From assembly GCA_017506865.1 (NCBI GenBank), contig JAFCMP010000246.1:434001-498000 (forward strand): 64,000 bases of DNA, read 5' to 3'. The DNA comes from Tribonema minus. Taxonomy: Eukaryota; Sar; Xanthophyceae; Tribonematales; Tribonemataceae. Positions 1-64,000 of the stretch are shown piece after piece. Position 1 is the first letter of the stretch; the number at the start of each line of letters is the position of its first letter. The notes beneath the pieces were generated by a model, which searched no databases, was not told the origin of the DNA, and was given only the letters and a program-made list of their open reading frames with translations. The translations under genes were made by a program, and so were the position numbers.

Positions 1-1
1 C

Positions 2-3000
2 GTGGTCATCATCGGCGCCGGTCCCGCGGGCCTCGCGGCAGCGATCAGGCTCAAGCAGCTCGGCGCTGCGGAGGGGGGATCGGATCTGAGCGTGTGCGTG
101 GTGGAGAAGGGGGCGGAGGTGGGGGCGCACATACTGTCGGGGAACGTGCTGGAGACGCGCGCGCTCGACGAGGTATACTTGAAGTTGAAGTTTTCTGTTG
201 AAGTCTGTGCGGTTTGAAGGTATCACCTCTTCGTATGCCCTGTTTGTGATCGACGAGTTGCTGTTGTGCCGTGAGTGGCCTTCAGCGCATGATAAAAATC
301 CACGCGAGCAACGGGACGGCTGTGTGCACGAAGCTGACTATGCCTGCTTTTGGAAAGTCAATTTTAATCCTCGAGTGAAACGCGGACATGTATGCATGTC
401 GGCAGCATGCCTCGGCGCATCAATGGACAGCACATGTGCGCTGCCGTGAACGTTGCCGTGAACATGAGCACCATGGCGACCTGAGACCTGTCGTTTAAAA
501 GATTATTCGGCCATTACAGGCGGCGTTGTCAAGACCGTTGCGTCACTGCTCATAGGTGAATAGGTTCTCCAGAGCATCGTGCAATGGCGCGGGAAGGGGC
601 GGTTGGATGTTAACGCGGCATGCGCGCTTCTTACCGCGTCAGTGCGTCGCGCCTTGCTGGCGCGAACTTTTTCGGTGCTGCAGCCACCCGCTCAAACATG
701 TAACAAGCGCAGTCAGTCCTGGTGCGTCTGCATTCCTGTTCACGACGCCATGCTACATTGGCCTACTACATGGCCTGGTGTGACGCGTTTGAACGGAGCC
801 TGACTGGTGAGAAAGTCACAGACGCACTGTCAGCAGCAGAGTTCGTCCGTTCAGGGCATAGCTTTTTGTTTACGGCTGTGTGTTGACAGTATTGTGGAGG
901 TGCCGTCAAGAGCTGCATGTGAGTATCATGCCGAATGCGACTGCCGCTCGAGCACGTAGTGCACGCGCCGCAGTACGCACACGTAGTACACCCAACTCCC
1001 TTCCATGTAACCGCTGATGTATACCCAACTCCCTTCCATGTAACCGCTGATGTAACTGCCGATGTAACCGCCACCGCGCAGCTGATCCCGGACTGGAAGG
1101 AGAGGGGCGCGCCCATCCACACGCCCGTCACGCACGACGTCTTCAGCATCCTCACCGCGGAGCGCTGCTTCAACCTGCCCGCGCTCGCGCTGCCCAAGGA
1201 GCTCCACAACCACGGCAACTACGTCGTGTCGCTGAGCCAGGTCACGCGCTGGATGGCGGAGCAAGCAGGTGTGCACGCATGTTCACTGATGGTATGTAGG
1301 TATGTGGATACCCTCGCACGCGGCGGCGCGGCGACGTGGCATTGCTGAGCCGTGTCACGCGCTGGATGGCGGAGCAAGCAGGTGTGCGCCATATGTGGTG
1401 TATCATACCGTGTATCATACCGTGTGTGTTTGCCGACTGAACGTACTTACGTACCCCGGCACAAAAACACTGTGTCGCTCAGCAAGGTTGCGCGCTTACG
1501 TGCTGGATGGCGCAGCAAGCAGCGTATGTATGTAGCTATGGCAATGCATACCCTTGCATACGGCAGCACGAAGCCATGGTGACGCTCAGCCAGATCACGC
1601 GCTAGATGGCGCACCATGCAGGCATGTACGTATCTCCGATGCATCAATTTTATGTGCCCATGCGATCATTGGGGTCGTGACAATAGCAACATACATCTGC
1701 CCTGCTCATTGCAGCGCCGCGTCACCATACGGAGGCGCCGAGAGTCAACGAAACCGGCCCCAGCATCGCTGCAGCAGCGCTCAAAGGCAGCACTGCCAAC
1801 GCTGTCCCTGTTCCATCCGGCACCGTCTCCGTCACATGCCACGTATTGCTGTGTCTAACCTGCACGCTATCCCCCCCCCCCACCCCCCCACCCACCCCCC
1901 CCCCCCCACCCCCCCGCGCGCGCCGCCACAGAGGAGCTCGGGGTGGAGATCTACCCCGGCTTCGCGGCGGCGGAGGTGCTGTACGACGACGCGGGCACCT
2001 CCGTCGTAGGCGTCGCCACGCGCGACGCAGGCATAGCCAAGGACGGCACGCTAAAGGAGACATTCACGCGCGGCGTGGAGCTGAGGGCGCGGCAGACGCT
2101 GCTGGCGGAGGGCGCGCGCGGCTCGTGCACGGAGGACGTAACCGCCAAGTTCAACTTGCGCGGCGGCGCGCAGCCGCAGACGTACGGCATCGGCCTCAAG
2201 GAGGTGAGCGCGCGCGCGTGCGCCGGAGCGCGGCGGGCGCTGCGGTGTGCGCCTGTCGCCGCTTGAGCCCTACGTACGCAGCTACGGCGTGCGTCTCTCA
2301 CCGCTCAAGCCCTGCGTGCGCAGCGCGTGTCAGTTGGTGCGGCACACCTTCACTGTCATGTGAAATTTACTCTGTGAATGACCGCTGTGCGTGAGCGGCA
2401 GCGCCAGCACGCAGACTTGAAGTTTTGGCATCAGAGAGCAGGGTGATGGATTGGTTTGTTGCAGCGCGCCGCCTCGTCTTCAGCCAGCGCCTTCTGGTAG
2501 CACGCACACAGTGCTAGGCATATGCACATATACTTCAGCCAACCACGTCTCGTGGTTCCACACGCCGCCATTGCCACCCACACCAAGCCTTCACCACCGT
2601 GTTCAGGTGCGCACGCGTCGCCATTCCCTCTCGCCATTGCCACCCACACCTAGCCCTCCCCCCCTCAACGCGCCTTCACGTTGTCAACGCGTCCTCCGCA
2701 GGTCTGGCAAGTCCCAGCGGAGCGATGCGAGCCCGTCCGGAGGGCTCATTTAAGTAGGATGATAAGAGTTGAAGTATAAGTTGTTGCAGTGGTCACACCA
2801 AGCCCCCTTCTTCAGTGCGCCTCCACTCTGTGACCGCGGTATTGTTCACAGGTCTGGCAAGTGCCAGCGGAACGATGTGAGCCGGGGCGCGTGCAGCACA
2901 CCCTCGGCTGGCCCCTGCAGAAGGGGCCCCTCGACAAGACGTACGGCGGGGCGTTCATCTACCACATGGCCCCGGATCTGGTGCTCGTTGGGCTCGTGGT

Positions 3001-3392
3001 GGGGCTGGACTACGCCAACCCCTACCTCAACCCCTACAAGTGAGCCCCCCCCATCTTGAACTTGAAGTTGATGACCGCTTAGAACTTGAAGACATATGCG
3101 TTCAACTATGGCAGCCCTGGCATCAAACTTGCGTAGGGGAGCAGTACGCCATAGAAATTGGAGTTGACTGTTGACGTCGCGTAGAACCATACGCCGCTGG
3201 GTTCAGGCACTTGAGGTCGCAGCTGAATGTCTGCGCCCGTTGCAAAGCGAGCTTCGGTGTGACAGCATTTGCCGCCTGGTAATTTGTTGCAGCACGACGA
3301 GCTCTGCATGCGCTCTGCCCCTTCACCACAGCTCACCCATACCTCGCCTCGTACTTCAATGCGGAACACGCGCGCGCGTATGCGCACACACA

Positions 3393-3431
<39 letters not shown>

Positions 3432-5153
3432 CCGAGAGTTTCTCACACACCGCACATTGTCACACACGCCTACCTACACTACATACCGTATGCGTGCAGG
3501 GAGTTCCAGCGCTACAAGCACCACCCCGCGATCGCCGCGCAGCTGCACGGGGGCGAGTGCATAGCGTACGGCGCGCGCGTGCTCAACGAGGGCGGCTTTC
3601 ACTCGCTCCCCGAGAAGATGGCCTTTCCCGGCGGCGCCCTCATTGGCTGTGCCGCGGGAACGTTGAACGCCGTCAAGATCAAGGGCACGCACACCGCCAT
3701 GAAGGTGACCTTATTAGTGGCAGGGTTTCATGAACAAGGGATACGCGGTGAAGAATGTTTTGTTATAGGCGCTGCCAATGCAAGTGCTCTCAGATCGTTC
3801 GCGACAGTGCTGCAGAATGGCAGGTGCGACCGCCGTGTATGTATGTACAAAAGTGCAGCCAGACGTGTGTGGAAGAAGTCGCTTGCGCCATGAAGCCATG
3901 AAGCGTGCTCGTGCTGCCGAGCGGTGCTGATGAGTGGACATGATGCGCAACGGGGATTGTCCCCTTCTATACTCTGCTCTGGCCGCCAGTGGTCCTGTGG
4001 TGACACCTCGCACACAGACAGAAGCCTGCGACCACCAACTCGGCTGCCCCTCGTGCCCCTCCCTCCCCCCTTCCCTCCCCGCGCAGAGCGGAATGCTGGC
4101 CGCCGAGGGCGTTTACGCAGCCCTCACCGCCGATGCCGCTGATGCCGCCGACGCCTCTGCCGCCGACGCCGTCACCATCGACCTCAAGGAGCGCTTCGCG
4201 GCGTCGTGGGCGCACGCGGAGCTGCGCGCGGTGCGCAACTGCCGCGCCGCCTTCCACCACGGCGTGGGGCCGGGTCTCCTCTACAACGGCGCCGCGACGC
4301 ACGTGCTGCGCGGGCGCGAGCCGTGGACGCTGCGCGCGCCAGCGCTCAGCGACGCCGCCGCTACGGAATCTGCCGCCGCGCACAAACCTATTGAGTATCC
4401 GCGCCCCGACGGAATATTGAGTTTCGATCTGCTGAGCAACCTGCAGCGGAGCGCTGTCGCGCACGAGCACGACCAGCCTTCGCACCTGCGCGTGCGCGCG
4501 GGCGCGGAGGCGGCGCCGGCGCGCGTGAGCCACGCGCGCTTCGCGGGCCCCGAGACGCGCTTCTGCCCCGCCGGCGTATACGAGTACGAGGAGCCGGGTA
4601 CGTACCGTAGGTATCGTGGGCATTTTATTTGCGTGCTGGTATGACAGAGGCACTGATGTGCAGGTATCGTAGGTGTGGTAAGCGCGCGTGTCACCGCTGT
4701 ATGCCCATTTTGTCTCGGTTCCTGAAGAGGGCGAGTGTGCGATGGTGCTCTGCTCCCGCGCGATGGTCAGTGGTAGGGTTAGGGCGTGCCTCGGCACCAC
4801 ATTGCAGTACCTATGTGGGTCTAGACTCTCAAGAGCCCGGTGCCCCCATGGGAACATTGCTCATGGGTTCAATCGTACACTCGTGTACTCGCAACGTACA
4901 CCGATGTTCACCACTGTTGCCCAGATGCAGCCCTTGTACCTGCGCCCGTCACACGGGGGGCCTTCAGTTCAACCTTCAACCGTGCCCTATCCTGCTTATG
5001 CTGATCATCGCAGAGGACGGCAAGGAGGCCAAGCTGGTCATCAACGCTCAGAACTGCGTGCACTGCAAGACGTGCGCCATCAAGACGCCGGAAGAGTACA
5101 TCAAGTGGACCGTCCCAGAGGGCGGCGGCGGTCCCAACTACACAGTCATGTGA
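2..5153 (+). CDS. ETFDH: Electron transfer flavoprotein-ubiquinone oxidoreductase (5' partial, 7 exons)
   Basis: Inner mitochondrial membrane flavo-iron-sulfur protein that passes electrons from reduced ETF (fatty-acid and amino-acid oxidation) to ubiquinone. Exons: 2-172, 1082-1268, 1932-2203, 2852-3039, 3500-3704, 4087-4597, 5014-5153. All junctions are GT-AG with matching phases, giving 557 residues in the window. The first exon opens with the FAD dinucleotide-binding motif [13 protein letters not shown]; the start and mitochondrial presequence lie left of the window. Family landmarks follow in order: [60 protein letters not shown] and [16 protein letters not shown]. The 4Fe-4S cysteines are visible in [10 protein letters not shown] and [13 protein letters not shown], and the protein ends with [10 protein letters not shown] near the stop. 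Length and order match the family. Introns 2 and 3 contain degenerate copies of adjacent exon ends. Identity is very secure. Confidence 0.95.
991..1078. repeat. 33-bp tandem repeat at the 3' end of ETF-QO intron 1
   Basis: The unit beginning cccaactcccttccatg occurs at 991 and again at 1,024. A shortened copy with gatgtaaccg runs into the acceptor of exon 2 at 1,081. Confidence 0.75.
1231..1622 (+). repeat. Echo array of ETF-QO exon 2 3' end plus donor
   Basis: The last 38 bases of exon 2 (1,231-1,268, ending gatggcggagcaagcag then gt) recur in the following intron at about 1,344-1,381 (near identical, donor gtgtgcgc kept), about 1,472-1,520 and about 1,580-1,622 (both diverged). Two of the copies are followed shortly by a gtatgta-type sequence. 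They are out of the spliced reading frame and are treated as intronic duplicates. Confidence 0.85.
2691..2750 (+). repeat. Acceptor echo of ETF-QO exon 4
   Basis: A copy of the exon 4 start, preceded by ccgcag, lies about 150 bp upstream of the true exon at 2,852. It retains [11 protein letters not shown], then diverges and reaches a stop without a good donor, so it is a decayed duplicate of the splice boundary. Confidence 0.85.
3384..3429. repeat. (CA)n microsatellite in ETF-QO intron 4
   Basis: A nearly pure CA dinucleotide run lies about 70 bp upstream of the exon 5 acceptor at 3,499. Confidence 0.9.
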
Positions 5154-6708
5154 TCACTGCCACAGTGGACTCATTCAGCACGGTGGATTCATTCGGGGAT
5201 TCGTTCAGCCCACAGTGGATTCATTCGACCACTGCAGATGGTCTGCAGTGGTGGTGGTGGTGGTGGCGGGGGGGGGGCGTCGAGGGATCTTCCGGCAGTA
5301 GACGTTCCACATCTCAGTCTGCGAGTGCAGAGCCAATGAGCAGCGAGTTTTGACGTGTGTGTGTGTGACATATAGAATCCCATGCGTAGGGAGGCGGTGC
5401 GCTTGGGAGAGTTTTGCTTTTGCTCAGCGCTACTAGTACGCCCGGTGAGGCTGAAGGCCTGAGCGCGATTTTGAAGCCCTGCGAGGATCAGGCCGGCACC
5501 ACCCTACATAGAGCACTGCAGACACAGGCGTGTGATGGGTTTGATTGCATGTCCACTGGTGGCTTTTGCTCACTGCCATCGCATAAGTATGACGCTAATC
5601 TCATTTGAAGTTGACCATGTTTGTACACTTTGGCATGCGCTTGCGGAACGGCCACGCCATGGTCACCTGCTGCACTTTGGTGAAATGCTCATAGTCATGT
5701 TTGCTGTCGGGTGTGCAAGCGTGCTTTGCATGCACGCTTCATATCACGGTAAGGTTATAAGTGGCATTGGTGTGTCTTTGCTACAGTATCTGACTCCGTT
5801 TCAGTGCTCAAGCCGTGTTCACTTCGTGCGAGCACCATGATCATCTTCTGTGGATGTTCATCTACGGACATGGTGCTTGTGCCGCTGTGTCGGCTGCTCT
5901 CGCGGCTGCTTCTCAGCATCATTTAACACACAACTGCAAATACTATCAGTGAGACCTGCCAGCAATGGCTGAAGCCATGGCTTTGCTTCCAGATCTCTAC
6001 CATCATGCACCATATGCGAAGTCTGTGAATGTCTGTGAAACTTTATTTCCTGCTGGCGCTGCTGCTGTCATGCGCCCACGTTATCTGTGTGTTGTGTGCA
6101 AAAGTGGCATCTGATCTTCATATGTACAGCGAGAATTAATAAATAGTACAGGGCATGTATTGCAGAAAGCTTGCTGGACGTATGGACTTGTATTTATAAA
6201 GGCCCAAGGGAGGCCGGGTTGCCTATGCAATCGAAAAGCTTGCGTCAACGCAGCAGCCTAGTCTGCGCTGTGCCCTAGGAGTTTGGATACCGGCGCCGCA
6301 ACACAGCCCAGCGTTCGCGCTCCACGTGTGTATGCCATGACGCGCTCCGCCAACTCCCGCGACACATGTCCATTCTGTTGGCTTGAAAAATAGAAATGCT
6401 CTGCGCGAGAAGCGATCGTGGGTGCTGTCGATCTTCAGCACCGATTCTGTCTGCTACACTATCCGGAAGTCGATTATGGCCGAACTTACACTTGACCATA
6501 GCCGGACGGCGCTGCAGCGACTCACAAACCTTCTTGCTTGCTCGCAGCAGCCTCTGTTTATCTGGCTGGCTGCAGCAGCTGGCGTGTCTCTCTGCCTGCT
6601 GGCGAGTGCATCCAGTCGCAAGCTCCATTTCTGCTTGGAGCGGAGGCCATTGCTCCGCCGCTTTCAACCACAACTTTGAACAGCGCCACAGAGGTGGAAG
6701 CAGGCTTC
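5154..6708. other. Intergenic region between ETF-QO and TBP
   Basis: No supported gene is seen here. A short imperfect tandem motif (cacagtggattcattc-like, three to four copies) occupies about 5,162-5,230, followed by a (GGT)n/poly-G patch at about 5,249-5,277. The 3' UTR of ETF-QO and the promoter and 5' UTR of TBP should lie in this stretch. It is visibly more AT-rich than the coding regions. Confidence 0.6.
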
Positions 6709-8373
6709 ATGGCTGCAGAGGGTGACAATGGAGGCGGATCGGCCGCTCCGGCATCCACTCCTGTGCCTGAACCGCCTCAAAACCCCGGTGGCGTGAAAGT
6801 ACTCGCCTACAACACAGCAAACTGCGGTGCGGATTGGACCCACCACAGCGGCATCAAGCTTGTCATGCAGAACCTGACGATGACGGTCAACCTCGGCACG
6901 CGCCTGGACCTGCAAGCCGTCGTCCAGGCCTCCCGCAATGCCGAGTACAACCCCAAGCGCTTCGCGGCCTGCGTCATGCGGCTGCGGGACCCCAAGTGCA
7001 CCGCCCTGGTCTTCGCCTCGGGCAAGATGATCATCACCGGCTGCAAGTCGTACCTCGGCGCCACCACCGGCGCGCGCTCCTTCGTGCGCATCCTGCGCAA
7101 GGTGGGCTTCCGGCGCGCCGGCGTCAACGACCCCACGCCGCAGAACATCGTCACCACGTGCGACATGGGCTTCCCCATCCGGCTCGAGGGGCTCGTTTGC
7201 GACCACGCGCGCTACGCGACATACGAGCCCGAGCTGTTCCCCGGCCTCATCTACCGCCTGGAGCACCCCAAGGTCGTCCTGATCATCTTCGTGTCCGGCA
7301 AGGTCGTCATGACGGGGGGCAAGTCCCTCGTCGCCATGCAGGCCGCGTTCGAGATCATGTACCCGGTCCTATATGGCTACCGCAAGAGCAGCGTGATCGT
7401 GGACCTGGCGAGCAAGCTACCGCCTGCGAGGCGCGCGTTCGGACAGAAACCTGCAAGGCCGGGGCCACCGGCGAAGGGGGGGGAGAAGGAGCTCGCAAGC
7501 GGCAGCAGCGGCGGCAGCGGCGCCTCCGCCAAGCGCAAGCGCGCTGCCGCCGCCAGCAGCGACGAGGATGAGGAGGACGAGGACAGCTCCCGCAGCAGCA
7601 GCGCCGCGGCTGTCGGCAAGGGCAAGGGCAAGGCGCGGCAGCAGCAGCCGCCGCCGAAGCAGCCGCAGCGGCGTTCCAACGGCAAAGCGCGCGCGAAGCG
7701 TCCCGTCAGCAACAACAACGACGCTAGCGACAATGACGATGACGATGAGAACGGCGGCGGCAGCAGCAGTGCTCGCGCTGCTCCGCGTGCACCCCCCGCC
7801 GCAGCGGTGGCACGTGGCGCCGCTGCGCACCGCGCTGCCAAGGCGCTTGCCAAGCCGCGCCCGCGCGAGAAGCAGCGCGCGCGCAAGGCCATGGAGGAGA
7901 GCGATGATGACGTCGACGATGACCGCAGTGTCAGCGCCGCCAGAGGCGGAAAGGGAGGTGGCCGCAGCGGCGGTGGCGGTGGCAGCGGTGGCGGCAGCCG
8001 CAGCGGTGGCGGCGGCGGCGGTCGCGGCGGCAGCGGTAGCGGTAGCGGCGGCGGTGGCAGCGGTGGCGGCGGCAGCGGCGGCGGCAGCGGCGGCGGCGGC
8101 GCAAGCGCCAGCAGCAGCGGTGCCAGCCGGAATAGGGGACGCAGCAACGGTGGTGGTGGCAGCAGCGGTGGCGGCGGCGGTGGCGGTGGTGGTGGCAGCG
8201 CTGGCGGTAGCGCTGGCGGCAGCGCTGGTGACAGTAATGTGCTTGCTGCAGCCGTTGCTGTTGCTCCTGCTCCTGCGCCTCAACCTGCCGTAGCAGCAGC
8301 AGGCGCAGCAGCGCACGAGGATTCAGCGCCCGGCCCTGTCGTCGTTCCAAAGTTCCGCAAGCGGCGCAAGTGA
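6709..8373 (+). CDS. TBP: TATA-box-binding protein with long Gly/Ser-rich C-terminal tail
   Basis: General transcription factor that binds TATA or core promoters for RNA polymerases I-III. A single uninterrupted exon of 554 residues. I start at the ATG opening MAAEGDNGGG; the open frame extends upstream to 6,538, but that part does not look conserved. The saddle core covers residues about 47-227 with both direct repeats intact: RNAEYNPKRFAACVMRLRDP, FASGKMIITGCKS, then FPIRLEGLV, YEPELFPGLIYRLEHPK, IFVSGKVVMTGGKS and PVLYGYRKSS. After the core comes an unusual tail of about 327 residues: basic and acidic stretches (KRKRAAAASSDEDEEDEDSS), then mostly Gly/Ser runs, ending KFRKRRK. TBPs normally end soon after the saddle and vary at the N-terminus. 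No stop interrupts the tail, so I read it as coding. It is the only intronless gene among the complete ones here. Confidence 0.95.
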   Translation: MAAEGDNGGGSAAPASTPVPEPPQNPGGVKVLAYNTANCGADWTHHSGIKLVMQNLTMTVNLGTRLDLQAVVQASRNAEYNPKRFAACVMRLRDPKCTALVFASGKMIITGCKSYLGATTGARSFVRILRKVGFRRAGVNDPTPQNIVTTCDMGFPIRLEGLVCDHARYATYEPELFPGLIYRLEHPKVVLIIFVSGKVVMTGGKSLVAMQAAFEIMYPVLYGYRKSSVIVDLASKLPPARRAFGQKPARPGPPAKGGEKELASGSSGGSGASAKRKRAAAASSDEDEEDEDSSRSSSAAAVGKGKGKARQQQPPPKQPQRRSNGKARAKRPVSNNNDASDNDDDDENGGGSSSARAAPRAPPAAAVARGAAAHRAAKALAKPRPREKQRARKAMEESDDDVDDDRSVSAARGGKGGGRSGGGGGSGGGSRSGGGGGGRGGSGSGSGGGGSGGGGSGGGSGGGGASASSSGASRNRGRSNGGGGSSGGGGGGGGGGSAGGSAGGSAGDSNVLAAAVAVAPAPAPQPAVAAAGAAAHEDSAPGPVVVPKFRKRRK

Positions 8374-10101
8374 TCTCGGCACCATGACCAGCAGCGGCAG
8401 CAGCGGCGGCGGCGCTTGCTGCATCTGGCACGCGGCTGTGCTGCTGCGATCCGTGATCCCGGCCCATCACGCGCAGCAGCGATCCGTGATCCCGGCCCGT
8501 CACGCGCAGCAGCAGCAGCAGCAGCGGCGGCGGCGCTTGCTGCAACTGGCGCGCGGCTGTGCTGCTGCGATCCCCGGCCCACACATATCACCGCGCCGCA
8601 CGCAGCGTATAGCCCCAAGCGCATCAACATATAGGCATGTTAACTGCGAAGGCGTGTAGCTCTGCCCCGTCTGCGCATCGCGAGCGTGGCGCAGGCTCAC
8701 TCAGGCGTGCTTGCAGCAGCAGCAGCAGCAGCGCTAACTGCAAAAACGGATAGCGTCGCCATGTCTTGTCGATTAAAGCCCACAGGGCAGCTTGTGTTCA
8801 GCATAGCACACAATGTGGCATGCCTGCTTGCGGGCTTGCTGCAGGTTGTGCGTTCACTCGCTCTGCGCCGGGGTCTGCTTGTGTACAAGTTGATGTTGAT
8901 GTTGTGACAAAAAAACAAGGGGGGGGGCAAGGTGTCGAAATGCCAGCGGCGGCCACGAACGCTGGTGCATCTTACAGTCGTTTGGCACTCATGAATGCAT
9001 GCCCATTACCATTGTCCTGTCCATCGACTTCACGTCCTGCACGGTTTGTGTTGCCCAGTGTCACGTCAGGGATGCATGTTCACATGCATCTTTGGGTGGG
9101 ATGCAACTACAGTGGCACTGGCTGCTTGCCTTGCACATGGCACTGCTCAGCGCATGTCTGCTTGGTCACACAGTCGCACATGACACTTCAGCCGGAAACA
9201 CAGGGCGGTCGCACTTGCTGCATGTGGCTTCTGAGTCTATCACCATGAAATGAGTAAAACACCCAACAACGTCAGGCCAGTGGTGCTTCTGTGCATTACG
9301 GTAGCCCTGCAATGGAAATGTCTGAATGAGACACGACTGCCGATCGTGAGGCAATGCACGTGAAGCCCCTGGAGGTACCGTGCAGTTTTCCAGCTCCATG
9401 AATGTGTTCATATGCAAACCTCAGGAGGCGCACTTTGTGTCCTGGAGGTCTTCTCTGCCAGCCTTGCGACAACGTCAACAGCTGCTAGAGACAACGCAGG
9501 GGGCTTGTCTTGTAGCATTGTCAATGGTGTATGTACTGAAGGAATGTGCGCAATCCGCAGTGGCTTCCCACGCTGCCTGACATGCATGTTGCAATGAACT
9601 GCGCACAGACGAAACTACACAGGGAGCAACACTCAGCAGTGAGTCAGCACGCACTTCAAATGCCCGTGACACAAAAGTTGCATGAAAATGAAGCCGCCAT
9701 GCATCAACATTTCAGTGTATGCATCACCAGGGCAGCACCGTGAAGTTGTCTTTGTTGCAGTTGAAGTGACGGTGCATGTTATCAGCCCGTTTGTTGTTAA
9801 ACAGACAAAAGAGGTGGATGATGGCTCTCGACACCCTGGCTTCTGAACCACGCACTCACTTTGTCCCCCCCCCCCCCCCCCCTTCCCCTTCCTCATACAC
9901 CCCCCCCCGCGCCCCCTGCATAAAACACTCAAAACTATACCATACCACTCCTCCGCCTCTGCTTGCACCCCGCGACAACACGCAACGACCTTGCAAACGG
10001 AGCCGGCATGTAATCATGCGCGGCACTGCCAGCTGGCCACCCCACTTCCTTCTTCACTTCCTTCTGCAGCCTGTGACTCCCCCAGACTCGTGTGCGGCGA
10101 C
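8374..10101. other. Convergent intergenic region, TBP / plastid protein
   Basis: The 3' ends of the plus-strand TBP gene and the minus-strand plastid protein gene face each other here. No coding sequence is supported. It holds a CAG/CGG-rich tandem repeat (8,383-8,590), a CAG run near 8,712-8,732, a poly-G tract at about 8,920-8,927 and a poly-C tract at about 9,863-9,883. Confidence 0.6.
8383..8590. repeat. Tandem repeat downstream of TBP
   Basis: A block with gcggcggcgcttgctgca and gcgcggctgtgctgctgcgatcc appears twice, about 125 bp apart. Between the two, a unit of about 33 bp (gatccgtgatcccggccc) is itself repeated. It lies in the likely 3' UTR of TBP. Confidence 0.75.
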
Positions 10102-13100
10102 TCATGCCGCCCGGCGCTTGGGGATGTTGGCCAGGTTGCCGACGGCCTTCTTTGCTGGCGCTGCTGCAAAGTGCAGGGGAGAGAACCATATGAGTACACA
10201 GAGTGGACAGGTCAAGACACGAAACGACGATGCACCCCTCTGGAGCCTTTAAACCAATTGCTGAGCCAATAAGGGCATGTAAAGGGCGCCCAACATGGAG
10301 CAAGCGTGCAGCTCTATAGTGCCTGATCCCTGTTGCAACATTTCAGGTTCTTAAAGCGAAAGCCAAACGTCGACGTGAAACGGCAAGGGCAGGTTGGTCA
10401 CGACACATGGTGGCCGCATGCTAGGCAGCATCGGTGACGCGGGAGGGGGCTGCTGCCGGGCAGCGACCGACGCGTGAAATAGCGGCACGGCCAGGCAATG
10501 CAGCTGCGATCCGACGCGACTTCGGCTGTTCCTGCGGCTCTGATAAGAGCCGACGGGTACGATAAGCACGCCATGGCCGCTGTGCAGATAAGCACGCAAT
10601 GGCCGCTGCACAGTGCTCAGCGCTGCAGCCGCCAAGGCCTGACACGGTTGAACTTCAAAGCGGCAGCGCAGCTGCGCGCTGACAGACAGCTGGCCGCACG
10701 TACACGTGCAGCGCGACACACGGGCGCGTCATTGCATCAGCAGCGCTCAGCGCTGACAGTTGTGGTCATCGCTGGAGCAGCACACACAAGCCGGGGACCT
10801 CATTTGCGCAGCGGCCACAAGCCTTGTTTGGCAGCATCAATGTCACAGTCAAATCGAATCACCACCTATGCCATGGCTGCACGCGCCGACAGCTGCCCGC
10901 GCAAATGAACAACAGCGCAACAGCAGTTACCGTCACTGACTGCCGTAGGCACCACCGAAACGTTGATGTGAACTCAAGTTGAGCGCTGCTGCGTGCTCAC
11001 CTGCGCGTGCGGGCGCGGCGGACCTGACGGGGGCGGGCGCCGCGGCGACGACGGCTGCAGCAGCAAGTTCAAGTTGAAGAGAGCAGGGAGGGAAGCGTGA
11101 GAGTCGGCATCAGGCGCTGGTCCACAAGGCATGGATCAAGCAACAACCGAGCCTGAGGTGGACACCGCACGAGGTACGAGGCGCGCAGCGCGCACTACGC
11201 CTCGCGGCGGCCGCACAAAGCGCACACCAGGTGCATCAACAATCAGCTCTGCGCTCTGGCGCAAGACTCGCCTTCAGCTGCCTCGGAAAGCACGCCAACA
11301 CCACCTTCAACTGCAGAGCCCCGTGTCCCAGTTCATACTCAACTGCTACATCCTCAACAGCAAATAACAACTGCATTTTTGGCTGGCGTGCACTCACCCT
11401 TGCAGCCTGGGGTGGCGGCCTTCGGCGCGGCCTTCGCAGCGCCTGCAGCCTTGTTGACCATGAGCTTGACGGGCTTGAGCGCCGCACGCCAACAGCTACT
11501 TCAACTGATTCCCAGTGCAGAGTCGTCCTGAGCAGCTTCGGTGACTCGGGCGACTTGAATGAAAGCACCCCAACTGCTACTCCACAGCAAAAAACAATTG
11601 TATTTATAGCGGAAACTCACCCTTGGCGGCCTGGGTGGCGGCCTTCGGCGCGGCCTTCGCGGCGCTTGCGGCCTTGGTGACCGTGAGCTTGACGGGCTTG
11701 GGCGCCGCCTTCACGGCCGCCTGCGCCTTCGCAGGGGCAGCCTTGACCGCCGCCTCCACCTTTGCGGGGGCGGACTTGATGGCGGCGGGCGCTGCAGAGC
11801 CAAACAGCATGTTACAGGGCGCTTGTTAGCAGCTGAGTGCGGTGCAGCAGCATGGGGTGTGGGGGGTGTCGGTGCTTGAGAAAATTGGCAGCGCCCTGAG
11901 CGTGCTACTGCTATTGACGTGCTGAGTGCGGCTTTTGCGGCTTGGGGGGGGGGGGGGGGGGTTGGCGGCAGCGGGTGCTGTTCGAAATAAGGCATGCCAC
12001 AGAGGCTTATCAGCAGCCGAGTCTCCGATGGTGTGCAGCATCATGTACGTAGGCAGTCCTTCGTACGTAGGCGGAAGGGCTGGTGAGTGTTGAAGTGGAA
12101 CGTCGCGGCCTCAGGGTGATTGCTGCTTATCATTAGCTTCGATTCAGCAAGCGCAGCCGCTGTAGACCTTGAGGTGTGTCCTGCTGAGCCGTGACAGCTC
12201 TGCAGAAGAACGTTAATAGCACCACGCTCCCACTTCGATGATCATCAGTGTTTGTATTGGGTGCGGCCATCTTTCACAGCCCGCGAGGTGTGTCGTGCTG
12301 AGGCGTGGCATTATTGGCAGAAGCGCGTTAATAGTGGCTCGCTCTATACGCCACTGTCGCGCACACACCCTCAGAGAACGAGTCTATCTCATTCATGAGA
12401 AGAGTGCCTTCAGATGGCGGAGCAAGGATAGGCCAGGCACAGGTGCCAAAGCGATCTTTTGACGACAGCGGCTGCTGCGACAGCCTTCGCAGTTGTTGCA
12501 ACGGCTGCTTCGACGGCGGCGGGCGCGATGTGCTGAAGGCGGCATGAAGCAGCGGCCGTTGACTGTAAGAAGGCCTAGATGCCAGCGAACGCCAGTACAA
12601 ACAGCTACCGAGCGCCTGTGCCGCTAGGACACATGGAGCGAGGGCAAAACGTGGTCTTGCGGCAGTTACACGAGGTCCTGGCGGGTGCGGCATTGATCGG
12701 CATGTCACCGCCCGAACCTCAACAGCAACCTCAACCGTGACGCTACTGTGCCCCCTTGCGCTGCGCTAACACGCGCTCCGTCACTTGGGAAGTTGGGGGG
12801 ATTGTCTGGCCCGCCAAGATGTACGGTCTGGATGTAGCCATTAAAAACTCTAGAGACAAAAAGCTGATCAATCTGCAAGAGACGCTAGCACTGGGAGAGA
12901 GGAGGAGGGTCTCTCACTTCAAGTGAGAGGGTCTGATTGCGAATTGATTAGCTTTTTGTCCTTAGAGTTCTTGATGGCTACACCCAGACCGTACATCTTG
13001 GCGGGCTCCAACAATCCCCCCCGCCCCCGTCCACTGATGCTGCGTGTAATGCGCTATACACACAGCACGCTGCAGTCGCCTAGAACCCAGCAGCCTGGAC

Positions 13101-16100
13101 ACGCGTTCATCAGGAATCGCATTGTAGCTGCGTGTGGCTTTCGGCCTGCCGCGTGCAACGTCACCGCATACGCATCGAGGCGTCTGTGAGCAGCCTGCAG
13201 GTCCTGCGACAGCGCATCATGCTAAAAACTCATATGACCCCCCCATCTTCTGCTGCTGCACGTGATGCGCTATACGCACAGCACGCTGAAGTCGCGTAGA
13301 ACACAGCAGCCCGGGCACGCAGTCGTCGGGCACCGCATCATAGCTGCGCGTGGCTTTCGGCCTGCTGCATGCAACGTCACTGCGTACGCATCGAGGCGTC
13401 TGTGAGCAGCCTGCAGGGCCTGCGACTGCAGCGCGCATCACGCTAAAAACTCAGACAACCCCCCCATCTTCCAATGCTGCATGTGACGCGCCATACGCAC
13501 AGCACGCTGAAGGCGCCTAGAACACAGCGCGCAGCACGCTGGCACTTACCCTTGGGCGCGACGGACTTGACGGCAGCCTCCACCTTAGCGGGCGCGGCCT
13601 TAACGGCGGCAGGCGCTGTTGAGCAAACACCAAGTCACACAGGGCTTGTCAGCAACTGAGACCTTGAAAAAGAGCAAATGTCTGAAAGGTCTAGTCTAGG
13701 CTTTAGGTGAAGTATAATATATATGGAACCGCAGTGCGTTGAGCGAGCAGCAAGCCACAGGGCGTGTGAGCAGCTGAGCCTCTGAGATAGGGATTGGCAA
13801 ACGTCTGAGAGGTTCTGGGCTCAAGGTGCATCAGTGTGCAGTTAGAGTGCGTTGGCCAAAGACAAGTCACACAGGGCGTGTCAGCAGCTGAGCCTCTGGG
13901 AGAGGACCTGGCAGATGTCTGAGAGCCCGTGGGCTTGAGGTGAAGTATTGTTGGTGGAAGGCACTTGCGGCGAACCATCCCTTGCCACCTAGAGCTCTAC
14001 GATCTCTTGATTCGTTTTCATTCAGTATCTGGAATCAGAATGCGTCGGGCAAACACCAAGGCACATGGGGCTCGTCAGCAGCTGACGCTGACTCAACAGA
14101 GCGGACTTCAAGCAGTAGCGGCGATTTGACCGCATGTCATAGCGCCATGTGTGGCTTCAACATGACAGCGTCTCGCTCCGTCGCAGAGACGGCCTTGACG
14201 GCGGCAGCGGTACGCGTTGAGCATCATCGAGCAGAGGCGGGCGTCTGCCACAACTGCAATGTGCTCGGCGCAAGGGCAGTGTACCAAGCGCGTGTACCAT
14301 TGGCGCAACCAATGGGTTAGATAGGAGGAAGTGAACCTGACCGCAGTGATCGTGTGGACCATGTGCGCGCCCCTGCCCTAATCCTACCCCCCCCCCTCCT
14401 CAACCACAATTCAGTCTGACCCTATCCCCAGCGCACACGCTTGATCGTACGCAACAGACCGCAATCGCATCACTAAAGACAACGCGCTGCGCATCACGCT
14501 GGCGCTTACCCTTGCGGATTGTCGCCTTGGGGGGCGTGACAAACTTGGCGGCGGCCTCCCCCTTAACGGCCACAGCCTTGGGGGCTGTACATACATATAA
14601 ATATACATGAACATGAATGTATGTATATGTATTATCTGTAACTATACACAACCAACAACAGCATGAAAATGCATGAAACGGTGCGTGCCTCGTGCGCGCA
14701 CTCACCCTTGGGAAGTGTCGCCTTGGGCGGCGTGACAGACTTGGCGGCGGACTCCACCTTGGCGGCCACGGCCTTGGGCGCGGCGGGGGCTGCGGTGCCA
14801 AATGGCATGTCACAGGGGGCTTATTAGCAGCTGAAAGACTTGAGTGGTGCAGCATCATGAGATGGGGGAATGTCGGTGCGTGAGGTAATTGGCAACGCCC
14901 TGATCTTCAAGTTACTATCGTTACGGATGTGCTGAGCGCGGACTTGACGGCAGACTTCACCTTAGTTGCCACGGCCTCGGGGGCGGCGGGCGCTGTTCGG
15001 CAAATGGCACGCACGCCGCCAGCGCGGGCTTATCTTGTCAGCAATCCAGTCACAAAAAACATGCCCGGTGTGATGCAGCACAAAGAGGTTGGGGATTGCT
15101 GCAATGTCTGGATGACACATGGCAAGGCCTTGTTGCAAGAGGGCCTCGTTTCACTGTTCGGCAAATGGCACGACACCAAGGATGCAGTACATGGTGTCTG
15201 CTTGTTCGAAATGTCGTTGACTGTGATGACGACGGTAGTGGGGAGTGAGTTGAGAATTGAATCGGCGCTTGAGAATAATAACATTTGACACATGGCAAAG
15301 CCTCATTGCAGAAGGGGCTCGTCGGCAAACGAAGAGTCCGAGTAAAGTTGGGGTTGGGGTGAGGGTTAGGGTTAGCCTTGCGCTCAGCGCTTTCATTTCA
15401 TGAATTAGGGTCAGGGTTGCCTTGAGCTCAGCGCTTTATTTCATCAAGCACTGCGGCGTACTGAGAGTTGATGGGGGTCTGATGATGGAATAGCGATACC
15501 TGGGGCTCAAAGCTACCGCTGCATGAAGCAAACATGGCTTTCTTAATTACAATCATCGTCGAGTGATGTATTGTATGGAGGTGAAGCACTCGGTCACGGC
15601 GTTTGCGCGCAGACTCAGCTTGCGCAGCCTTGACGTCAGTCAACCCTATCTCTACAATACGACCCTCATGTCATTTCTAACCCATCCCTTGCCCTACTCC
15701 TGACCCACACAAAACCCTACTCCATCCCCTACATGTATGTGCACACCGTGCATACGACAAGGTGAAGTTCGTCAGCCACAACGCTCAGCGCCCGCGGGTA
15801 CTCACCCCTGAGGATCATTGCCTTGGGCGCCTTTGCGGGGGCAGCCTTGACCGCCGCCTCCACCTTTGCAGGGGCGGACTTGACAGCGGCCTGCACCTTA
15901 GCGGCCTGCACCTTTGCGGCGGCAGGCGCTGTGTGGCGATCGGCGCATCACAATGAGGGCTTTGTCAGCAAACTTGATTGTTTCAACTGGAGAAGGGGGC
16001 GGCAGGCGCTGTGTGGCGATCGGCGCGTCACAATGAGGGCTTGTCAGCAAGGTAACTCATGTAATCTGCATGTGGCGTCAAGCAGCCTCATAAACGTACT

Positions 16101-19100
16101 TCGAAGTATATATAGGCATGCCGCCGAATGATTGAGCGAAAAGGCGAGGTCAACTCGCCTTGCGCAGCCACGACGTGAACCTTGTCTCCACTCAAAACCC
16201 TAATGTCACTCTCTACCCCCTCCCCCCCCCCCCCCCCTCAAAAAAGTACGCTAGCACTATCCCTATTTCGGACCCAGAACCCCGCTCCCCGCCTAATCAC
16301 TGCGAGCCATGGCCTACCCTGAGCCAAATCTGAGACCAATGCCCAGCGCGTGCACGCGACACACGCGACAAGGCTGAAGTGAATTGAAGTTTATCAACCA
16401 CAACGCTCAGCGTGACTGTACTCACCCTTGGGGATCGTCACCTTAAGGGGGGTCACCTTGGGCGCGGCGGCCTTTACTGCAGCCTCCACCTTAGCGGGCG
16501 CGGCCTTCGCAGCAGCGACCACTGCAGACGCGGCAGTTGCAGACACGGTCGGCTGAGCACTTCCATCAAATGCAAATCTACTACTACTGTACCCCTTCAT
16601 ATAGATATCTCCAGAGTGGACAAGTGCGCACGTCACCCCCAGCACACCTGCTACACAACACGCGCGCTGCCACGGCCTTTGCCGCCGCGACCACTGCAGA
16701 CCTGGCAGTTGCAGAACATGGTCCGATAACCACTGCGCGTGTGTAGTCCGGAACACCTCAGAGCACGCGCTGTCACTGTCACAGCACCCAGCCAATAATT
16801 GGGAAGGTTCGCGCCGTGACGTGGTGGCACGGCCGCGGTGTCTTAGGGTTAGGGTTAGGGTAGGTAGGATTAGGGTTAGGGTTAGCCTGAGTGCTGTGCG
16901 CGTGTAAGCGTGGCATCTCGAGAAGCGCACGCCGCGTGCCGCGCTGTCGCAGCCCGAGGCAATCGGGGCGTTGCGTCGCGAGACACGGTAAAAACGCAGC
17001 AGCAGGCGCGCTGCCGACTCGCAGTAGTCGATGCCAGCCCCAACCCTAATCCCAAACCTAACCCTAATTGTGGCCGGGAGCTGCTTCTCACCGCATGCAA
17101 TGCAAGCATTGTCGGCGAGCCTCGCAGCATGCGCACGATGATGCGGCAGCACGTGTGGCTGAGCACTGACATGAGCGCGCGCTGCTGGTGGATACGCACG
17201 CGCACAGCGCCGACCTTCCATGACAACATGCTTAAACAAACGAGATCGTTACGGGTGAGGGCAGCACACAATGCCGCTGACAGATTTAATCTGCGTTGAC
17301 AGTGTTGAGTGGCTGACAATGCGGAGCGATGGATCAACTGCGCAGTGAACTCGGTAGCGCCAAGTGGCCACTTACCCTTGGGCGCAGCCTTCGCCGCCAC
17401 CACCTTCGGTGCTGCCTTGGGTGCCGCCGCCTTAACTGCAGCCTTGGGGGCAGCCACAGCCGCAGCCGCTGTTAAGACAGAGAGGGGGGGGGGGGGGGCG
17501 AAGAGAGAGGCGGCAATCTGTCATCAGTGCTCAGAGTGCGGCTGGCTGCAGCTGCTCAGCATGTACTGCAATGTAAGCGGAAATCAGTGAAACCTTGCTC
17601 ACCACGGCCACGACTAACCGCCGCAACCCATGAACTTCAACATCAACTTCCTCAGCACACAAAAGGCGGCCCGCACAGGAAGGGGATGTTTCTGTTGTGC
17701 ACCCTTGCCCTTGAGGCCGTCACCGATGTCCGCCTTGCCCGCGATCTTCTTGGCAAACCTAATTTACTTCAACTTCAACATCACAACAACGACCGAACGT
17801 ATGCGACAGAACGTATGCAACTTCGATTTCAACTTCACAACCACAACGCGCAGGTCTCTCGCACACCGACGCACAGCACACAGCGTGAGAGATGCAGCAT
17901 CACACATGCACCCTTGCCTTTGAGGCCCTCGATGCCTGCCCTGCCCGCCATCTCCTTGTCGAAACGAGCACCAACCGACTGTAACTTCAACCTCAACATG
18001 AACACCACAGACCGATCCCCAGGCACGCACCCTTGTCCTTGAGGCCCTCGGCGATGCCCGCCTTCCCCGCAATATCCTTGTCCAAACAGGCACAACCTAC
18101 ACTGTGACTTTAACTTCAACATTACAACCCCCAGCACGCACCTTGTCCTTGAGGCCCTCGGCGATGCCCGCCTTGCCCGCAACCTCCATGTCAAATCAAG
18201 CACTGATCCTACTGTAACTTCAACATCAACATGAACATCACAGACCGATCCCCAGGCACGCACCCTTGCCCTTGAGGCCCTCGACGATGCCCGCCTTGCC
18301 CGCAATCTCCTTGGCGAACGGCACGAGCGTGCCGTCGTTGGCCTTGGTCAGCACGCCCGCGCCGACCACCGCGGCGCCGGGCGCGAGCACCAGCAGCGGC
18401 ACCGCGAGGAACGCCTGCAGCGCGATGGCGCCGATCGAGTCGTCCGGTATCGCGGCGATCGCGGCGAGCCCCGCCACAACGCTCAGCGCGGCGCCGGTGA
18501 GCAGCGCGCTGGGGGGTATGTCGAGCGCTGCCGCGGCGAGGGGGAGCAGCGCGGGGGCCGCCTCGAGGGCCTTGGGCGCGATCGCGAGGAGGTCGGGCGA
18601 GAGCTCTTTGCCGAGCGCGATGGCGTCGATGTCGTCCAGGAAGGGGAGCGCGGCCTCGAGGTCGCGCAGCGTGAGGCCCGCGCGCTCGAGCTTGGAGAGG
18701 AGGCCGAGGCGCGATGCCTGGGGGTGGCGAGAGGGGGGTGGTGGGGGGGGATTGGTGGTGAGCTGTATAATTTTATAATTTTTTATGGTGGCAAGGGGGG
18801 GGGGGGGGGAGACTGGTGTTGAGTAGAATGATTTATTTTGGCAAGTGAGGTTGTGTGAGGTTGGAAACATGATGCAGGTGAAGGAGGACACAGAAGAGAA
18901 GGACATATGTATGCCCTGTCCCCTCCCCCCCCCCCAAACCCCCAGGTACAACTGCCTGCCCCGCGAGCAGCTCAGCACAGGGAGACGTGTAACTGCCGTA
19001 ATTGCCGACACGCAGTGATTCAGCACACCGCCACGCAGGCAATGAGGGCGCCAGTACCACCTTACAAGAGCGGCTAAGTTGGGGAAACCCAAGGATTTAC

Positions 19101-21670
19101 ATAGCGCAGGGGCGCCAAGCGCAGCTGGCGGCGGCAGCAGCGGCGGCATGCGGTGCAAGCCGCGGAGGCAGCAGCGCAGGCGCAAGCAATGTGGTGGCGC
19201 GAGCAGCGTGCTTCAGCAGCGCTCTAATATGGCAATGCTCATTCGGAGGGCGGGCAAAGGCGGTCACGCAGTTGAGGCGTGCTGCGCGGCCACCAGCACG
19301 CCTCAGCAGCGGTGCGTGAGAAGTGCTCGCAATGATACTTCTGAACGGGACAGTCCACGGCTGCTGCAGCCATTGTTCCAGCGGGAGTGCTGAGGCTACG
19401 TGTGCGTGCGGGCCGCAGCTATCGAGCATGTGCAGCAGCGCGGTGCGCACGCAGCGGAGGCTTCGCACAGTGACCCCATTGAATGCGTCTGCAAGACTGT
19501 GCATGACAGCCAAGAGGTCATGCCCTTCAAATTGTGCATGAATCGCGCCTTTCCTGACCCCATCTCATGCTGAGCTCCGTACGTGCATCACGGCGTGCTT
19601 GACGCTGCCTCAATCTTATCCCGCGAGGTGGTGACAACTGTGGCTGACATGACGCTAGCCCACGCACCGCGGCGTCCTATACATCTCGGAGCTTCCAGTG
19701 ATCACAAGTGCAGTTGCATGCTGCCTGAGGCCGCCGTGTGTGAAGCGCACAACGCTGCACGACACCTGATCGGTGTTTTTGAAAGAAAATTCATTGTGAG
19801 TTGAAGTCCGATAACTGAACCTCACTTCACAGACGTGAAGTTGCTTGTGCGCACCAGGACTCATTAGACACTGCACCGCATTGAGCAGCGAGCCACCAAT
19901 GCATCGCCAGCGCATTGCTCAGGTTGCAGAGAAGCGATCTGGAGCCTATTAGGCACAATCCGTAAGGTCAGCATAACCATGCTATAGTCAATGCACGTTG
20001 CAGTTCTCGCTTCACGGATGTAGCGGGCCACGCAGCGTGGTCATGTATGATCATATGTGTTGCATACACAGCTACTGCTAGAAGGGCACTCTACAGATAT
20101 TGCATTCCATGAAGTGCAGTACCACTTATGTCACAAAGTTTGCGCAGTCCGCCAGGAGCTGTTACAACAATTGCATGAACACTGTGTCCTGGAATGGATG
20201 CCATCACGTGGCCTTGTGAGGTTCAGATGATAACATAGGTCTCACACTGAGCGTTGCTGGTTTAATTAAACTACCACTTTGAAAAAACGTCAACAACATG
20301 TGGACTTGGTTGAAATCTGAATGCAGCTTTGCACGAGCGCGCCCACTGCCCAATGCGAGGCATGCCCGTGCAAGATTCGCTGTCAATGTCAGTCCAGGCG
20401 GATGAGGCTTGGATAAGAAAAAGGGCGACAATGGAACTTCCACAAGGTGCCGTCATCGGCTGGTTTGGTAGCACTGATGCCTCATTCGCTTACTGTATAG
20501 CGCCATACAAGGCGCTTGTGTCAAGGATGAAAATGCCATGGCTCTCCTTATACCAACATAGTGCGTCCAGACTACGGACACCTGGTCTTCGAAACTACAT
20601 CACCAACCCTAGAAACGCTTGCTAGAAGTAGCAGAGTTACCAGGTGTTCGTGATGTTCGGATGGCCGTTACTGCAGCCTTCATCAAATTGAGCCACGGAG
20701 TGTGCAAAAAGAACGTCGCGAAAGAAGATAATGGCAGGGGCTGGCAGCAATTGCAGAACCAGAGGTAATTGGTGTAATAATAAGATGACCACACAAGGAA
20801 GGTGACAACCTCTGCTGATATAGGAAGGTAGCAGGTGCAAGCAGTAAGACCATGATGCGTAAGGCGATGTTTACCTCGTGCTGAATAACGTGTCGATGGA
20901 CAAGCTATGACATTAACGCCTGCCTAGTGAGCTTTGACAGCGTCTCGACGCAGCGAGAATTGCTGTTAAATCTGGTGAATCGTGGACGCGGCTGCCAACA
21001 GCAACGCTTGGGATGCGCGCGATGAATGGGGGGGCCATTCGGTCACACACGAATCGGCGTTGATCCAGGGACATCAGCGCAGCTTCAGCACACCACTGTG
21101 CTGCAAAGCGTATGACCTGTGAAGCGCTTACCGTGGAAAGCAGCTTCAGCTCCTCAGTCTTAATCAGCAGCTCCTGCACGCTCCCTTTGCTCACCGCCAT
21201 GGTCATGCCCCTCCGCGCCACAGCAGGCCGCACGGAGCCTGAAGCAATCAGCAAATTGGAGCAGGCCTTGAGAAGGTGAGGTCAGTGCATTGGAGTCTCG
21301 GCCTTGCCGTGGCGACAGCGTGCACGCTGTCGTATATGCAACGCAGAAAGGCAGCAGTAACGACGCACTTGGTGCGCGGCACATGTACACCCTGCGTGTC
21401 ATGTTTTCGACAGCAACGCAGCACCGCAGCGCAATGCGCAGAGCGCAAATGATGCAATGCGTAGATTCAATCGCCCAGGCGTCCCGCTGACAGCTCTGAT
21501 GCATCATGGCGGTCGGCGCCTTGCATGACGTACGATTGCTTGTGCTATTTGCGGATGATGTCTCGCTCATACTTGTCCCTCTCTCTGTGGGGCGCACCTG
21601 GGACTGCGAATGCATCCGCCGAGGTCGCGCACGCAGCGATGGCAGCGGCAGCGGCGATTGCCTTGACCAT
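10102..21670 (-). CDS. Plastid-targeted DUF1118-like membrane protein with Ala/Lys/Pro repeat tail (12 exons)
   Basis: Exons in transcript order: 21598-21670, 21132-21238, 18264-18717, 17376-17468, 16426-16521, 15806-15928, 14706-14789, 14510-14584, 13550-13615, 11621-11791, 11001-11054, 10102-10163. Every phase matches, giving 485 residues. The start sits in caccATGG. Residues 1-20 form a signal peptide, then ADAFAVP with Phe21, the ASAFAP-type signal of complex plastids, and an Arg-rich transit region. The core (about residues 44-200) has KTEELKLLS, ASRLGLLSKLERAGLTL, IPDDS and two hydrophobic segments (about 131-150 and 155-182). These resemble DUF1118 plastid proteins, whose biochemical role I do not know. 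From residue 212 the tail is built of APAKVEAAVKAAP-like units and ends KRRAA. Exons 4-11 are all phase 1-1, so they can be gained or lost without a frameshift. Gene structure is well supported; function is inferred. Confidence 0.78.
11389..11500 (-). repeat. Donor echo of plastid-protein exon 10
   Basis: A copy of the exon 10 3' end (KPVKLTVTKAA...KAAPKAAT, here KPVKLMVNKAAGAAKAAPKA) with a gtgagt donor. No in-frame acceptor is visible and a stop lies just upstream in that frame, so it is read as an intronic duplicate rather than an exon. Confidence 0.7.
12160..12352. repeat. Tandem duplication of about 120 bp
   Basis: The stretch gaggtgtgtcctgctgag followed by agaagaacgttaatag at 12,172-12,220 recurs as gaggtgtgtcgtgctgag and agaagcgcgttaatag at 12,284-12,335, inside intron 9 of the plastid-protein gene. 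Confidence 0.7.
12455..12535 (-). pseudogene. Decayed repeat exon of the plastid protein
   Basis: On the minus strand this reads APAAVEAAVATTAKAVAAAA, clearly related to the APAKVEAAVKAAPAK units of neighbouring exons. No clean phase-1 acceptor and donor pair flanks it. It is most likely an exon copy that lost its splice sites; a rarely used exon is possible. Confidence 0.5.
12795..13022. repeat. Foldback (inverted-repeat) element, about 230 bp
   Basis: The left arm (12,795-about 12,872: ggggggattgt, gcccgccaagatgtacggtc, tgtagccat, aaaaagct) is matched by its reverse complement in the right arm (about 12,942-13,022). The arms are about 80 bp and nearly perfect; the spacer is about 70 bp and itself contains a small inverted repeat (ctctcacttcaagtgagag). 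It resembles a MITE or foldback transposon without coding capacity, in intron 9 of the plastid-protein gene. Confidence 0.85.
13035..13550. repeat. About 215-bp tandem repeat running into the exon 9 donor
   Basis: Units start near 13,038 (atgctgcgtgtaatgcgc), 13,253 (ctgctgcacgtgatgcgc) and 13,472 (atgctgcatgtgacgcgc). The third is cut off at the donor of exon 9 (13,549). Shared internal blocks include ggctttcggcctgc and tacgcatcgaggcgtctgtg. The repeat is intronic. Confidence 0.85.
13952..14022 (+). repeat. Dispersed repeat family A, copy 1 (partial)
   Basis: Matches the second half of an element of about 115 bp found eight times in the window: ggtggaaggcacttgcgg ... cctagagctctacgatc ... 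gattcgttttcatt. The first half (ccgtggccaatgactgcag) is missing here. Confidence 0.85.
14935..14992 (-). pseudogene. Decayed repeat exon of the plastid protein
   Basis: After an acag acceptor the minus strand reads APAAPEAVATKVKSAVKSAL, a relative of exons 7 and 8. The expected KG|gtgagt end is lost; only a weak gt further on could serve as donor. Flanking intron sequence is shared with the region upstream of exons 7 and 10, so the unit was duplicated as exon plus intron. Confidence 0.5.
15984..16040 (-). repeat. Acceptor echo of plastid-protein exon 6
   Basis: The sequence ggcggcaggcgctgtgtggc followed by gatcggcgcgtcacaatgag repeats the exon 6 boundary at 15,919-15,965 almost base for base, about 70 bp away. 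Confidence 0.85.
16665..16722 (-). repeat. Acceptor echo of plastid-protein exon 5
   Basis: The stretch gcggcctttgccgccgcgac then cactgcagacctggcagttg repeats the exon 5 acceptor region at about 16,501-16,548 with a few changes. Confidence 0.75.
16843..16886. repeat. Interstitial telomere-like repeat (TTAGGG)n
   Basis: Five to six TTAGGG units with one interruption (taggtagga), inside intron 4 of the plastid-protein gene. Shorter copies occur at about 15,366, 27,216-27,238, 37,231-37,256, 48,296-48,326 and 48,719-48,737. Confidence 0.9.
17690..18210 (-). repeat. Echo array of plastid-protein exon 3 3' end (4 copies)
   Basis: The exon 3 end encoding EIAGKAGIVEGLKGKG, with its gtgcgtg donor, recurs four times in the next intron at about 17,698-17,752, 17,915-17,960, 18,031-18,078 and 18,142-18,190, spaced about 110-210 bp. 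Variants include EVAGKAGIAEGLKDK and DIAGKAGIAEGLKDKG. Donor-like gtgcgtg or gtgca is often kept. Using the preceding AAG as acceptor would give the wrong phase, so they do not act as simple cassette exons. Confidence 0.85.
18722..21131. other. Intron 2 of the plastid-protein gene, 2.4 kb
   Basis: Lies between the signal/transit exons and the membrane core. It contains poly-G tracts on the plus strand (C-rich in the transcript) next to the exon 3 acceptor, a low-complexity CGG/CAG patch at about 19,110-19,220, and otherwise no supported gene. Confidence 0.6.
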
Positions 21671-22068
21671 GGTGTGCGGGCTTCGTGGATGAATTGCAGT
21701 ACCAGCAAAGAGGTGTGTGAACTTTCGAGTACCTACCGTATTTTTCTAGGACGGTCATGATCAGCTTCATTTAACTTCAATTCCAAGGTGACCTTCCAAA
21801 TTGCCGTGTGTTGCACGTGTGTGTGCTTGGGGTTGAGCTGATTGCGCGGAGTAGCAGCTGCTGGACACCGACGAGAGCGCAGAAGCGGTGCGGCGCGCTG
21901 CGCAGGCCCGCACTTACAGCTGCTGGGGACTTCGTGTTGCAGCCCTGGAATCGCTCGTTTGTTCAACGCGGCTCGCTTTCAGCGCCGTGTGACGCCTGTC
22001 TATTGTGACAAACAGGTATAGTCTGTAGCGCAACAACAACAACTCAACTTATACGGAACGGCAACATC
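21671..22068. promoter_or_regulatory. Divergent intergenic region (plastid protein / helicase)
   Basis: About 398 bp separate the two start codons, so both promoters and 5' leaders must fit here unless further 5' UTR introns exist. No confident TATA box is seen. A CAACAACAACAACTCAAC stretch lies just before the helicase ATG at 22,069 and is probably leader sequence. Confidence 0.5.
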
Positions 22069-25000
22069 ATGCCGCCGCCAGACAAGAAAAAGGCCAAGAG
22101 TGGGGGCTTCCAGAGTCTGGCCCTCAGCCCTGAGGTAATGCGGGGAGTCATGCTGATGGGCTACAGAGTGCCAACACCGGTGCAGCGCAAGTCTCTGCCG
22201 GTGACGCTCACCAACGTCGACACAGTCGTGATGGCACGCACTGGCTCGGGAAAGACCGCCGCCTTTTTAATTCCCGTCTTGGAGAAGCTCAAGGAGCACA
22301 GCACCAAGATGGGGGTGAGATCGGTGATACTGTCGCCGTCGCGAGAGCTGGCGCTGCAGACGCTCACGTTCGTCAAGAAGATGGGGCGGTTCACCAGCCT
22401 GAGGTTCGCGCTGCTGGTGGGAGGAGACAGCATGGACAAGCAATTCGAGGCGCTCGCCAACAACCCGGATGTCATCATCGCCACCCCTGGCCGGCTGATG
22501 CACCACCTTCAGGTGCGGCAATTGTGAAGATGCATGTAGTCTTTGAAATATGATCCCTTCCTGTGCGGCAACGCGATGCAATCAGGACAGGAGCATGGTG
22601 GGCGCACTTGTGATGCCTGCAGGCTGTGCGCACAGGCCTCGCATCACAGGCAGCTTGTCGCGCAGCGTGCACCACCGCTGCCACACACGAGAACGCAGCG
22701 CTCAATCAGGCATCATGTCCACGACTCGCGTTGTCATTGCTTTTTACATCTATAGTGGCCCACGAGCGAGGTGTGCAGCGTGGTATGAGGCGGTGGTGCA
22801 CCTGCAGGCCATCCATTCCTCTAAGCCGGCAGGATCACGTCGCAGCTCATGCACCACACACTGCTTGCTGTATGGCATGGTAGGTGCCAGGCGTCGTTTT
22901 CTTACACTGAGAGCGGGACACCTGTGTCTTATGCGCTGTCTTCACGAATCAACGACTGCGCGTGCAAGATGCCCAGCAACCAATTTTGTTGTGCAGTCGC
23001 TGACCCTCCCCCCCACCCCCCTACACACGCAACAGCAACTGCGTGCAAGGCGCGCAGCCCACGGCCCTTCTTTACGGCCGCTGACACCCTCCCCCCCTCC
23101 CAACACACACACACTCTCTCTCTCTCTCTCTCCTTCCTTCACAGGAAGTGCCCGACTTCACGCTTAAGGCCGTGGAGATAGTCGTGTTCGACGAGGCTGA
23201 CCGCCTCTTCGAGATGGGCTTCGCGGAGCAGCTGCGCGAGGTCATGCGCACCGTCCCCGAGCGGCGCCAGACGCTCCTCTTCAGCGCGACCATGCCCAAG
23301 CAGCTCGTGCAGTTCGCACGCGCGGGCCTGCAGGACCCCGTGCTCATCCGCCTCGACGCGGAGCAGCGCGTCTCGGAGTCGCTGCGCATGGCGTTCCTCG
23401 CGTGCCGCTCCGCGGACAAGGCGGCGTGCCTGCTCTTCCTGCTGCGCGAGGTCATACCGCGCGACCAGATGACGGTGGTGAGTCGCCGCGGCAGTTGCGG
23501 TCCACTTCAACAAGCGTATTTGCGAGAAGAGAAGGTGTGCTGCGCGAGGTCATCCCGCGCGCCCAGATGATGGTGGTGAGTCGCGGCGGCGGGACGTAGC
23601 AAGGGGCGGATGTGGTCTTCTTCAGCAAGCGTATTTGTGAGAACAGAAAGGTGGTGCACAGGCGATTCCGCGCGGTCAGACGGTGGTGAGTCGCGGCGGC
23701 GGCGGCGGCGTGGCAAGCGGCGGATGTAGTCTTCTTCAGCAAGCGTAGTTGTGAGAAAAGAAAGGTGGTGCACAGGCGATTCCGCGCGGTCAGATGGTGG
23801 TGAGTCGCGGCGGCGGCAACGGCGTGGCAAGCGGCGGATGTAGTCTTCTTCAGCAAGCATAGTTGTGAGAAGAAAGGTGGTGCACAGGCGATTCCGCGCG
23901 GTCAGACGGTGGTGAGTCGCGGCGGCGGCGGCGGCGGCGTAGCAAGCGGCGGATGTAGTCTTCTTCAGCAAGCGTAGTTGTGAGAAAAGAAAGGTGGTGC
24001 ACAGGCGATTCCGCGCGGTCAGACGGTGGTGAGTCGCGGCGGCGGCGGCGACGTGGCAAGCGGCGGATGTAGTCCACTTCAACTAGCGTATTTGCGAGAG
24101 AAAAGAAGGTGATGCGTGAGGTCATCCCGCACGACCAGATGACGGTGGTGAGTCGCGGCGGCGGCGCGGCAAGTCGCGGATGGTGGATGCATTCAGCTTT
24201 CACTGTACCGAGCATGACCGTGAAACAGCTGGTGGTGCAGCTGAAGCAAACTTTACAAGTGCGGATAAGAAATTTGAATGCTTGTGCGAGAGACGCGGCT
24301 GCGGCACTTCTGCGTGACGGCATCACGGCTGCAAGATGTGAAAGGCTGGTGTCGGAATCGAAAGCGGGCTGCTGTTCCGCGCCATCACAGACTCAGGCGC
24401 TCGTCTGAACCGAAAGCATGGCCGCTCGCCATTCGGCTTCTGTGCGCATCATCTCAATGGTCCTGGCACTTGCACGTTGATTCTGCACCATGCACATCCT
24501 CTCCGCCTGTCCGCACCATAACCTGTCATCACAAAGCGCCACAGAGTTGATACCGCAGCTCGCTGCGGGCGTGCTTCGGCGCACTTCAACTGACGCGCTC
24601 GCCGCCGCCGCCTATGACGCCCCCCCCCTGTGACGCGCCGCAGATCTTCACGGCGACACGGCATCACGCGGAGTACCTGCACGCACTAATAGGGGCGACC
24701 GGCGTGGAGAGCAGCATCATATACGGCACCATGGACCAGGAGGCGCGCAAGGTGAGCTGAGCGCTGCGCATGTTGACTGGTGTGGTATGTATGTATGTGG
24801 CGTGTATGCTGAGCGCTCTGCCCGCGCCGCATTGTAGTTTCACCGGCGTGCGATGTGAGGTGCGTGCGCTGCCATGTCGCGCTGATATGATCGTACGTTG
24901 AAGTGCAAGGACCTCAACTACCGCACCGCTGGAGCACTTGAAAGTGCGGCCAGGGGGCGCGCAAGAAGAGCTGAGCGTTGAGGCATTTATGCTGAGCACT

Positions 25001-28000
25001 GCTGTGGTATGTATGTATGTGGCGTGTATGCTGACGTTTCAGCGCCCGCATTGTCGTTTCACCGCCATGCGATGTGAGGTGCGCGCGCTACAATGCGGCG
25101 CTGATTTCATCATGCATTGAAGTGCGGTGACCTTGACTTTTGTACAGCTGGAGTACCTGACAGGTTCATTTACTGGGAGAGGTAATACCACGCTTTGGGC
25201 TTTGAGTGATCATGCATACATGCTTCGAAGAAGCACACCTAGCACTTGTACGTGTCAATCGTCTCACCACGGTGCGATGTGAGGTGCGCGCGCAGCGCGC
25301 TGCAATGCCTCCGCTGTTTCTGATGTACTCAAAGGTTTCTTTGTCGTTGCCTACAGACTCTAACGTGTCAGCGCTCAATGCCCGTCCCCCCCCCCCTTGC
25401 GTGCGCCCCCCCGCAGACCAATTTGGAGAAGTTCCGGCGCGGCAAGGAAACAGCGCCTCTAGCCACACCACCCGTGTCACCTGTCTAACCCTAGTTCCAA
25501 CCCTAAGAGCTGCAGAGTGGGTAGACCCGCAACACTGCTCAGTCCCCTCCACTTCATCTTTCCACTTCACATGCTTGCTTCGCTGTATTGTCCCAAAAAG
25601 CTGCGGCCCAGAGCTCGCGCCCATGATTGCGCATTTCTCCTCTGTGGCGCGTTCCGCTGCAGACCAATCTGGAGAAGTTCCGGCGCGGCAAGGTCAAGTT
25701 GCTGCTGGTGACGGACGTGGCGGCGCGCGGCATAGACGTGCCGCTGCTCAACAACGTCGTCAACTACAGCTTCCCGCCGCTGCCGAAGCTGTTTGTGCAC
25801 AGGTGAGTGCACGCGGCTGGCTCCCCGCTATCAGCATGAATGTCATCTTCAACACTTAACTTCAACAATATCGTCAACTACAGCTTCCCGCCGCTGCCCA
25901 AGCTGTTTGTGCACAGGTGGGGGCGCTGCTCCTTGCGCTGCTTCGCCATCATCGCGAACGCCATCTTCAACACTTAAATTCAAGTGGAGCACGCAGTAGA
26001 GTGCACGTTTATGCATGTTCGAGGCCGCGCCGTCGGTAGGTTGCACATTGATGCATGTCCAAGGTGGCATGGGCCCTGTGGATGTGTCTGCGGCTCAGGG
26101 CGCATCCTCGCAGCTGCCACGCACCGCTAACTTGAAATGGCAAAAGGCATCTGCAGTGTCATCTGCGACATCTGCGCATCGCCTCATGCTGCACATCACA
26201 CTGTGCCGGCGTCACAGAACCCTGCGACGCCACTTACGGCCTGCGCGCAAGATGAAACTTGAACTCAACTCTAACCCTTGTCACACTTCAACTCTGAACA
26301 CAGGCAGACAGACATATTTCACTATGGACTTTACCTTGCACGACACGCCGCCGCGCCGTGCGCCGCACTCAGCTCTTGCTTGCGCGCTGGCGCACGCGCA
26401 CAGCACTGCCGAAAGCGCGCCGCGCCTGCAGCTGCTGAGCACTGAGCACAGGCCGCTGTTGTCTAATCACTACTTTCACTCAAATACTATACTTGTCAAC
26501 ACGTATGCGCGTATGCAGGGTGGGGCGCGCGCCGCGCGACAGGAGGGTACGGGCAGCTCCTGAGCACTGAGCACATGCCGCGGTCATATGTATCATGGTA
26601 GCAATAACTAATACTATGCTTGTGTGTGAATGCGTGTACGCAGGGTGGGGCGTGCCGCTCGACAGGGACGCACGGGCACGGCCTTCAGCCTGGTGGAGCC
26701 TGAGGAGCTCCCGTACATGATGGACCTGCACCTGTTCCTGGGCCGGCCGGTGACGAATTCGTGGGGGGAAGGGGGCGCGGCGGCGGGGGTGGGGGTCGGA
26801 TACTCGCTGGGGGAGATGACGCCGGACATGGTGCACTACGGGGCGTTTCCGCAGCAGGTACATGTAGACTGGCGTTCATGCAGTTGCTATTTTGAGCGCT
26901 GCTGTATGTATGGATGTAGATACGGTAGTTATGACAGATTTTAATTTAGAAAATAGTAGGTTGTGGTTTCCAAAATATTGTAAAGCATTATTTAGAAAAT
27001 GATACCAAGTTTATACAAACCCAAATATAAATCATTAGTTCAAATACGAACGGTAGGTATGACAGATTGGCGTTCGTGCGGTTGCCATGTTTGAGCGCTT
27101 GCTGCTTTTTTGCGTGTCGCCGCAGATCCTGGACGGGGAGACAGAGTCTTTGCGCGAGCTCATGTCGCGCTGATTACGGTGTACTTAGGTGCTTTAAAAC
27201 CAAGCCGAGGGCTACTTAGGGTTAGGGTTAGGGTTAGGCACATCACAGCAACTGACGGCAGTGCGGCCTCGTTGCGTGTCACCGCAGATCCTGGACGAGG
27301 AGACGGAGTCTCTGCGCGAGCTCATGTCGCGTGGCGGCGCCTCCACGGGCCTGGCGATGCTGCTGCGCGTCTCGGAGAACGCCATGAAGCAGTACCGGCG
27401 GACGCGGCCGGACGCCAGCAAGCGCGCGTGCGAGCGCGCCAAGGAGCTGGACTTGTGAGTCATAGAGTCATAGAGTCCTGCTGTACAAGTGGTGCAGCGA
27501 GTAGTGATCTGCTGGATGATGCGTGTGCAGCGTGGCGTATGATGTACGCCGTATATGGGGTGCAGGGAAGCGCCGGTGGAATGCAGCTTTATGCGAGCGG
27601 TCGCACGCGTGCATGCAGACAGAGGAGCTGGACTTGCTTGTGTGTGGGTCAACAAGTCATGCATGAATCATCCGCATTGGTGCATGTCGTAGCCTGCCAC
27701 GCATCAGTGCTACCATCAGTGCACTATTTGATTGAAGTGCTGTGCATCTGTTGAAATTGAAGTTGTGACATGATGCTCAGCCGCGCCAGCCAGCAGCTGC
27801 GCACAACGCTCCGGTTGACATGACGTCTGCCTCCACGCTACTGCGCGGATGCTGCCTCTAGGGCATATGTTTGCCCGCACTTGCGCCATCATCATGTCTG
27901 AAAGCTCGACAGAATTCAGGGACGCGTTGGGTCCAGCGGAGGCGCTCTTGTGTGGAGACCGCACATGGCAAGCACAGCACCGTATTAGCTTCATGGGCCG

Positions 28001-30364
28001 AGGCAGCATGCGCCATCTAAAAGTGTTGAGCTCAGCTGTTGAGGTGCACGTCCGGCGCACTGACAGCTCCTTCGCGTCTGCCAGGCGGTGCAAAACAGGG
28101 GGGGGCAATGAACCAGCTTCATCGTTGACTTTTGACCTGAAGTTGACTGACTGAGACGTGACGCCCCCCGTCGTTGCAGGTCCGGCATACATCCGCTGAT
28201 GCAGCGCTTCGCGACGCGCGGCATGGTGAGCGCGGAAGGGGCAGCCAGCAGGGCCGCTTATCTCAAGGTGAGCACGGCTGCGACGCCGTGATCCAGCACC
28301 AAACTTCACTTAGAATGACCTCACCCACAAAACTTCCAGTTGAGCATAACCACTCGCTCCCCGTCGGTGCGCACGCGCCCGCCAGGCCATAACGGCGTTC
28401 CGCCCCAAAAAGTTCCCAAGTACCATATAAACTTCAACTTTCACTGGAGCGTCACCACTTGCTCCCCATCGCTCCGCACGCACGCGCCCGCCAGGCCATG
28501 ACGGCGTTCCGCCCCAAGGAGACCATCTTCGAGGTCCTGGGCGGCGGCGGCACGGAGGTCAAGACGGACGTCGGCCGCGTCATGGGCGACGTGCGCCACG
28601 CCGCGCGCGTGCGCAACCTGCTGGAGCGCGCGCGCACGCACGGCACAGAAGAGGACGCCGCCGCCGTCACCGCCGCCGCCGAGGCCGAAGACGCCGCCGC
28701 AGCAGCTGAAGAAGTCGCTCTCGGCGGAGGCGCTGCCGCCTCCGCCACGGAGCAGCAAGAAAAGGAGGCGCTCCCTGCTGCTGAGCAGGAGAACGGGCAC
28801 GCGTCCGCGGCGTCGCGCGGCAGGGCGGCGAAGCGGAAACGCCCGGACGACGCAGCAGCGGCGGCGGCGGCGGCAGCGCCGGCGGCGGCAGCGCCGGCGG
28901 CGGCACGTGCGGCGCCGCCGCGGCCGCTGTCCAAGGCGGAGCGCAAGCGCGTGAAGCGCGCGACGGCGCAGGGCGAGGACGCGGCGGCGGTCATCGCGCG
29001 CGTGCGCGCCGCCGGCGGTGCCCTCGCGCACCTCGGCGACGGCGACGGCGCCGGCGATAACGGCGGCGGCAGCGGCGATGGCGGCGGTCAGGGGGCGGGT
29101 GGCGGCGGCAGCAGCCGTTTCGCGGACCCGGAGCACTTTATAGGGTACGGGGTGACGGAGGCGGGGGCTTTTGTGGAGGGCGCGATGCAGCCGCGGAGCG
29201 TGGAGAAGGCGGGTGATGGGTTTGCGACGGACCGTCTCGCAGAGGCGATGCTCGACGTGAACCCGGACGAGGCGGTGGACATGGTGCGCAAGCAGCGCGT
29301 GCTGCACTGGGACGCGCGCAAGCACAAGTTTGTCAAGACAAGCCTCGCGGAGATGAGCGACAACAAGGTGCGGTGCGGTGCGGTGCGCGCGCGCTTGTAC
29401 GTTTTGTTGTGGCGGCACGCCTCAGGCGCCGTCCAGTTGCTGTTTCCCCTCCCTTGCTCTGGCGTCTGAAGCTGACATGGACCACGCAGGTCTGCCACGC
29501 TGCTCAGGCGCAAGGGAAAGCGGCGGTGCATGCTGTCAGCGGTGTACCTAGAGGCCCCGCCACATGGCAGCCCTTACCGGTGATGCCATGCCTGCGGGTC
29601 AGCTGCTGCGCAGCTTCTCGGGAGTTCGCGGTTCAGCACGGCGACAATTGGTGCCTTTTGTCAGTCCATGTCACGGCGTGATGACAGCTCTTGGACGCTT
29701 CCAGCCGCCAGCCCCAATCCTGACCGTTGCCCGTTTCGAATCCTGCTGCTGGGAGCTACTGGGTCATGTTGTCGCACCTGGCGTATCACATTGCTTTACC
29801 GCAAATTCGCTTCTCTCAGTGCATGCATAACACCGGGCGCACACAAACAAGGCAGCAGGGTCGCATCTGGCGCAACAGAAGCCTTGCCTTGAAGGCCCCC
29901 TCTGACCACCCCCCCCCCCCTCCCCCCGCACGCGCCCCCTGCAGAAACGCACCGTGCGCAACGAGGCGGGCGTCATGGTGACCGCCAAGAAGCAGAAGGC
30001 CGGCGAGATCTTCTCCAAGTGGCAGAAGAAGAGCCGCCGCGAGGTCGGCCGCGAGGGCGATGAGGAGGACGCGGGGGCGGCGGCAGGGGGAGGGGGAGGG
30101 GGGCGCAGGGGGGGGGGTCCCAGGGGGGCGAAGGGGGGTGCGGCGGGCGCCCCCGGCGCGCGCGCGCGAGACGAGCTGCGCAGCGCGGGCCAGGTGCGCA
30201 AGCTGCGCGACAAGCAGAAGAACGACGCGCTGCGCAGCATGCCCAAGGAGAAGCGCGCGGCGGCGCTGCGCCGCTCCAAGGCGGACTTCCAGCGCCGTGC
30301 TGCGGAGAAGCGCGCCGCGTCGTTCCAGGGGCGCACGCGCAGCCGCGCCATCGTGCGCGTCTGA
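22069..30364 (+). CDS. DDX54: DEAD-box ATP-dependent RNA helicase DDX54/DBP10 (9 exons)
   Basis: Nucleolar RNA helicase of large-subunit ribosome assembly. Exons: 22069-22512, 23145-23477, 24644-24751, 25663-25802, 26644-26857, 27288-27454, 28180-28267, 28495-29367, 29945-30364. Phases match, giving 928 residues. Helicase motifs: [12 protein letters not shown] (Q motif), ARTGSGKT (about 56-63), [20 protein letters not shown] (164-167), FSAT (194-197), [20 protein letters not shown] and [13 protein letters not shown]. Features peculiar to DDX54/DBP10 follow: [46 protein letters not shown] and the DBP10CT-like [17 protein letters not shown] ... [12 protein letters not shown]. The C-terminus is a Lys/Arg-rich, RNA-binding-like tail. 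An Ala-rich low-complexity insert lies in exon 8. Identity is secure. Introns 2, 3, 4, 5 and 7 carry copies of the exon boundaries. Confidence 0.95.
22984..23140 (+). repeat. Pyrimidine-rich (CCC/CA/CT) tract before helicase exon 2
   Basis: C-runs, then (CA)n and (CT)n at about 23,102-23,132, lead directly into the acceptor ccttccttcacag at 23,144 and probably form an extended polypyrimidine tract. Confidence 0.75.
23447..24175 (+). repeat. Echo array of helicase exon 2 3' end plus donor (6 copies)
   Basis: The exon 2 end (gaggtcataccgcgcgacca then gatgacggtg, donor gtgagtcgc) is followed by six copies with a period near 115 bp, at about 23,546-23,592, 23,655-23,707, 23,769-23,820, 23,880-23,935, 23,997-24,050 and 24,117-24,172. 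All keep gtggtgagtcgcggcgg. The first and last are closest to the exon; the middle four share private changes (cacaggcgattccgcgcggt), so they amplified from one another. Confidence 0.92.
24740..25150 (+). repeat. Donor echo and duplicated intron segment after helicase exon 3
   Basis: The exon 3 end ggcgcgcaag|gtgagctgagcg is echoed at about 24,957 as ggcgcgcaagaagagctgag (donor destroyed). The following intron segment (tggtatgtatgtatgtggcg, then the cgatgtgaggtgcg block) is repeated about 220 bp downstream, with a further part copy near 25,265. Confidence 0.8.
25411..25452 (+). repeat. Acceptor echo of helicase exon 4
   Basis: A cccgcag acceptor followed by [10 protein letters not shown], as in the true exon at 25,663. 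The copy then diverges to a stop at about 25,490 and lacks the conserved [13 protein letters not shown]. Confidence 0.88.
25866..25925 (+). repeat. Donor echo of helicase exon 4
   Basis: A copy of the exon 4 end ([16 protein letters not shown]) with cacag|gtgggg sits 65-120 bp downstream of the true donor at 25,803. The two are about 95% alike over the shared part. Confidence 0.88.
26505..26575 (+). repeat. Acceptor echo of helicase exon 5
   Basis: The sequence tatgcagggtggggcgcgcg resembles the true boundary at 26,640 (tacgcagggtggggcgtgcc). Small differences break the frame after VGRA. Confidence 0.8.
27118..27173 (+). repeat. Acceptor echo of helicase exon 6
   Basis: After cgccgcag the copy reads [15 protein letters not shown] and then TGA; the true exon at 27,288 reads [17 protein letters not shown]. 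It sits about 165 bp upstream. Confidence 0.9.
27216..27238. repeat. Interstitial telomere-like repeat (TTAGGG)n
   Basis: Nearly four TTAGGG units in helicase intron 5, between the exon 6 echo and the true exon 6. Confidence 0.9.
28366..28420 (+). repeat. Acceptor echo of helicase exon 8
   Basis: The run gcacgcgcccgccag|gccataacggcg matches the true boundary at about 28,480-28,507, and the copy encodes [10 protein letters not shown] before a stop. It sits about 110 bp upstream of the real acceptor. Confidence 0.9.
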
Positions 30365-32581
30365 GGCGCTGCCGCGTGCGCGCGCGCATGCCGCGGCGGC
30401 GGCGGCGGCGGTAATGGAACAGTATGTACCTGCACGCGGCTGGGGAGGCGTGAGAGACTTGTTGCTGCTTCTGCGCTGTGCCTGCGTGCTGTGCTGCCTG
30501 CTTTTGTTGGCATGTGCTCCCCGATCCTGTTGTCAGAGTACAGAACCCGCACCATTTGCACAGGGAACAGCACATCTGACATTTTTTACTAACATGCAGT
30601 AACGGTCGGCGGGGACAACACTGCCAGCTGTTGTGTGAGCTGCTGAATCGGTCTCGCTTGATGCATGCGGCGGCACGTGGCGCGTGTTGCGTGGCGTGAA
30701 TGCGCATGCTGCAGGCTGCGCCGCCGCCGCCGCGCGCGTTGCGCGCAGTCCACACGGTTACGGTACGCATCCTGCGCAGCACAGGCGGCGCAGGCGCGTG
30801 CCTCGAGTCATATTGTTGACTCCTCATGAGCCACAATGATGACTCTGCATGCATGCGCACGCCAGTGACACTTGTCCAAACCTCCATCTTTCAAGAAGGC
30901 TGATGGGGGCGCAAACCATCGAACAAGCACACAGCTCCAAATGCAGCCCTGAAACGCCAGGTGTGGCTTGCGCGCTCATCGATCGCGTGCAGACGAGACG
31001 CACGAGTCCGTGCTCCGACAGAGCCCCCAAATAGACGCTGCTGATGTGAGCCGCCCTTTTCCGTGCCCACACTGCCTGAGCGCTGCTGCTTCCGCCCTCG
31101 GCATGTCCACCATCGACGGCGCGCGCTCATCGCCCCCTATGCAAATGAAAGTTGCTGCACGCACCAACAGTGTGCTGCTCGTGCTGCACTGCGCGCACCG
31201 TTGACCATGCAGTGCTGCCGCTGTCGCAAATGTTGCTGCCGCCGCGGTGGCTCATGCTGCCACTGCTGTTGACGCTGCTGACTTGCAGTGCGCACGCCTG
31301 AGGTAAAGTTGTTGTTCCTGTGTTATCTCTCTTCAAGACCACTTGTGTTCATGCGTCAAATGGACTACCTCAATGTAGTTGAACATACACAAGAGGGGCG
31401 GCACCGTGGCCCATGGGGGTGTGTGTGTTGCTCGCGCTGCACTGCGCGCACCGTCGATCATCCGGTGCTGCCGCTGTCGCAAACGCTGCTGCCGCCGCGG
31501 CGCCTTACGCTGCTGCTGCTCTTGCCCCGGCTGGTCCCGGCGGCAGCTGTTGCTGCCGCTGGCGTCACCAACGCTGCTGCCGCTGCCGCACCTGCTGATG
31601 CCGCCGGCGCCGCGGTGGCGCCGCCATTGCGGTACGCGATGTGGTGTCGCCAGCTGTGTCGGAGCCGCCCACTTTGGTGTGGCTTCAAGTGCGCGCCGCT
31701 TCTGCGCTCTGCTGCCTTGGCGGCTGACATGGTGTTTACCATGTGGCTCTTATCCTAGTCCTAGCTGTCCCTGGTGCAAGGGTGTGCATACCTTCCAGAA
31801 CCCACGGCGCAGCAGTTGCCGGTTGCCGCTCCGTTGTTCCAGTGCTGGTGACATGTAAAAATGGCGGCAGCAAGTCACTACAAGCATCACCTCTTGCAAC
31901 GAATCTCATCGCATTTGGGCGCTGTCCTGTTGTGGAGTACCCAGGGGCACCTGTTCCACAGTGCTCTGCTACACACACCGCATCGATACAGCATGCATTT
32001 CTACGGGCACATTTGCATACATGCGCAGCACAGGCAGGCTAGTACCAAACGCATGCAGCCAGAATGTGCCTGCCCAGGTTTGCCGCAGCCGCACTCAGCA
32101 CACCAAAAAAGGAGACGCGCCGCGCATCACTTTGAAAAGGAAGCTAAATACATTGATCGTGCCGGCGGTGCAGTCTCTGCAGCCCCCCTCCACCCGGCTC
32201 GGCAACGTAAAGGGTAAACAACTTACAGACCCCCCACCCCCCCCACACCGCCGCCTGCCCCCGTCCCCCTCCCCCCCCCCCCGGGCGCAGCACACACGTG
32301 GCAGCCAGGCGTGTAAACATCTACATCCCTCGCAGCAGCAGCGCCGGGCGCGGCGAGAGTAACTGCCGTGGCAGCGCTCAGCGCGCCTCCGCGGCCGCGC
32401 GGAACTACTCGTTCAAACTTAAAAGCTGGCGTAACCTCTCCCTCATGTACACGTCACGTCACTCGCGAGGGGCGTGCAGCGAGGCGGCTGCCGTGGCAGC
32501 GCTCACCCGCCCCTGTCGCATGCTGCTGTGCGACCTATATGCAAGGGAGTGTCGCCGCTGTCTCGGGCGTGCCTTTTCTTT
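30365..32581. other. Convergent intergenic region, helicase / reductase 1
   Basis: No coding sequence is supported. It contains a GC-rich block at about 31,165-31,262 (ctgcactgcgcgcaccgt, then gctgccgctgtcgcaaa) repeated at about 31,425-31,510, and a poly-C stretch at about 32,230-32,283. Confidence 0.55.
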
Positions 32582-35574
32582 CTACTTGGGGGGGGTCTGG
32601 ATGCCCACGGGCTGGAAGTGGAAGTTGAGCCCCCACCACGTGCCCGCGAGGCCGCTGGGGGGGATGCACAGGTGGATCCACAGCTCCGCCAGCGCCTGCA
32701 TTCATGAATGCGCAAGGAACTGAGTGAGTGAATGAATGAGTGAGTGAGCGTTCGCGGGCAATGAATTTGCAAACTACAAAAAAGCCTCATGGGGACAATC
32801 ATGACAACGCTCAGTTGGTACAATGTTGTGAAGGAATCTCATACTGCGCAACAGTGTCCGTTCGACTCAACTCGAGGTGATCAAAAACACAATACTGGCG
32901 ACACCACACCATGCATTTCGCCAGAGCTGCTGGTTGCAGTTCTGCTCACCTCCAAGTTGCGCGCGTAGCGGATCGGCCCGACGTACGCGGGGTTCCATCC
33001 AATGGCGCTTATCACCTGCTCAGCAACGTCCCTCTTCTCGGGCGCGCCAGCGTACAGCATGGTCAGCGTGCCGCCGCTCCAGCCCGCCACCGTGGCGCCG
33101 TCGCCGTGCGCCATCATACCCACGCCAACCGTGTTGAAGGCCTTGTAGACGGTGGTGTCGGGGAGAAGGCCCTGGAGCACCTCGCCGCCTGGGGGTATAT
33201 AGGTATGATGAGAGTTGAAGTTAGGGTCAAGGGTTGTGGTTAGGGGGGGGGGTAGAGTTAGGTGTGTGGTTGCAGCGAGCAACGGGCGCGGCAGCGGTCG
33301 GTGACATGCGCAGCGGTGGTGTAAGTGTTCGGCAAGCGATCTCGCGCAGTAGCAGCAGCAGCAGCAAGAGCAGCGCGCGGGTGGGGCAGCCGCGGCAGTG
33401 CGCGGAGTGCGCGCGGCAGGCATTGTCAGCGCCCCAACTGAAGTATGCTGTATTGCAACTTCACTTCCCGTTCACGACTTCAATTTGCGCGGCAGCCCGA
33501 TCGTCAGCACAGCGGACGCAGTCGCGCACAGCAGCACTCAGCATGCGGGCCGAGCAGCGGCGCGCGTTCGGCAGCAGCGTGTGTAGCGCGCGCTGCTGCG
33601 GCCAGCGCACGCCGCAGCAGTGCAGAGCGTTGTGTATGCCTCCTTCATGGTGAAAGTGCCATGCAGTGTTCGCACAAGATCAATGTTGTTGTGCTCAAAG
33701 AAGGTGTCCTATACCTATCATTAACTAACTGTGTGGCACAAACATCTCAAGATATCATTACAAACCATTTGTGGTACCATTGATGCGTGATTTCTTTGCC
33801 CTGTTTCAATTTGCCTTGCCATGAATGCCATCCGCGATATATCTAGGACAAGCACCTGAGGCAGTTGTCACATGCCCCTGATGGAAATATGGGACACCAC
33901 AAATTCAACACAAAAATGGTTCCCTCATTGTTGCTGGTGATTGTATTGCTATTTGTCAATATTGCTTACCATATGCATGTCATCAAACATATTGGCTTAA
34001 GTGCGATTCAAACCAAGTTCAGTTGTTCAGTTGTTTGTGGTGGTGACTGTATCGCTGTTTATCAATTTTGCTTGCGATATGCTTGCCATCAAACATATAT
34101 ATAGGATGAGCACCTGAGGTACCCTTCTCCCAGCGTACCTAGTTTCATAACTCCATGCGACCCCAAACAACTGATATACGACGAATTGTGTCTGTACGCA
34201 GGAGGCCTTGAGTTCCCTGCGATACCATACCTACCGTATTGAACAAGCACAGTACATGCCCGAGGTGCCGTTCTCCCCGCGGCTCCGGGTAGTCTGTGAC
34301 ACTATACCTACCGAATTAAACAAGCACCAATACATGCCCGAGGTGGCCTTCTCCCAGCGCCACGCCATCTCCGGGTAGTCTGTGACACTATACCTACCGT
34401 ATTAAACAAGCACCAGTACATACCCGAGGTGCCCTTCTCCCAGCGCCACGCCATCTCCGGGTAGTCTGTGACGGGGTCGGTGGCATCGAGCAGCACTTTG
34501 CCCTTGATGCCGGGGCCGAAGGAGGCGGCTATCGCGGCGTAGGCCTCGTCTGTGTTCTGGTTGGCTGGAAGACGTGGCGAGAAATCAGAGCACGCGTACA
34601 CTAGTGAGACTAATGACAGATGATTTTGTCAGCTGCATGTGCGTTTTGTACCTACAAGAGGAAGCGCAGTGTCGTCAGCGCATGCATTGCAGGCATGTGC
34701 AGCGAGCGCGGCGCGGTGCGTCATACAGCATTGGTCATGCTTTTGTGGCTCATAAATAACAGCATACATATCACGAGTTTAATCATCGATGACGACGCAA
34801 GTGCATAAATGCAATTAGATCATTTTCCCCAAGGCCCGGATTCTACGACAGCATCAGAGTTGCCAAATGGTAAGTAAGCTGGGGGCAACTAGCTTAAAAG
34901 TGCAGCAAAGGGTGGCTGGCGCTTCAGAAATCGCTGCATCGGCACATCAGATCAGTACATCAAATTTCCACAACGTTGAGCAGAGCAAATGAATATATCA
35001 CTACGACCAACGGCAGCACAGCAAGGGTGGAGGTGTGTTGACGCACGACACCTTCTTCTTGACGACACACCTGGCCGCAATCTTGAATTCAATTGCGCGC
35101 CACTTGCCGCACGGTGCGCGGCGCTGTTTCAATGCAATGCTGTCGCTATGCGCTTCCCGGCATGCCATCGCCTTGATACTTGCTGAGGTTTCGGCTGAAG
35201 TGTCCTATGATACGCGACCTACGACCACTTTTGAAACCAGTTTCGGAACTTACAGGGAGTGGTGAGCAGGATGACATCAGCCCAGTCCACCACAGCAGTG
35301 ATGGTGTCGGCGCCAGCGTCAGGGTGCTGCTTCAGCACATCTTGGATCTTAGCACTGCTCGGGTCCCTGGATCCAAATCTTTCAGGTTGAAGCAAATTGT
35401 GCCGGCAAAAAAATGAAGTGGGGTGAGGATCCAGGCTGAAGGCGCGCGATACAGCACAGGCAAACAAGGGAAAGCTCGCACAGCTTACTTAAGTGGGTAT
35501 CCCTTCTTCAGGAGCTGACCACCAAGGGTGGTGCCGACCTGGCCAGCTCCGATGACTGCCACCTTGAGAGACAT
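32582..35574 (-). CDS. NAD(P)-binding F420-dependent-NADP-reductase-like protein, copy 1 (5 exons)
   Basis: Exons in transcript order: 35489-35574, 35254-35378, 34424-34564, 32950-33188, 32582-32695. Phases match, giving 234 residues. The N-terminus MSLKVAVIGAGQVGTTLGGQL carries a dinucleotide-binding GxGxxG of a Rossmann fold. Next come WADVILLTTP, GKVLLDATDPVTD, the FNTVGVGMM segment and GGTLTMLYAGAPEKRDVAEQVISAIGW, the order found in NADPH:F420 oxidoreductase-like proteins (COG2085, also akin to the N-domain of pyrroline-5-carboxylate reductase). The end is PVGIQTPPK. Cofactor and substrate in this organism are unknown; family membership does not prove F420 use. It lies head-to-tail with a close paralogue at 36,874-40,372 that has one extra intron. 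Intron 3 contains repeated copies of the exon 3 donor region. Confidence 0.85.
34120..34440 (-). repeat. Echo array of reductase 1 exon 3 3' end plus donor
   Basis: The exon 3 end (DYPEMAWRWEKGTS then g|gtatgtac) recurs at about 34,318-34,390 (near identical, donor changed to gcatgtattgg), about 34,256-34,310 (partial) and about 34,110-34,145 (short). The copies also share the aagcaccagtacat and ctatacctaccg intron segments, so the unit duplicated was exon end plus intron start. Confidence 0.88.
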
Positions 35575-36873
35575 GTTTGAAGTTTTTACCAGCGATCAAA
35601 TCGGTGACTGATTTGAGCTGCTTGGCGCTCGCTTGCCAAAGCACAGTACGTGATTCGCAGCGAGGTGAGGCCGAGGTGCTGGTAAGCTCGTGTCTGTCAG
35701 GCCGTGCTGCCGAGGTCCCTCGAAACTACCCGAGAACGTGAGGAAACGAATCAAGGCGAACCTTGCACACTATGCTCTTGCGGAGTCCTTTCACCTGAAA
35801 GATTTCAGTTATAGCTGCTGTAGCTTCTGAACTGTGGGAACGCGTTTTGCTCGTCACCAAGTAATTGACATTACTTCACACACATGTGCACACGCCGTTG
35901 AATCCAGGGATCATTCACATTGCGCTAAATATGTGTTGATGCGAACATGCACAAAGGATCCATGATGTAAGTCGTGCAGTGTTTTTGTAAACCATGTGTT
36001 ATGTTCTAGAGTGGCGAACTTACCACTGCAATCACCCATTACACTGAGGGCAGCATCACACAGAATCTGGTGACCAGATGCTGAGCAGAAAGTTCATTTG
36101 ACAACCAGCACCATCAACGTCCACCAAAAACAATGCTGAGGCATACCAGCAAATCCATCAACCGAGCTGGCTGCCACTATGCTCGCAAGGAGCAGAGTCA
36201 TATGTATCATAAGGCAGCAAGCCATACAGGCAGAAACACACGCGAGCAACAGAACACCAGAGACAAGCCTGTTTCAAATGTAGCATGCTGGCACTGCATT
36301 CACTGCTGCCAAACTCTTTGTGAACTGGTGCACTAGTGCAGCTGGATGTCACCCAGCGGTTGAAGACATCAGAACCGCTGAGTCAGACCATCGTGCATGT
36401 TGCACAAGTCCCTGCTGACCCGTACACCTGTCAGGATACCTCACACGGGCACGCCCCTAGGTTGGAAGTATCGTACAAGCTCAATCGGGGGACAGGCGAC
36501 CAAGCGTACGTCAATGCGGTACATGTAAGCGCATGTTCTACACGCATCAGCCCCCCGTGGCCCAGAGCCAATCATTGCTAGACTGCTACGCCCCCTGCGT
36601 GACTCCGCCGCGATGCGAACTGACGCACGCGCGAATGCTGCCCCATGCAACGGGCGCCCTGGCCACAGCGAGCAAAACACATACTCCTATGGCCAGGCGG
36701 AGCGAAACTACATGGTAACCGCGGCCAGCAACTGCCAGACATGCTCGCCTAGTGCAACGCGCAAGCGCTGAGCGGAGGCGCGGAGCGCGGCGGCCGCGCG
36801 CACGCGCCGAGCGTTGCCACCGAGCATGCATGCGGTATGTAGCACGTGCACGCTGGGGAGAGCGGCCATTTGG
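35575..36873. other. Intergenic region between the two reductase paralogues
   Basis: About 1.3 kb that must hold the promoter of copy 1 and the 3' flank of copy 2. No gene or clear repeat is supported. Confidence 0.55.
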
Positions 36874-39800
36874 CTAGTTCAAAGGTGGAAGACCGATGGG
36901 CTCAAAGTGGAAGTTGGGCCCCCAGCTCGTGCCGGCGATGCCGTTGGGGGTGACGTGGAGGTGGATCCAAAGCTCCGCGAGCGCCTGCAGACATCGCAGC
37001 GCCGGCCGCCATGTTTGAGTTTGTTGTAGGAATAGTGCAGTTATAGCAGAAACAAGATGCCCTGGGCCGTTGAAAGCGGCGCGACCATGCGCCAACAGCC
37101 AGCAGGCAGAGAAGCTTCAATATGTAGCAAGCTGTGGGCAGTGCTAGTGAGTATTTTGAAGAACCAAAGCATTGGTCAACATCATGTGCCATCACAACAT
37201 GCGACGGTGCGGACGATAAGGCTTATGAAAGGTTAGGGTTAGGGTTAGGATTAGGTCTAGAGGTGAAGTGCAGATGCACCGCGCTTTGAGCACCTGCGGA
37301 GCGTTGCAATGTGCACAATAAATTTCACGATGCACCGGGATGCATTGGTAAGTGCCCCCCCCTCCCCCCCGAAATGGACGCTTCGCACTACGGCTGACTA
37401 CAGAGCAACGACTGGTGATTACCATGTCCGTGCCACTTGTGCAATTGGCAAGTAATACCAGACCAGGCGGTGGCGACCTGATGCCTGGAAGCGCCAACAG
37501 CAGCAAGTGCGCGCTAAGTCGTTGCGTATGCTGCGGATGCTCAGCACACCTGGCAATGCTCAGGTACTGCGTGCTAGACTACCTGCAAGCTCCAATACTG
37601 AGTTCAATCGAGAGTGCACCCACAGGTCACATCGGCTGCGCATGTGCGGCAAACGGCAGCGCTGCTCAGTACACCAAGCAACCCGAATCAAACAGAGTAC
37701 ACTGTACACTCCAGGGTAGCTGTGTCTGGATGGGATGGGGCTACGCCTACGCGCACCCTGGCACCGGGAGCAGCCATCAACGGTGTGGTGTGTAATTTGC
37801 ACAAACTCTACATACTCTATACAAGCATTATAGAAGTACAGCGTTTTTCCCCCTCACGCGCAAGTAACAAAGTACAGTCCAGAGTACACTCGCAGTCCAC
37901 ATCGGCAGCAGCGCTCCCCGCTCACCTCGAGGTTGCGCGCATAGCGGATCGGCCCCACGTACGCGGGCCTCCAGCCAATGCTGCTTATAACCTGCTCAGC
38001 GACGTCCCTCTTCTCGGGCGCGCCAGCGTACATCATGGTCAGCATGCCTCCGCTCCAGCCCTTGATCTTGCTGCCGTCGCCGTGCGCCATCAGGCCCACG
38101 CCCACCTGGTTGAAGGCCTTGTAGACGGTCGCGTCGGGGAGGAAGCTCTGCAGGACCTCCGCGCCTGTGGGTATGTAGGGATGATGAGAGTTGCAAATAG
38201 GGTCAGAATTGAAGTTGGGTCGAAAAGGAACCGCTGCAGCGAAGCTCTGCAGGACCTCGGCGCTTGGGTCGGAAAGTAACCGCTGCAGCGAAGCTCTGCA
38301 GGACCTCGGCGCCTGTCAGTATGTAGGTATGGTCAGGGTTGAAGTTGGGGTCAGGACTTGGACTAGAGTTGAAGCAGGCATGTACGTATGTACCCACTGC
38401 AGCTTGTATAGGGCAGCACTGCCGGACCTCGGCGCGTAAGGGTATGTAGGGCTGAAGTTAGGGTGAGTGTTGGGTGAGGGCTAGTGTTGAAGCGGGCATG
38501 AACGTATATGCCACCGCTGCAGCTTGCATGGAGGAAGCGTCTAATGCACAGAAGTGTGTTGTACGAGTTGTCATCAACCACGACACGCTCGAGCAATCGA
38601 GTGCCTGTCATATGGCTCAGCTCTGGTGTTCCTCGCCCTCAACTCTCTCAAAAGTGGCTGATTCCTTGTCGTACACGCAATCCGTAGCCCAGCGGTAGCA
38701 CAGTGCCGCAGGCAGGCATACCTGGTGGCAAGACTCCATGGGACCAAAAATCTGACACTTCAATGAAGTGTGTCTGTACGGAGGAGGCCATGAGTTCCCT
38801 GCTACAACAAACCTACCGCATCATATACAATTAAGCACTACTGCCTACCTGAGGTGCCCTTCTCCCAGCGCCACGCCTTGGCGGGGAAGTCCGTGATGGG
38901 GTCGGTGGCATCAATGATGACCTTGCCCTTGACGCCGGGGCCAAAGGATGCGGCGATCGCGGCGTAGGCCTCGTCGGTGCACTGCTTGGCTGCACGAGTG
39001 AGTGGCACACATTGTGCAGTGAGAAAGAGGCAAGCATGCATGTGTATGGCCGTCATGTCACCTTCCTTATGTCTAAGTACTGCATGTGGTCCTAGTCGGC
39101 GCACTGCTTGGCTGCGCGCGCATGCGGGGCACACAGTGTATGCATTGAGCGAGAGCAAGAGAGAGGCGTGCGTGCATGTGTATATGACGGTAATGTCATA
39201 TATCGGTGTATGTAGGCTTTGCCGATGCACTGCTTGCCTGCGCGCGTGAGTGACGTGCATACACTCAGGCTGCGGGCGTGAGAGACGTATCTAAACACAC
39301 AATGCCGTATGCATGCGCACACTTGAGAGCACATGTGTATGCATGCACGAACCGCCAGCCTAATTTGCGTGTGAATAAGTCATCCGATGCAGACACCAGG
39401 AGCAAAAAAGATAGAGTCGCCAAGGCCCTTGCAGCCTGACAAGAATTTGAAAAGGACACAACTACGCTGCTTATACTGGAATGCCATGCGTGCATGCGCG
39501 TGCACGACCGTCTGCGGCAGTTCACCTAAAGTGGTAAGACATGCATTGTTGGAAGCTACAATCATATTCGAGCATGGAATCAATTGACACGTGTGTTGTA
39601 CAAGGCACTCACAGCCAGACGGAGTCGTCAGGAGAATGACGTCAGCCCAGTCCGTGACAGCAGCGATGGTGTCGGCGCTGGCCTGCGGGTGCTGTTTCAG
39701 GACCTCCTGGATCTTGGCACTAGTGGGGTCACGGGATCCAAACCTGGTTGTTTCAGTTGTGATGCCCGGCCGCAAAGGGGAACGGGGTGAGGGGGTCGAA

Positions 39801-40372
39801 TTCAGCTGCCGAGTATTGTGGCGATGTGCTGAAGAAAGGCGCCTCAGATGATTTCAAGGCGAAGCGCAACATGTCGTGAACAAAGCAGTGCTGCCGGGAC
39901 AACATGATGTTGCATCAGTGCAAGCAGTGAAGGGGGGCTTAGCACAGTGCAGCAGGCTCGATTCACTAGGTTGGTGGGATTTCTGGATCCGGATTTCTGT
40001 GTTCAGTCAAACGATCGTGAGCTACATGGCTGGCCAGCCGGCTGGCAAGAGTACAGTACACCGACGCTTGTTGCTTACTGCAGCAGCAAGCGGATTGATC
40101 TGAGTATCATTCAACATTGGGGTGCGCAGCTGCAAATGCATGATCACTGCGCAGCACACCTCGAGCGAGCACAACACAATCTCGTCTAGCAGCTTACTTG
40201 ATGACGTAGCCTTGCTTCTCGAGCTGGCCGCCAAGGGTGAGGCCGACCTGAGGCCACAGAACATGAAGGCACAACAACGAATTCAGACGTGTAGAGAGCA
40301 TATGATCTCACATGAGGGAGTCATCCGGATGCCCACCTTGCCAGCTCCTACGATGGCCACCTTCAAGCTCAT
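36874..40372 (-). CDS. NAD(P)-binding F420-dependent-NADP-reductase-like protein, copy 2 (6 exons)
   Basis: Exons in transcript order: 40337-40372, 40198-40247, 39613-39743, 38849-38989, 37926-38164, 36874-36984. Phases match, giving 235 residues. It is a clear paralogue of the gene at 32,582-35,574: MSLKVAIVGAGK|VGLTLGGQLEK, KFGSRDPTSAKIQEVLKQHP, WADVILLTTP, DEAYAAIAASFGPGVKGK, ATDPITDFPAKAWRWEKGTS, GAEVLQSF, YAGAPEKRDVAEQVISSIGW and FHFEPIGLPPLN. All introns of copy 1 are shared in position and phase. In addition an 89-bp intron (40,248-40,336) splits the GxGxxG loop between K12 and V13, where copy 1 is continuous. Exon 3 is six bases longer than in copy 1 at its 3' end. Substrate unknown. 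Confidence 0.85.
37231..37256. repeat. Interstitial telomere-like repeat (TTAGGG)n
   Basis: About three to four units (ggttagggttagggttagga) in reductase 2 intron 5. Confidence 0.85.
38225..38460 (-). repeat. Acceptor echoes of reductase 2 exon 5 (3 copies)
   Basis: The boundary at 38,147-38,180 (agctctgcaggacctccgcg then cctgtgggtatgtagg on the plus strand) recurs at about 38,236-38,270, 38,288-38,330 and 38,415-38,455. Each starts with the first ~25 exon bases; the downstream gtatgtagg and gaagtt sequence (the transcript's branch and pyrimidine region) is kept in part. Confidence 0.88.
39085..39250 (-). repeat. Acceptor echoes of reductase 2 exon 4 (2 copies)
   Basis: The true boundary gtgcactgcttggctgcacg at 38,978-38,997 recurs as ggcgcactgcttggctgcgc at about 39,099-39,118 and as gatgcactgcttgcctgcgc at about 39,224-39,243, roughly 120 bp apart, with shared gcatgcatgtgtat intron sequence. 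Confidence 0.85.
40248..40336 (-). other. Lineage-specific 89-bp intron inside a Rossmann motif
   Basis: Donor AAG|gtgggc, acceptor cctcag|GTCGGC. The first intron bases (gtgggcatcc) resemble the first bases of the next exon (GTCGGCCTCA), so the intron is bounded by a direct AG-GTSGGC repeat. Copy 1 has the uninterrupted CAGGTCGGC at the same place. Confidence 0.8.
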
Positions 40373-40646
40373 GGTGTCGGCTGCTGCAAGCGTCTGGTTT
40401 ATCCTCTGTTCGTCGTTGCAATGAAGCACATGTCCCGCGCTGCGCCATCGTTAACACTCGACCCGTTCCGCCCTCGGCTGCATGCGGCCGAGGTTTAACA
40501 GAAAGCCGAGCTAAGATACAGATCGTCCAGCAGCAGGAAACTTCCGGAAACTTCTGTTGAGCAATGCAGTTCATTGCCTTCTTAGCAAGACTTTCGCACA
40601 ACACACGCAAGCTCGACGGGCACCCCGTTCGTGCCCTGACACGTAT

Positions 40647-40862
40647 TCATAAGGGCGAAGCCTGTGCAATGATTGATCGCCGCGCCTGAGCGCCGGCGGC
40701 CGCTGCCTCCGCAGCGCGCACGTGCTTGACGGCTCGCACGTGGTGCACGCGCACGATGCGCCATCGCGCACGCAGCGCCCGCAGTCCCCCAGTCCCTGTC
40801 CTCTAGCGTAAGCGCACCGTCGCCGCTGCCGCTGCCGCCGCGCGGCCACCGCTGCCGCTGCC

Positions 40863-40894
<32 letters not shown>

Positions 40895-41176
40895 CGCCGC
40901 CGCCGCCGGCGCCGCCGCTGTCGCCGCTGCCGCCGCCTCCAGCGCCGCTGCCGCCGCCGCCGCCAGCGCCGCTGCCGCCGGCGATGGCGCCAACGAATCG
41001 CTTGCGCGAGGGGCCAACGAGCAGTGGGCAGCGCGTCGCCGCCGCCACGCGTGCGAGCCCCGCCAGCAGCTGCACGCTCTGCGGCGCCGTCTTGCCAAAG
41101 AAGAGGCCGCCGGGGTCCACTGGCAGGACGTGCAGCCAGAGCGGCCCGCCGGCGGCATCGGCGCGTGGAGGCAGCG
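40647..41176 (-). pseudogene. Dihydropteroate synthase C-terminal fragment with Gly/Ser-rich insert
   Basis: Dihydropteroate synthase joins pterin pyrophosphate and p-aminobenzoate in folate synthesis. On the minus strand the frame from about 41,176 reads LWLHVLPVDPGGLFFGKTAP and QLLAGLARVAAATRCPLLVG then PSRKRFVGAI, matching the family's DPG-x-GFGKT and GPSRK segments. A run of about 50 mostly Gly/Ser codons follows, ending at a TAG (40,803-40,805). In the same frame 40,802-40,647 resumes with RIVRVHHVRAVKHVRAAEA, the family's C-terminal IVRVHDV motif, and stops at TGA. A short intron across the TAG is possible, but I cannot fix its donor. Upstream DHPS motifs (pterin loop, NDVSG) are not found in the 2.1 kb before the chitinase gene. 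So it is an orphan fragment, or its 5' exons are too diverged for me to see. Confidence 0.6.
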
Positions 41177-43312
41177 CTCAGTTGAACACATCATGGTCTA
41201 CGGTACTTGGAGGCATCGTTCAAAACATTTTGAAAGTCTGCTGCAAACCAAACACACAAGCATTGTTTTGGAGTGCTGGGCAAACACGTGCACGGACGCA
41301 CAGCAAAAAGCACCTGGCAGGGAAGAAGCAGGGAGTACCGCTCCTGCGTGCAAAATTACCTTTGTAACATGGGAACATTTGCAGGTGATTCTAGTCTACT
41401 TGTTAGTCGGGTAAAAATAGCAACGGCGCCTCCTTCGGCCGGCTGCTGGTGCTGCTGACGCAACAAACCGTTTCTGTCTGTCAAGCATGTGCCTCACGCT
41501 GTCGGAGGTCATGCAACTTTGAAAGTGGCAGCTGCAGAAGGTGTTCAAGCCACGACATGCTGCAGAATACTTCAAAAGTAATCCTGAACTTACCAGAGCA
41601 CATGAGCTCCTTCACCTCTTTGACCCCACATCTACAGTAGATGCGCCGCACTGCATGCGCAAGAACCTTGGCTCTCCCGGACTATGGAAACCAGATGCTG
41701 CTAATAAAGAGGCTCCCCGCCGACACCCGCACACATGGGCTATTTGAGCGGCCGGGCTGCTGCTTCACGCCTTCTGCTCGCTTGTTTGCGTGCAGCGTCG
41801 GCAAGCGGTCGTTCGCGAGTTGGCTTGCTCCTCTCTGCCTGAGCGCTTTCCAGCAGCTCACGATGCCTCAATGCCTTCGTGGTCCTCCGCGTTCACGCGC
41901 TGTCGTAGCCCGTGGTTGTCAGTGTCTTGCGAAGCGCAGCAGCTCCAGAAGCGGCTGCTGTCGTCAACTTGCGCCCTGCAGTGCAAAGGGGCAGTGCGCA
42001 TTACATGAGTGTTGGTGTACACACTCTATGCGCACCTGCCGTTGACACGGATCTGCATTTTGACACTATTCACTAGGCAATGCTCGGCGCTGTGCGACAG
42101 CAGAGCTGCATCTCTGCATACGCTGCTAGCGGCTACCACAAGTGAGGTCACTGCAACTTCAGGCCTGCCACCCCAATGTGGATGCGCGTTCAGGCCTGCC
42201 ACCCCAATGTGGATGTGCGAAGTTTCATCTCAGCCACCATTCTTGCGCGATGATGTCTGAGCAAATTACCTTTGAAGTTCTGTGCTGCACCTGCACACCC
42301 AACGAGCGAGTACAACCTATGGGGAACTACAGTACACTCACACTGTGCTGACAAAATCTGTACTGACAAAGACACTGATGAGGCTGTTGTTCTCATGCGG
42401 CCATAGCATCACACAGTTACTTGCGATTCTGCAGCCATGCGTGCTACAGCACTGCGCTACTTCTTCAAGTCCGTGCGCGTCCTTCAAAAATGTTCATCTG
42501 CCCAAGTGTGGCAGGTACATGGGCTAGTCGCCAGCATTATTAAGCGGCGACACTAACCCTAACAAAGATGCACGCAGATGGGACTTGAGGCTTTGTGGCA
42601 GTGGGCAACAGTCGCAGTGGACTCTGTTGAAGCAGACTGCGGGACACCGGCTTGCGGAGCACGTTACGTCATCCCGACATCACTGCAGCGCAAAGGGCTT
42701 GCCGCTGCATGTGGCGCTGCCGCAGCAGTGATGCCAACATGCGTTGTGACCCAGCTTGATGCCTTTGTGAGGAGCTCTGCGCTTGTCGCAAGAGATCGAG
42801 CATGTACCTTTTATTAATTCTCGCTCAGAGCGCGAAACAGCCCAGATGAATGGCATCTAACTTGCTGCTTTCTGTACGGAATCTATAAGTCGTGTGACTG
42901 TCTGAAAGTGTCTCAATGACAACCACTCAAATGACAGGCATATACCTCAGCATGATCACAGCTGAGAGTGGCAGCTTTCGCTTGCCAGAACACGTGACGC
43001 TGGAAAGGGTCTGTACCTGATGCAGACTCACTAGCCCATGCCTGTGATGGTGAAGCCATCGAAGCAGTTGTACTTAACAAAAAGAGCCTAGGGCTCGCAT
43101 GTTACGTAGCGATGCTGGGCTGTATGTTGAACCAAGTGTGCGAGGCAGTTCTGCGCTTGATGCACGAACATGACACAGACACATCTCACCTAAATCAGTA
43201 GTAACAGTAGCAGCATCCAACCACGTTAGCGACGTCTTGGTGAACCTCCAGCGTTCGCTGCTGAACTTCAACATGATGTTGAGGTTATTGGGGGTGAAAG
43301 GGCATCTCTTCA
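41177..43312. other. Stretch without a supported gene between DHPS fragment and chitinase
   Basis: About 2.1 kb, visibly lower in GC than the exons. It carries a family B repeat copy (42,812-42,931) and a short tandem (caggcctgccaccccaatgt, at about 42,160 and 42,191). 5' exons of the DHPS fragment or 3' exons of the chitinase would have to lie here; I see neither. Confidence 0.5.
42812..42931 (+). repeat. Dispersed repeat family B, copy 1
   Basis: An element of about 120 bp shared with 59,743-59,861: attctcgctcag, agcgcgaaacagccca, tgtacggaatctat, gtcgtgtgac, gtctgaaagtgtctcaat, acaaccactcaaa. Same orientation as the second copy; about 85% alike by eye. Confidence 0.88.
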
Positions 43313-46300
43313 TCACTCACCAGAGCAAGTGACGCTAGCGTAGCAGTGCTGTGTCGCAGGGCACTCGCTATCCGTGCCGCCAGGGCAGAGCGTGCCGCAT
43401 GTGGTGCCGGCAGCGCTCCACGATGTGCCACACCGATTGCTGCCGGGGGAGCCAGTGCCTGCGCCGCCCCCTGCAGTGCGGACATACATCACGCAGAGAT
43501 AATCGCGGCAGGTGAGGCAGTGGCACACTGTGTACACTGTGCGGGCAAGAGGCGGCTGCCAGCGGCCTGGCAGACAGCACCTAGGCGCACGGAAACAGGG
43601 CGACCGATGCTGCTGTAAGCCTCGTAGATAGAGGTACAAGGTCAAGACGGACTTCGAGAATGGCTTGCCCAACTCAACTCGCAGAGGTGTGGGCGCACGG
43701 CAGAGTGCTGTGAGCTTTACATTTCTGAAACGCGCCTAAACACCAATTTTTATGAGCTGACCGGTATGCGATTGATCCTCTCCCCCGTTTGCCGCAGCTC
43801 TCCCCCTCCCGCCCCCCTTGTGCATGCCATAATGCGCAACAATGTACACGAATCAAGGACCCAGGGTGGATGAGCCCACAGCGTCCGCTCTGAGAGCATT
43901 GAACTGAGCACACCGCACACGTGTGGTGCTTGCGTGCCTCACCTAACCCCTATCCTCACCCGTCCGCTACCTCTCTCATCGCGCTGCACCTCACGCGTAA
44001 AACCACATGCCTGTGCCATGAGGGGGGGGTTGGGCACTTGAGAGCGCTGCGAGCGCCACCTTACACTCCATGACTACGCACATACATACGGTATAGAAGT
44101 ACATAGCTGTGCCATCAGGGGGCGACGGGCACTTTAACGCTGCTGGCGGCGCGCCGCATGCGGGCGCGGGTATGTGGGCTTACACTCCACGACTACGCAC
44201 ATACCGTATACTATTTGCATAGTACATGCCTGTGCCATCAGGGGGCGACGGGCACTTGAGCGCCGCTGGCGGCGCGCCGCACGTGGGCGCGGGTATGTTG
44301 CTGCAGTCGCGGCCGGTGCCCCAGTTGGTGCGGATGCTCCGCAGCAGCTCCAGGTTGTCGTCCATCTCGCCGTCCCACGCCATGAGCCCCAGGACGCCCT
44401 TGGAGGCAGCCCAGCACGCCTGTTGCGGGATCGGTTGCGCGGCGCGTGAGTCATGGCGTTACGCGGCGCGTGTTTGGCTTTTCGTCATAGGGTGTCCGCC
44501 CCTGAAGCGGAAGCAATAAAAGGGTAGCACGCCTGTTGCGGGATCGTGATGTTGCACGGCGCGTGAGTCATGGCGTTACGAGGCACGTTTTTTGCTTCTT
44601 TTCATAGGGTGCCAGCCCTTCAAGCGGAAGTGAATCAAGTACGACTCGGAGGCACGGACGAGTCGTGCGCCGCACGGAGTGAGTCACGGAGGCTGCCCGC
44701 GCAGCGAGTCGCCACTGCGGCGTGAACGCACCGGCGGCGCGGGCGGAAGTCAGAGGGGACAATGCGAGCAGGGGCGCTGCGAGACGTGCATCATAATTTC
44801 GCACATAGTTTTAACCAGGCCGCGCTGCACGCATGGAACACAATGTGACTTTTGACTCCAGCTGTCCACCCAGGTACCTTGTGCAATGTAGAGGTACATG
44901 TTTGCTGATGGAGGTACAAGGGCCCAGATAGAGGCCGGCTTGCTGGTTTGTACACGCAGTTCAATTGGACACAGCTCATCGGCGCTTTTTTGCAATTGCT
45001 CGGACATTGGCAGCGCAGCGCAGCCCAACATTCTGCTGCCCTCATGAGGCACCTGTACTGCCACTTGGACCCTAACCCTGATCTAAACTGCCGCTAAACC
45101 TAAGCCCCAAAATTCAGGTGCTGTTAGAGGGGGTCGATGTGCAGCAATCCACTTTTGTAGGGTTGGAACTAGGGCTATGCCTAGCCCTCACCCTAACCCT
45201 ATGCGCATGGGCATATGTCCCAGCGCTTGAACCCAGGCGCGCTCCGGCGAGCGCACTGGGCATGCATACTTTGCGCAACAGTAATGTTTTAACTTCAAAG
45301 AGTTTCACATTCAGTGATACTTCAAGTACCAAGATCAGGGTGCCGCGATGAAATACAAAAGACGGGTGGAAGGGGGGGGGGGGGGCTCAAGGTCATGTGT
45401 GTATGTGGCACGCATCATCTGGGAGTGCAGCAGCAAGCTCGCACTGAAACTGACATCAGATTACACTGCCGTCCTCCATAAGGATGCACGCGTTCAAGGG
45501 AATGCCCCCCTGCAACACAGACATAGCGACTGACACAGCAGCGCACTCTCGACGCGCGCCGGACCTGCATTAACAAAGACAACTCCATGCCGAGACGCCG
45601 GCGCACACAAAAAAACAAAAAAAGCAACGGCACATCGATCATTGCCAATGCAGCGCGCCTGACCTTGCGCCTGTGCGTCTCCTGGTTGTCGAAGCTGGCC
45701 CAGTACTGCTTGGCCGGCCCATACGTGGTGTACGCTGACATGGACGCATTGTCGACGGTCGCAGTTGTGCCGGCGCTTGCCATCTGCCGCTTCAGCTCGT
45801 ACCAACTGAGCACTGCATCGGAGATGGTGCAGTCACCTCCGGGAGGGGCACCTGCGGCATCGTTATTGACAGGCAAAGGTGGAGCTCAGCGATTTACTGC
45901 AGAAATGAAGGAGTGGAGCACATGCCTGTACTGCATCAGGGATGGTGCACTTGCCACCGAGAAACAGCGAGTTGAAGTGCACTGTTGAGGCGCGGAGTTG
46001 CAGTTGACGTGCCGTTCCGCCCATGTGGAGGTACGGTAGAGATCTTTCGATGTTGCTTGTTGCACTGCAGACAGCGGCGGTTGAATTTGCTGCCATCAAA
46101 TGCACGACTTTGATGATGTAGGCATCTGCAGTGGCTCTAAGTAGTGTTGACAAGCTTCGAGTACACATGACCCCCTGTGCAGGTGCCCCAATTTGCCTGA
46201 GGTCATTCAATAGGTAACAAGCTTTCGTCAAAAGCCAGGCACCGGCATCTAATACTGCTTCATGAGCAGTGACTTCACGTCATCGCTCAGCATTCTGGCA

Positions 46301-49300
46301 GCGCAGGCACCGACAGAAGCCCAGAAGAAAGTAGGATTTGTCATGAGGAAGCGCCTCAGCAGTCGAGAGCGCAATGCTGAGCACTGTTGGCAAGCTCAAG
46401 GTAAGGGTGAGAGGTGAGTCTCCAGCAATTGCAAGGAGTCCTGAGCATGCTTGTCCAGCGTGTCAGCGCATCGCGCGAGCGTTGATCAGCACTGTTGACA
46501 CACTTGAAGTTCGTACAAGGGCACGGCGCAGCACACCCTGCGACAGTGCCTCGAACCAGGACTAGTCAACGAGGACCGCACGCCATTTCAGACAGCAACA
46601 GAGGATGGCCAGACAAACATCGCGCTACTTGCCCATCATTTGCTTGTTGTCATGACGCACCAGCTACGATGACTCACTCGAAGCGTGACTTAGTTCCGCT
46701 CATGCTGAACGGTGCCGGCTTCCGAGCACCAGCGCAGTCGAGGACTGCAAGACGCTCGGAGCAGTGTGCCCGGGACCGGGCTAAAAGGCTGTTGGACTTT
46801 TCAGACGACGAATACTCACAACGCTGGTCATGATGGTTTGAGTTGTTTGAACCGATGGTTGTGCCACTGGGCAGAAATGGGAGACAGAGGCAGAGCTCCT
46901 TGATGCCATTGCTACTCAAAAAGGGACCAGGATGTTGGTTTTCCGGAGCAGCCAGTCCTCCAGAGCTGTGAAAAGCATAGCGGTGGCCTGCATGTGGTCT
47001 GCTCTGTCTGCGGCGGTCCACGTGGCAATTTGAGAGGCATTGCGGTTAATGACCCACATGGCAGACTCGGGGGGGGGGGGGGGGCTGGTGGCAGGTGGAC
47101 GAGGCTGTTGGGGAGGTACCTGAATGTGGATGAATTCAGCATGAATGAGCACTTTGCGCTGCACCATCGTAGACCCGTCCACTGGTAGCATATCGATCAT
47201 CTAGGCTTCTTGCGGCCTGAGCGAGAAGTCGTTGCACCAATGCGCGTCCGCTCGTGAACTGGTCTGCAGAGCATCGGGGCCTTGTCGCAACTTGGCAGCT
47301 GAGTGCGCCCTACTTGTCAGAGGACGCTCACCAATCCGTCTGCACGTCGCCGCAAGGCTGGCGCACGTGTGGCTGGCCTCAGGGCAATCTGCTAGCTCAC
47401 CCTTAGGGTTAGCCCGATGGTTTAATGTAGTGTTAGCATCAACCCTACAGTGCGTGCCATGCCCGGCGGTTCTGCTGCACCCTCCCTGCCGCCGCCGCAG
47501 CCACTGGCACTGTCAGCACCTACCTGGTGGCGCGCGACCCCCGGCCCGGCGCATGCCTCAGCGTTCACATGCCGTTACAGTCGCAGTACTGTACACTAGG
47601 AGCTGCACAGGCAGTACGCTCTCACCTGCTGACTCAGCGCTCACATGCGGGTACAGCAGTAATTCTTTACATTCGATGATAAGTTGGAGCTGTACAAGCA
47701 GTGCGCCCTCACCTGCCGACTCCGCGCGCACATGCCGTTACAGCCGCAATACTGTAGTACATCAGATCTGTACACGCAGTGCACTCTCTTTCACCTGCCG
47801 CCGCCGCGACGCCGGGCAGCAGGCTGCCAGGTACAGCCGCAATACTGTAGTACACTAGAGCTGTACGCGTAGTGCGCTCTCACCTGCCTCCGCAGCGCTC
47901 ACATGCGATTACAGCCGCAATGCTGCAGTACACTACAGCGATACACGCACCGCGCTCTTGCCTGCCGGCACTCACATGCGCTTACAGCCGCAATACTGTA
48001 GTACACTAGAGCTGTCACAGTACACGCAGTGCAATCTCTCTCACCTGCCGCCGCCGCGACGCCGGGCAGCAGGCTGCCGGCGGGCGCGGCGAGCGTGAAC
48101 GTGCGCGAGTACGTTGCCAGCCCGAGCACGATCTTGTTGGCGGGAACGCCGGCGTTAATGTAGGATGACAGTGCGGAGTCTATGTCCGCGGCCTTGGTGT
48201 TGGCGCACCAGCGCGAGAGGCAGTCCACTATGGGCGCGTTGGCGTTGGCGACCGTCGTGCCCGGGAAGCTGCCGCCGTTGAAGTCGTACCTGCGCTTAGG
48301 GTTAGGGTTACCGTTAGGGTTAGGGTCAGCCGCGAACAGGACGTGCGCGTGAGAACACCAGATGCCTCGGACGCTGAGAAAAGCGTGCACGCATGTGTCT
48401 TTTGACTTCTGCGCCAGCCGCGAACGGGACGGGCAAGGATGAACACCGATGCCTCTGACGCTGAAAAGCGTGCACGCATGCTTCTAGAAGTATGTCTTTT
48501 GATACAGGCGTTGAGCCCTGCGTGTCCAGGCGCGCACGCGCAAGGTCCCTTCCTGTCGCATGCTTCAGTAGCGCCGTATTATGTAAACAGTTCTCGAAGG
48601 ACTTAACTCCGAGGATCATTTAATTGTGATATACTTGTACAGCATGTACAAGCACGCCTGCACGACTCTTGCAAAAACCCGCCTCGACAGAGGGAGATGC
48701 GGAGTGCCCCCGCGCACCAAACCCTAACCCTAACCCTGAGACCCCCCCTCTACTAACCCCCCCCCAGGGGGCTAAAAAGTGGTAGGGAAGGCGCCCCAGG
48801 GACAAGTGTGTATATATGTGTTAGCTAGGAGGGGACACGGCTCTCATGGAAATGAATCAAAAGATCGTAGAGCTCCAGGTGACAAGGGATGGTTGGCCGC
48901 GAGTGCCTTCTACCAATGACCGTGGTCGCCGCCGTTGCAGTCATACACGGCTTTCACTTACGTCATGAGCGAGAATCAACAAAAGGTACTTGTGGATCTG
49001 CGACAGCTCGCAGTGGGCGTCGGCCGCGCTGCACTTACGTCGTGAGGTTGATAAAGTCCAGGTATTTGTGGATCTGCGCTGCACTTACGTCATGAGGTTG
49101 ATAAAGTCCAGGTACTTGTGGATCTGCGACAGCTCGTAGTGGGTGTCGGCCTGCAGCGCTGCCGTCGCGGCGGTAAGCAACAGCCCCGCGCGCTTGCACG
49201 CGGCGTACATCTCCTGCAGCAGCAGCGTGAAGTTGGTGCGCTCCGCGGGCGCTGCGCGGAGAGTGGCGCGGCGTGCGCAAGTGAATTCATTAATGTTAAT

Positions 49301-52300
49301 TCATTCGTGTGGGTGCTGCCTGTGCGATTGAGGCAATGGTGCTCGCCATGTGTGTATCGTATGCTTGCAAGCAGTGAGGTGAAAGCGCACCATACGCGGC
49401 AAGCGCTTACTAATACTAGTGTTAAGCGTTCCACAAGATTAAGGACAGCTGATGGAGGAGCGTTTGAGATCAGCGCTGTGCGGTGCGCGCGCGGCTGTGA
49501 AAGCACATGAGCCATTAGTTTTCTGCCGTACATGGCCAGAGCTTTTGAGCAGGGCAGGGCGTGCTGTGTGAGGCTACGCGGTGATACATTGCTGGTCAAA
49601 ACAGTAGCATTCTGCCAAGCGCACACGATGCTTTGCATCTGTGTGACTAATAAAGTCGCAACAAGACTTAACATTCTTGAAAGTCGCAAAAGCTGCCATG
49701 CAGGCCTTTTTTGGGCCCCCGCTGGCCTTTGATTGCGAAGATGCATCGTTGTTCTTGGTTCTGTCGTGAGTGACTGTTAGCAGGAAACATGCCTGCAAAC
49801 ATTTAGTCAGGATTGGCGCAAGCGCGGCTGTACATTTCCATGCTCCAAAGAAGCAGCCATTGTCCTTCTCGTGTCAGAAAACCGACTTTCACATTGATCA
49901 GCATTTCAACAGAGGCTTTCAAACCGCAGGCCGAGGGTCGGCATGACTTGCCATCGGTTGCATGTTGCTACCACTAAGTAGAGTGGCACACCTAAATTTC
50001 CTGATGCATACCGTACAGATTGGAAATCTACTTCAAGTATGTACTTCAAACTTCTTGAATTAAAGTGAAACTTGACCGAGAAAAGTAGGTGTTTGCATTT
50101 CAACAGCGCCGTGCCCCATACAGCCGGCCTGGTTCGAGTGCCTGTTCAGACACGTACATAGGGATATAAGACTGTCAGTGCTGTACAGCACACCCGCTAT
50201 TGATGGCGGCCTTGGGCTAAACCTAGGCCTACACGTAGCGCTACAGCAGTGCTCCCCCCCCCGCCAGTCTGCAACAGGTCTGCACGCACCATCACAGCTG
50301 CCATAGGATTAGATTTGAGGTTTTTGAATCCGAGCTGAGAGGAGCTTGACGCAGTCTGTCCGCATCAGAATGCCGCTGGCATTCCCGCCCATGCCCTAGG
50401 CAAGACTATACGGCCTGATGCACGGTCTTAGCCTCACGTGTGCCATCGTACTAGGGCGCTCTGTGCCCTGAAGTGTGAGTTTAGGGCCCGAAGCGAGGAT
50501 CTTCGCCTTACCGGTGCCATCGTGATTACGAATCAAAAGATCATAGAGCTCTAGGTGACAAGGGATGGTTGGCCGCAAGTTGCCTTCCGCCGATGACCGT
50601 GGTCGCCGCTGCTGCAGTCATTGGCCACGAGTCAAACGTGATGGGATACTGTGTGCACACAGTATCTAGGCCTAGTGGAGGTGCACTCAGGGCCTGATCC
50701 AGGGTCTTCGCGTCACCTGTGCCATCATAGTTGGGGTACTCCCAGTCCAGGTCGATGCCGTCGAGGGGGTGGGCCGCGCTGGTGGCGTAGGCGATGGCCG
50801 ACTGGATGAACGCCGCGCGATTCGCGGCAGTGCTCGCCATGGCGGGGAAAATGCGGTCGCTGGCCGTGCCCCTGCAACACTCAGCACCAGCGTTTTGTTA
50901 GGGTCAGGGTTTGATAAAAATGAATCAAAAGATCGTAGAGCTCTAGGTGACCAGGGATGGTTAGCCGCCAGTGCCTTCCACCAATTTAACTTGGTATCAG
51001 GGCCACGGCGGTGCGTACAGCTTTACGTTGGCGGAGCAGACAGCCCTGGGCGGTGGCGACATGCAAGTTCAACAGGCAAGTTCAACAATCTGCGTGTTTG
51101 TGTGAACTTGAAGTGGTGGCCAGAGGCGTCCGTTTGGTGACAAGCCCTGCACCATGGATGACACGCGGTCGTCGTTGAGTGGACGGCCACGCTCGTCTCA
51201 CCGTCGACAGACCACAATTGGCACAGGGGGCAGTCAAATAGGACTTGATATTTTCGTGGTGGGGCATGTGTCGCGCCCACTCTCAATCACTGAGACCCCC
51301 TGTTACGAAGGGAAGCAACGCATCGCCGTAGTCACGTCTGGAAGGCAGGACCGCTTAGCAATGCTTGCAGACTCAGTGCCTGCACACCGCAGCGGAACAG
51401 CAGTCGGATGGGCCCCGATGCGGCCTTGTTGATGGCGCACTCAAAACGCGCGCGCGTGGCGATTTGACGGCTGGCCTCAAGCTCGTGGGTTGTTAGGGCG
51501 TCTACACAACGCCTGCTTGCATCAGCCCTGGCCCTAGACAGCGCAACACATGAGCGCGCCAGCCGTGCCTCGAGGCCCTCCCAGTTGCAACTTAATGAGA
51601 ACGAATCAAAAGATCGTAGAGCTCTCAATGACAAGGGATGGTTAGCCGCAAGTGCCTTTCACCTATAACCATGGTCGCCGCTGCTGCGGCACTGGCCACA
51701 AGTCAAACAGTACTACCACGTCCACAGTAGTCAAAAGACTCATGCGTGCAAGCTTTTCAGCGTTCGAGGCGTATGTGTTCAGTATGGAAAGGTCTCACGT
51801 GGTCGGTTGGCCAGCTAATTAATCTGATTTAGTATATCAGCGGCGGTCGCTGGCTCAATTGAAGGCCAACCAACTTAGCCTAATTTAAATTGATTTGCTG
51901 GCTCACTTGAGGCCAACTTAACCTAATTAAATTTGATTCGCTGGCTCACTTGAAGGCCGACTTCACCTAATTTAATTTGATTCGATGGCTCACTTGAAGG
52001 CTTCGTCAGCGCGGCTGAAGCTCCACCCGCCGATGGAGACGAGCACCTTGACGCCCCTGGAGCGGTGGACCTGCAGCTGCTGCAGCAACGCGTCGTCGTT
52101 CCACTCCACGTTGACGACCTTGAAAGTGTCCGGCTCGATCTGCAAGGCGTCACGGGAGGACCGTGAAGTCGCGAGCCGCTGATGGCACTGGCAGCGGCAT
52201 TGTGACGACTCGATGTTGAAGTTCGGTACAAAGAGGGTCTTTGCGGTGGCGTATCGTCCCTTCTCTGCACTGCTTTGGGGAACTCGGACAATGTGTGTAA

Positions 52301-55300
52301 AGCAGTGGAAGGCAGTGCCACGCCCCTTATCTGCCCAATGTGGCGCTTGTCAGTGAGCAGTCAAGCCCCTAAGCCGGTGCATACAATGCCATGATTACAA
52401 CATTCCACGTGCACTCTCAAAATTGTTGGTTGCAGACACGACCAGCACACTATCGTCGCACAAAGCCGGAGCCAGTGATAGAGCCTAATTCTATGTGCTG
52501 CTACTGGTGCACGTACGTTGCGGTTGCACACAACGATGAGTGCCCAACTTGAAGTTGAAGCTACGCTGGCTGCTCCGGACACTACCCCAGCTGTTCGAAA
52601 CGCGCCTTGCGGCCATGTTCAGACGTTGGTGCATGTAACGAAGCGACGGGCCAGCACTGATGGCACACATTCCTGCAAGTGTGCTCAAAGTACCACTACT
52701 AGCAGGCGAGGTCACACACATTTTGAAAACGCAAACCATGTGCATAAGCCATGCCGTGCTCTGCGAGGGCTGCGCCTTGGGCGCTGAGGTGAAAGTTTAA
52801 GGTTCTGAGCACTTTGGGCCTGATGATGCTCAATGACATGTAGACTAAAGCTGAGAAATGCTGCAGATAGGGTTACGTGACAAAACCCAGACGCCATGCC
52901 GCAAGCTCACTCCGAGCTAGAGCGGACCCTCACCTCACAGCCTGACGTGAGCCTTTACCCGTTGGTGCACACCTATCTGATGTGAGCATGACCTTATACT
53001 GACCCACACCTCACACCTTATTAGGGTACTCAACAGTGAAGAGTTGTGAGCCGTGACACCGGCGAGTGCAACGCTCTCCAAGGCGCCATCAGCCATGCGG
53101 CAGCACCTCACTTGAACCCAAAATTGGAATCTCCAGCCTATGGGAAAATCAACCCACGCCTACACTATAGGCTGGCACCTAGCAACCACCGTAGCCTGAT
53201 CCATACCTCATGTTGAACCTGAGCACCAGCTCCGATCCTTCAAGTTCTCGCGAACCTGGATATCGCCGCCCACCATCACACCCTCGCGGAGGCATACTAT
53301 GTGATGTGCACAACAAAAAAAAAGGGTCCACGTTTGGCATGGTACTGCGCGCAGAGAGGAAAGGGGGGGGGGGGCAGATTGCGTACAGCAGTTCGATGCC
53401 CCAGCAGAAAGGGCAGCAGAAAGGGCTGTCACTGTTCCAGCAGTTTCGCCCTGTGCATCAAGCCCCCCCCTGCAGTGCCTGTCCCCGAACCCAAATCAGT
53501 GCCCCGCCTCAGCGGAGCGAGCGCAAAGCGAGGTGCTCGCCGCCGCCTCTCATCTTGGCGAAGGCGTAGTTGATGTGCGTGTCCCCAAACTCAAACCAGA
53601 GCCCCGGGGGCACCTCAGCGGAGCGAGCGCGCAGGCGGGGTGTTCGTCACCGCGCCTCTCACCTTGGCGAAGGCGTAGTTGATGTGCGTGAAGAGCGCGG
53701 GGTCGAGGTTGGATGGCGTGTATGCGTACTGCGCGCACCAGGGGGGGCGCGGGTACTCCGCCGTCACGACGCCGCGGTACTGCGCCCAGTCCTGTCGAGA
53801 GCGCAGGCAGCAGGCCGGCAGGGCAGCGTCAGCATCGGCTAGCAGCGCGCGCGGGGGGGGTGGCGGGGGGGGGGCACGATGCCCTGTCGAAAACCCCTGG
53901 CACCCTTCTTCAGAGTTGGCAAAGGGCCTCTACCCCCCCCCACGATGTTGAATACACCTGGCACCCTTCAGAGTTGGCAAACTTGAAGGGCCTCCCCCCT
54001 CCCCCCCCCGGGGGGGGCAGCCGGCCAAGCCTCCCCCGTCGCTTTGCGGGGCCGCAGCACGGAGTGCGGAGTCAGCGCGCTGCTGAGCATCAGCGCGTGA
54101 ACGCGAATGCGCCGGCGCACGTCGGCTCTGCACCTGTTGTAACCGTTACCAGCCAGTGCCCCTACACTGCAAACTTCAAGCAGCTGCAGGGCATGGTGGC
54201 TGCAGCATGCTGTTGCGGTGCCTCAAAGTGTCAAGATGACCGGGGGTGTGAGGGTCGGCGCCGCTCAGGTGATGGGCGATGGTGCACAAACTTCAAGGTG
54301 GCGAGTGCGGAACAGCAGGCGACGCAAACAGTGGTTGAGGAAGCCTGACATGGTCCAAGCCCCCAACAAAACCCTAACCGTCGGCGCAGCGCGTGCGCTT
54401 GGTGCCGAGGCATGCAGCATGATGAGCAGAGATGCGCTGCATACACTTTGCACTTTAAGGTTTGAAGTTTAGGTGACCACAAGGATTGGGGTTCGCGGTA
54501 CAATTGTCCAGGGTGCCAGACTCTGTGTGTGACTGTTGTGCGCTGCAGAGTTCGAAGCAGTGACCGTATGGCCAACAAGAGTCTGCACAGCTGTACTTTA
54601 CAAGTATGTACATATGCATTGCAATTTCAGCAAATTAGAGTCATCTTCGCCATTAAAACACATTGAGTCCGCCAAGGCGAGCCCGCCAGCACAGGGCCAT
54701 TGGCGCAATCTAGACAACCTGCAGTGCAGTGCACATACTGCGCGTTATATCTGCGTGATAACACACAAGGCAGGCCAATGACGGGCAAGCCTCACTGCCC
54801 TATATACAGCAGCAATCAGGTCAATGCATGGCACGGCATACGCATGCGTGTACGCGTGCGCATTCGCCGCAATGACACTATACTTCCGTGTGCGCACATG
54901 ACGCACTGCACAATAGAAGCATGCGTCCGCATGCATGAAGGGCGATGAAAGCCTCACCGTTGTGTACACGGACATGACCTGCGCGGCAAGAGTACACAAC
55001 AAGAGTACACAATGAGTACACAACGAGTACACAACGGACGAGCAACGAAACATGCACTTCGTGAGTGAGTGCGCGTATGGCATGGGTGAGCAACGATGTC
55101 AAGAAAAGTGACAAGGTTTGCTCACCCCAAAACTGTCTGCCTGATGCCGACCCTAATGCATCAGTAAGCATGCGAGAGGGGGGCAAGTTTCATAATGCCT
55201 GCGTCTGACGCTGTAATCTCAACTGTACTGCAAACCCACGGATAGATGCTCCTTTCATAACTTGGACATGCAGAAGCCTTCATGACACTCACGATGCATA

Positions 55301-58300
55301 GGTTGCACTTCACATGCGGAGTATATACTTTCATGGATGACAAAAGCTGACACACGACCTCATCAAGTATTACTAATCATTGAGTGCATGGTGTCCTTCA
55401 GGGCTGCGAAGCAGCACCAGTCAGCCGGCTCAGGGGGCAGAGGCGCAATGCTATCGTCACATCCCAAACTCACAAGAACCCAGCCAGTGCAAACGAGGGC
55501 GCCAGAGTACATTCACACTACAGCTGCCGGCTCACCTTGAACTCCGCGTTGCTCGGTGGCAGCGCCGGCTGCGACGGGCAGCCGCGCGGCGTGAAGAAGT
55601 TGGGGCTTGACCACAGCGTCTTCTGCCAGAACAGGAACGTCACCTTGATCTCGAAGTTGCCGTTGACGTCGCCCTGGCGCATCTGGCAGTACAGGTTGGC
55701 CTTGCAGTTGGCGGGGCTGCAGATGCCGTAGAGGCTGTTGAAGTAGTCCTTGGCCTCGTCGAAGGCCTGGACGTAGAAGTTGAGCGCGAAGCCGACCACG
55801 ATGATCAAGACTTCCGCGGCGATCACGACCCAGCCCTTGACCTGCCAGTAACACACATGCACAGGAGAGGAAGGCCGGACTCTGGTCAGCATGAGGCACG
55901 AGGCGCGAGTGAAGGTGGGATCGGGCCCAGGGCCAATGACTGCAGCAGCGGCGACCACGGCTATCGGTGGAAGGCACTTGCGGCTAATCACTCCTTGCCA
56001 CCTAGAGCTCTACGACCTTTTGGGTCGTTTTCATAAGGCCCAGAGCCAAGAAACGGTGGTGGCAACGCTAGTCCGGTACTAGAAGAGTCAGCAGCGTCAG
56101 TGATCGGGAATTTGCAGCCCTGCGCACAGCGAGCACGGACGCAGGTGTACACAGACCCTTACCGTTTCCCCTCTGTTGCAGAAGCCCCTCTGTACGCACA
56201 CCCTGCCCTGTTCTCCTCCGGTGCAGAAGGCCCCTTTGCTTTCAGGAGCTAGACTCTGCCGGTGGGGATGAGGCTATGTGACCGTTCCCCCCCCCCTGCA
56301 ATGCCTGCAAGCGCTGTGAGTCTGCACATTTCATTCACGTGGCAGGTAGAACAACGCATCTGCTCAAGTCAAGTGCCGCCTCTGAAGAGTCTGCCGGGGG
56401 TGCACCACAGGGTGTTGAGGAGGGGGAGCAATTTACTTTCAACTCTCTCAGGCGCGTACGCTGTCTCACCGGGAAGAGCTTGATGCTGATGCTCACGCAC
56501 GCGCCGACGCCAAAGAACTTGAGCGCGGCGGCCGCCTCCGCCCAGCCGAAGCACAGGCTCATGGTGAACCCCGCGTTCATGCCGACGAGGCCCGCGACCT
56601 GCTCGCTGGGGGTCGTGGTCAGCGCCGACGAGCACTGCCCCGACTGCGCGCACACTTGCATCTGCGAGTGGGTGCAGCGAGCAGCAGCTTGAAGTTGAGC
56701 GCTGTCGTCGGGACGCGCCGCGGAATGGGCGCGCGGCGGCGTTGTGTGCAAAGCCGCCTTCAAGTTGAAGTTGTGCACAACCGCCCCTGCCGCGCGCACA
56801 CTTGCATCTGCGCGCAGGCGCAGCGGGCAGCGAGCTGAGCGCTGTCATCGGCGGAATGGGCGTGCGGCGCTGTGTGCAAAGCCGCCTTCATGTTGTGCAC
56901 ACCTGCCCCTGCCGCGCTGGCGGAGCGCGCCGCAGCGTGCATATGCAGGGTGCCAGTACGCACGCCAGGGGGCGTAGGTCATACAGCGCATGGCACATTT
57001 TTTTTATGCGCACAGGTGCGCTGCACTACCGGCCTCCATTGCGCTGTTCAGAGTTCGGGGTCGCGGTCGCAAGCGCATGGCCGGGGGGGGGGAGTGCCGT
57101 ACTGACGGTGCATACATGTACTCCACGCTGCACTGTAGCAAGCTCTTCTGACTGTGCGTGCGCAAATAAACGGTAGGCTGCAATGCCTTGCAGTATGCTG
57201 TTGCTGCCTGCGGTACCCACCATAGCTTCCTTCCATCGCAGTGCCGCCCCCCATGTGCACTGGTGCAGCAGACCCCGCGCTGTGGTCTATAGTGTTGGTG
57301 TTTGAATAATCACGCGACGTTGAGCTCAAAGCATATGTGTACTACTCGTGCGGAGCTGTTGTCTAGTTGCTTGGTGTAGCACAATGTGCGCTTGCATCGA
57401 GTGCTACGCACAAGTTGCAAGCCTCCTCTCCCAGGTGGCAGGAGCATGTATGATCATCGCTTCAAGTGCCTCAAGGTTCACTGCAGCTGAATGTCCTGCC
57501 TGCACATCATACGTTTCAAGCCCGCAAGCTGAGAGCCCACTGCTGCACTGCGGACTCCATTTCACAATGGCAAGGAGCACATCTGCTGTCGTTCCGTACC
57601 TGCCAGAGACGGCAGGTCTGGTTGCGGGTTTCAGCAACAAAGGCACTCTTACCACTCGTTGTCTTTGGTCGACCTCAGGAGCTCTCAGGCTGCTGTTGAG
57701 GTAGGCTTGAGCTTTCTCACGCCGACTCTGTACCTGCCTACCCTAACCCTTAGCCTTCATCTGCCGGCTCGCTCGTCTCCCAGGCAGCTGGCCAAAGCAA
57801 ATTCCTGACCCTCACTCCAACCCTAACGGTAACTGCCGTTCCAGCAGGGCCGCGCGTACCGTCTTGTACCCGTTGACATTCGCGTACGCCACGTAGGGGA
57901 CGCACGCCGACAGGCTCAGCGACGCCGTGAAGGGGAACCCCCAGAGCAACACCGTCTTGCTGCACGAGACGGGCGTTAGGCACCCGCCCCTGCGCGCGAC
58001 GTTGCTGAGGAAGCCGTCTACGCCCGCGCCGCTGGTGAGTGCTGAGACGCCGGTCGTGCACAGGTCAGGCGGCTGCGGCTCTGCGGTGGAGGGGGGGCCT
58101 ACGTCGACGAGGGCGAGGGAGCGCTCGGACTGCCCTGCTGAGCGCTGCTGCCACGCGACGGCCACCTGCGCGGGGGGGGGGGGGGGGGGGGGGTTCAGAC
58201 TTGAAGTAGCCAAACGTCGTGATATGGTGGCACCGTTTGACGCGTGGCCAATTGCTGCAGCAGCGGTGACCACGATTACCGGTGGAAGGCATGCTATTTG

Positions 58301-58864
58301 ACACCTTGTCACCAAGAGCTCCACGATCTATCGATTCGCTTCCATGATGAAGTGGCCGTCACGATCTTCAAAAAAACACTGTCAACGCTCCCGACTGTTC
58401 TCACGACGCTTGCGAGGCGGATTGCGGGCTCATGTCGTGACCCATGCAAGCGTTGCAGTTGCGAAGACATGGAACCGGAGGATAACTGCGCATGATGGCG
58501 GGTGCGCCCGTCAGGACTGCGCATCGAGGAAGGTGAGCTGTGCGCTGCGCCTGCAGTTTGCTAGCGCTGCGGCGAGTTCACATAATTTGAACTTCCGCGC
58601 AGCGCATACGCACCAAAGTACGTCAGAGCGGCCACAGCATCAAGACCGCGCTGGGCGCGCAGCGTGGCATTCGCCAAATATTGCATCCTCTCTCGGGCGC
58701 AACGTGCATGTCAAACACGCGAGCACTTTCGCAGCTGCGCGTACACGCCAGCTGGCCGAATAATAATAAATAATGAGGCCGGCTCGAATATGTATCACCA
58801 ACGCGAAGATCAGCAGCACTGACAGAGACGTCAAAAGCGGCAGCGCCGGCCCGCTGAGCTCCAT
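43313..58864 (-). CDS. Membrane-anchored GH18 chitinase with C-terminal six-Cys module (12 exons)
   Basis: Hydrolyses beta-1,4-GlcNAc polymers; likely at the cell surface or secretory system. Exons in transcript order: 58745-58864, 57860-58165, 56470-56661, 55536-55841, 53663-53791, 51994-52139, 50717-50871, 49089-49251, 48045-48289, 45664-45851, 44230-44419, 43313-43470. All phases match, giving 765 residues. The N-terminus has a strong hydrophobic segment (about 7-25, signal anchor or signal peptide). Residues 41-308 form an unrecognised Cys-containing region. GH18 runs about 309-713: THINYAFAK, KVLVSIGGWSF, the catalytic D437GIDLDWEYP with acid Glu444, DFINLMTYDFNGG and GLMAWDGEMDDN. The last exon holds a six-Cys module (NRCGTSW ... 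CYASVTC). Intron 11 has a GC donor (acag|gcatgt). The stop follows a possible gtgagt donor, so more 3' exons are conceivable. Exons 1-4 are less certain than the GH18 part. Confidence 0.88.
43985..44180 (-). repeat. Donor echoes of chitinase exon 11 (2 copies)
   Basis: The exon 11 end and following intron (plus strand 44,222-44,300: acatgcctgtgccatcaggg, gggcacttgagcgc, gcggcgcgccgca) recur at about 44,100-44,172 (close) and about 43,996-44,052 (diverged), including the neighbouring cttacactccacgactacgc. Confidence 0.88.
44408..44640 (-). repeat. Acceptor echo of chitinase exon 11 with 110-bp intron duplication
   Basis: The exon boundary agcacgcctgttgcgggatc at about 44,413-44,432 recurs at 44,526-44,545, followed by duplicated intron sequence (gcgcgtgagtcatggcgtta). 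Confidence 0.88.
47480..48050 (-). repeat. Donor echo array of chitinase exon 9
   Basis: The exon 9 end (plus-strand tcacctgccgccgccgcgac then gccgggcagcaggctgcc, 48,041-48,078) has a near-perfect copy at about 47,792-47,830. The adjoining intron block (tacagccgcaatactgtagt, acactagagctgtacacgca) is repeated six or seven times between about 47,570 and 48,020, each time next to a ctcacctgcc donor-like site. Confidence 0.9.
48296..48326. repeat. Telomere-like repeat at the chitinase exon 9 acceptor
   Basis: On the transcript strand this reads CCCTAACCCTAACGGTAACC and CTAACCCTAAGCGCAG, running straight into the exon 9 acceptor at 48,290. It contains several CTAAC branch-site-like motifs. Confidence 0.8.
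48719..48737. repeat. Telomere-like repeat (CCCTAA)n
   Basis: About three CCCTAA units on the plus strand within chitinase intron 8. Confidence 0.85.
48849..48950 (-). repeat. Dispersed repeat family A, copy 2
   Basis: Reverse orientation: aatgaatcaaaagatcgtag, aggtgacaagggatggttgg, ccttctaccaatgaccgtgg, gccgttgcagtcat. It ends next to the exon 8 donor echoes in chitinase intron 8. Confidence 0.88.
48955..49090 (-). repeat. Donor echoes of chitinase exon 8 (2 copies)
   Basis: The exon 8 end (plus-strand cacttacgtcatgaggttga then taaagtccaggtacttgtgg, 49,082-49,121) is copied at about 49,031-49,076 with few changes, and more loosely at about 48,956-49,010 (cttacgtcatgagcgagaat, ggtacttgtggatctgcgac). 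Confidence 0.92.
50395..50730 (-). repeat. Donor echoes of chitinase exon 7 (2 copies)
   Basis: The exon 7 end (plus-strand gggtcttcgcgtcacctgtg then ccatcatag, about 50,702-50,730) recurs at about 50,498-50,525 (ggatcttcgccttaccggtg) and about 50,422-50,449 (ggtcttagcctcacgtgtgc). A family A repeat copy sits between the closest echo and the exon. Confidence 0.85.
50526..50637 (-). repeat. Dispersed repeat family A, copy 3
   Basis: Reverse orientation, full length: acgaatcaaaagatcataga through gccgctgctgcagtcattgg and ccacgagtcaaac. Confidence 0.9.
50917..50986 (-). repeat. Dispersed repeat family A, copy 4 (partial)
   Basis: Reverse orientation: aatgaatcaaaagatcgtag through agtgccttccacca; the second half is missing. 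It lies just upstream (in transcript terms) of the chitinase exon 7 acceptor. Confidence 0.85.
51597..51709 (-). repeat. Dispersed repeat family A, copy 5
   Basis: Reverse orientation, full length, chitinase intron 6: acgaatcaaaagatcgtaga ... gtcgccgctgctgcggcact ... ggccacaagtcaaac. Confidence 0.9.
51838..52000 (-). repeat. Donor echo array of chitinase exon 6 (3 copies)
   Basis: The exon 6 end with donor (plus-strand tggctcacttgaaggc, 51,986-52,001) recurs at about 51,849, 51,900 and 51,944, each with about 35 bp of AT-rich intron (cctaatttaatttgattcg). Period about 42-51 bp. Confidence 0.92.
53480..53690 (-). repeat. Donor echo of chitinase exon 5 (about 105-bp tandem)
   Basis: The exon 5 end (plus-strand cctctcaccttggcgaaggc then gtagttgatgtgcgtg, about 53,655-53,690) is copied at about 53,547-53,582, with the intervening cctcagcggagcgagcgc block also repeated. 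Confidence 0.92.
55930..56035 (+). repeat. Dispersed repeat family A, copy 6
   Basis: Forward orientation, chitinase intron 3: ggccaatgactgcagcagcg, ggtggaaggcacttgcggct, cctagagctctacgac, gtcgttttcat. Confidence 0.9.
56640..56920 (-). repeat. Acceptor echo of chitinase exon 3 (about 150-bp tandem)
   Basis: The block gcgcgcacacttgcatctgc at the exon 3 acceptor (about 56,646) recurs at about 56,796, with the following cagcgggcagc, gagcgctgtc and gtgtgcaaagccgccttca segments also duplicated. Confidence 0.88.
58172..58192. repeat. Poly-G tract (poly-C in transcript) before chitinase exon 2
   Basis: About 20 consecutive G on the plus strand, directly 5' of the exon 2 acceptor in the transcript, so it forms a pure C polypyrimidine tract. 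Confidence 0.9.
58235..58344 (+). repeat. Dispersed repeat family A, copy 7
   Basis: Forward orientation: tttgacgcgtggccaattgc, ggtggaaggcatgctatttg, caccaagagctccacgat, gattcgcttccat. It is the most diverged full-length copy. Confidence 0.85.
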
Positions 58865-59419
58865 GCTGTCGCTGCTGCCTCTTGTAGCGCTCTGTTCGCG
58901 CCTGCGTGCGGCTCTGTCAGCGGCGCGCACAGTGGGGGGGGAAAGGGGAGAGGGGGGGGGGGCAAGTGGTGAGAGGCGGACTCATGATGATGACCGCTAG
59001 ATATTCCAGCAGGAAAGTCGACGTGCAGAGCAGGTACGCGCAAGCAGAGGTCGCTCACACGCTTGTGCGTCCATCGCCTCGCCCTTGTTATAGGCGCCGC
59101 GCTGAGCTGCCATCATGGTACTCGGCTGCAGCTGGCACGTGATTTCAGACACACTTGTACACACCTTGAGCACAAGTGAGATGGATGGCTACCGCAAAAT
59201 AGACCAACATACTGTGACAACCCCTCTCCCCCGCTGATGCGCTGTGACCCACCCCCCCCCAATCCACCCCCACGTTCACCAGGCGGCACGTGCACAACAA
59301 CTTCACTGGTACTGCCCAGCAAGTGTAGGCACACACGCTGTGACACAGCTGCAGCAGCAGAGTATCAGCTGGTAGGCGAGTATAGAATGCACGCTCGATG
59401 GCGGGCTACCCATGCAGCT
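58865..59419. promoter_or_regulatory. Region between LysM gene 3' end and chitinase start
   Basis: About 555 bp. If the LysM gene stops at 59,420 and the chitinase starts at 58,864, this holds the chitinase promoter. It includes G-runs at about 58,933-58,962 and a C-run at about 59,249-59,273. No definite regulatory site is recognised. Confidence 0.4.
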
Positions 59420-62062
59420 TTACTGCAGTTTGAAGTTCAAATGAGCAGCGCCTTCACGCTGACTTGACCGTGCCTTTTTCGCGCGTCTCTCGCCCTCCCG
59501 CGCGAACGACATGCCGGGCCCCTCGGGCTCCTCCTCGAGTTTCCTCTTTAACTTTGCGCCGGGGCCAGCCTCGAACGCCGCCTTGATCTTGGCATCGCAG
59601 TGCAGCTGCGGCTGCGCAGCGTCGCAATAGCAGTCGGCCAGCGTGGAGGCCATGGCGCCTTGTTGCCGGAAGCGCGCGCAGGTGGCGGCGCGGTCTGCCG
59701 CGTTGGGGTTGGGGCATGAGGTAGGGTTGGGGGTTTAGGCACTTTTCATTGATTCTCGCTCAGGGTGCGAAAAAGCCCAAAATGAATGATATCTAAGCTT
59801 GCTGTACGGAATCTACATGTCGTGTGACAGTCTGAAAGTGTCTCAATTACAACCACTCAAACGCCGCCGCCGCCAAATGGGATTTAGGTACCACTAGGGC
59901 TGAGGGGTGAGGGTCTGGGAGAGGTTCGGCAGGCAGTGACAAAGCGAGAACAGTGTCACAACGCTCAGCGTTGTCCGTGTTTTGAGGCTGTCTGTGCACG
60001 CTCAGGCACGGCGACCAGTGCAGGGGACGCGGCGGCCTTCACTAAGCGACTCACGTAGAACGAGTCAGACTCTTCGTGCAAGTGCCCCGAGCAGAGGTGA
60101 TACATCGCAGCTGAAATTTAACCAGTCCATCATCCCAACGTTTGTTCTGGCCTAACATGTGCATGGGGGGGCAAATGGAGGGTGTGAGCCGACAAGTAGC
60201 CCGATGGGATGTAATTAAAAAGCGGTGCTGAGTTAACGTCAATGTTAGAGTGTGACATTGCCTTGCCAAAGTGACCTCCCCTTTGCGCTTTGGCAGTATG
60301 TGAATTACAAGTTCACATACGCCTCGAAAGAATTCACAGTGGGGGTTAGGGGCGGCAAGCGCGTATGTACAACACCTGTCACACTCAATGCATAAGCAGC
60401 TTTGGGTGTGAGTTGCGCTAAGGGAAAGTATGTGCGACTGCTTGGCACAACGTTCTTGCCTTGTCAAACCGGCTTGTCTCTCACAAGACAATCAACCCAC
60501 AAGCACTGTGGTCGCATTACTGTAACGTGGTACTGCTGCATTGAACACAACGCCCGTGCACGCCCAATAACCTTCGTGACGACGTCAACAACATCAGAGC
60601 ATGCATGGGCAGCAAGCCAGAGTTCACACTGTCCGCAGGGTGTCGCCATGGACCCCTGTCTACCCAGATGAAGTTACACTTGAACTTACCTGTCCCGTAC
60701 GCGCTCATAAGCGCCGCGAACGTGCTGTCGGACTGCTGCAGCTGCAGCAGCTTCCCGCGCCCGGTGGCGGTGGCCCAGTTCTTGTGCAGCGCATCGCTCA
60801 ACGCCTTCTGGTTTGCCGCGGTGGCGGCGGTGGTGTACTTTGCCACCAGCGGATCGATGGCGGCGCTCGTGAACAGCTGCGCAACTGCCACCAGCTCGGG
60901 GTTCGGCCGCCCCTTCGCCGGAAGCCCCGCTGCTGCGCACGCCTCAACCAGCACCTGCTGCCCCGGCGCGATGACATTGAGGCCCTGGGGGCGCCGGTGG
61001 CGGCGGCAGGGGCGGCGACAGTGGCAGCAGGCGAGGAGACACGCCAGATGTCAATTTGAAGTTGCGTATGCCGAGTACGCGCGCGTGAATGGCGGCTGTG
61101 CTTGGACTTGTCGTTTGGAGTGTATGTCGGGTGAGGCAGACTGCGCGTGTGTGTACTTTGCTGCCGTTGTTGGCACGTTGCTCACGCGGCTTGCACCGTG
61201 TGACGCTCAAACCCCATCACATGCGCACGTGACCGGTCTGTCAGCAAGCGTGGGCTGAGCTGCTCCCTAGGGCGGCGGAGGGGCGAGGTCAGAAACAACG
61301 GCAGCAGTTACCTCTGGCAAGCTCAAACACTCTGCTAAGCTGAGTGAAGCACTTCAACTGAGCCTCGCTGCTGCCAGTGGCGCCAGACCTGTTCTTGTTT
61401 GTGTACCAATCATGACCCTAACCCTGCAGGCACGGACCCTAGGCACCTGCGTTTGTCAGTGCGGCGTGCAACGGCTGATCAGACGCACAATGCTGGGTTC
61501 ACAACCACATTGCTCGTGACAAGCGCTCTAGACTTACAGTGGAACGAGAGCGCATAACGTCGATTTATTTTTCTTTTGAGCTGTTGTACGCCGCAGAGGT
61601 GGATTATAGTTTCATTGTAAGTGCCACAACGTACGTGCGCACCGCATGGCGTAAGGATGACCTGCGACACGGGCCACAACTGACTGACCGTGTGCCGTGA
61701 AGTTGTCAAGGGCATCAGCAAGAGCGTCCCCTGTGGTCCACGTGCGCACGAGTGCTACGGCATACAGCACTGGTTTCAAGGGAGCGCAGAGGTACAAAAA
61801 CCACCTGCATCCATGGTGCCAGCCCAACACACGACTCTGTACCATGTAGTCGCTCAAATATACCTACCCTCAGCCCTACTTTCAATCAAACCTTTGCCCT
61901 ACTAGCCCCCACCTGCTGCGCCAGCCACGGGTTGAGCGCTGCCAGAGTGTCGACGGTTGTGCCCCGCAGCTGCGCGATCTTGAAGAGGTAGTCGCCGGCC
62001 ACCACGGTGTAGTACGTGCAGCCCTTGTAGCGGCAGCTGCTGAGCGCGCTGATTGGCGCCCC
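59420..62062 (-). CDS. LysM-domain protein, C-terminal part (3 exons seen; 5' end unresolved)
   Basis: LysM domains bind GlcNAc-containing glycans such as chitin. Exons seen in transcript order: 61913-62062, 60690-60984, 59420-59694, with phases 0/0 and 1/1. The first two exons join into a full LysM: YYTVVAGDYLFKIAQL, RGTTVDTLAALNPWLAQQ, then GLNVIAPGQQVLV, with an intron inside the domain. An Ala-rich helical stretch follows (LVAVAQLFTSAAIDPLVAKY). The last exon has a Cys cluster (TCARF ... DCYCDAAQPQLHCD) and a charged tail (KLKRKLEEEPEGPG, RRAKKARSSQ) to TAA. I end the gene here because no donor in this exon gives the phase needed by the next exon and the chitinase has its own ATG. A single LysM-chitinase protein remains a possible alternative. 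The signal peptide exon is not identified. Confidence 0.72.
59743..59861 (+). repeat. Dispersed repeat family B, copy 2
   Basis: Matches 42,812-42,931: gattctcgctcagggtgcga, tgtacggaatctac, gtcgtgtgacagtctgaaag, tctcaattacaaccactcaaa. It lies upstream of the last LysM-gene exon. Confidence 0.88.
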
Positions 62063-63396
62063 CTGCACGCAGGCAGGCACGGCTGGCAGCAGCGCTCAAC
62101 GCATGGAGCGCCATTCGCGTTAGAATACACTCAAGTGCTTGGGTAACAGTGTTGGAGCGAGAGCTAGGTTCGGCGCGAGCGGCACCGTATCGCGGTTGCA
62201 GTGACGGGAAGTGTGAACCTGAGCTGAATGCAGCAGTGTGGAGCTCGGCTGCCTCGTCAGAGCTGCCGACAGGGTGTGAGTATGCCGCCACACATGTGCA
62301 CTTTGAAGTGTGTGCAGCCAGGACTCTGGGAAAAACGACACTCAGTCGCAGAAGTCAAGGGCAAGGCAAGTGACGCCTGGCAGGGTTAGGGTCAGGGTCA
62401 AGGGTTTTTCGGTGCATCAGCGGCGAAAAGCTGCTGCTGCCGCGTGCGTGACATGCCTGGCTGAGCATCACATTGGCGACGTGCAGAGCACTGTCGTCGG
62501 AGGACATAGGGAGCGACTGCGATAAGCAAATACTTATCAGGTTGGGATAGGGCAGACAAGCTGTAGAATGTGGAAGCCCCCACGCACACCACTTCATGAG
62601 TATCACACTGTGACGCCAGGGAGTTGTGCCTCCTGCTTTCCTTGGGCATCGTCGGAGACAAAAGCATCAGGCAATACAATACCGGTAACCATGTACGTGA
62701 AGTAGACGCATTCTGCAGCGTGTCGCGGCGCCAGTGCAGCGTGTCGCGGCGCCAGTGCGGTGCGTTCCGCCTCACACAGTGATGTGCATTTGCCCAGTCC
62801 GAACTCACCCTGACTCTCCCCCTACCCAGGCCGCAGCGCGCTTGACTTCGCCATAGCCCCCATTGCCGACTCCACCAGCACGTGCAATCCCAGTTGCAGG
62901 ACGGACGCATCGCGATGCGCGACTGCATACGGCGCCGCAGCGCTGAGCACAAACGCACGCAACCTGACGCTACCGCTAACCCTAAATCACCTCCGCGCTG
63001 CACCACGAGCGACTTGATCGAGCAGCACGCGCCTAGGTGCCTCGACGAGATCCGCTTGCCGCCGCGCCGCACGGCTCCATCAGCACCCGCGTGGTCAGCG
63101 GTATCACGGCGACGCATGACGTGTCGAGGGCGGTTCAGCGCACGGCCTACTGAACTCATGAGACCTTTCCATACTGAACACCCATGCCCTCGAATGCTAA
63201 AGAGCTTGCACGCATAAGTCCTTTTAGTCACTGTGGATACTGATGCCGCTGTTTGACCCGTGGCCGATGACTGCAACAGTGGCGACCACAGTCATCGGCG
63301 GAAGGCACTTGCGGCTAGCTACTCCTTGTCACCTAGAGCTCTACGATCTTTTGATTCGTTTCCATTCGACCTGAGCTGAGCACTGCGCAGACTCAC
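62063..63396. other. Unresolved region upstream of the LysM exon
   Basis: Exons linking the six-Cys exon (ends phase 1) to the LysM exon (starts phase 0) would have to lie here if they belong to one gene. Open minus-strand stretches with possible splice sites exist at about 62,826-62,950 and 63,010-63,150, but three frames compete and none shows a known domain. A family A repeat occupies 63,252-63,366. Confidence 0.4.
63252..63366 (+). repeat. Dispersed repeat family A, copy 8
   Basis: Forward orientation, full length and closest to the majority sequence: tttgacccgtggccgatgac, tcatcggcggaaggcacttg, cacctagagctctacgatct, tttgattcgtttccattcg. Confidence 0.92.
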
Positions 63397-63630
63397 TTGA
63401 CGAGCACGTGATGCTTCGGTAGCACTTCTGCGCGGGCGGGCACTCCCCGTCCACCCCGCTCGGGCACAGGCGCCCGCAGGTGTCGGCGGCGTCGGCGCTC
63501 GTCGCGCCGCAGCGGTTCGCGCCGGCGGCGGCGGTGGGCTTCGGCGTGGGCTTGCGCGTGGGCTTCTGCGTCGGACGGCGTGTTGGCTGCCTGGTGCTAG
63601 GTTTCGCAGTGGGGGAGGGGGATGGCGGCG
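63397..63630 (-). CDS. Exon with Pro/Thr/Lys linker and six-Cys module (gene partial)
   Basis: The acceptor ggccgcag precedes an exon reading PPSPSPTAKPSTRQPTRRPT and further KPT repeats, an O-glycosylation-type linker. Then comes NRCGATSADAADTCGRLCPS and on to CYRSITC, with the same six-Cys spacing as the C-terminal module of the chitinase at 43.3-43.5 kb. It enters in phase 1 and leaves in phase 1 at tcaa|gtgagt. The exon may be the N-terminal part of the LysM gene, or the end of another secreted protein that starts right of the window. Such modules are common in secreted algal and stramenopile glycan-active proteins, probably as carbohydrate-binding units; that function is inferred. Confidence 0.6.
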
Positions 63631-64000
63631 CTGCGGCCCATGCAAGGACGACAGAGGTGAGGTCGCACTTGTGAGCGCTGCGATTTGGGAGCAGTGTAGT
63701 TTTGGCCACTGAGGTGTGGACCTTCCCAAACCTGAAGCGCTGCTTCGAATGTGGGAAGTGCCACAAGTTGAAGAGTGTTGCTGGTGCTGTTGTGTTTATT
63801 TGAAGCATCAACTTGCGAAGTACATAACTGGTCTGTTGGGCACGAAACAAATTCCTTTTCCAGTGCCTTTCATGACTACACCATGAATTGCGCACCGTCT
63901 TTGATGGGCAGGGCAGCGGTTACTGTAGTAGGTGTGTAGATTGGGGTTCTTTGGTTCCTGAGGCCGCTTGCAAGACGTAACAGCACATGAATTGGAACTG
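63631..64000. other. Right window edge
   Basis: About 370 bp without a supported feature. On the minus strand it is the intron or 5' flank leading into the six-Cys exon. Confidence 0.5.

Follow-up and report, generated by a model that had tools for sequence, protein, structure and literature searches.

Decaying tandem copies of neighbouring exon ends in introns of the alga Tribonema minus

Many introns of Tribonema minus carry decaying copies of the end of the neighbouring exon. In a sample of 264 kb from three contigs, with cleaned gene models, a match to the terminal exonic 40-mer was found in the adjoining intron for 46 of the 164 donors and 44 of the 164 acceptors, while the same 40-mers matched introns elsewhere in 2/777 and 7/777 cases respectively. 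The pattern is real and no special splice-site machinery is needed for it; the process, small local tandem duplication, is already known and it is the prevalence that is striking. At this frequency the pattern was not found reported in the literature searched, which comprised titles and abstract openings and covered few subscription journals. The preliminary description of the window (64,000 nt of contig JAFCMP010000246.1) had reported such echoes on donor and acceptor sides, both of which are indeed affected, and had proposed a comparison with introns of other genes; over the 264 kb this comparison put own-intron matches far above those elsewhere. We think it probable that small tandem duplications are frequent and roughly even in gene-proximal non-coding DNA, and that copies spanning an exon edge are tolerated and decay neutrally.

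Echoes in the sample and in the window

Gene models were ab initio predictions of a self-trained HMM and are imperfect. Small exon calls resembling the neighbouring exon, 26 in number and some of them perhaps true exons, were reverted to intron before the main counts. Echoes at one end or the other are present in 75 of 165 introns of the sample and at 27 of the 96 boundaries tested in the window, where the first annotation had given 40 echo calls at 29 boundaries. Reverse-complement matches of exon ends, counted before this cleaning, were found at 2/169 donors and 2/169 acceptors. The same orientation is seen in local repeats generally: those 20-1500 bp apart (score at least 24) are 298 direct and 7 inverted in the 264 kb, and repeats at least 5 kb apart have no direct bias (197 direct vs 230 inverted). 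Near direct repeats take up 19.4% of intron bases and near inverted repeats 0.3%, so that the proposed main mode of intron growth stands only in the sense of a large contributor.

The features of the window are as follows.

1082..1268, + strand: ETF-QO exon, donor end with three echoes in the following intron (HMM model; protein continuous without the echoes against PDB 2gmh)
1334..1381, + strand: echo 1 of the donor at 1269, 88% over 48
1453..1522, + strand: echo 2 of the donor at 1269, 71% over 70
1560..1621, + strand: echo 3 of the donor at 1269, 76% over 62
2645..2733, + strand: echo of the acceptor of the ETF-QO exon starting at 2852; pairs with 2794-2883, 75%
11398..11457, - strand: echo of the donor at 11620, 89% over 61
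14941..14990, - strand: echo of the acceptor at 14790, 84% over 50; Lys/Ala-rich gene with mutually similar exons
17698..18319, - strand: array of ~110-bp units with exon-end copies; TRF 3.5 copies over 17908-18313
23440..24204, + strand: array of 114-bp units, TRF 5.8 copies over 23505-24170; begins in the DEAD-box helicase exon ending at 23477
25417..25447, + strand: echo of the acceptor at 25662/25663, 97% over 31
25862..25916, + strand: echo of the donor at 25803, 95% over 55
26519..26569, + strand: echo of the acceptor at 26643, 73% over 52
27126..27169, + strand: echo of the acceptor at 27287, 93% over 44
28386..28408, + strand: echo of the acceptor at 28494, 96% over 23
34260..34300, - strand: older echo of the donor at 34423/34424, 80% over 49
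34283..34472, - strand: near-exact tandem duplication across the donor at 34423/34424, 2.2 copies of an 86-bp unit
38215..38312, - strand: near-exact 49-bp duplication, 2.0 copies; acceptor at 38165 echoed twice in it, 23 nt each
39086..39111, - strand: echo of the acceptor at 38990, 85% over 26
44005..44134, - strand: two echoes of the donor at 44200 (44005-44042, 87%; 44098-44134, 95%)
47486..47828, - strand: echoes of the donor at 48044 in a duplication array (47486-47537, 72%; 47795-47828, 100% over 34)
48962..49087, - strand: two echoes of the donor at 49088, 82% and 88%; near-exact 50-bp unit 49026-49128
50412..50521, - strand: two echoes of the donor at 50686, 82% and 79%
51847..52001, - strand: 44-bp tandem array, 3.5 copies, reaching ~8 nt into exon 51994-52139
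53554..53581, - strand: echo of the donor at 53662, 100% over 28
56876..56917, - strand: echo of the acceptor at 56808, 83% over 48

Weaker echo calls were omitted from this list, examples being 12466-12525, 14160-14207, 27573-27635, 32465-32510 and 40678-40719. In ETF-QO two called boundaries needed correction; for one the change was made solely in the protein query, which was joined by eye. Fifteen of the eighteen places singled out in the preliminary description carry an echo call. The one at 2.7 kb also stands when 2852 is taken as the corrected start of the ETF-QO exon, and that at 51.9 kb is a tandem array which takes in only the few exon nucleotides given above. At 16.0 kb no intron echo was found, and the repeats there join exons of the Lys/Ala-rich repetitive gene. 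Arrays of copies are present at 17.7-18.2 kb and 23.5-24.2 kb; the boundaries called in the former, and partly in the latter, belonged to echoes mistaken for exons by the HMM, including two copies in 17698..18319, and were later dropped.

A PsaD match, together with a light-harvesting fragment whose nearest chains bear the name fucoxanthin chlorophyll a/c-binding protein, suggests that the alga has a plastid of red origin. For a second light-harvesting query the nearest chains were those named LHCI in 9vfj, followed by ACPI. The RuBisCO small subunit was searched for and not found.

Structure of the duplicated unit

The better-preserved echoes are head-to-tail tandem duplications spanning the splice site; the unit takes in roughly 20-90 nt of exon together with the splice site and the intron as far as the copy. 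Unit length in well-preserved echoes is 92-207 bp (10-90% range). Taking all 90 positive boundaries, the exon part measures 27-113 nt (10-90%); where identity is at least 88% (46 boundaries) it measures 23-89 nt. For 66 echoes of at least 88% identity the distance from boundary to echo is filled by intron homology to a median ratio of 0.94 (quartiles 0.69-0.99; lenient gap costs, with 3 of the 66 alignments missing the echo). With stricter gap costs a flank score of at least 18 was reached by 76/137 echoes and by 0/645 and 0/137 controls; 50 of 62 echoes with identity of at least 88% reached it, and in the oldest class, probably also tandem in origin, just 10 of 42 did. Local tandem duplication, as suggested in the preliminary description, is thus borne out by both the filled gap and the flank matches. 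Displaced, non-tandem capture of exon pieces had been favoured at first, since many high-identity matches spanned the exon part alone, and was rejected when gap-tolerant alignment found the intron part in most well-preserved echoes.

Near-exact duplications (n = 18) have units of 15 to 183 bp, and purely intronic duplications are also common. At 13 of the 18 the extra junction homology is -2 to 6 bp; the other five (13-102 bp) may exceed two copies. As extra homology does not exceed 6 bp at most near-exact duplications, the duplications may have arisen when nearby breaks underwent error-prone end joining or fill-in repair.

Neutral decay of the copies

Differences between echo and exon at codon positions 1, 2 and 3 amount to 228/2050, 231/2048 and 331/2038, i.e. 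positions 1 and 2 are equally free and position 3 changes only 1.5 times more, and of 120 gaps 111 disrupt the reading frame. The statement that the copies are not simply alternative exons is therefore upheld. Copied splice dinucleotides match at 64/78 positions for GT (0.82) and 89/98 for AG (0.91), compared to 0.89 (donor side) and 0.92 (acceptor side) for copied exon and 0.69 and 0.78 for copied intron. Since the copies decay neutrally, the echoes are not exons, nor are they decoys maintained by selection. Dropping the flank requirement, copies reaching the boundary keep GT in 28/50 and AG in 31/41, and GT at donors may be lost faster than neutral.

Intron diverges faster than exon inside the same HSP, at 0.177 for intron and 0.085 for exon in the 78-86% identity class. 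Over all 73 HSPs, several of which come from the same arrays, the values are 0.221 and 0.151, and in the six youngest 0.111 and 0.032, a 3.5 times difference, which exceeds two-fold and counts against the reading preferred below. In tandem paralogs with exons 85% identical, five homologous boundary pairs were compared; the echo was in one paralog in three pairs, in neither in two and in both in none. The 86-bp duplication of donor 34423/34424 was not found at the homologous donor 38848 of the tandem paralog, nor the 49-bp duplication of acceptor 38165 at the homologous acceptor 33189.

Three other readings can be weighed on these data. That selection maintains the echoes as splice-site decoys or as regulators of splicing, as the preliminary description had offered as a second option, appears very improbable: GT is retained in 28/39 and AG in 40/49 aligned copies, but the copied dinucleotides decay at much the same pace as copied exon and not more slowly, frame-breaking gaps are frequent and none of the three echoes compared between paralogs is common to both. 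Still less probable is that they are alternative, mutually exclusive or missed true exons. The HMM did call the 26 look-alikes exons and some exon duplications may be real, e.g. in the Lys/Ala-rich gene, yet the codon position and gap data run against it and ETF-QO (in the query joined by eye) matches its solved homologue with no echo residues in the alignment. Assembly artefacts are hardly credible, as errors should yield near-identical copies, and 62 of the 118 echoes that end at most 3 nt from the boundary have under 90% identity to the exon, with neutral substitution patterns.

Placement of duplications

Intron 40-mers with a local copy in either direction occur at 0.17-0.19 per 40-mer from 20 to 500 nt from the boundary, with no peak at the boundary. 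The observed boundary to intron ratio is 2.46 (bootstrap 95% 2.01-3.04). Uniform placement and neutral decay predict most of this boundary excess: simulated in real sequences they gave ratios of 1.87 and 1.89, with variants at 1.59-2.10, the predicted ratio reaching 2.1 if introns take more indels. Most simulated values lie below the observed ratio, a value of 1.88 or less is reached in 0.45% of bootstraps, and a residual of ~1.2-1.5-fold is left; cruder simulations on random sequence gave only 1.3-1.7 and would enlarge it. At 40-80 nt from the boundary exon 40-mers gave 0.82 against 1.18-1.49 simulated, and at 80-120 nt 0.20 against 0.57-0.90, so that most simulations expect more long exon parts than are observed; with unit lengths drawn from near-exact duplications the simulation gives 0.64 and 0.32. 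A sharp ceiling of ~60 nt on exon parts, which had been read as anchoring, arose at least in part because echo copies had been called exons.

Placement is not uniform over the genome. Duplication is rare between genes, and more than 500 nt from exons it is ~3 times rarer (60/1564 vs 461/3904); dispersed-repeat coverage within the sample, 2.5% proximal vs 2.8% deep, does not explain the exon-proximal density.

It is unlikely, although less so than the readings discussed above, that exon edges are true duplication hot spots (through chromatin, R-loops, or splicing- or transcription-coupled breaks) beyond the longer visibility of copies there. The residual over the neutral simulation, the denser duplication within 500 nt of exons and the short exon parts of units speak for it; against it are the flat profile in the first 500 nt of intron, the simulated ratio attainable with more intron indels, and the near-exact duplications, of which 5/18 straddle an exon edge by at least 8 nt, too few to show an excess. 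The anchoring at splice sites proposed earlier is thus weakly supported at most. If edges were hot spots, a breakage process would seed introns with copies of the splice boundary and make them grow near exons, and confirmation of the edge residual would suggest that the duplication process is tied to gene structure.

Under the reading we prefer, of frequent duplication and neutral decay, a unit starting in the exon and ending in the next intron, or the reverse, would place its copy within the intron, and as the copy falls there the exon and one splice site would be left intact. Such a duplication would be tolerated and its copy would then drift neutrally, with splicing presumably keeping to the original site and repeated rounds producing the arrays. 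The original exon being fixed by selection, exon-intron pairs would diverge about half as fast as intron-intron pairs, the exon copy would be recognisable about twice as long, and exon edges would thereby look like the seed.

This is a genome with about a fifth of the sampled intron sequence in local direct repeats, in which exons, as fixed references, keep a long fossil record of duplication. Such a record allows duplication rate, unit length and neutral intron decay to be measured without a sister genome. The small exons called by the self-trained gene finder are also a warning for annotation.

Comparison with known systems

Introner elements (as described in PMC9860276) likewise consist of repeated sequence inside introns; in the alga there is no family common to genes. 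Introner elements were rejected since exon-end copies match their own introns and hardly others, and the units extend across the exon boundary to an end within the intron. Intron gain by tandem duplication is similar in that a duplication across exon or intron/exon sequence alters intron content, but it makes a new intron, while in the alga existing introns lengthen. New introns arising via a duplicated exonic proto-splice site were rejected: the abutting-copy signature, i.e. an upstream exon-end copy adjoining the acceptor or a downstream exon-start copy adjoining the donor, was found in 1/210 introns (score at least 14).

Small tandem duplications at breaks, as presented in PMC8355091, share with those described here the tandem arrangement. 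The organism here is an alga, in which most near-exact junctions have little extra homology and break repair is the putative mechanism. Repair-mediated duplications of vertebrates are, according to PMC2671141, short, local, up to 619 bp and ascribed to break repair, and copies in the alga are short and local too. Table 2 of that paper gives four donors of partial exon/intron and two of intron/full exon/intron type, a handful among 824. Unlike these vertebrate cases, in the alga about a quarter of the tested splice boundaries are involved, and the better-preserved copies lie head-to-tail.

Sample and gene models

The window, bases 434001-498000 of contig C246, was analysed together with a further 200 kb from an assembly of 554 contigs totalling 158 Mb, namely 50 kb each of contigs C1 and C522 and 100 kb surrounding the window. 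Genes were predicted with a hidden-Markov gene finder trained on the sampled sequence itself, with donors GT or rarely GC and acceptors AG being imposed, and once tiny or weak exons had been discarded the output held 216 introns with a median length of 633 bp. The main limits of the analysis are that the gene models are ab initio and that they come from one genome. Neighbouring genes were sometimes fused, as ETF-QO with TBP and several on the minus strand. In ETF-QO one exon end and the next exon start, 2852, were corrected by eye, only the latter entering the statistics, and the resulting query aligns contiguously with PDB 2gmh. Other models are backed by TBP, DEAD-box helicase, HPPK-DHPS, LysM and GH18 domains, the LysM and GH18 domains being predicted, in an alga, at 44200-56000 on the minus strand. 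The plastid of this alga is probably of the red-derived type. Twenty-six small exon calls resembling a copy of the neighbouring exon were reset to intron in a revised annotation.

Copies of exon ends in introns

Diverged copies of exon ends within the adjoining intron, here called echoes, are frequent. When exon-end 40-mers of the first annotation were compared with introns, the adjoining intron held a match at 46/169 donors and 38/169 acceptors, as compared to 1/169 each in other introns, 2/169 each for the reverse complement, and 7/122 and 3/119 for the exon interior (60-100 nt in). After revision the figures were 46/164 donors and 44/164 acceptors, versus 2/777 and 7/777 in introns elsewhere and 7/121 and 7/122 in the exon interior, which bears out the preliminary description of exon ends copied in their own introns. 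Echo-positive boundaries numbered 41/202, 33/74 and 16/52 in the three contigs and 27/96 in the window; 75 of 165 introns had an echo at one or both ends.

Of eighteen places listed in that description, fifteen were recovered by direct echo call, including 17.7-18.2 and 23.5-24.2 kb, where the boundaries involved were later judged to be echo copies themselves. At 2.7 kb an echo is present once the exon start is corrected, and at 51.9 kb there is an array which takes in only about 8 exon nt. The place at 16.0 kb yielded no echo; the repeats there link exons of a Lys/Ala-rich gene. The predicted exons of this gene (11700-17500) are alike, with AKVEAAVK-type repeats, and probably represent a true exon duplication alongside the intron echoes.

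Position relative to splice sites

In the 264-kb sample near repeats were 298 direct versus 7 inverted, while far repeats had no direct excess (197 versus 230). Near direct repeats cover 33,916 of 175,133 intron, 11,852 of 56,386 exon and 2,048 of 32,481 intergenic bases, near inverted ones 456, 475 and 80. Within 500 nt of exons, local tandem duplications occur at about three times the density seen deeper in introns, and they are rare in intergenic sequence; this difference is not explained by repeats scattered through the sample.

The proposal that duplication is anchored at splice sites finds at most weak support. From 20 to 500 nt from the boundary the share of intron 40-mers with a local copy in either direction is flat (0.172, 0.185, 0.169, 0.168), falling to 0.068 beyond 500 nt and 0.051 between genes. 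In one direction, the match rate of boundary 40-mers is 2.46 times that of proximal intron 40-mers (bootstrap 2.01-3.04). When duplications were simulated at uniform density in the real exon sequences and in block-shuffled introns, decaying according to the measured values, the expected ratios were 1.87 and 1.89 on the two sides; varying age, unit length and indel rate gave 1.59-2.10, and cruder simulations on random sequence gave 1.3-1.7. Most of the boundary excess therefore arises because a copy stays recognisable for longer when its partner is a conserved exon, and the remaining excess, about 1.2-1.5-fold, could come from errors in the model or from a genuine hot spot. The exon interior was matched less than in most variants (0.82 versus 0.64-1.49 at 40-80 nt, 0.20 versus 0.32-0.86 at 80-120 nt). 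Possible reasons for this shortage are that longer exon copies are selected against, that the true units are shorter, or that some annotation errors remain.

Decay and structure of the copies

In the first annotation 142 echoes differed from the exon at 228/2050 first, 231/2048 second and 331/2038 third codon positions, and 111 of 120 gaps broke the frame; the codon pattern is that of a freely drifting copy against an exon drifting mainly at synonymous sites. In 73 aligned pairs holding both parts (arrays not thinned) divergence was 0.151 in exon and 0.221 in intron; the six youngest pairs gave 0.032 and 0.111. The pairs of 78-86% identity gave 0.085 and 0.177, near the factor of two to be expected when drift affects both copies of the intron part and only one of the exon part. 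Gaps were about three times commoner in the intron part, five times in the 78-86% class.

Selection of the copies as splice-site decoys, the other suggestion of the preliminary description, is not supported by the copied dinucleotides. The match is 64/78 positions for GT and 89/98 for AG, beside 0.89 and 0.92 for the copied exon and 0.69 and 0.78 for the copied intron; with no flank requirement, boundary-reaching copies kept GT in 28/50 donor and AG in 31/41 acceptor cases. The splice sites are thus not kept, and loss of GT at donors may run slightly ahead of the neutral rate.

Transplantation of exon pieces alone, an impression first given by the many high-identity matches ending near the splice site, was rejected, as gap-tolerant alignment finds the intron part too. 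For 66 echoes with at least 88% identity intron homology spans the boundary-to-echo distance (median ratio 0.94, with lenient gap costs and the echo missed in 3/66 alignments). Under stricter costs, flanking sequence beyond the echo aligns to the start or end of the intron (score at least 18) in 76/137 echoes, versus 0/645 other introns and 0/137 reverse complements. For the oldest class (below 80% exon identity) we only infer the tandem structure, because the flank match is kept in just 10/42. At 46 boundaries with identity of at least 88%, units measure 92-207 bp, with 23-89 nt of exon (10-90% ranges). Eighteen near-exact duplications have units of 15 to 183 bp, with extra homology of -2 to 6 bp in 13, and 5 straddle an exon edge with at least 8 nt of exon.

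Tandem paralogs

Two tandem paralogs, both fused with neighbouring genes by the gene finder and with no Pfam match for the one fragment tried, have matching exons (e.g. 239 and 141 bp) that are 85% identical.

Window 32598-35541, first paralog
Window 36886-40250, second paralog

Intron 33189-34423 has a donor echo (score 47) that is absent at 38848 (score 9), and the acceptor echoes at 38165 (score 21) and 38990 (score 18) are absent at 33189 and 34565 (score 9 each). Intron 32696-32949 and its counterpart 36985-37925 have no echo at either boundary. Thus an echo is present in one member only for three of the five boundary pairs, and in both members for none.

Other repeats

Predicted introns of the window hold copies of a dispersed element, about 104 bp long and present in both orientations.

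13953-14021
48854-48944
50530-50621
50911-50985
51595-51697
55931-56034
58246-58345
63257-63365

A genome search gave 1094 first-look candidates, and the 41 matches listed have 88-100% identity and lie on many contigs; the element is a repeat of high copy number, SINE- or MITE-like, and separate from the echoes. A predicted intron at 13034-13528 holds 2.3 copies of a 216-bp unit, and a short interstitial TTAGGG run (7.7 copies) lies at 16843-16885. On contig C99 an AT-rich stretch (L025 1501-1695) encodes a PsaD-like fragment, has stop codons close by and may be DNA of plastid origin.

Discussion

Small tandem duplications arise often in gene-proximal DNA, and the echoes are their visible part; such duplication is one route by which introns lengthen. 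Duplications straddling a splice site are tolerated because the exon remains whole and the copy is presumably removed by splicing. In literature searched by title and abstract no report of a comparable prevalence of exon-end copies was found; the process and single boundary-spanning cases are already described (PMC2671141, PMC8355091, PMC4974935, PMC2891723).
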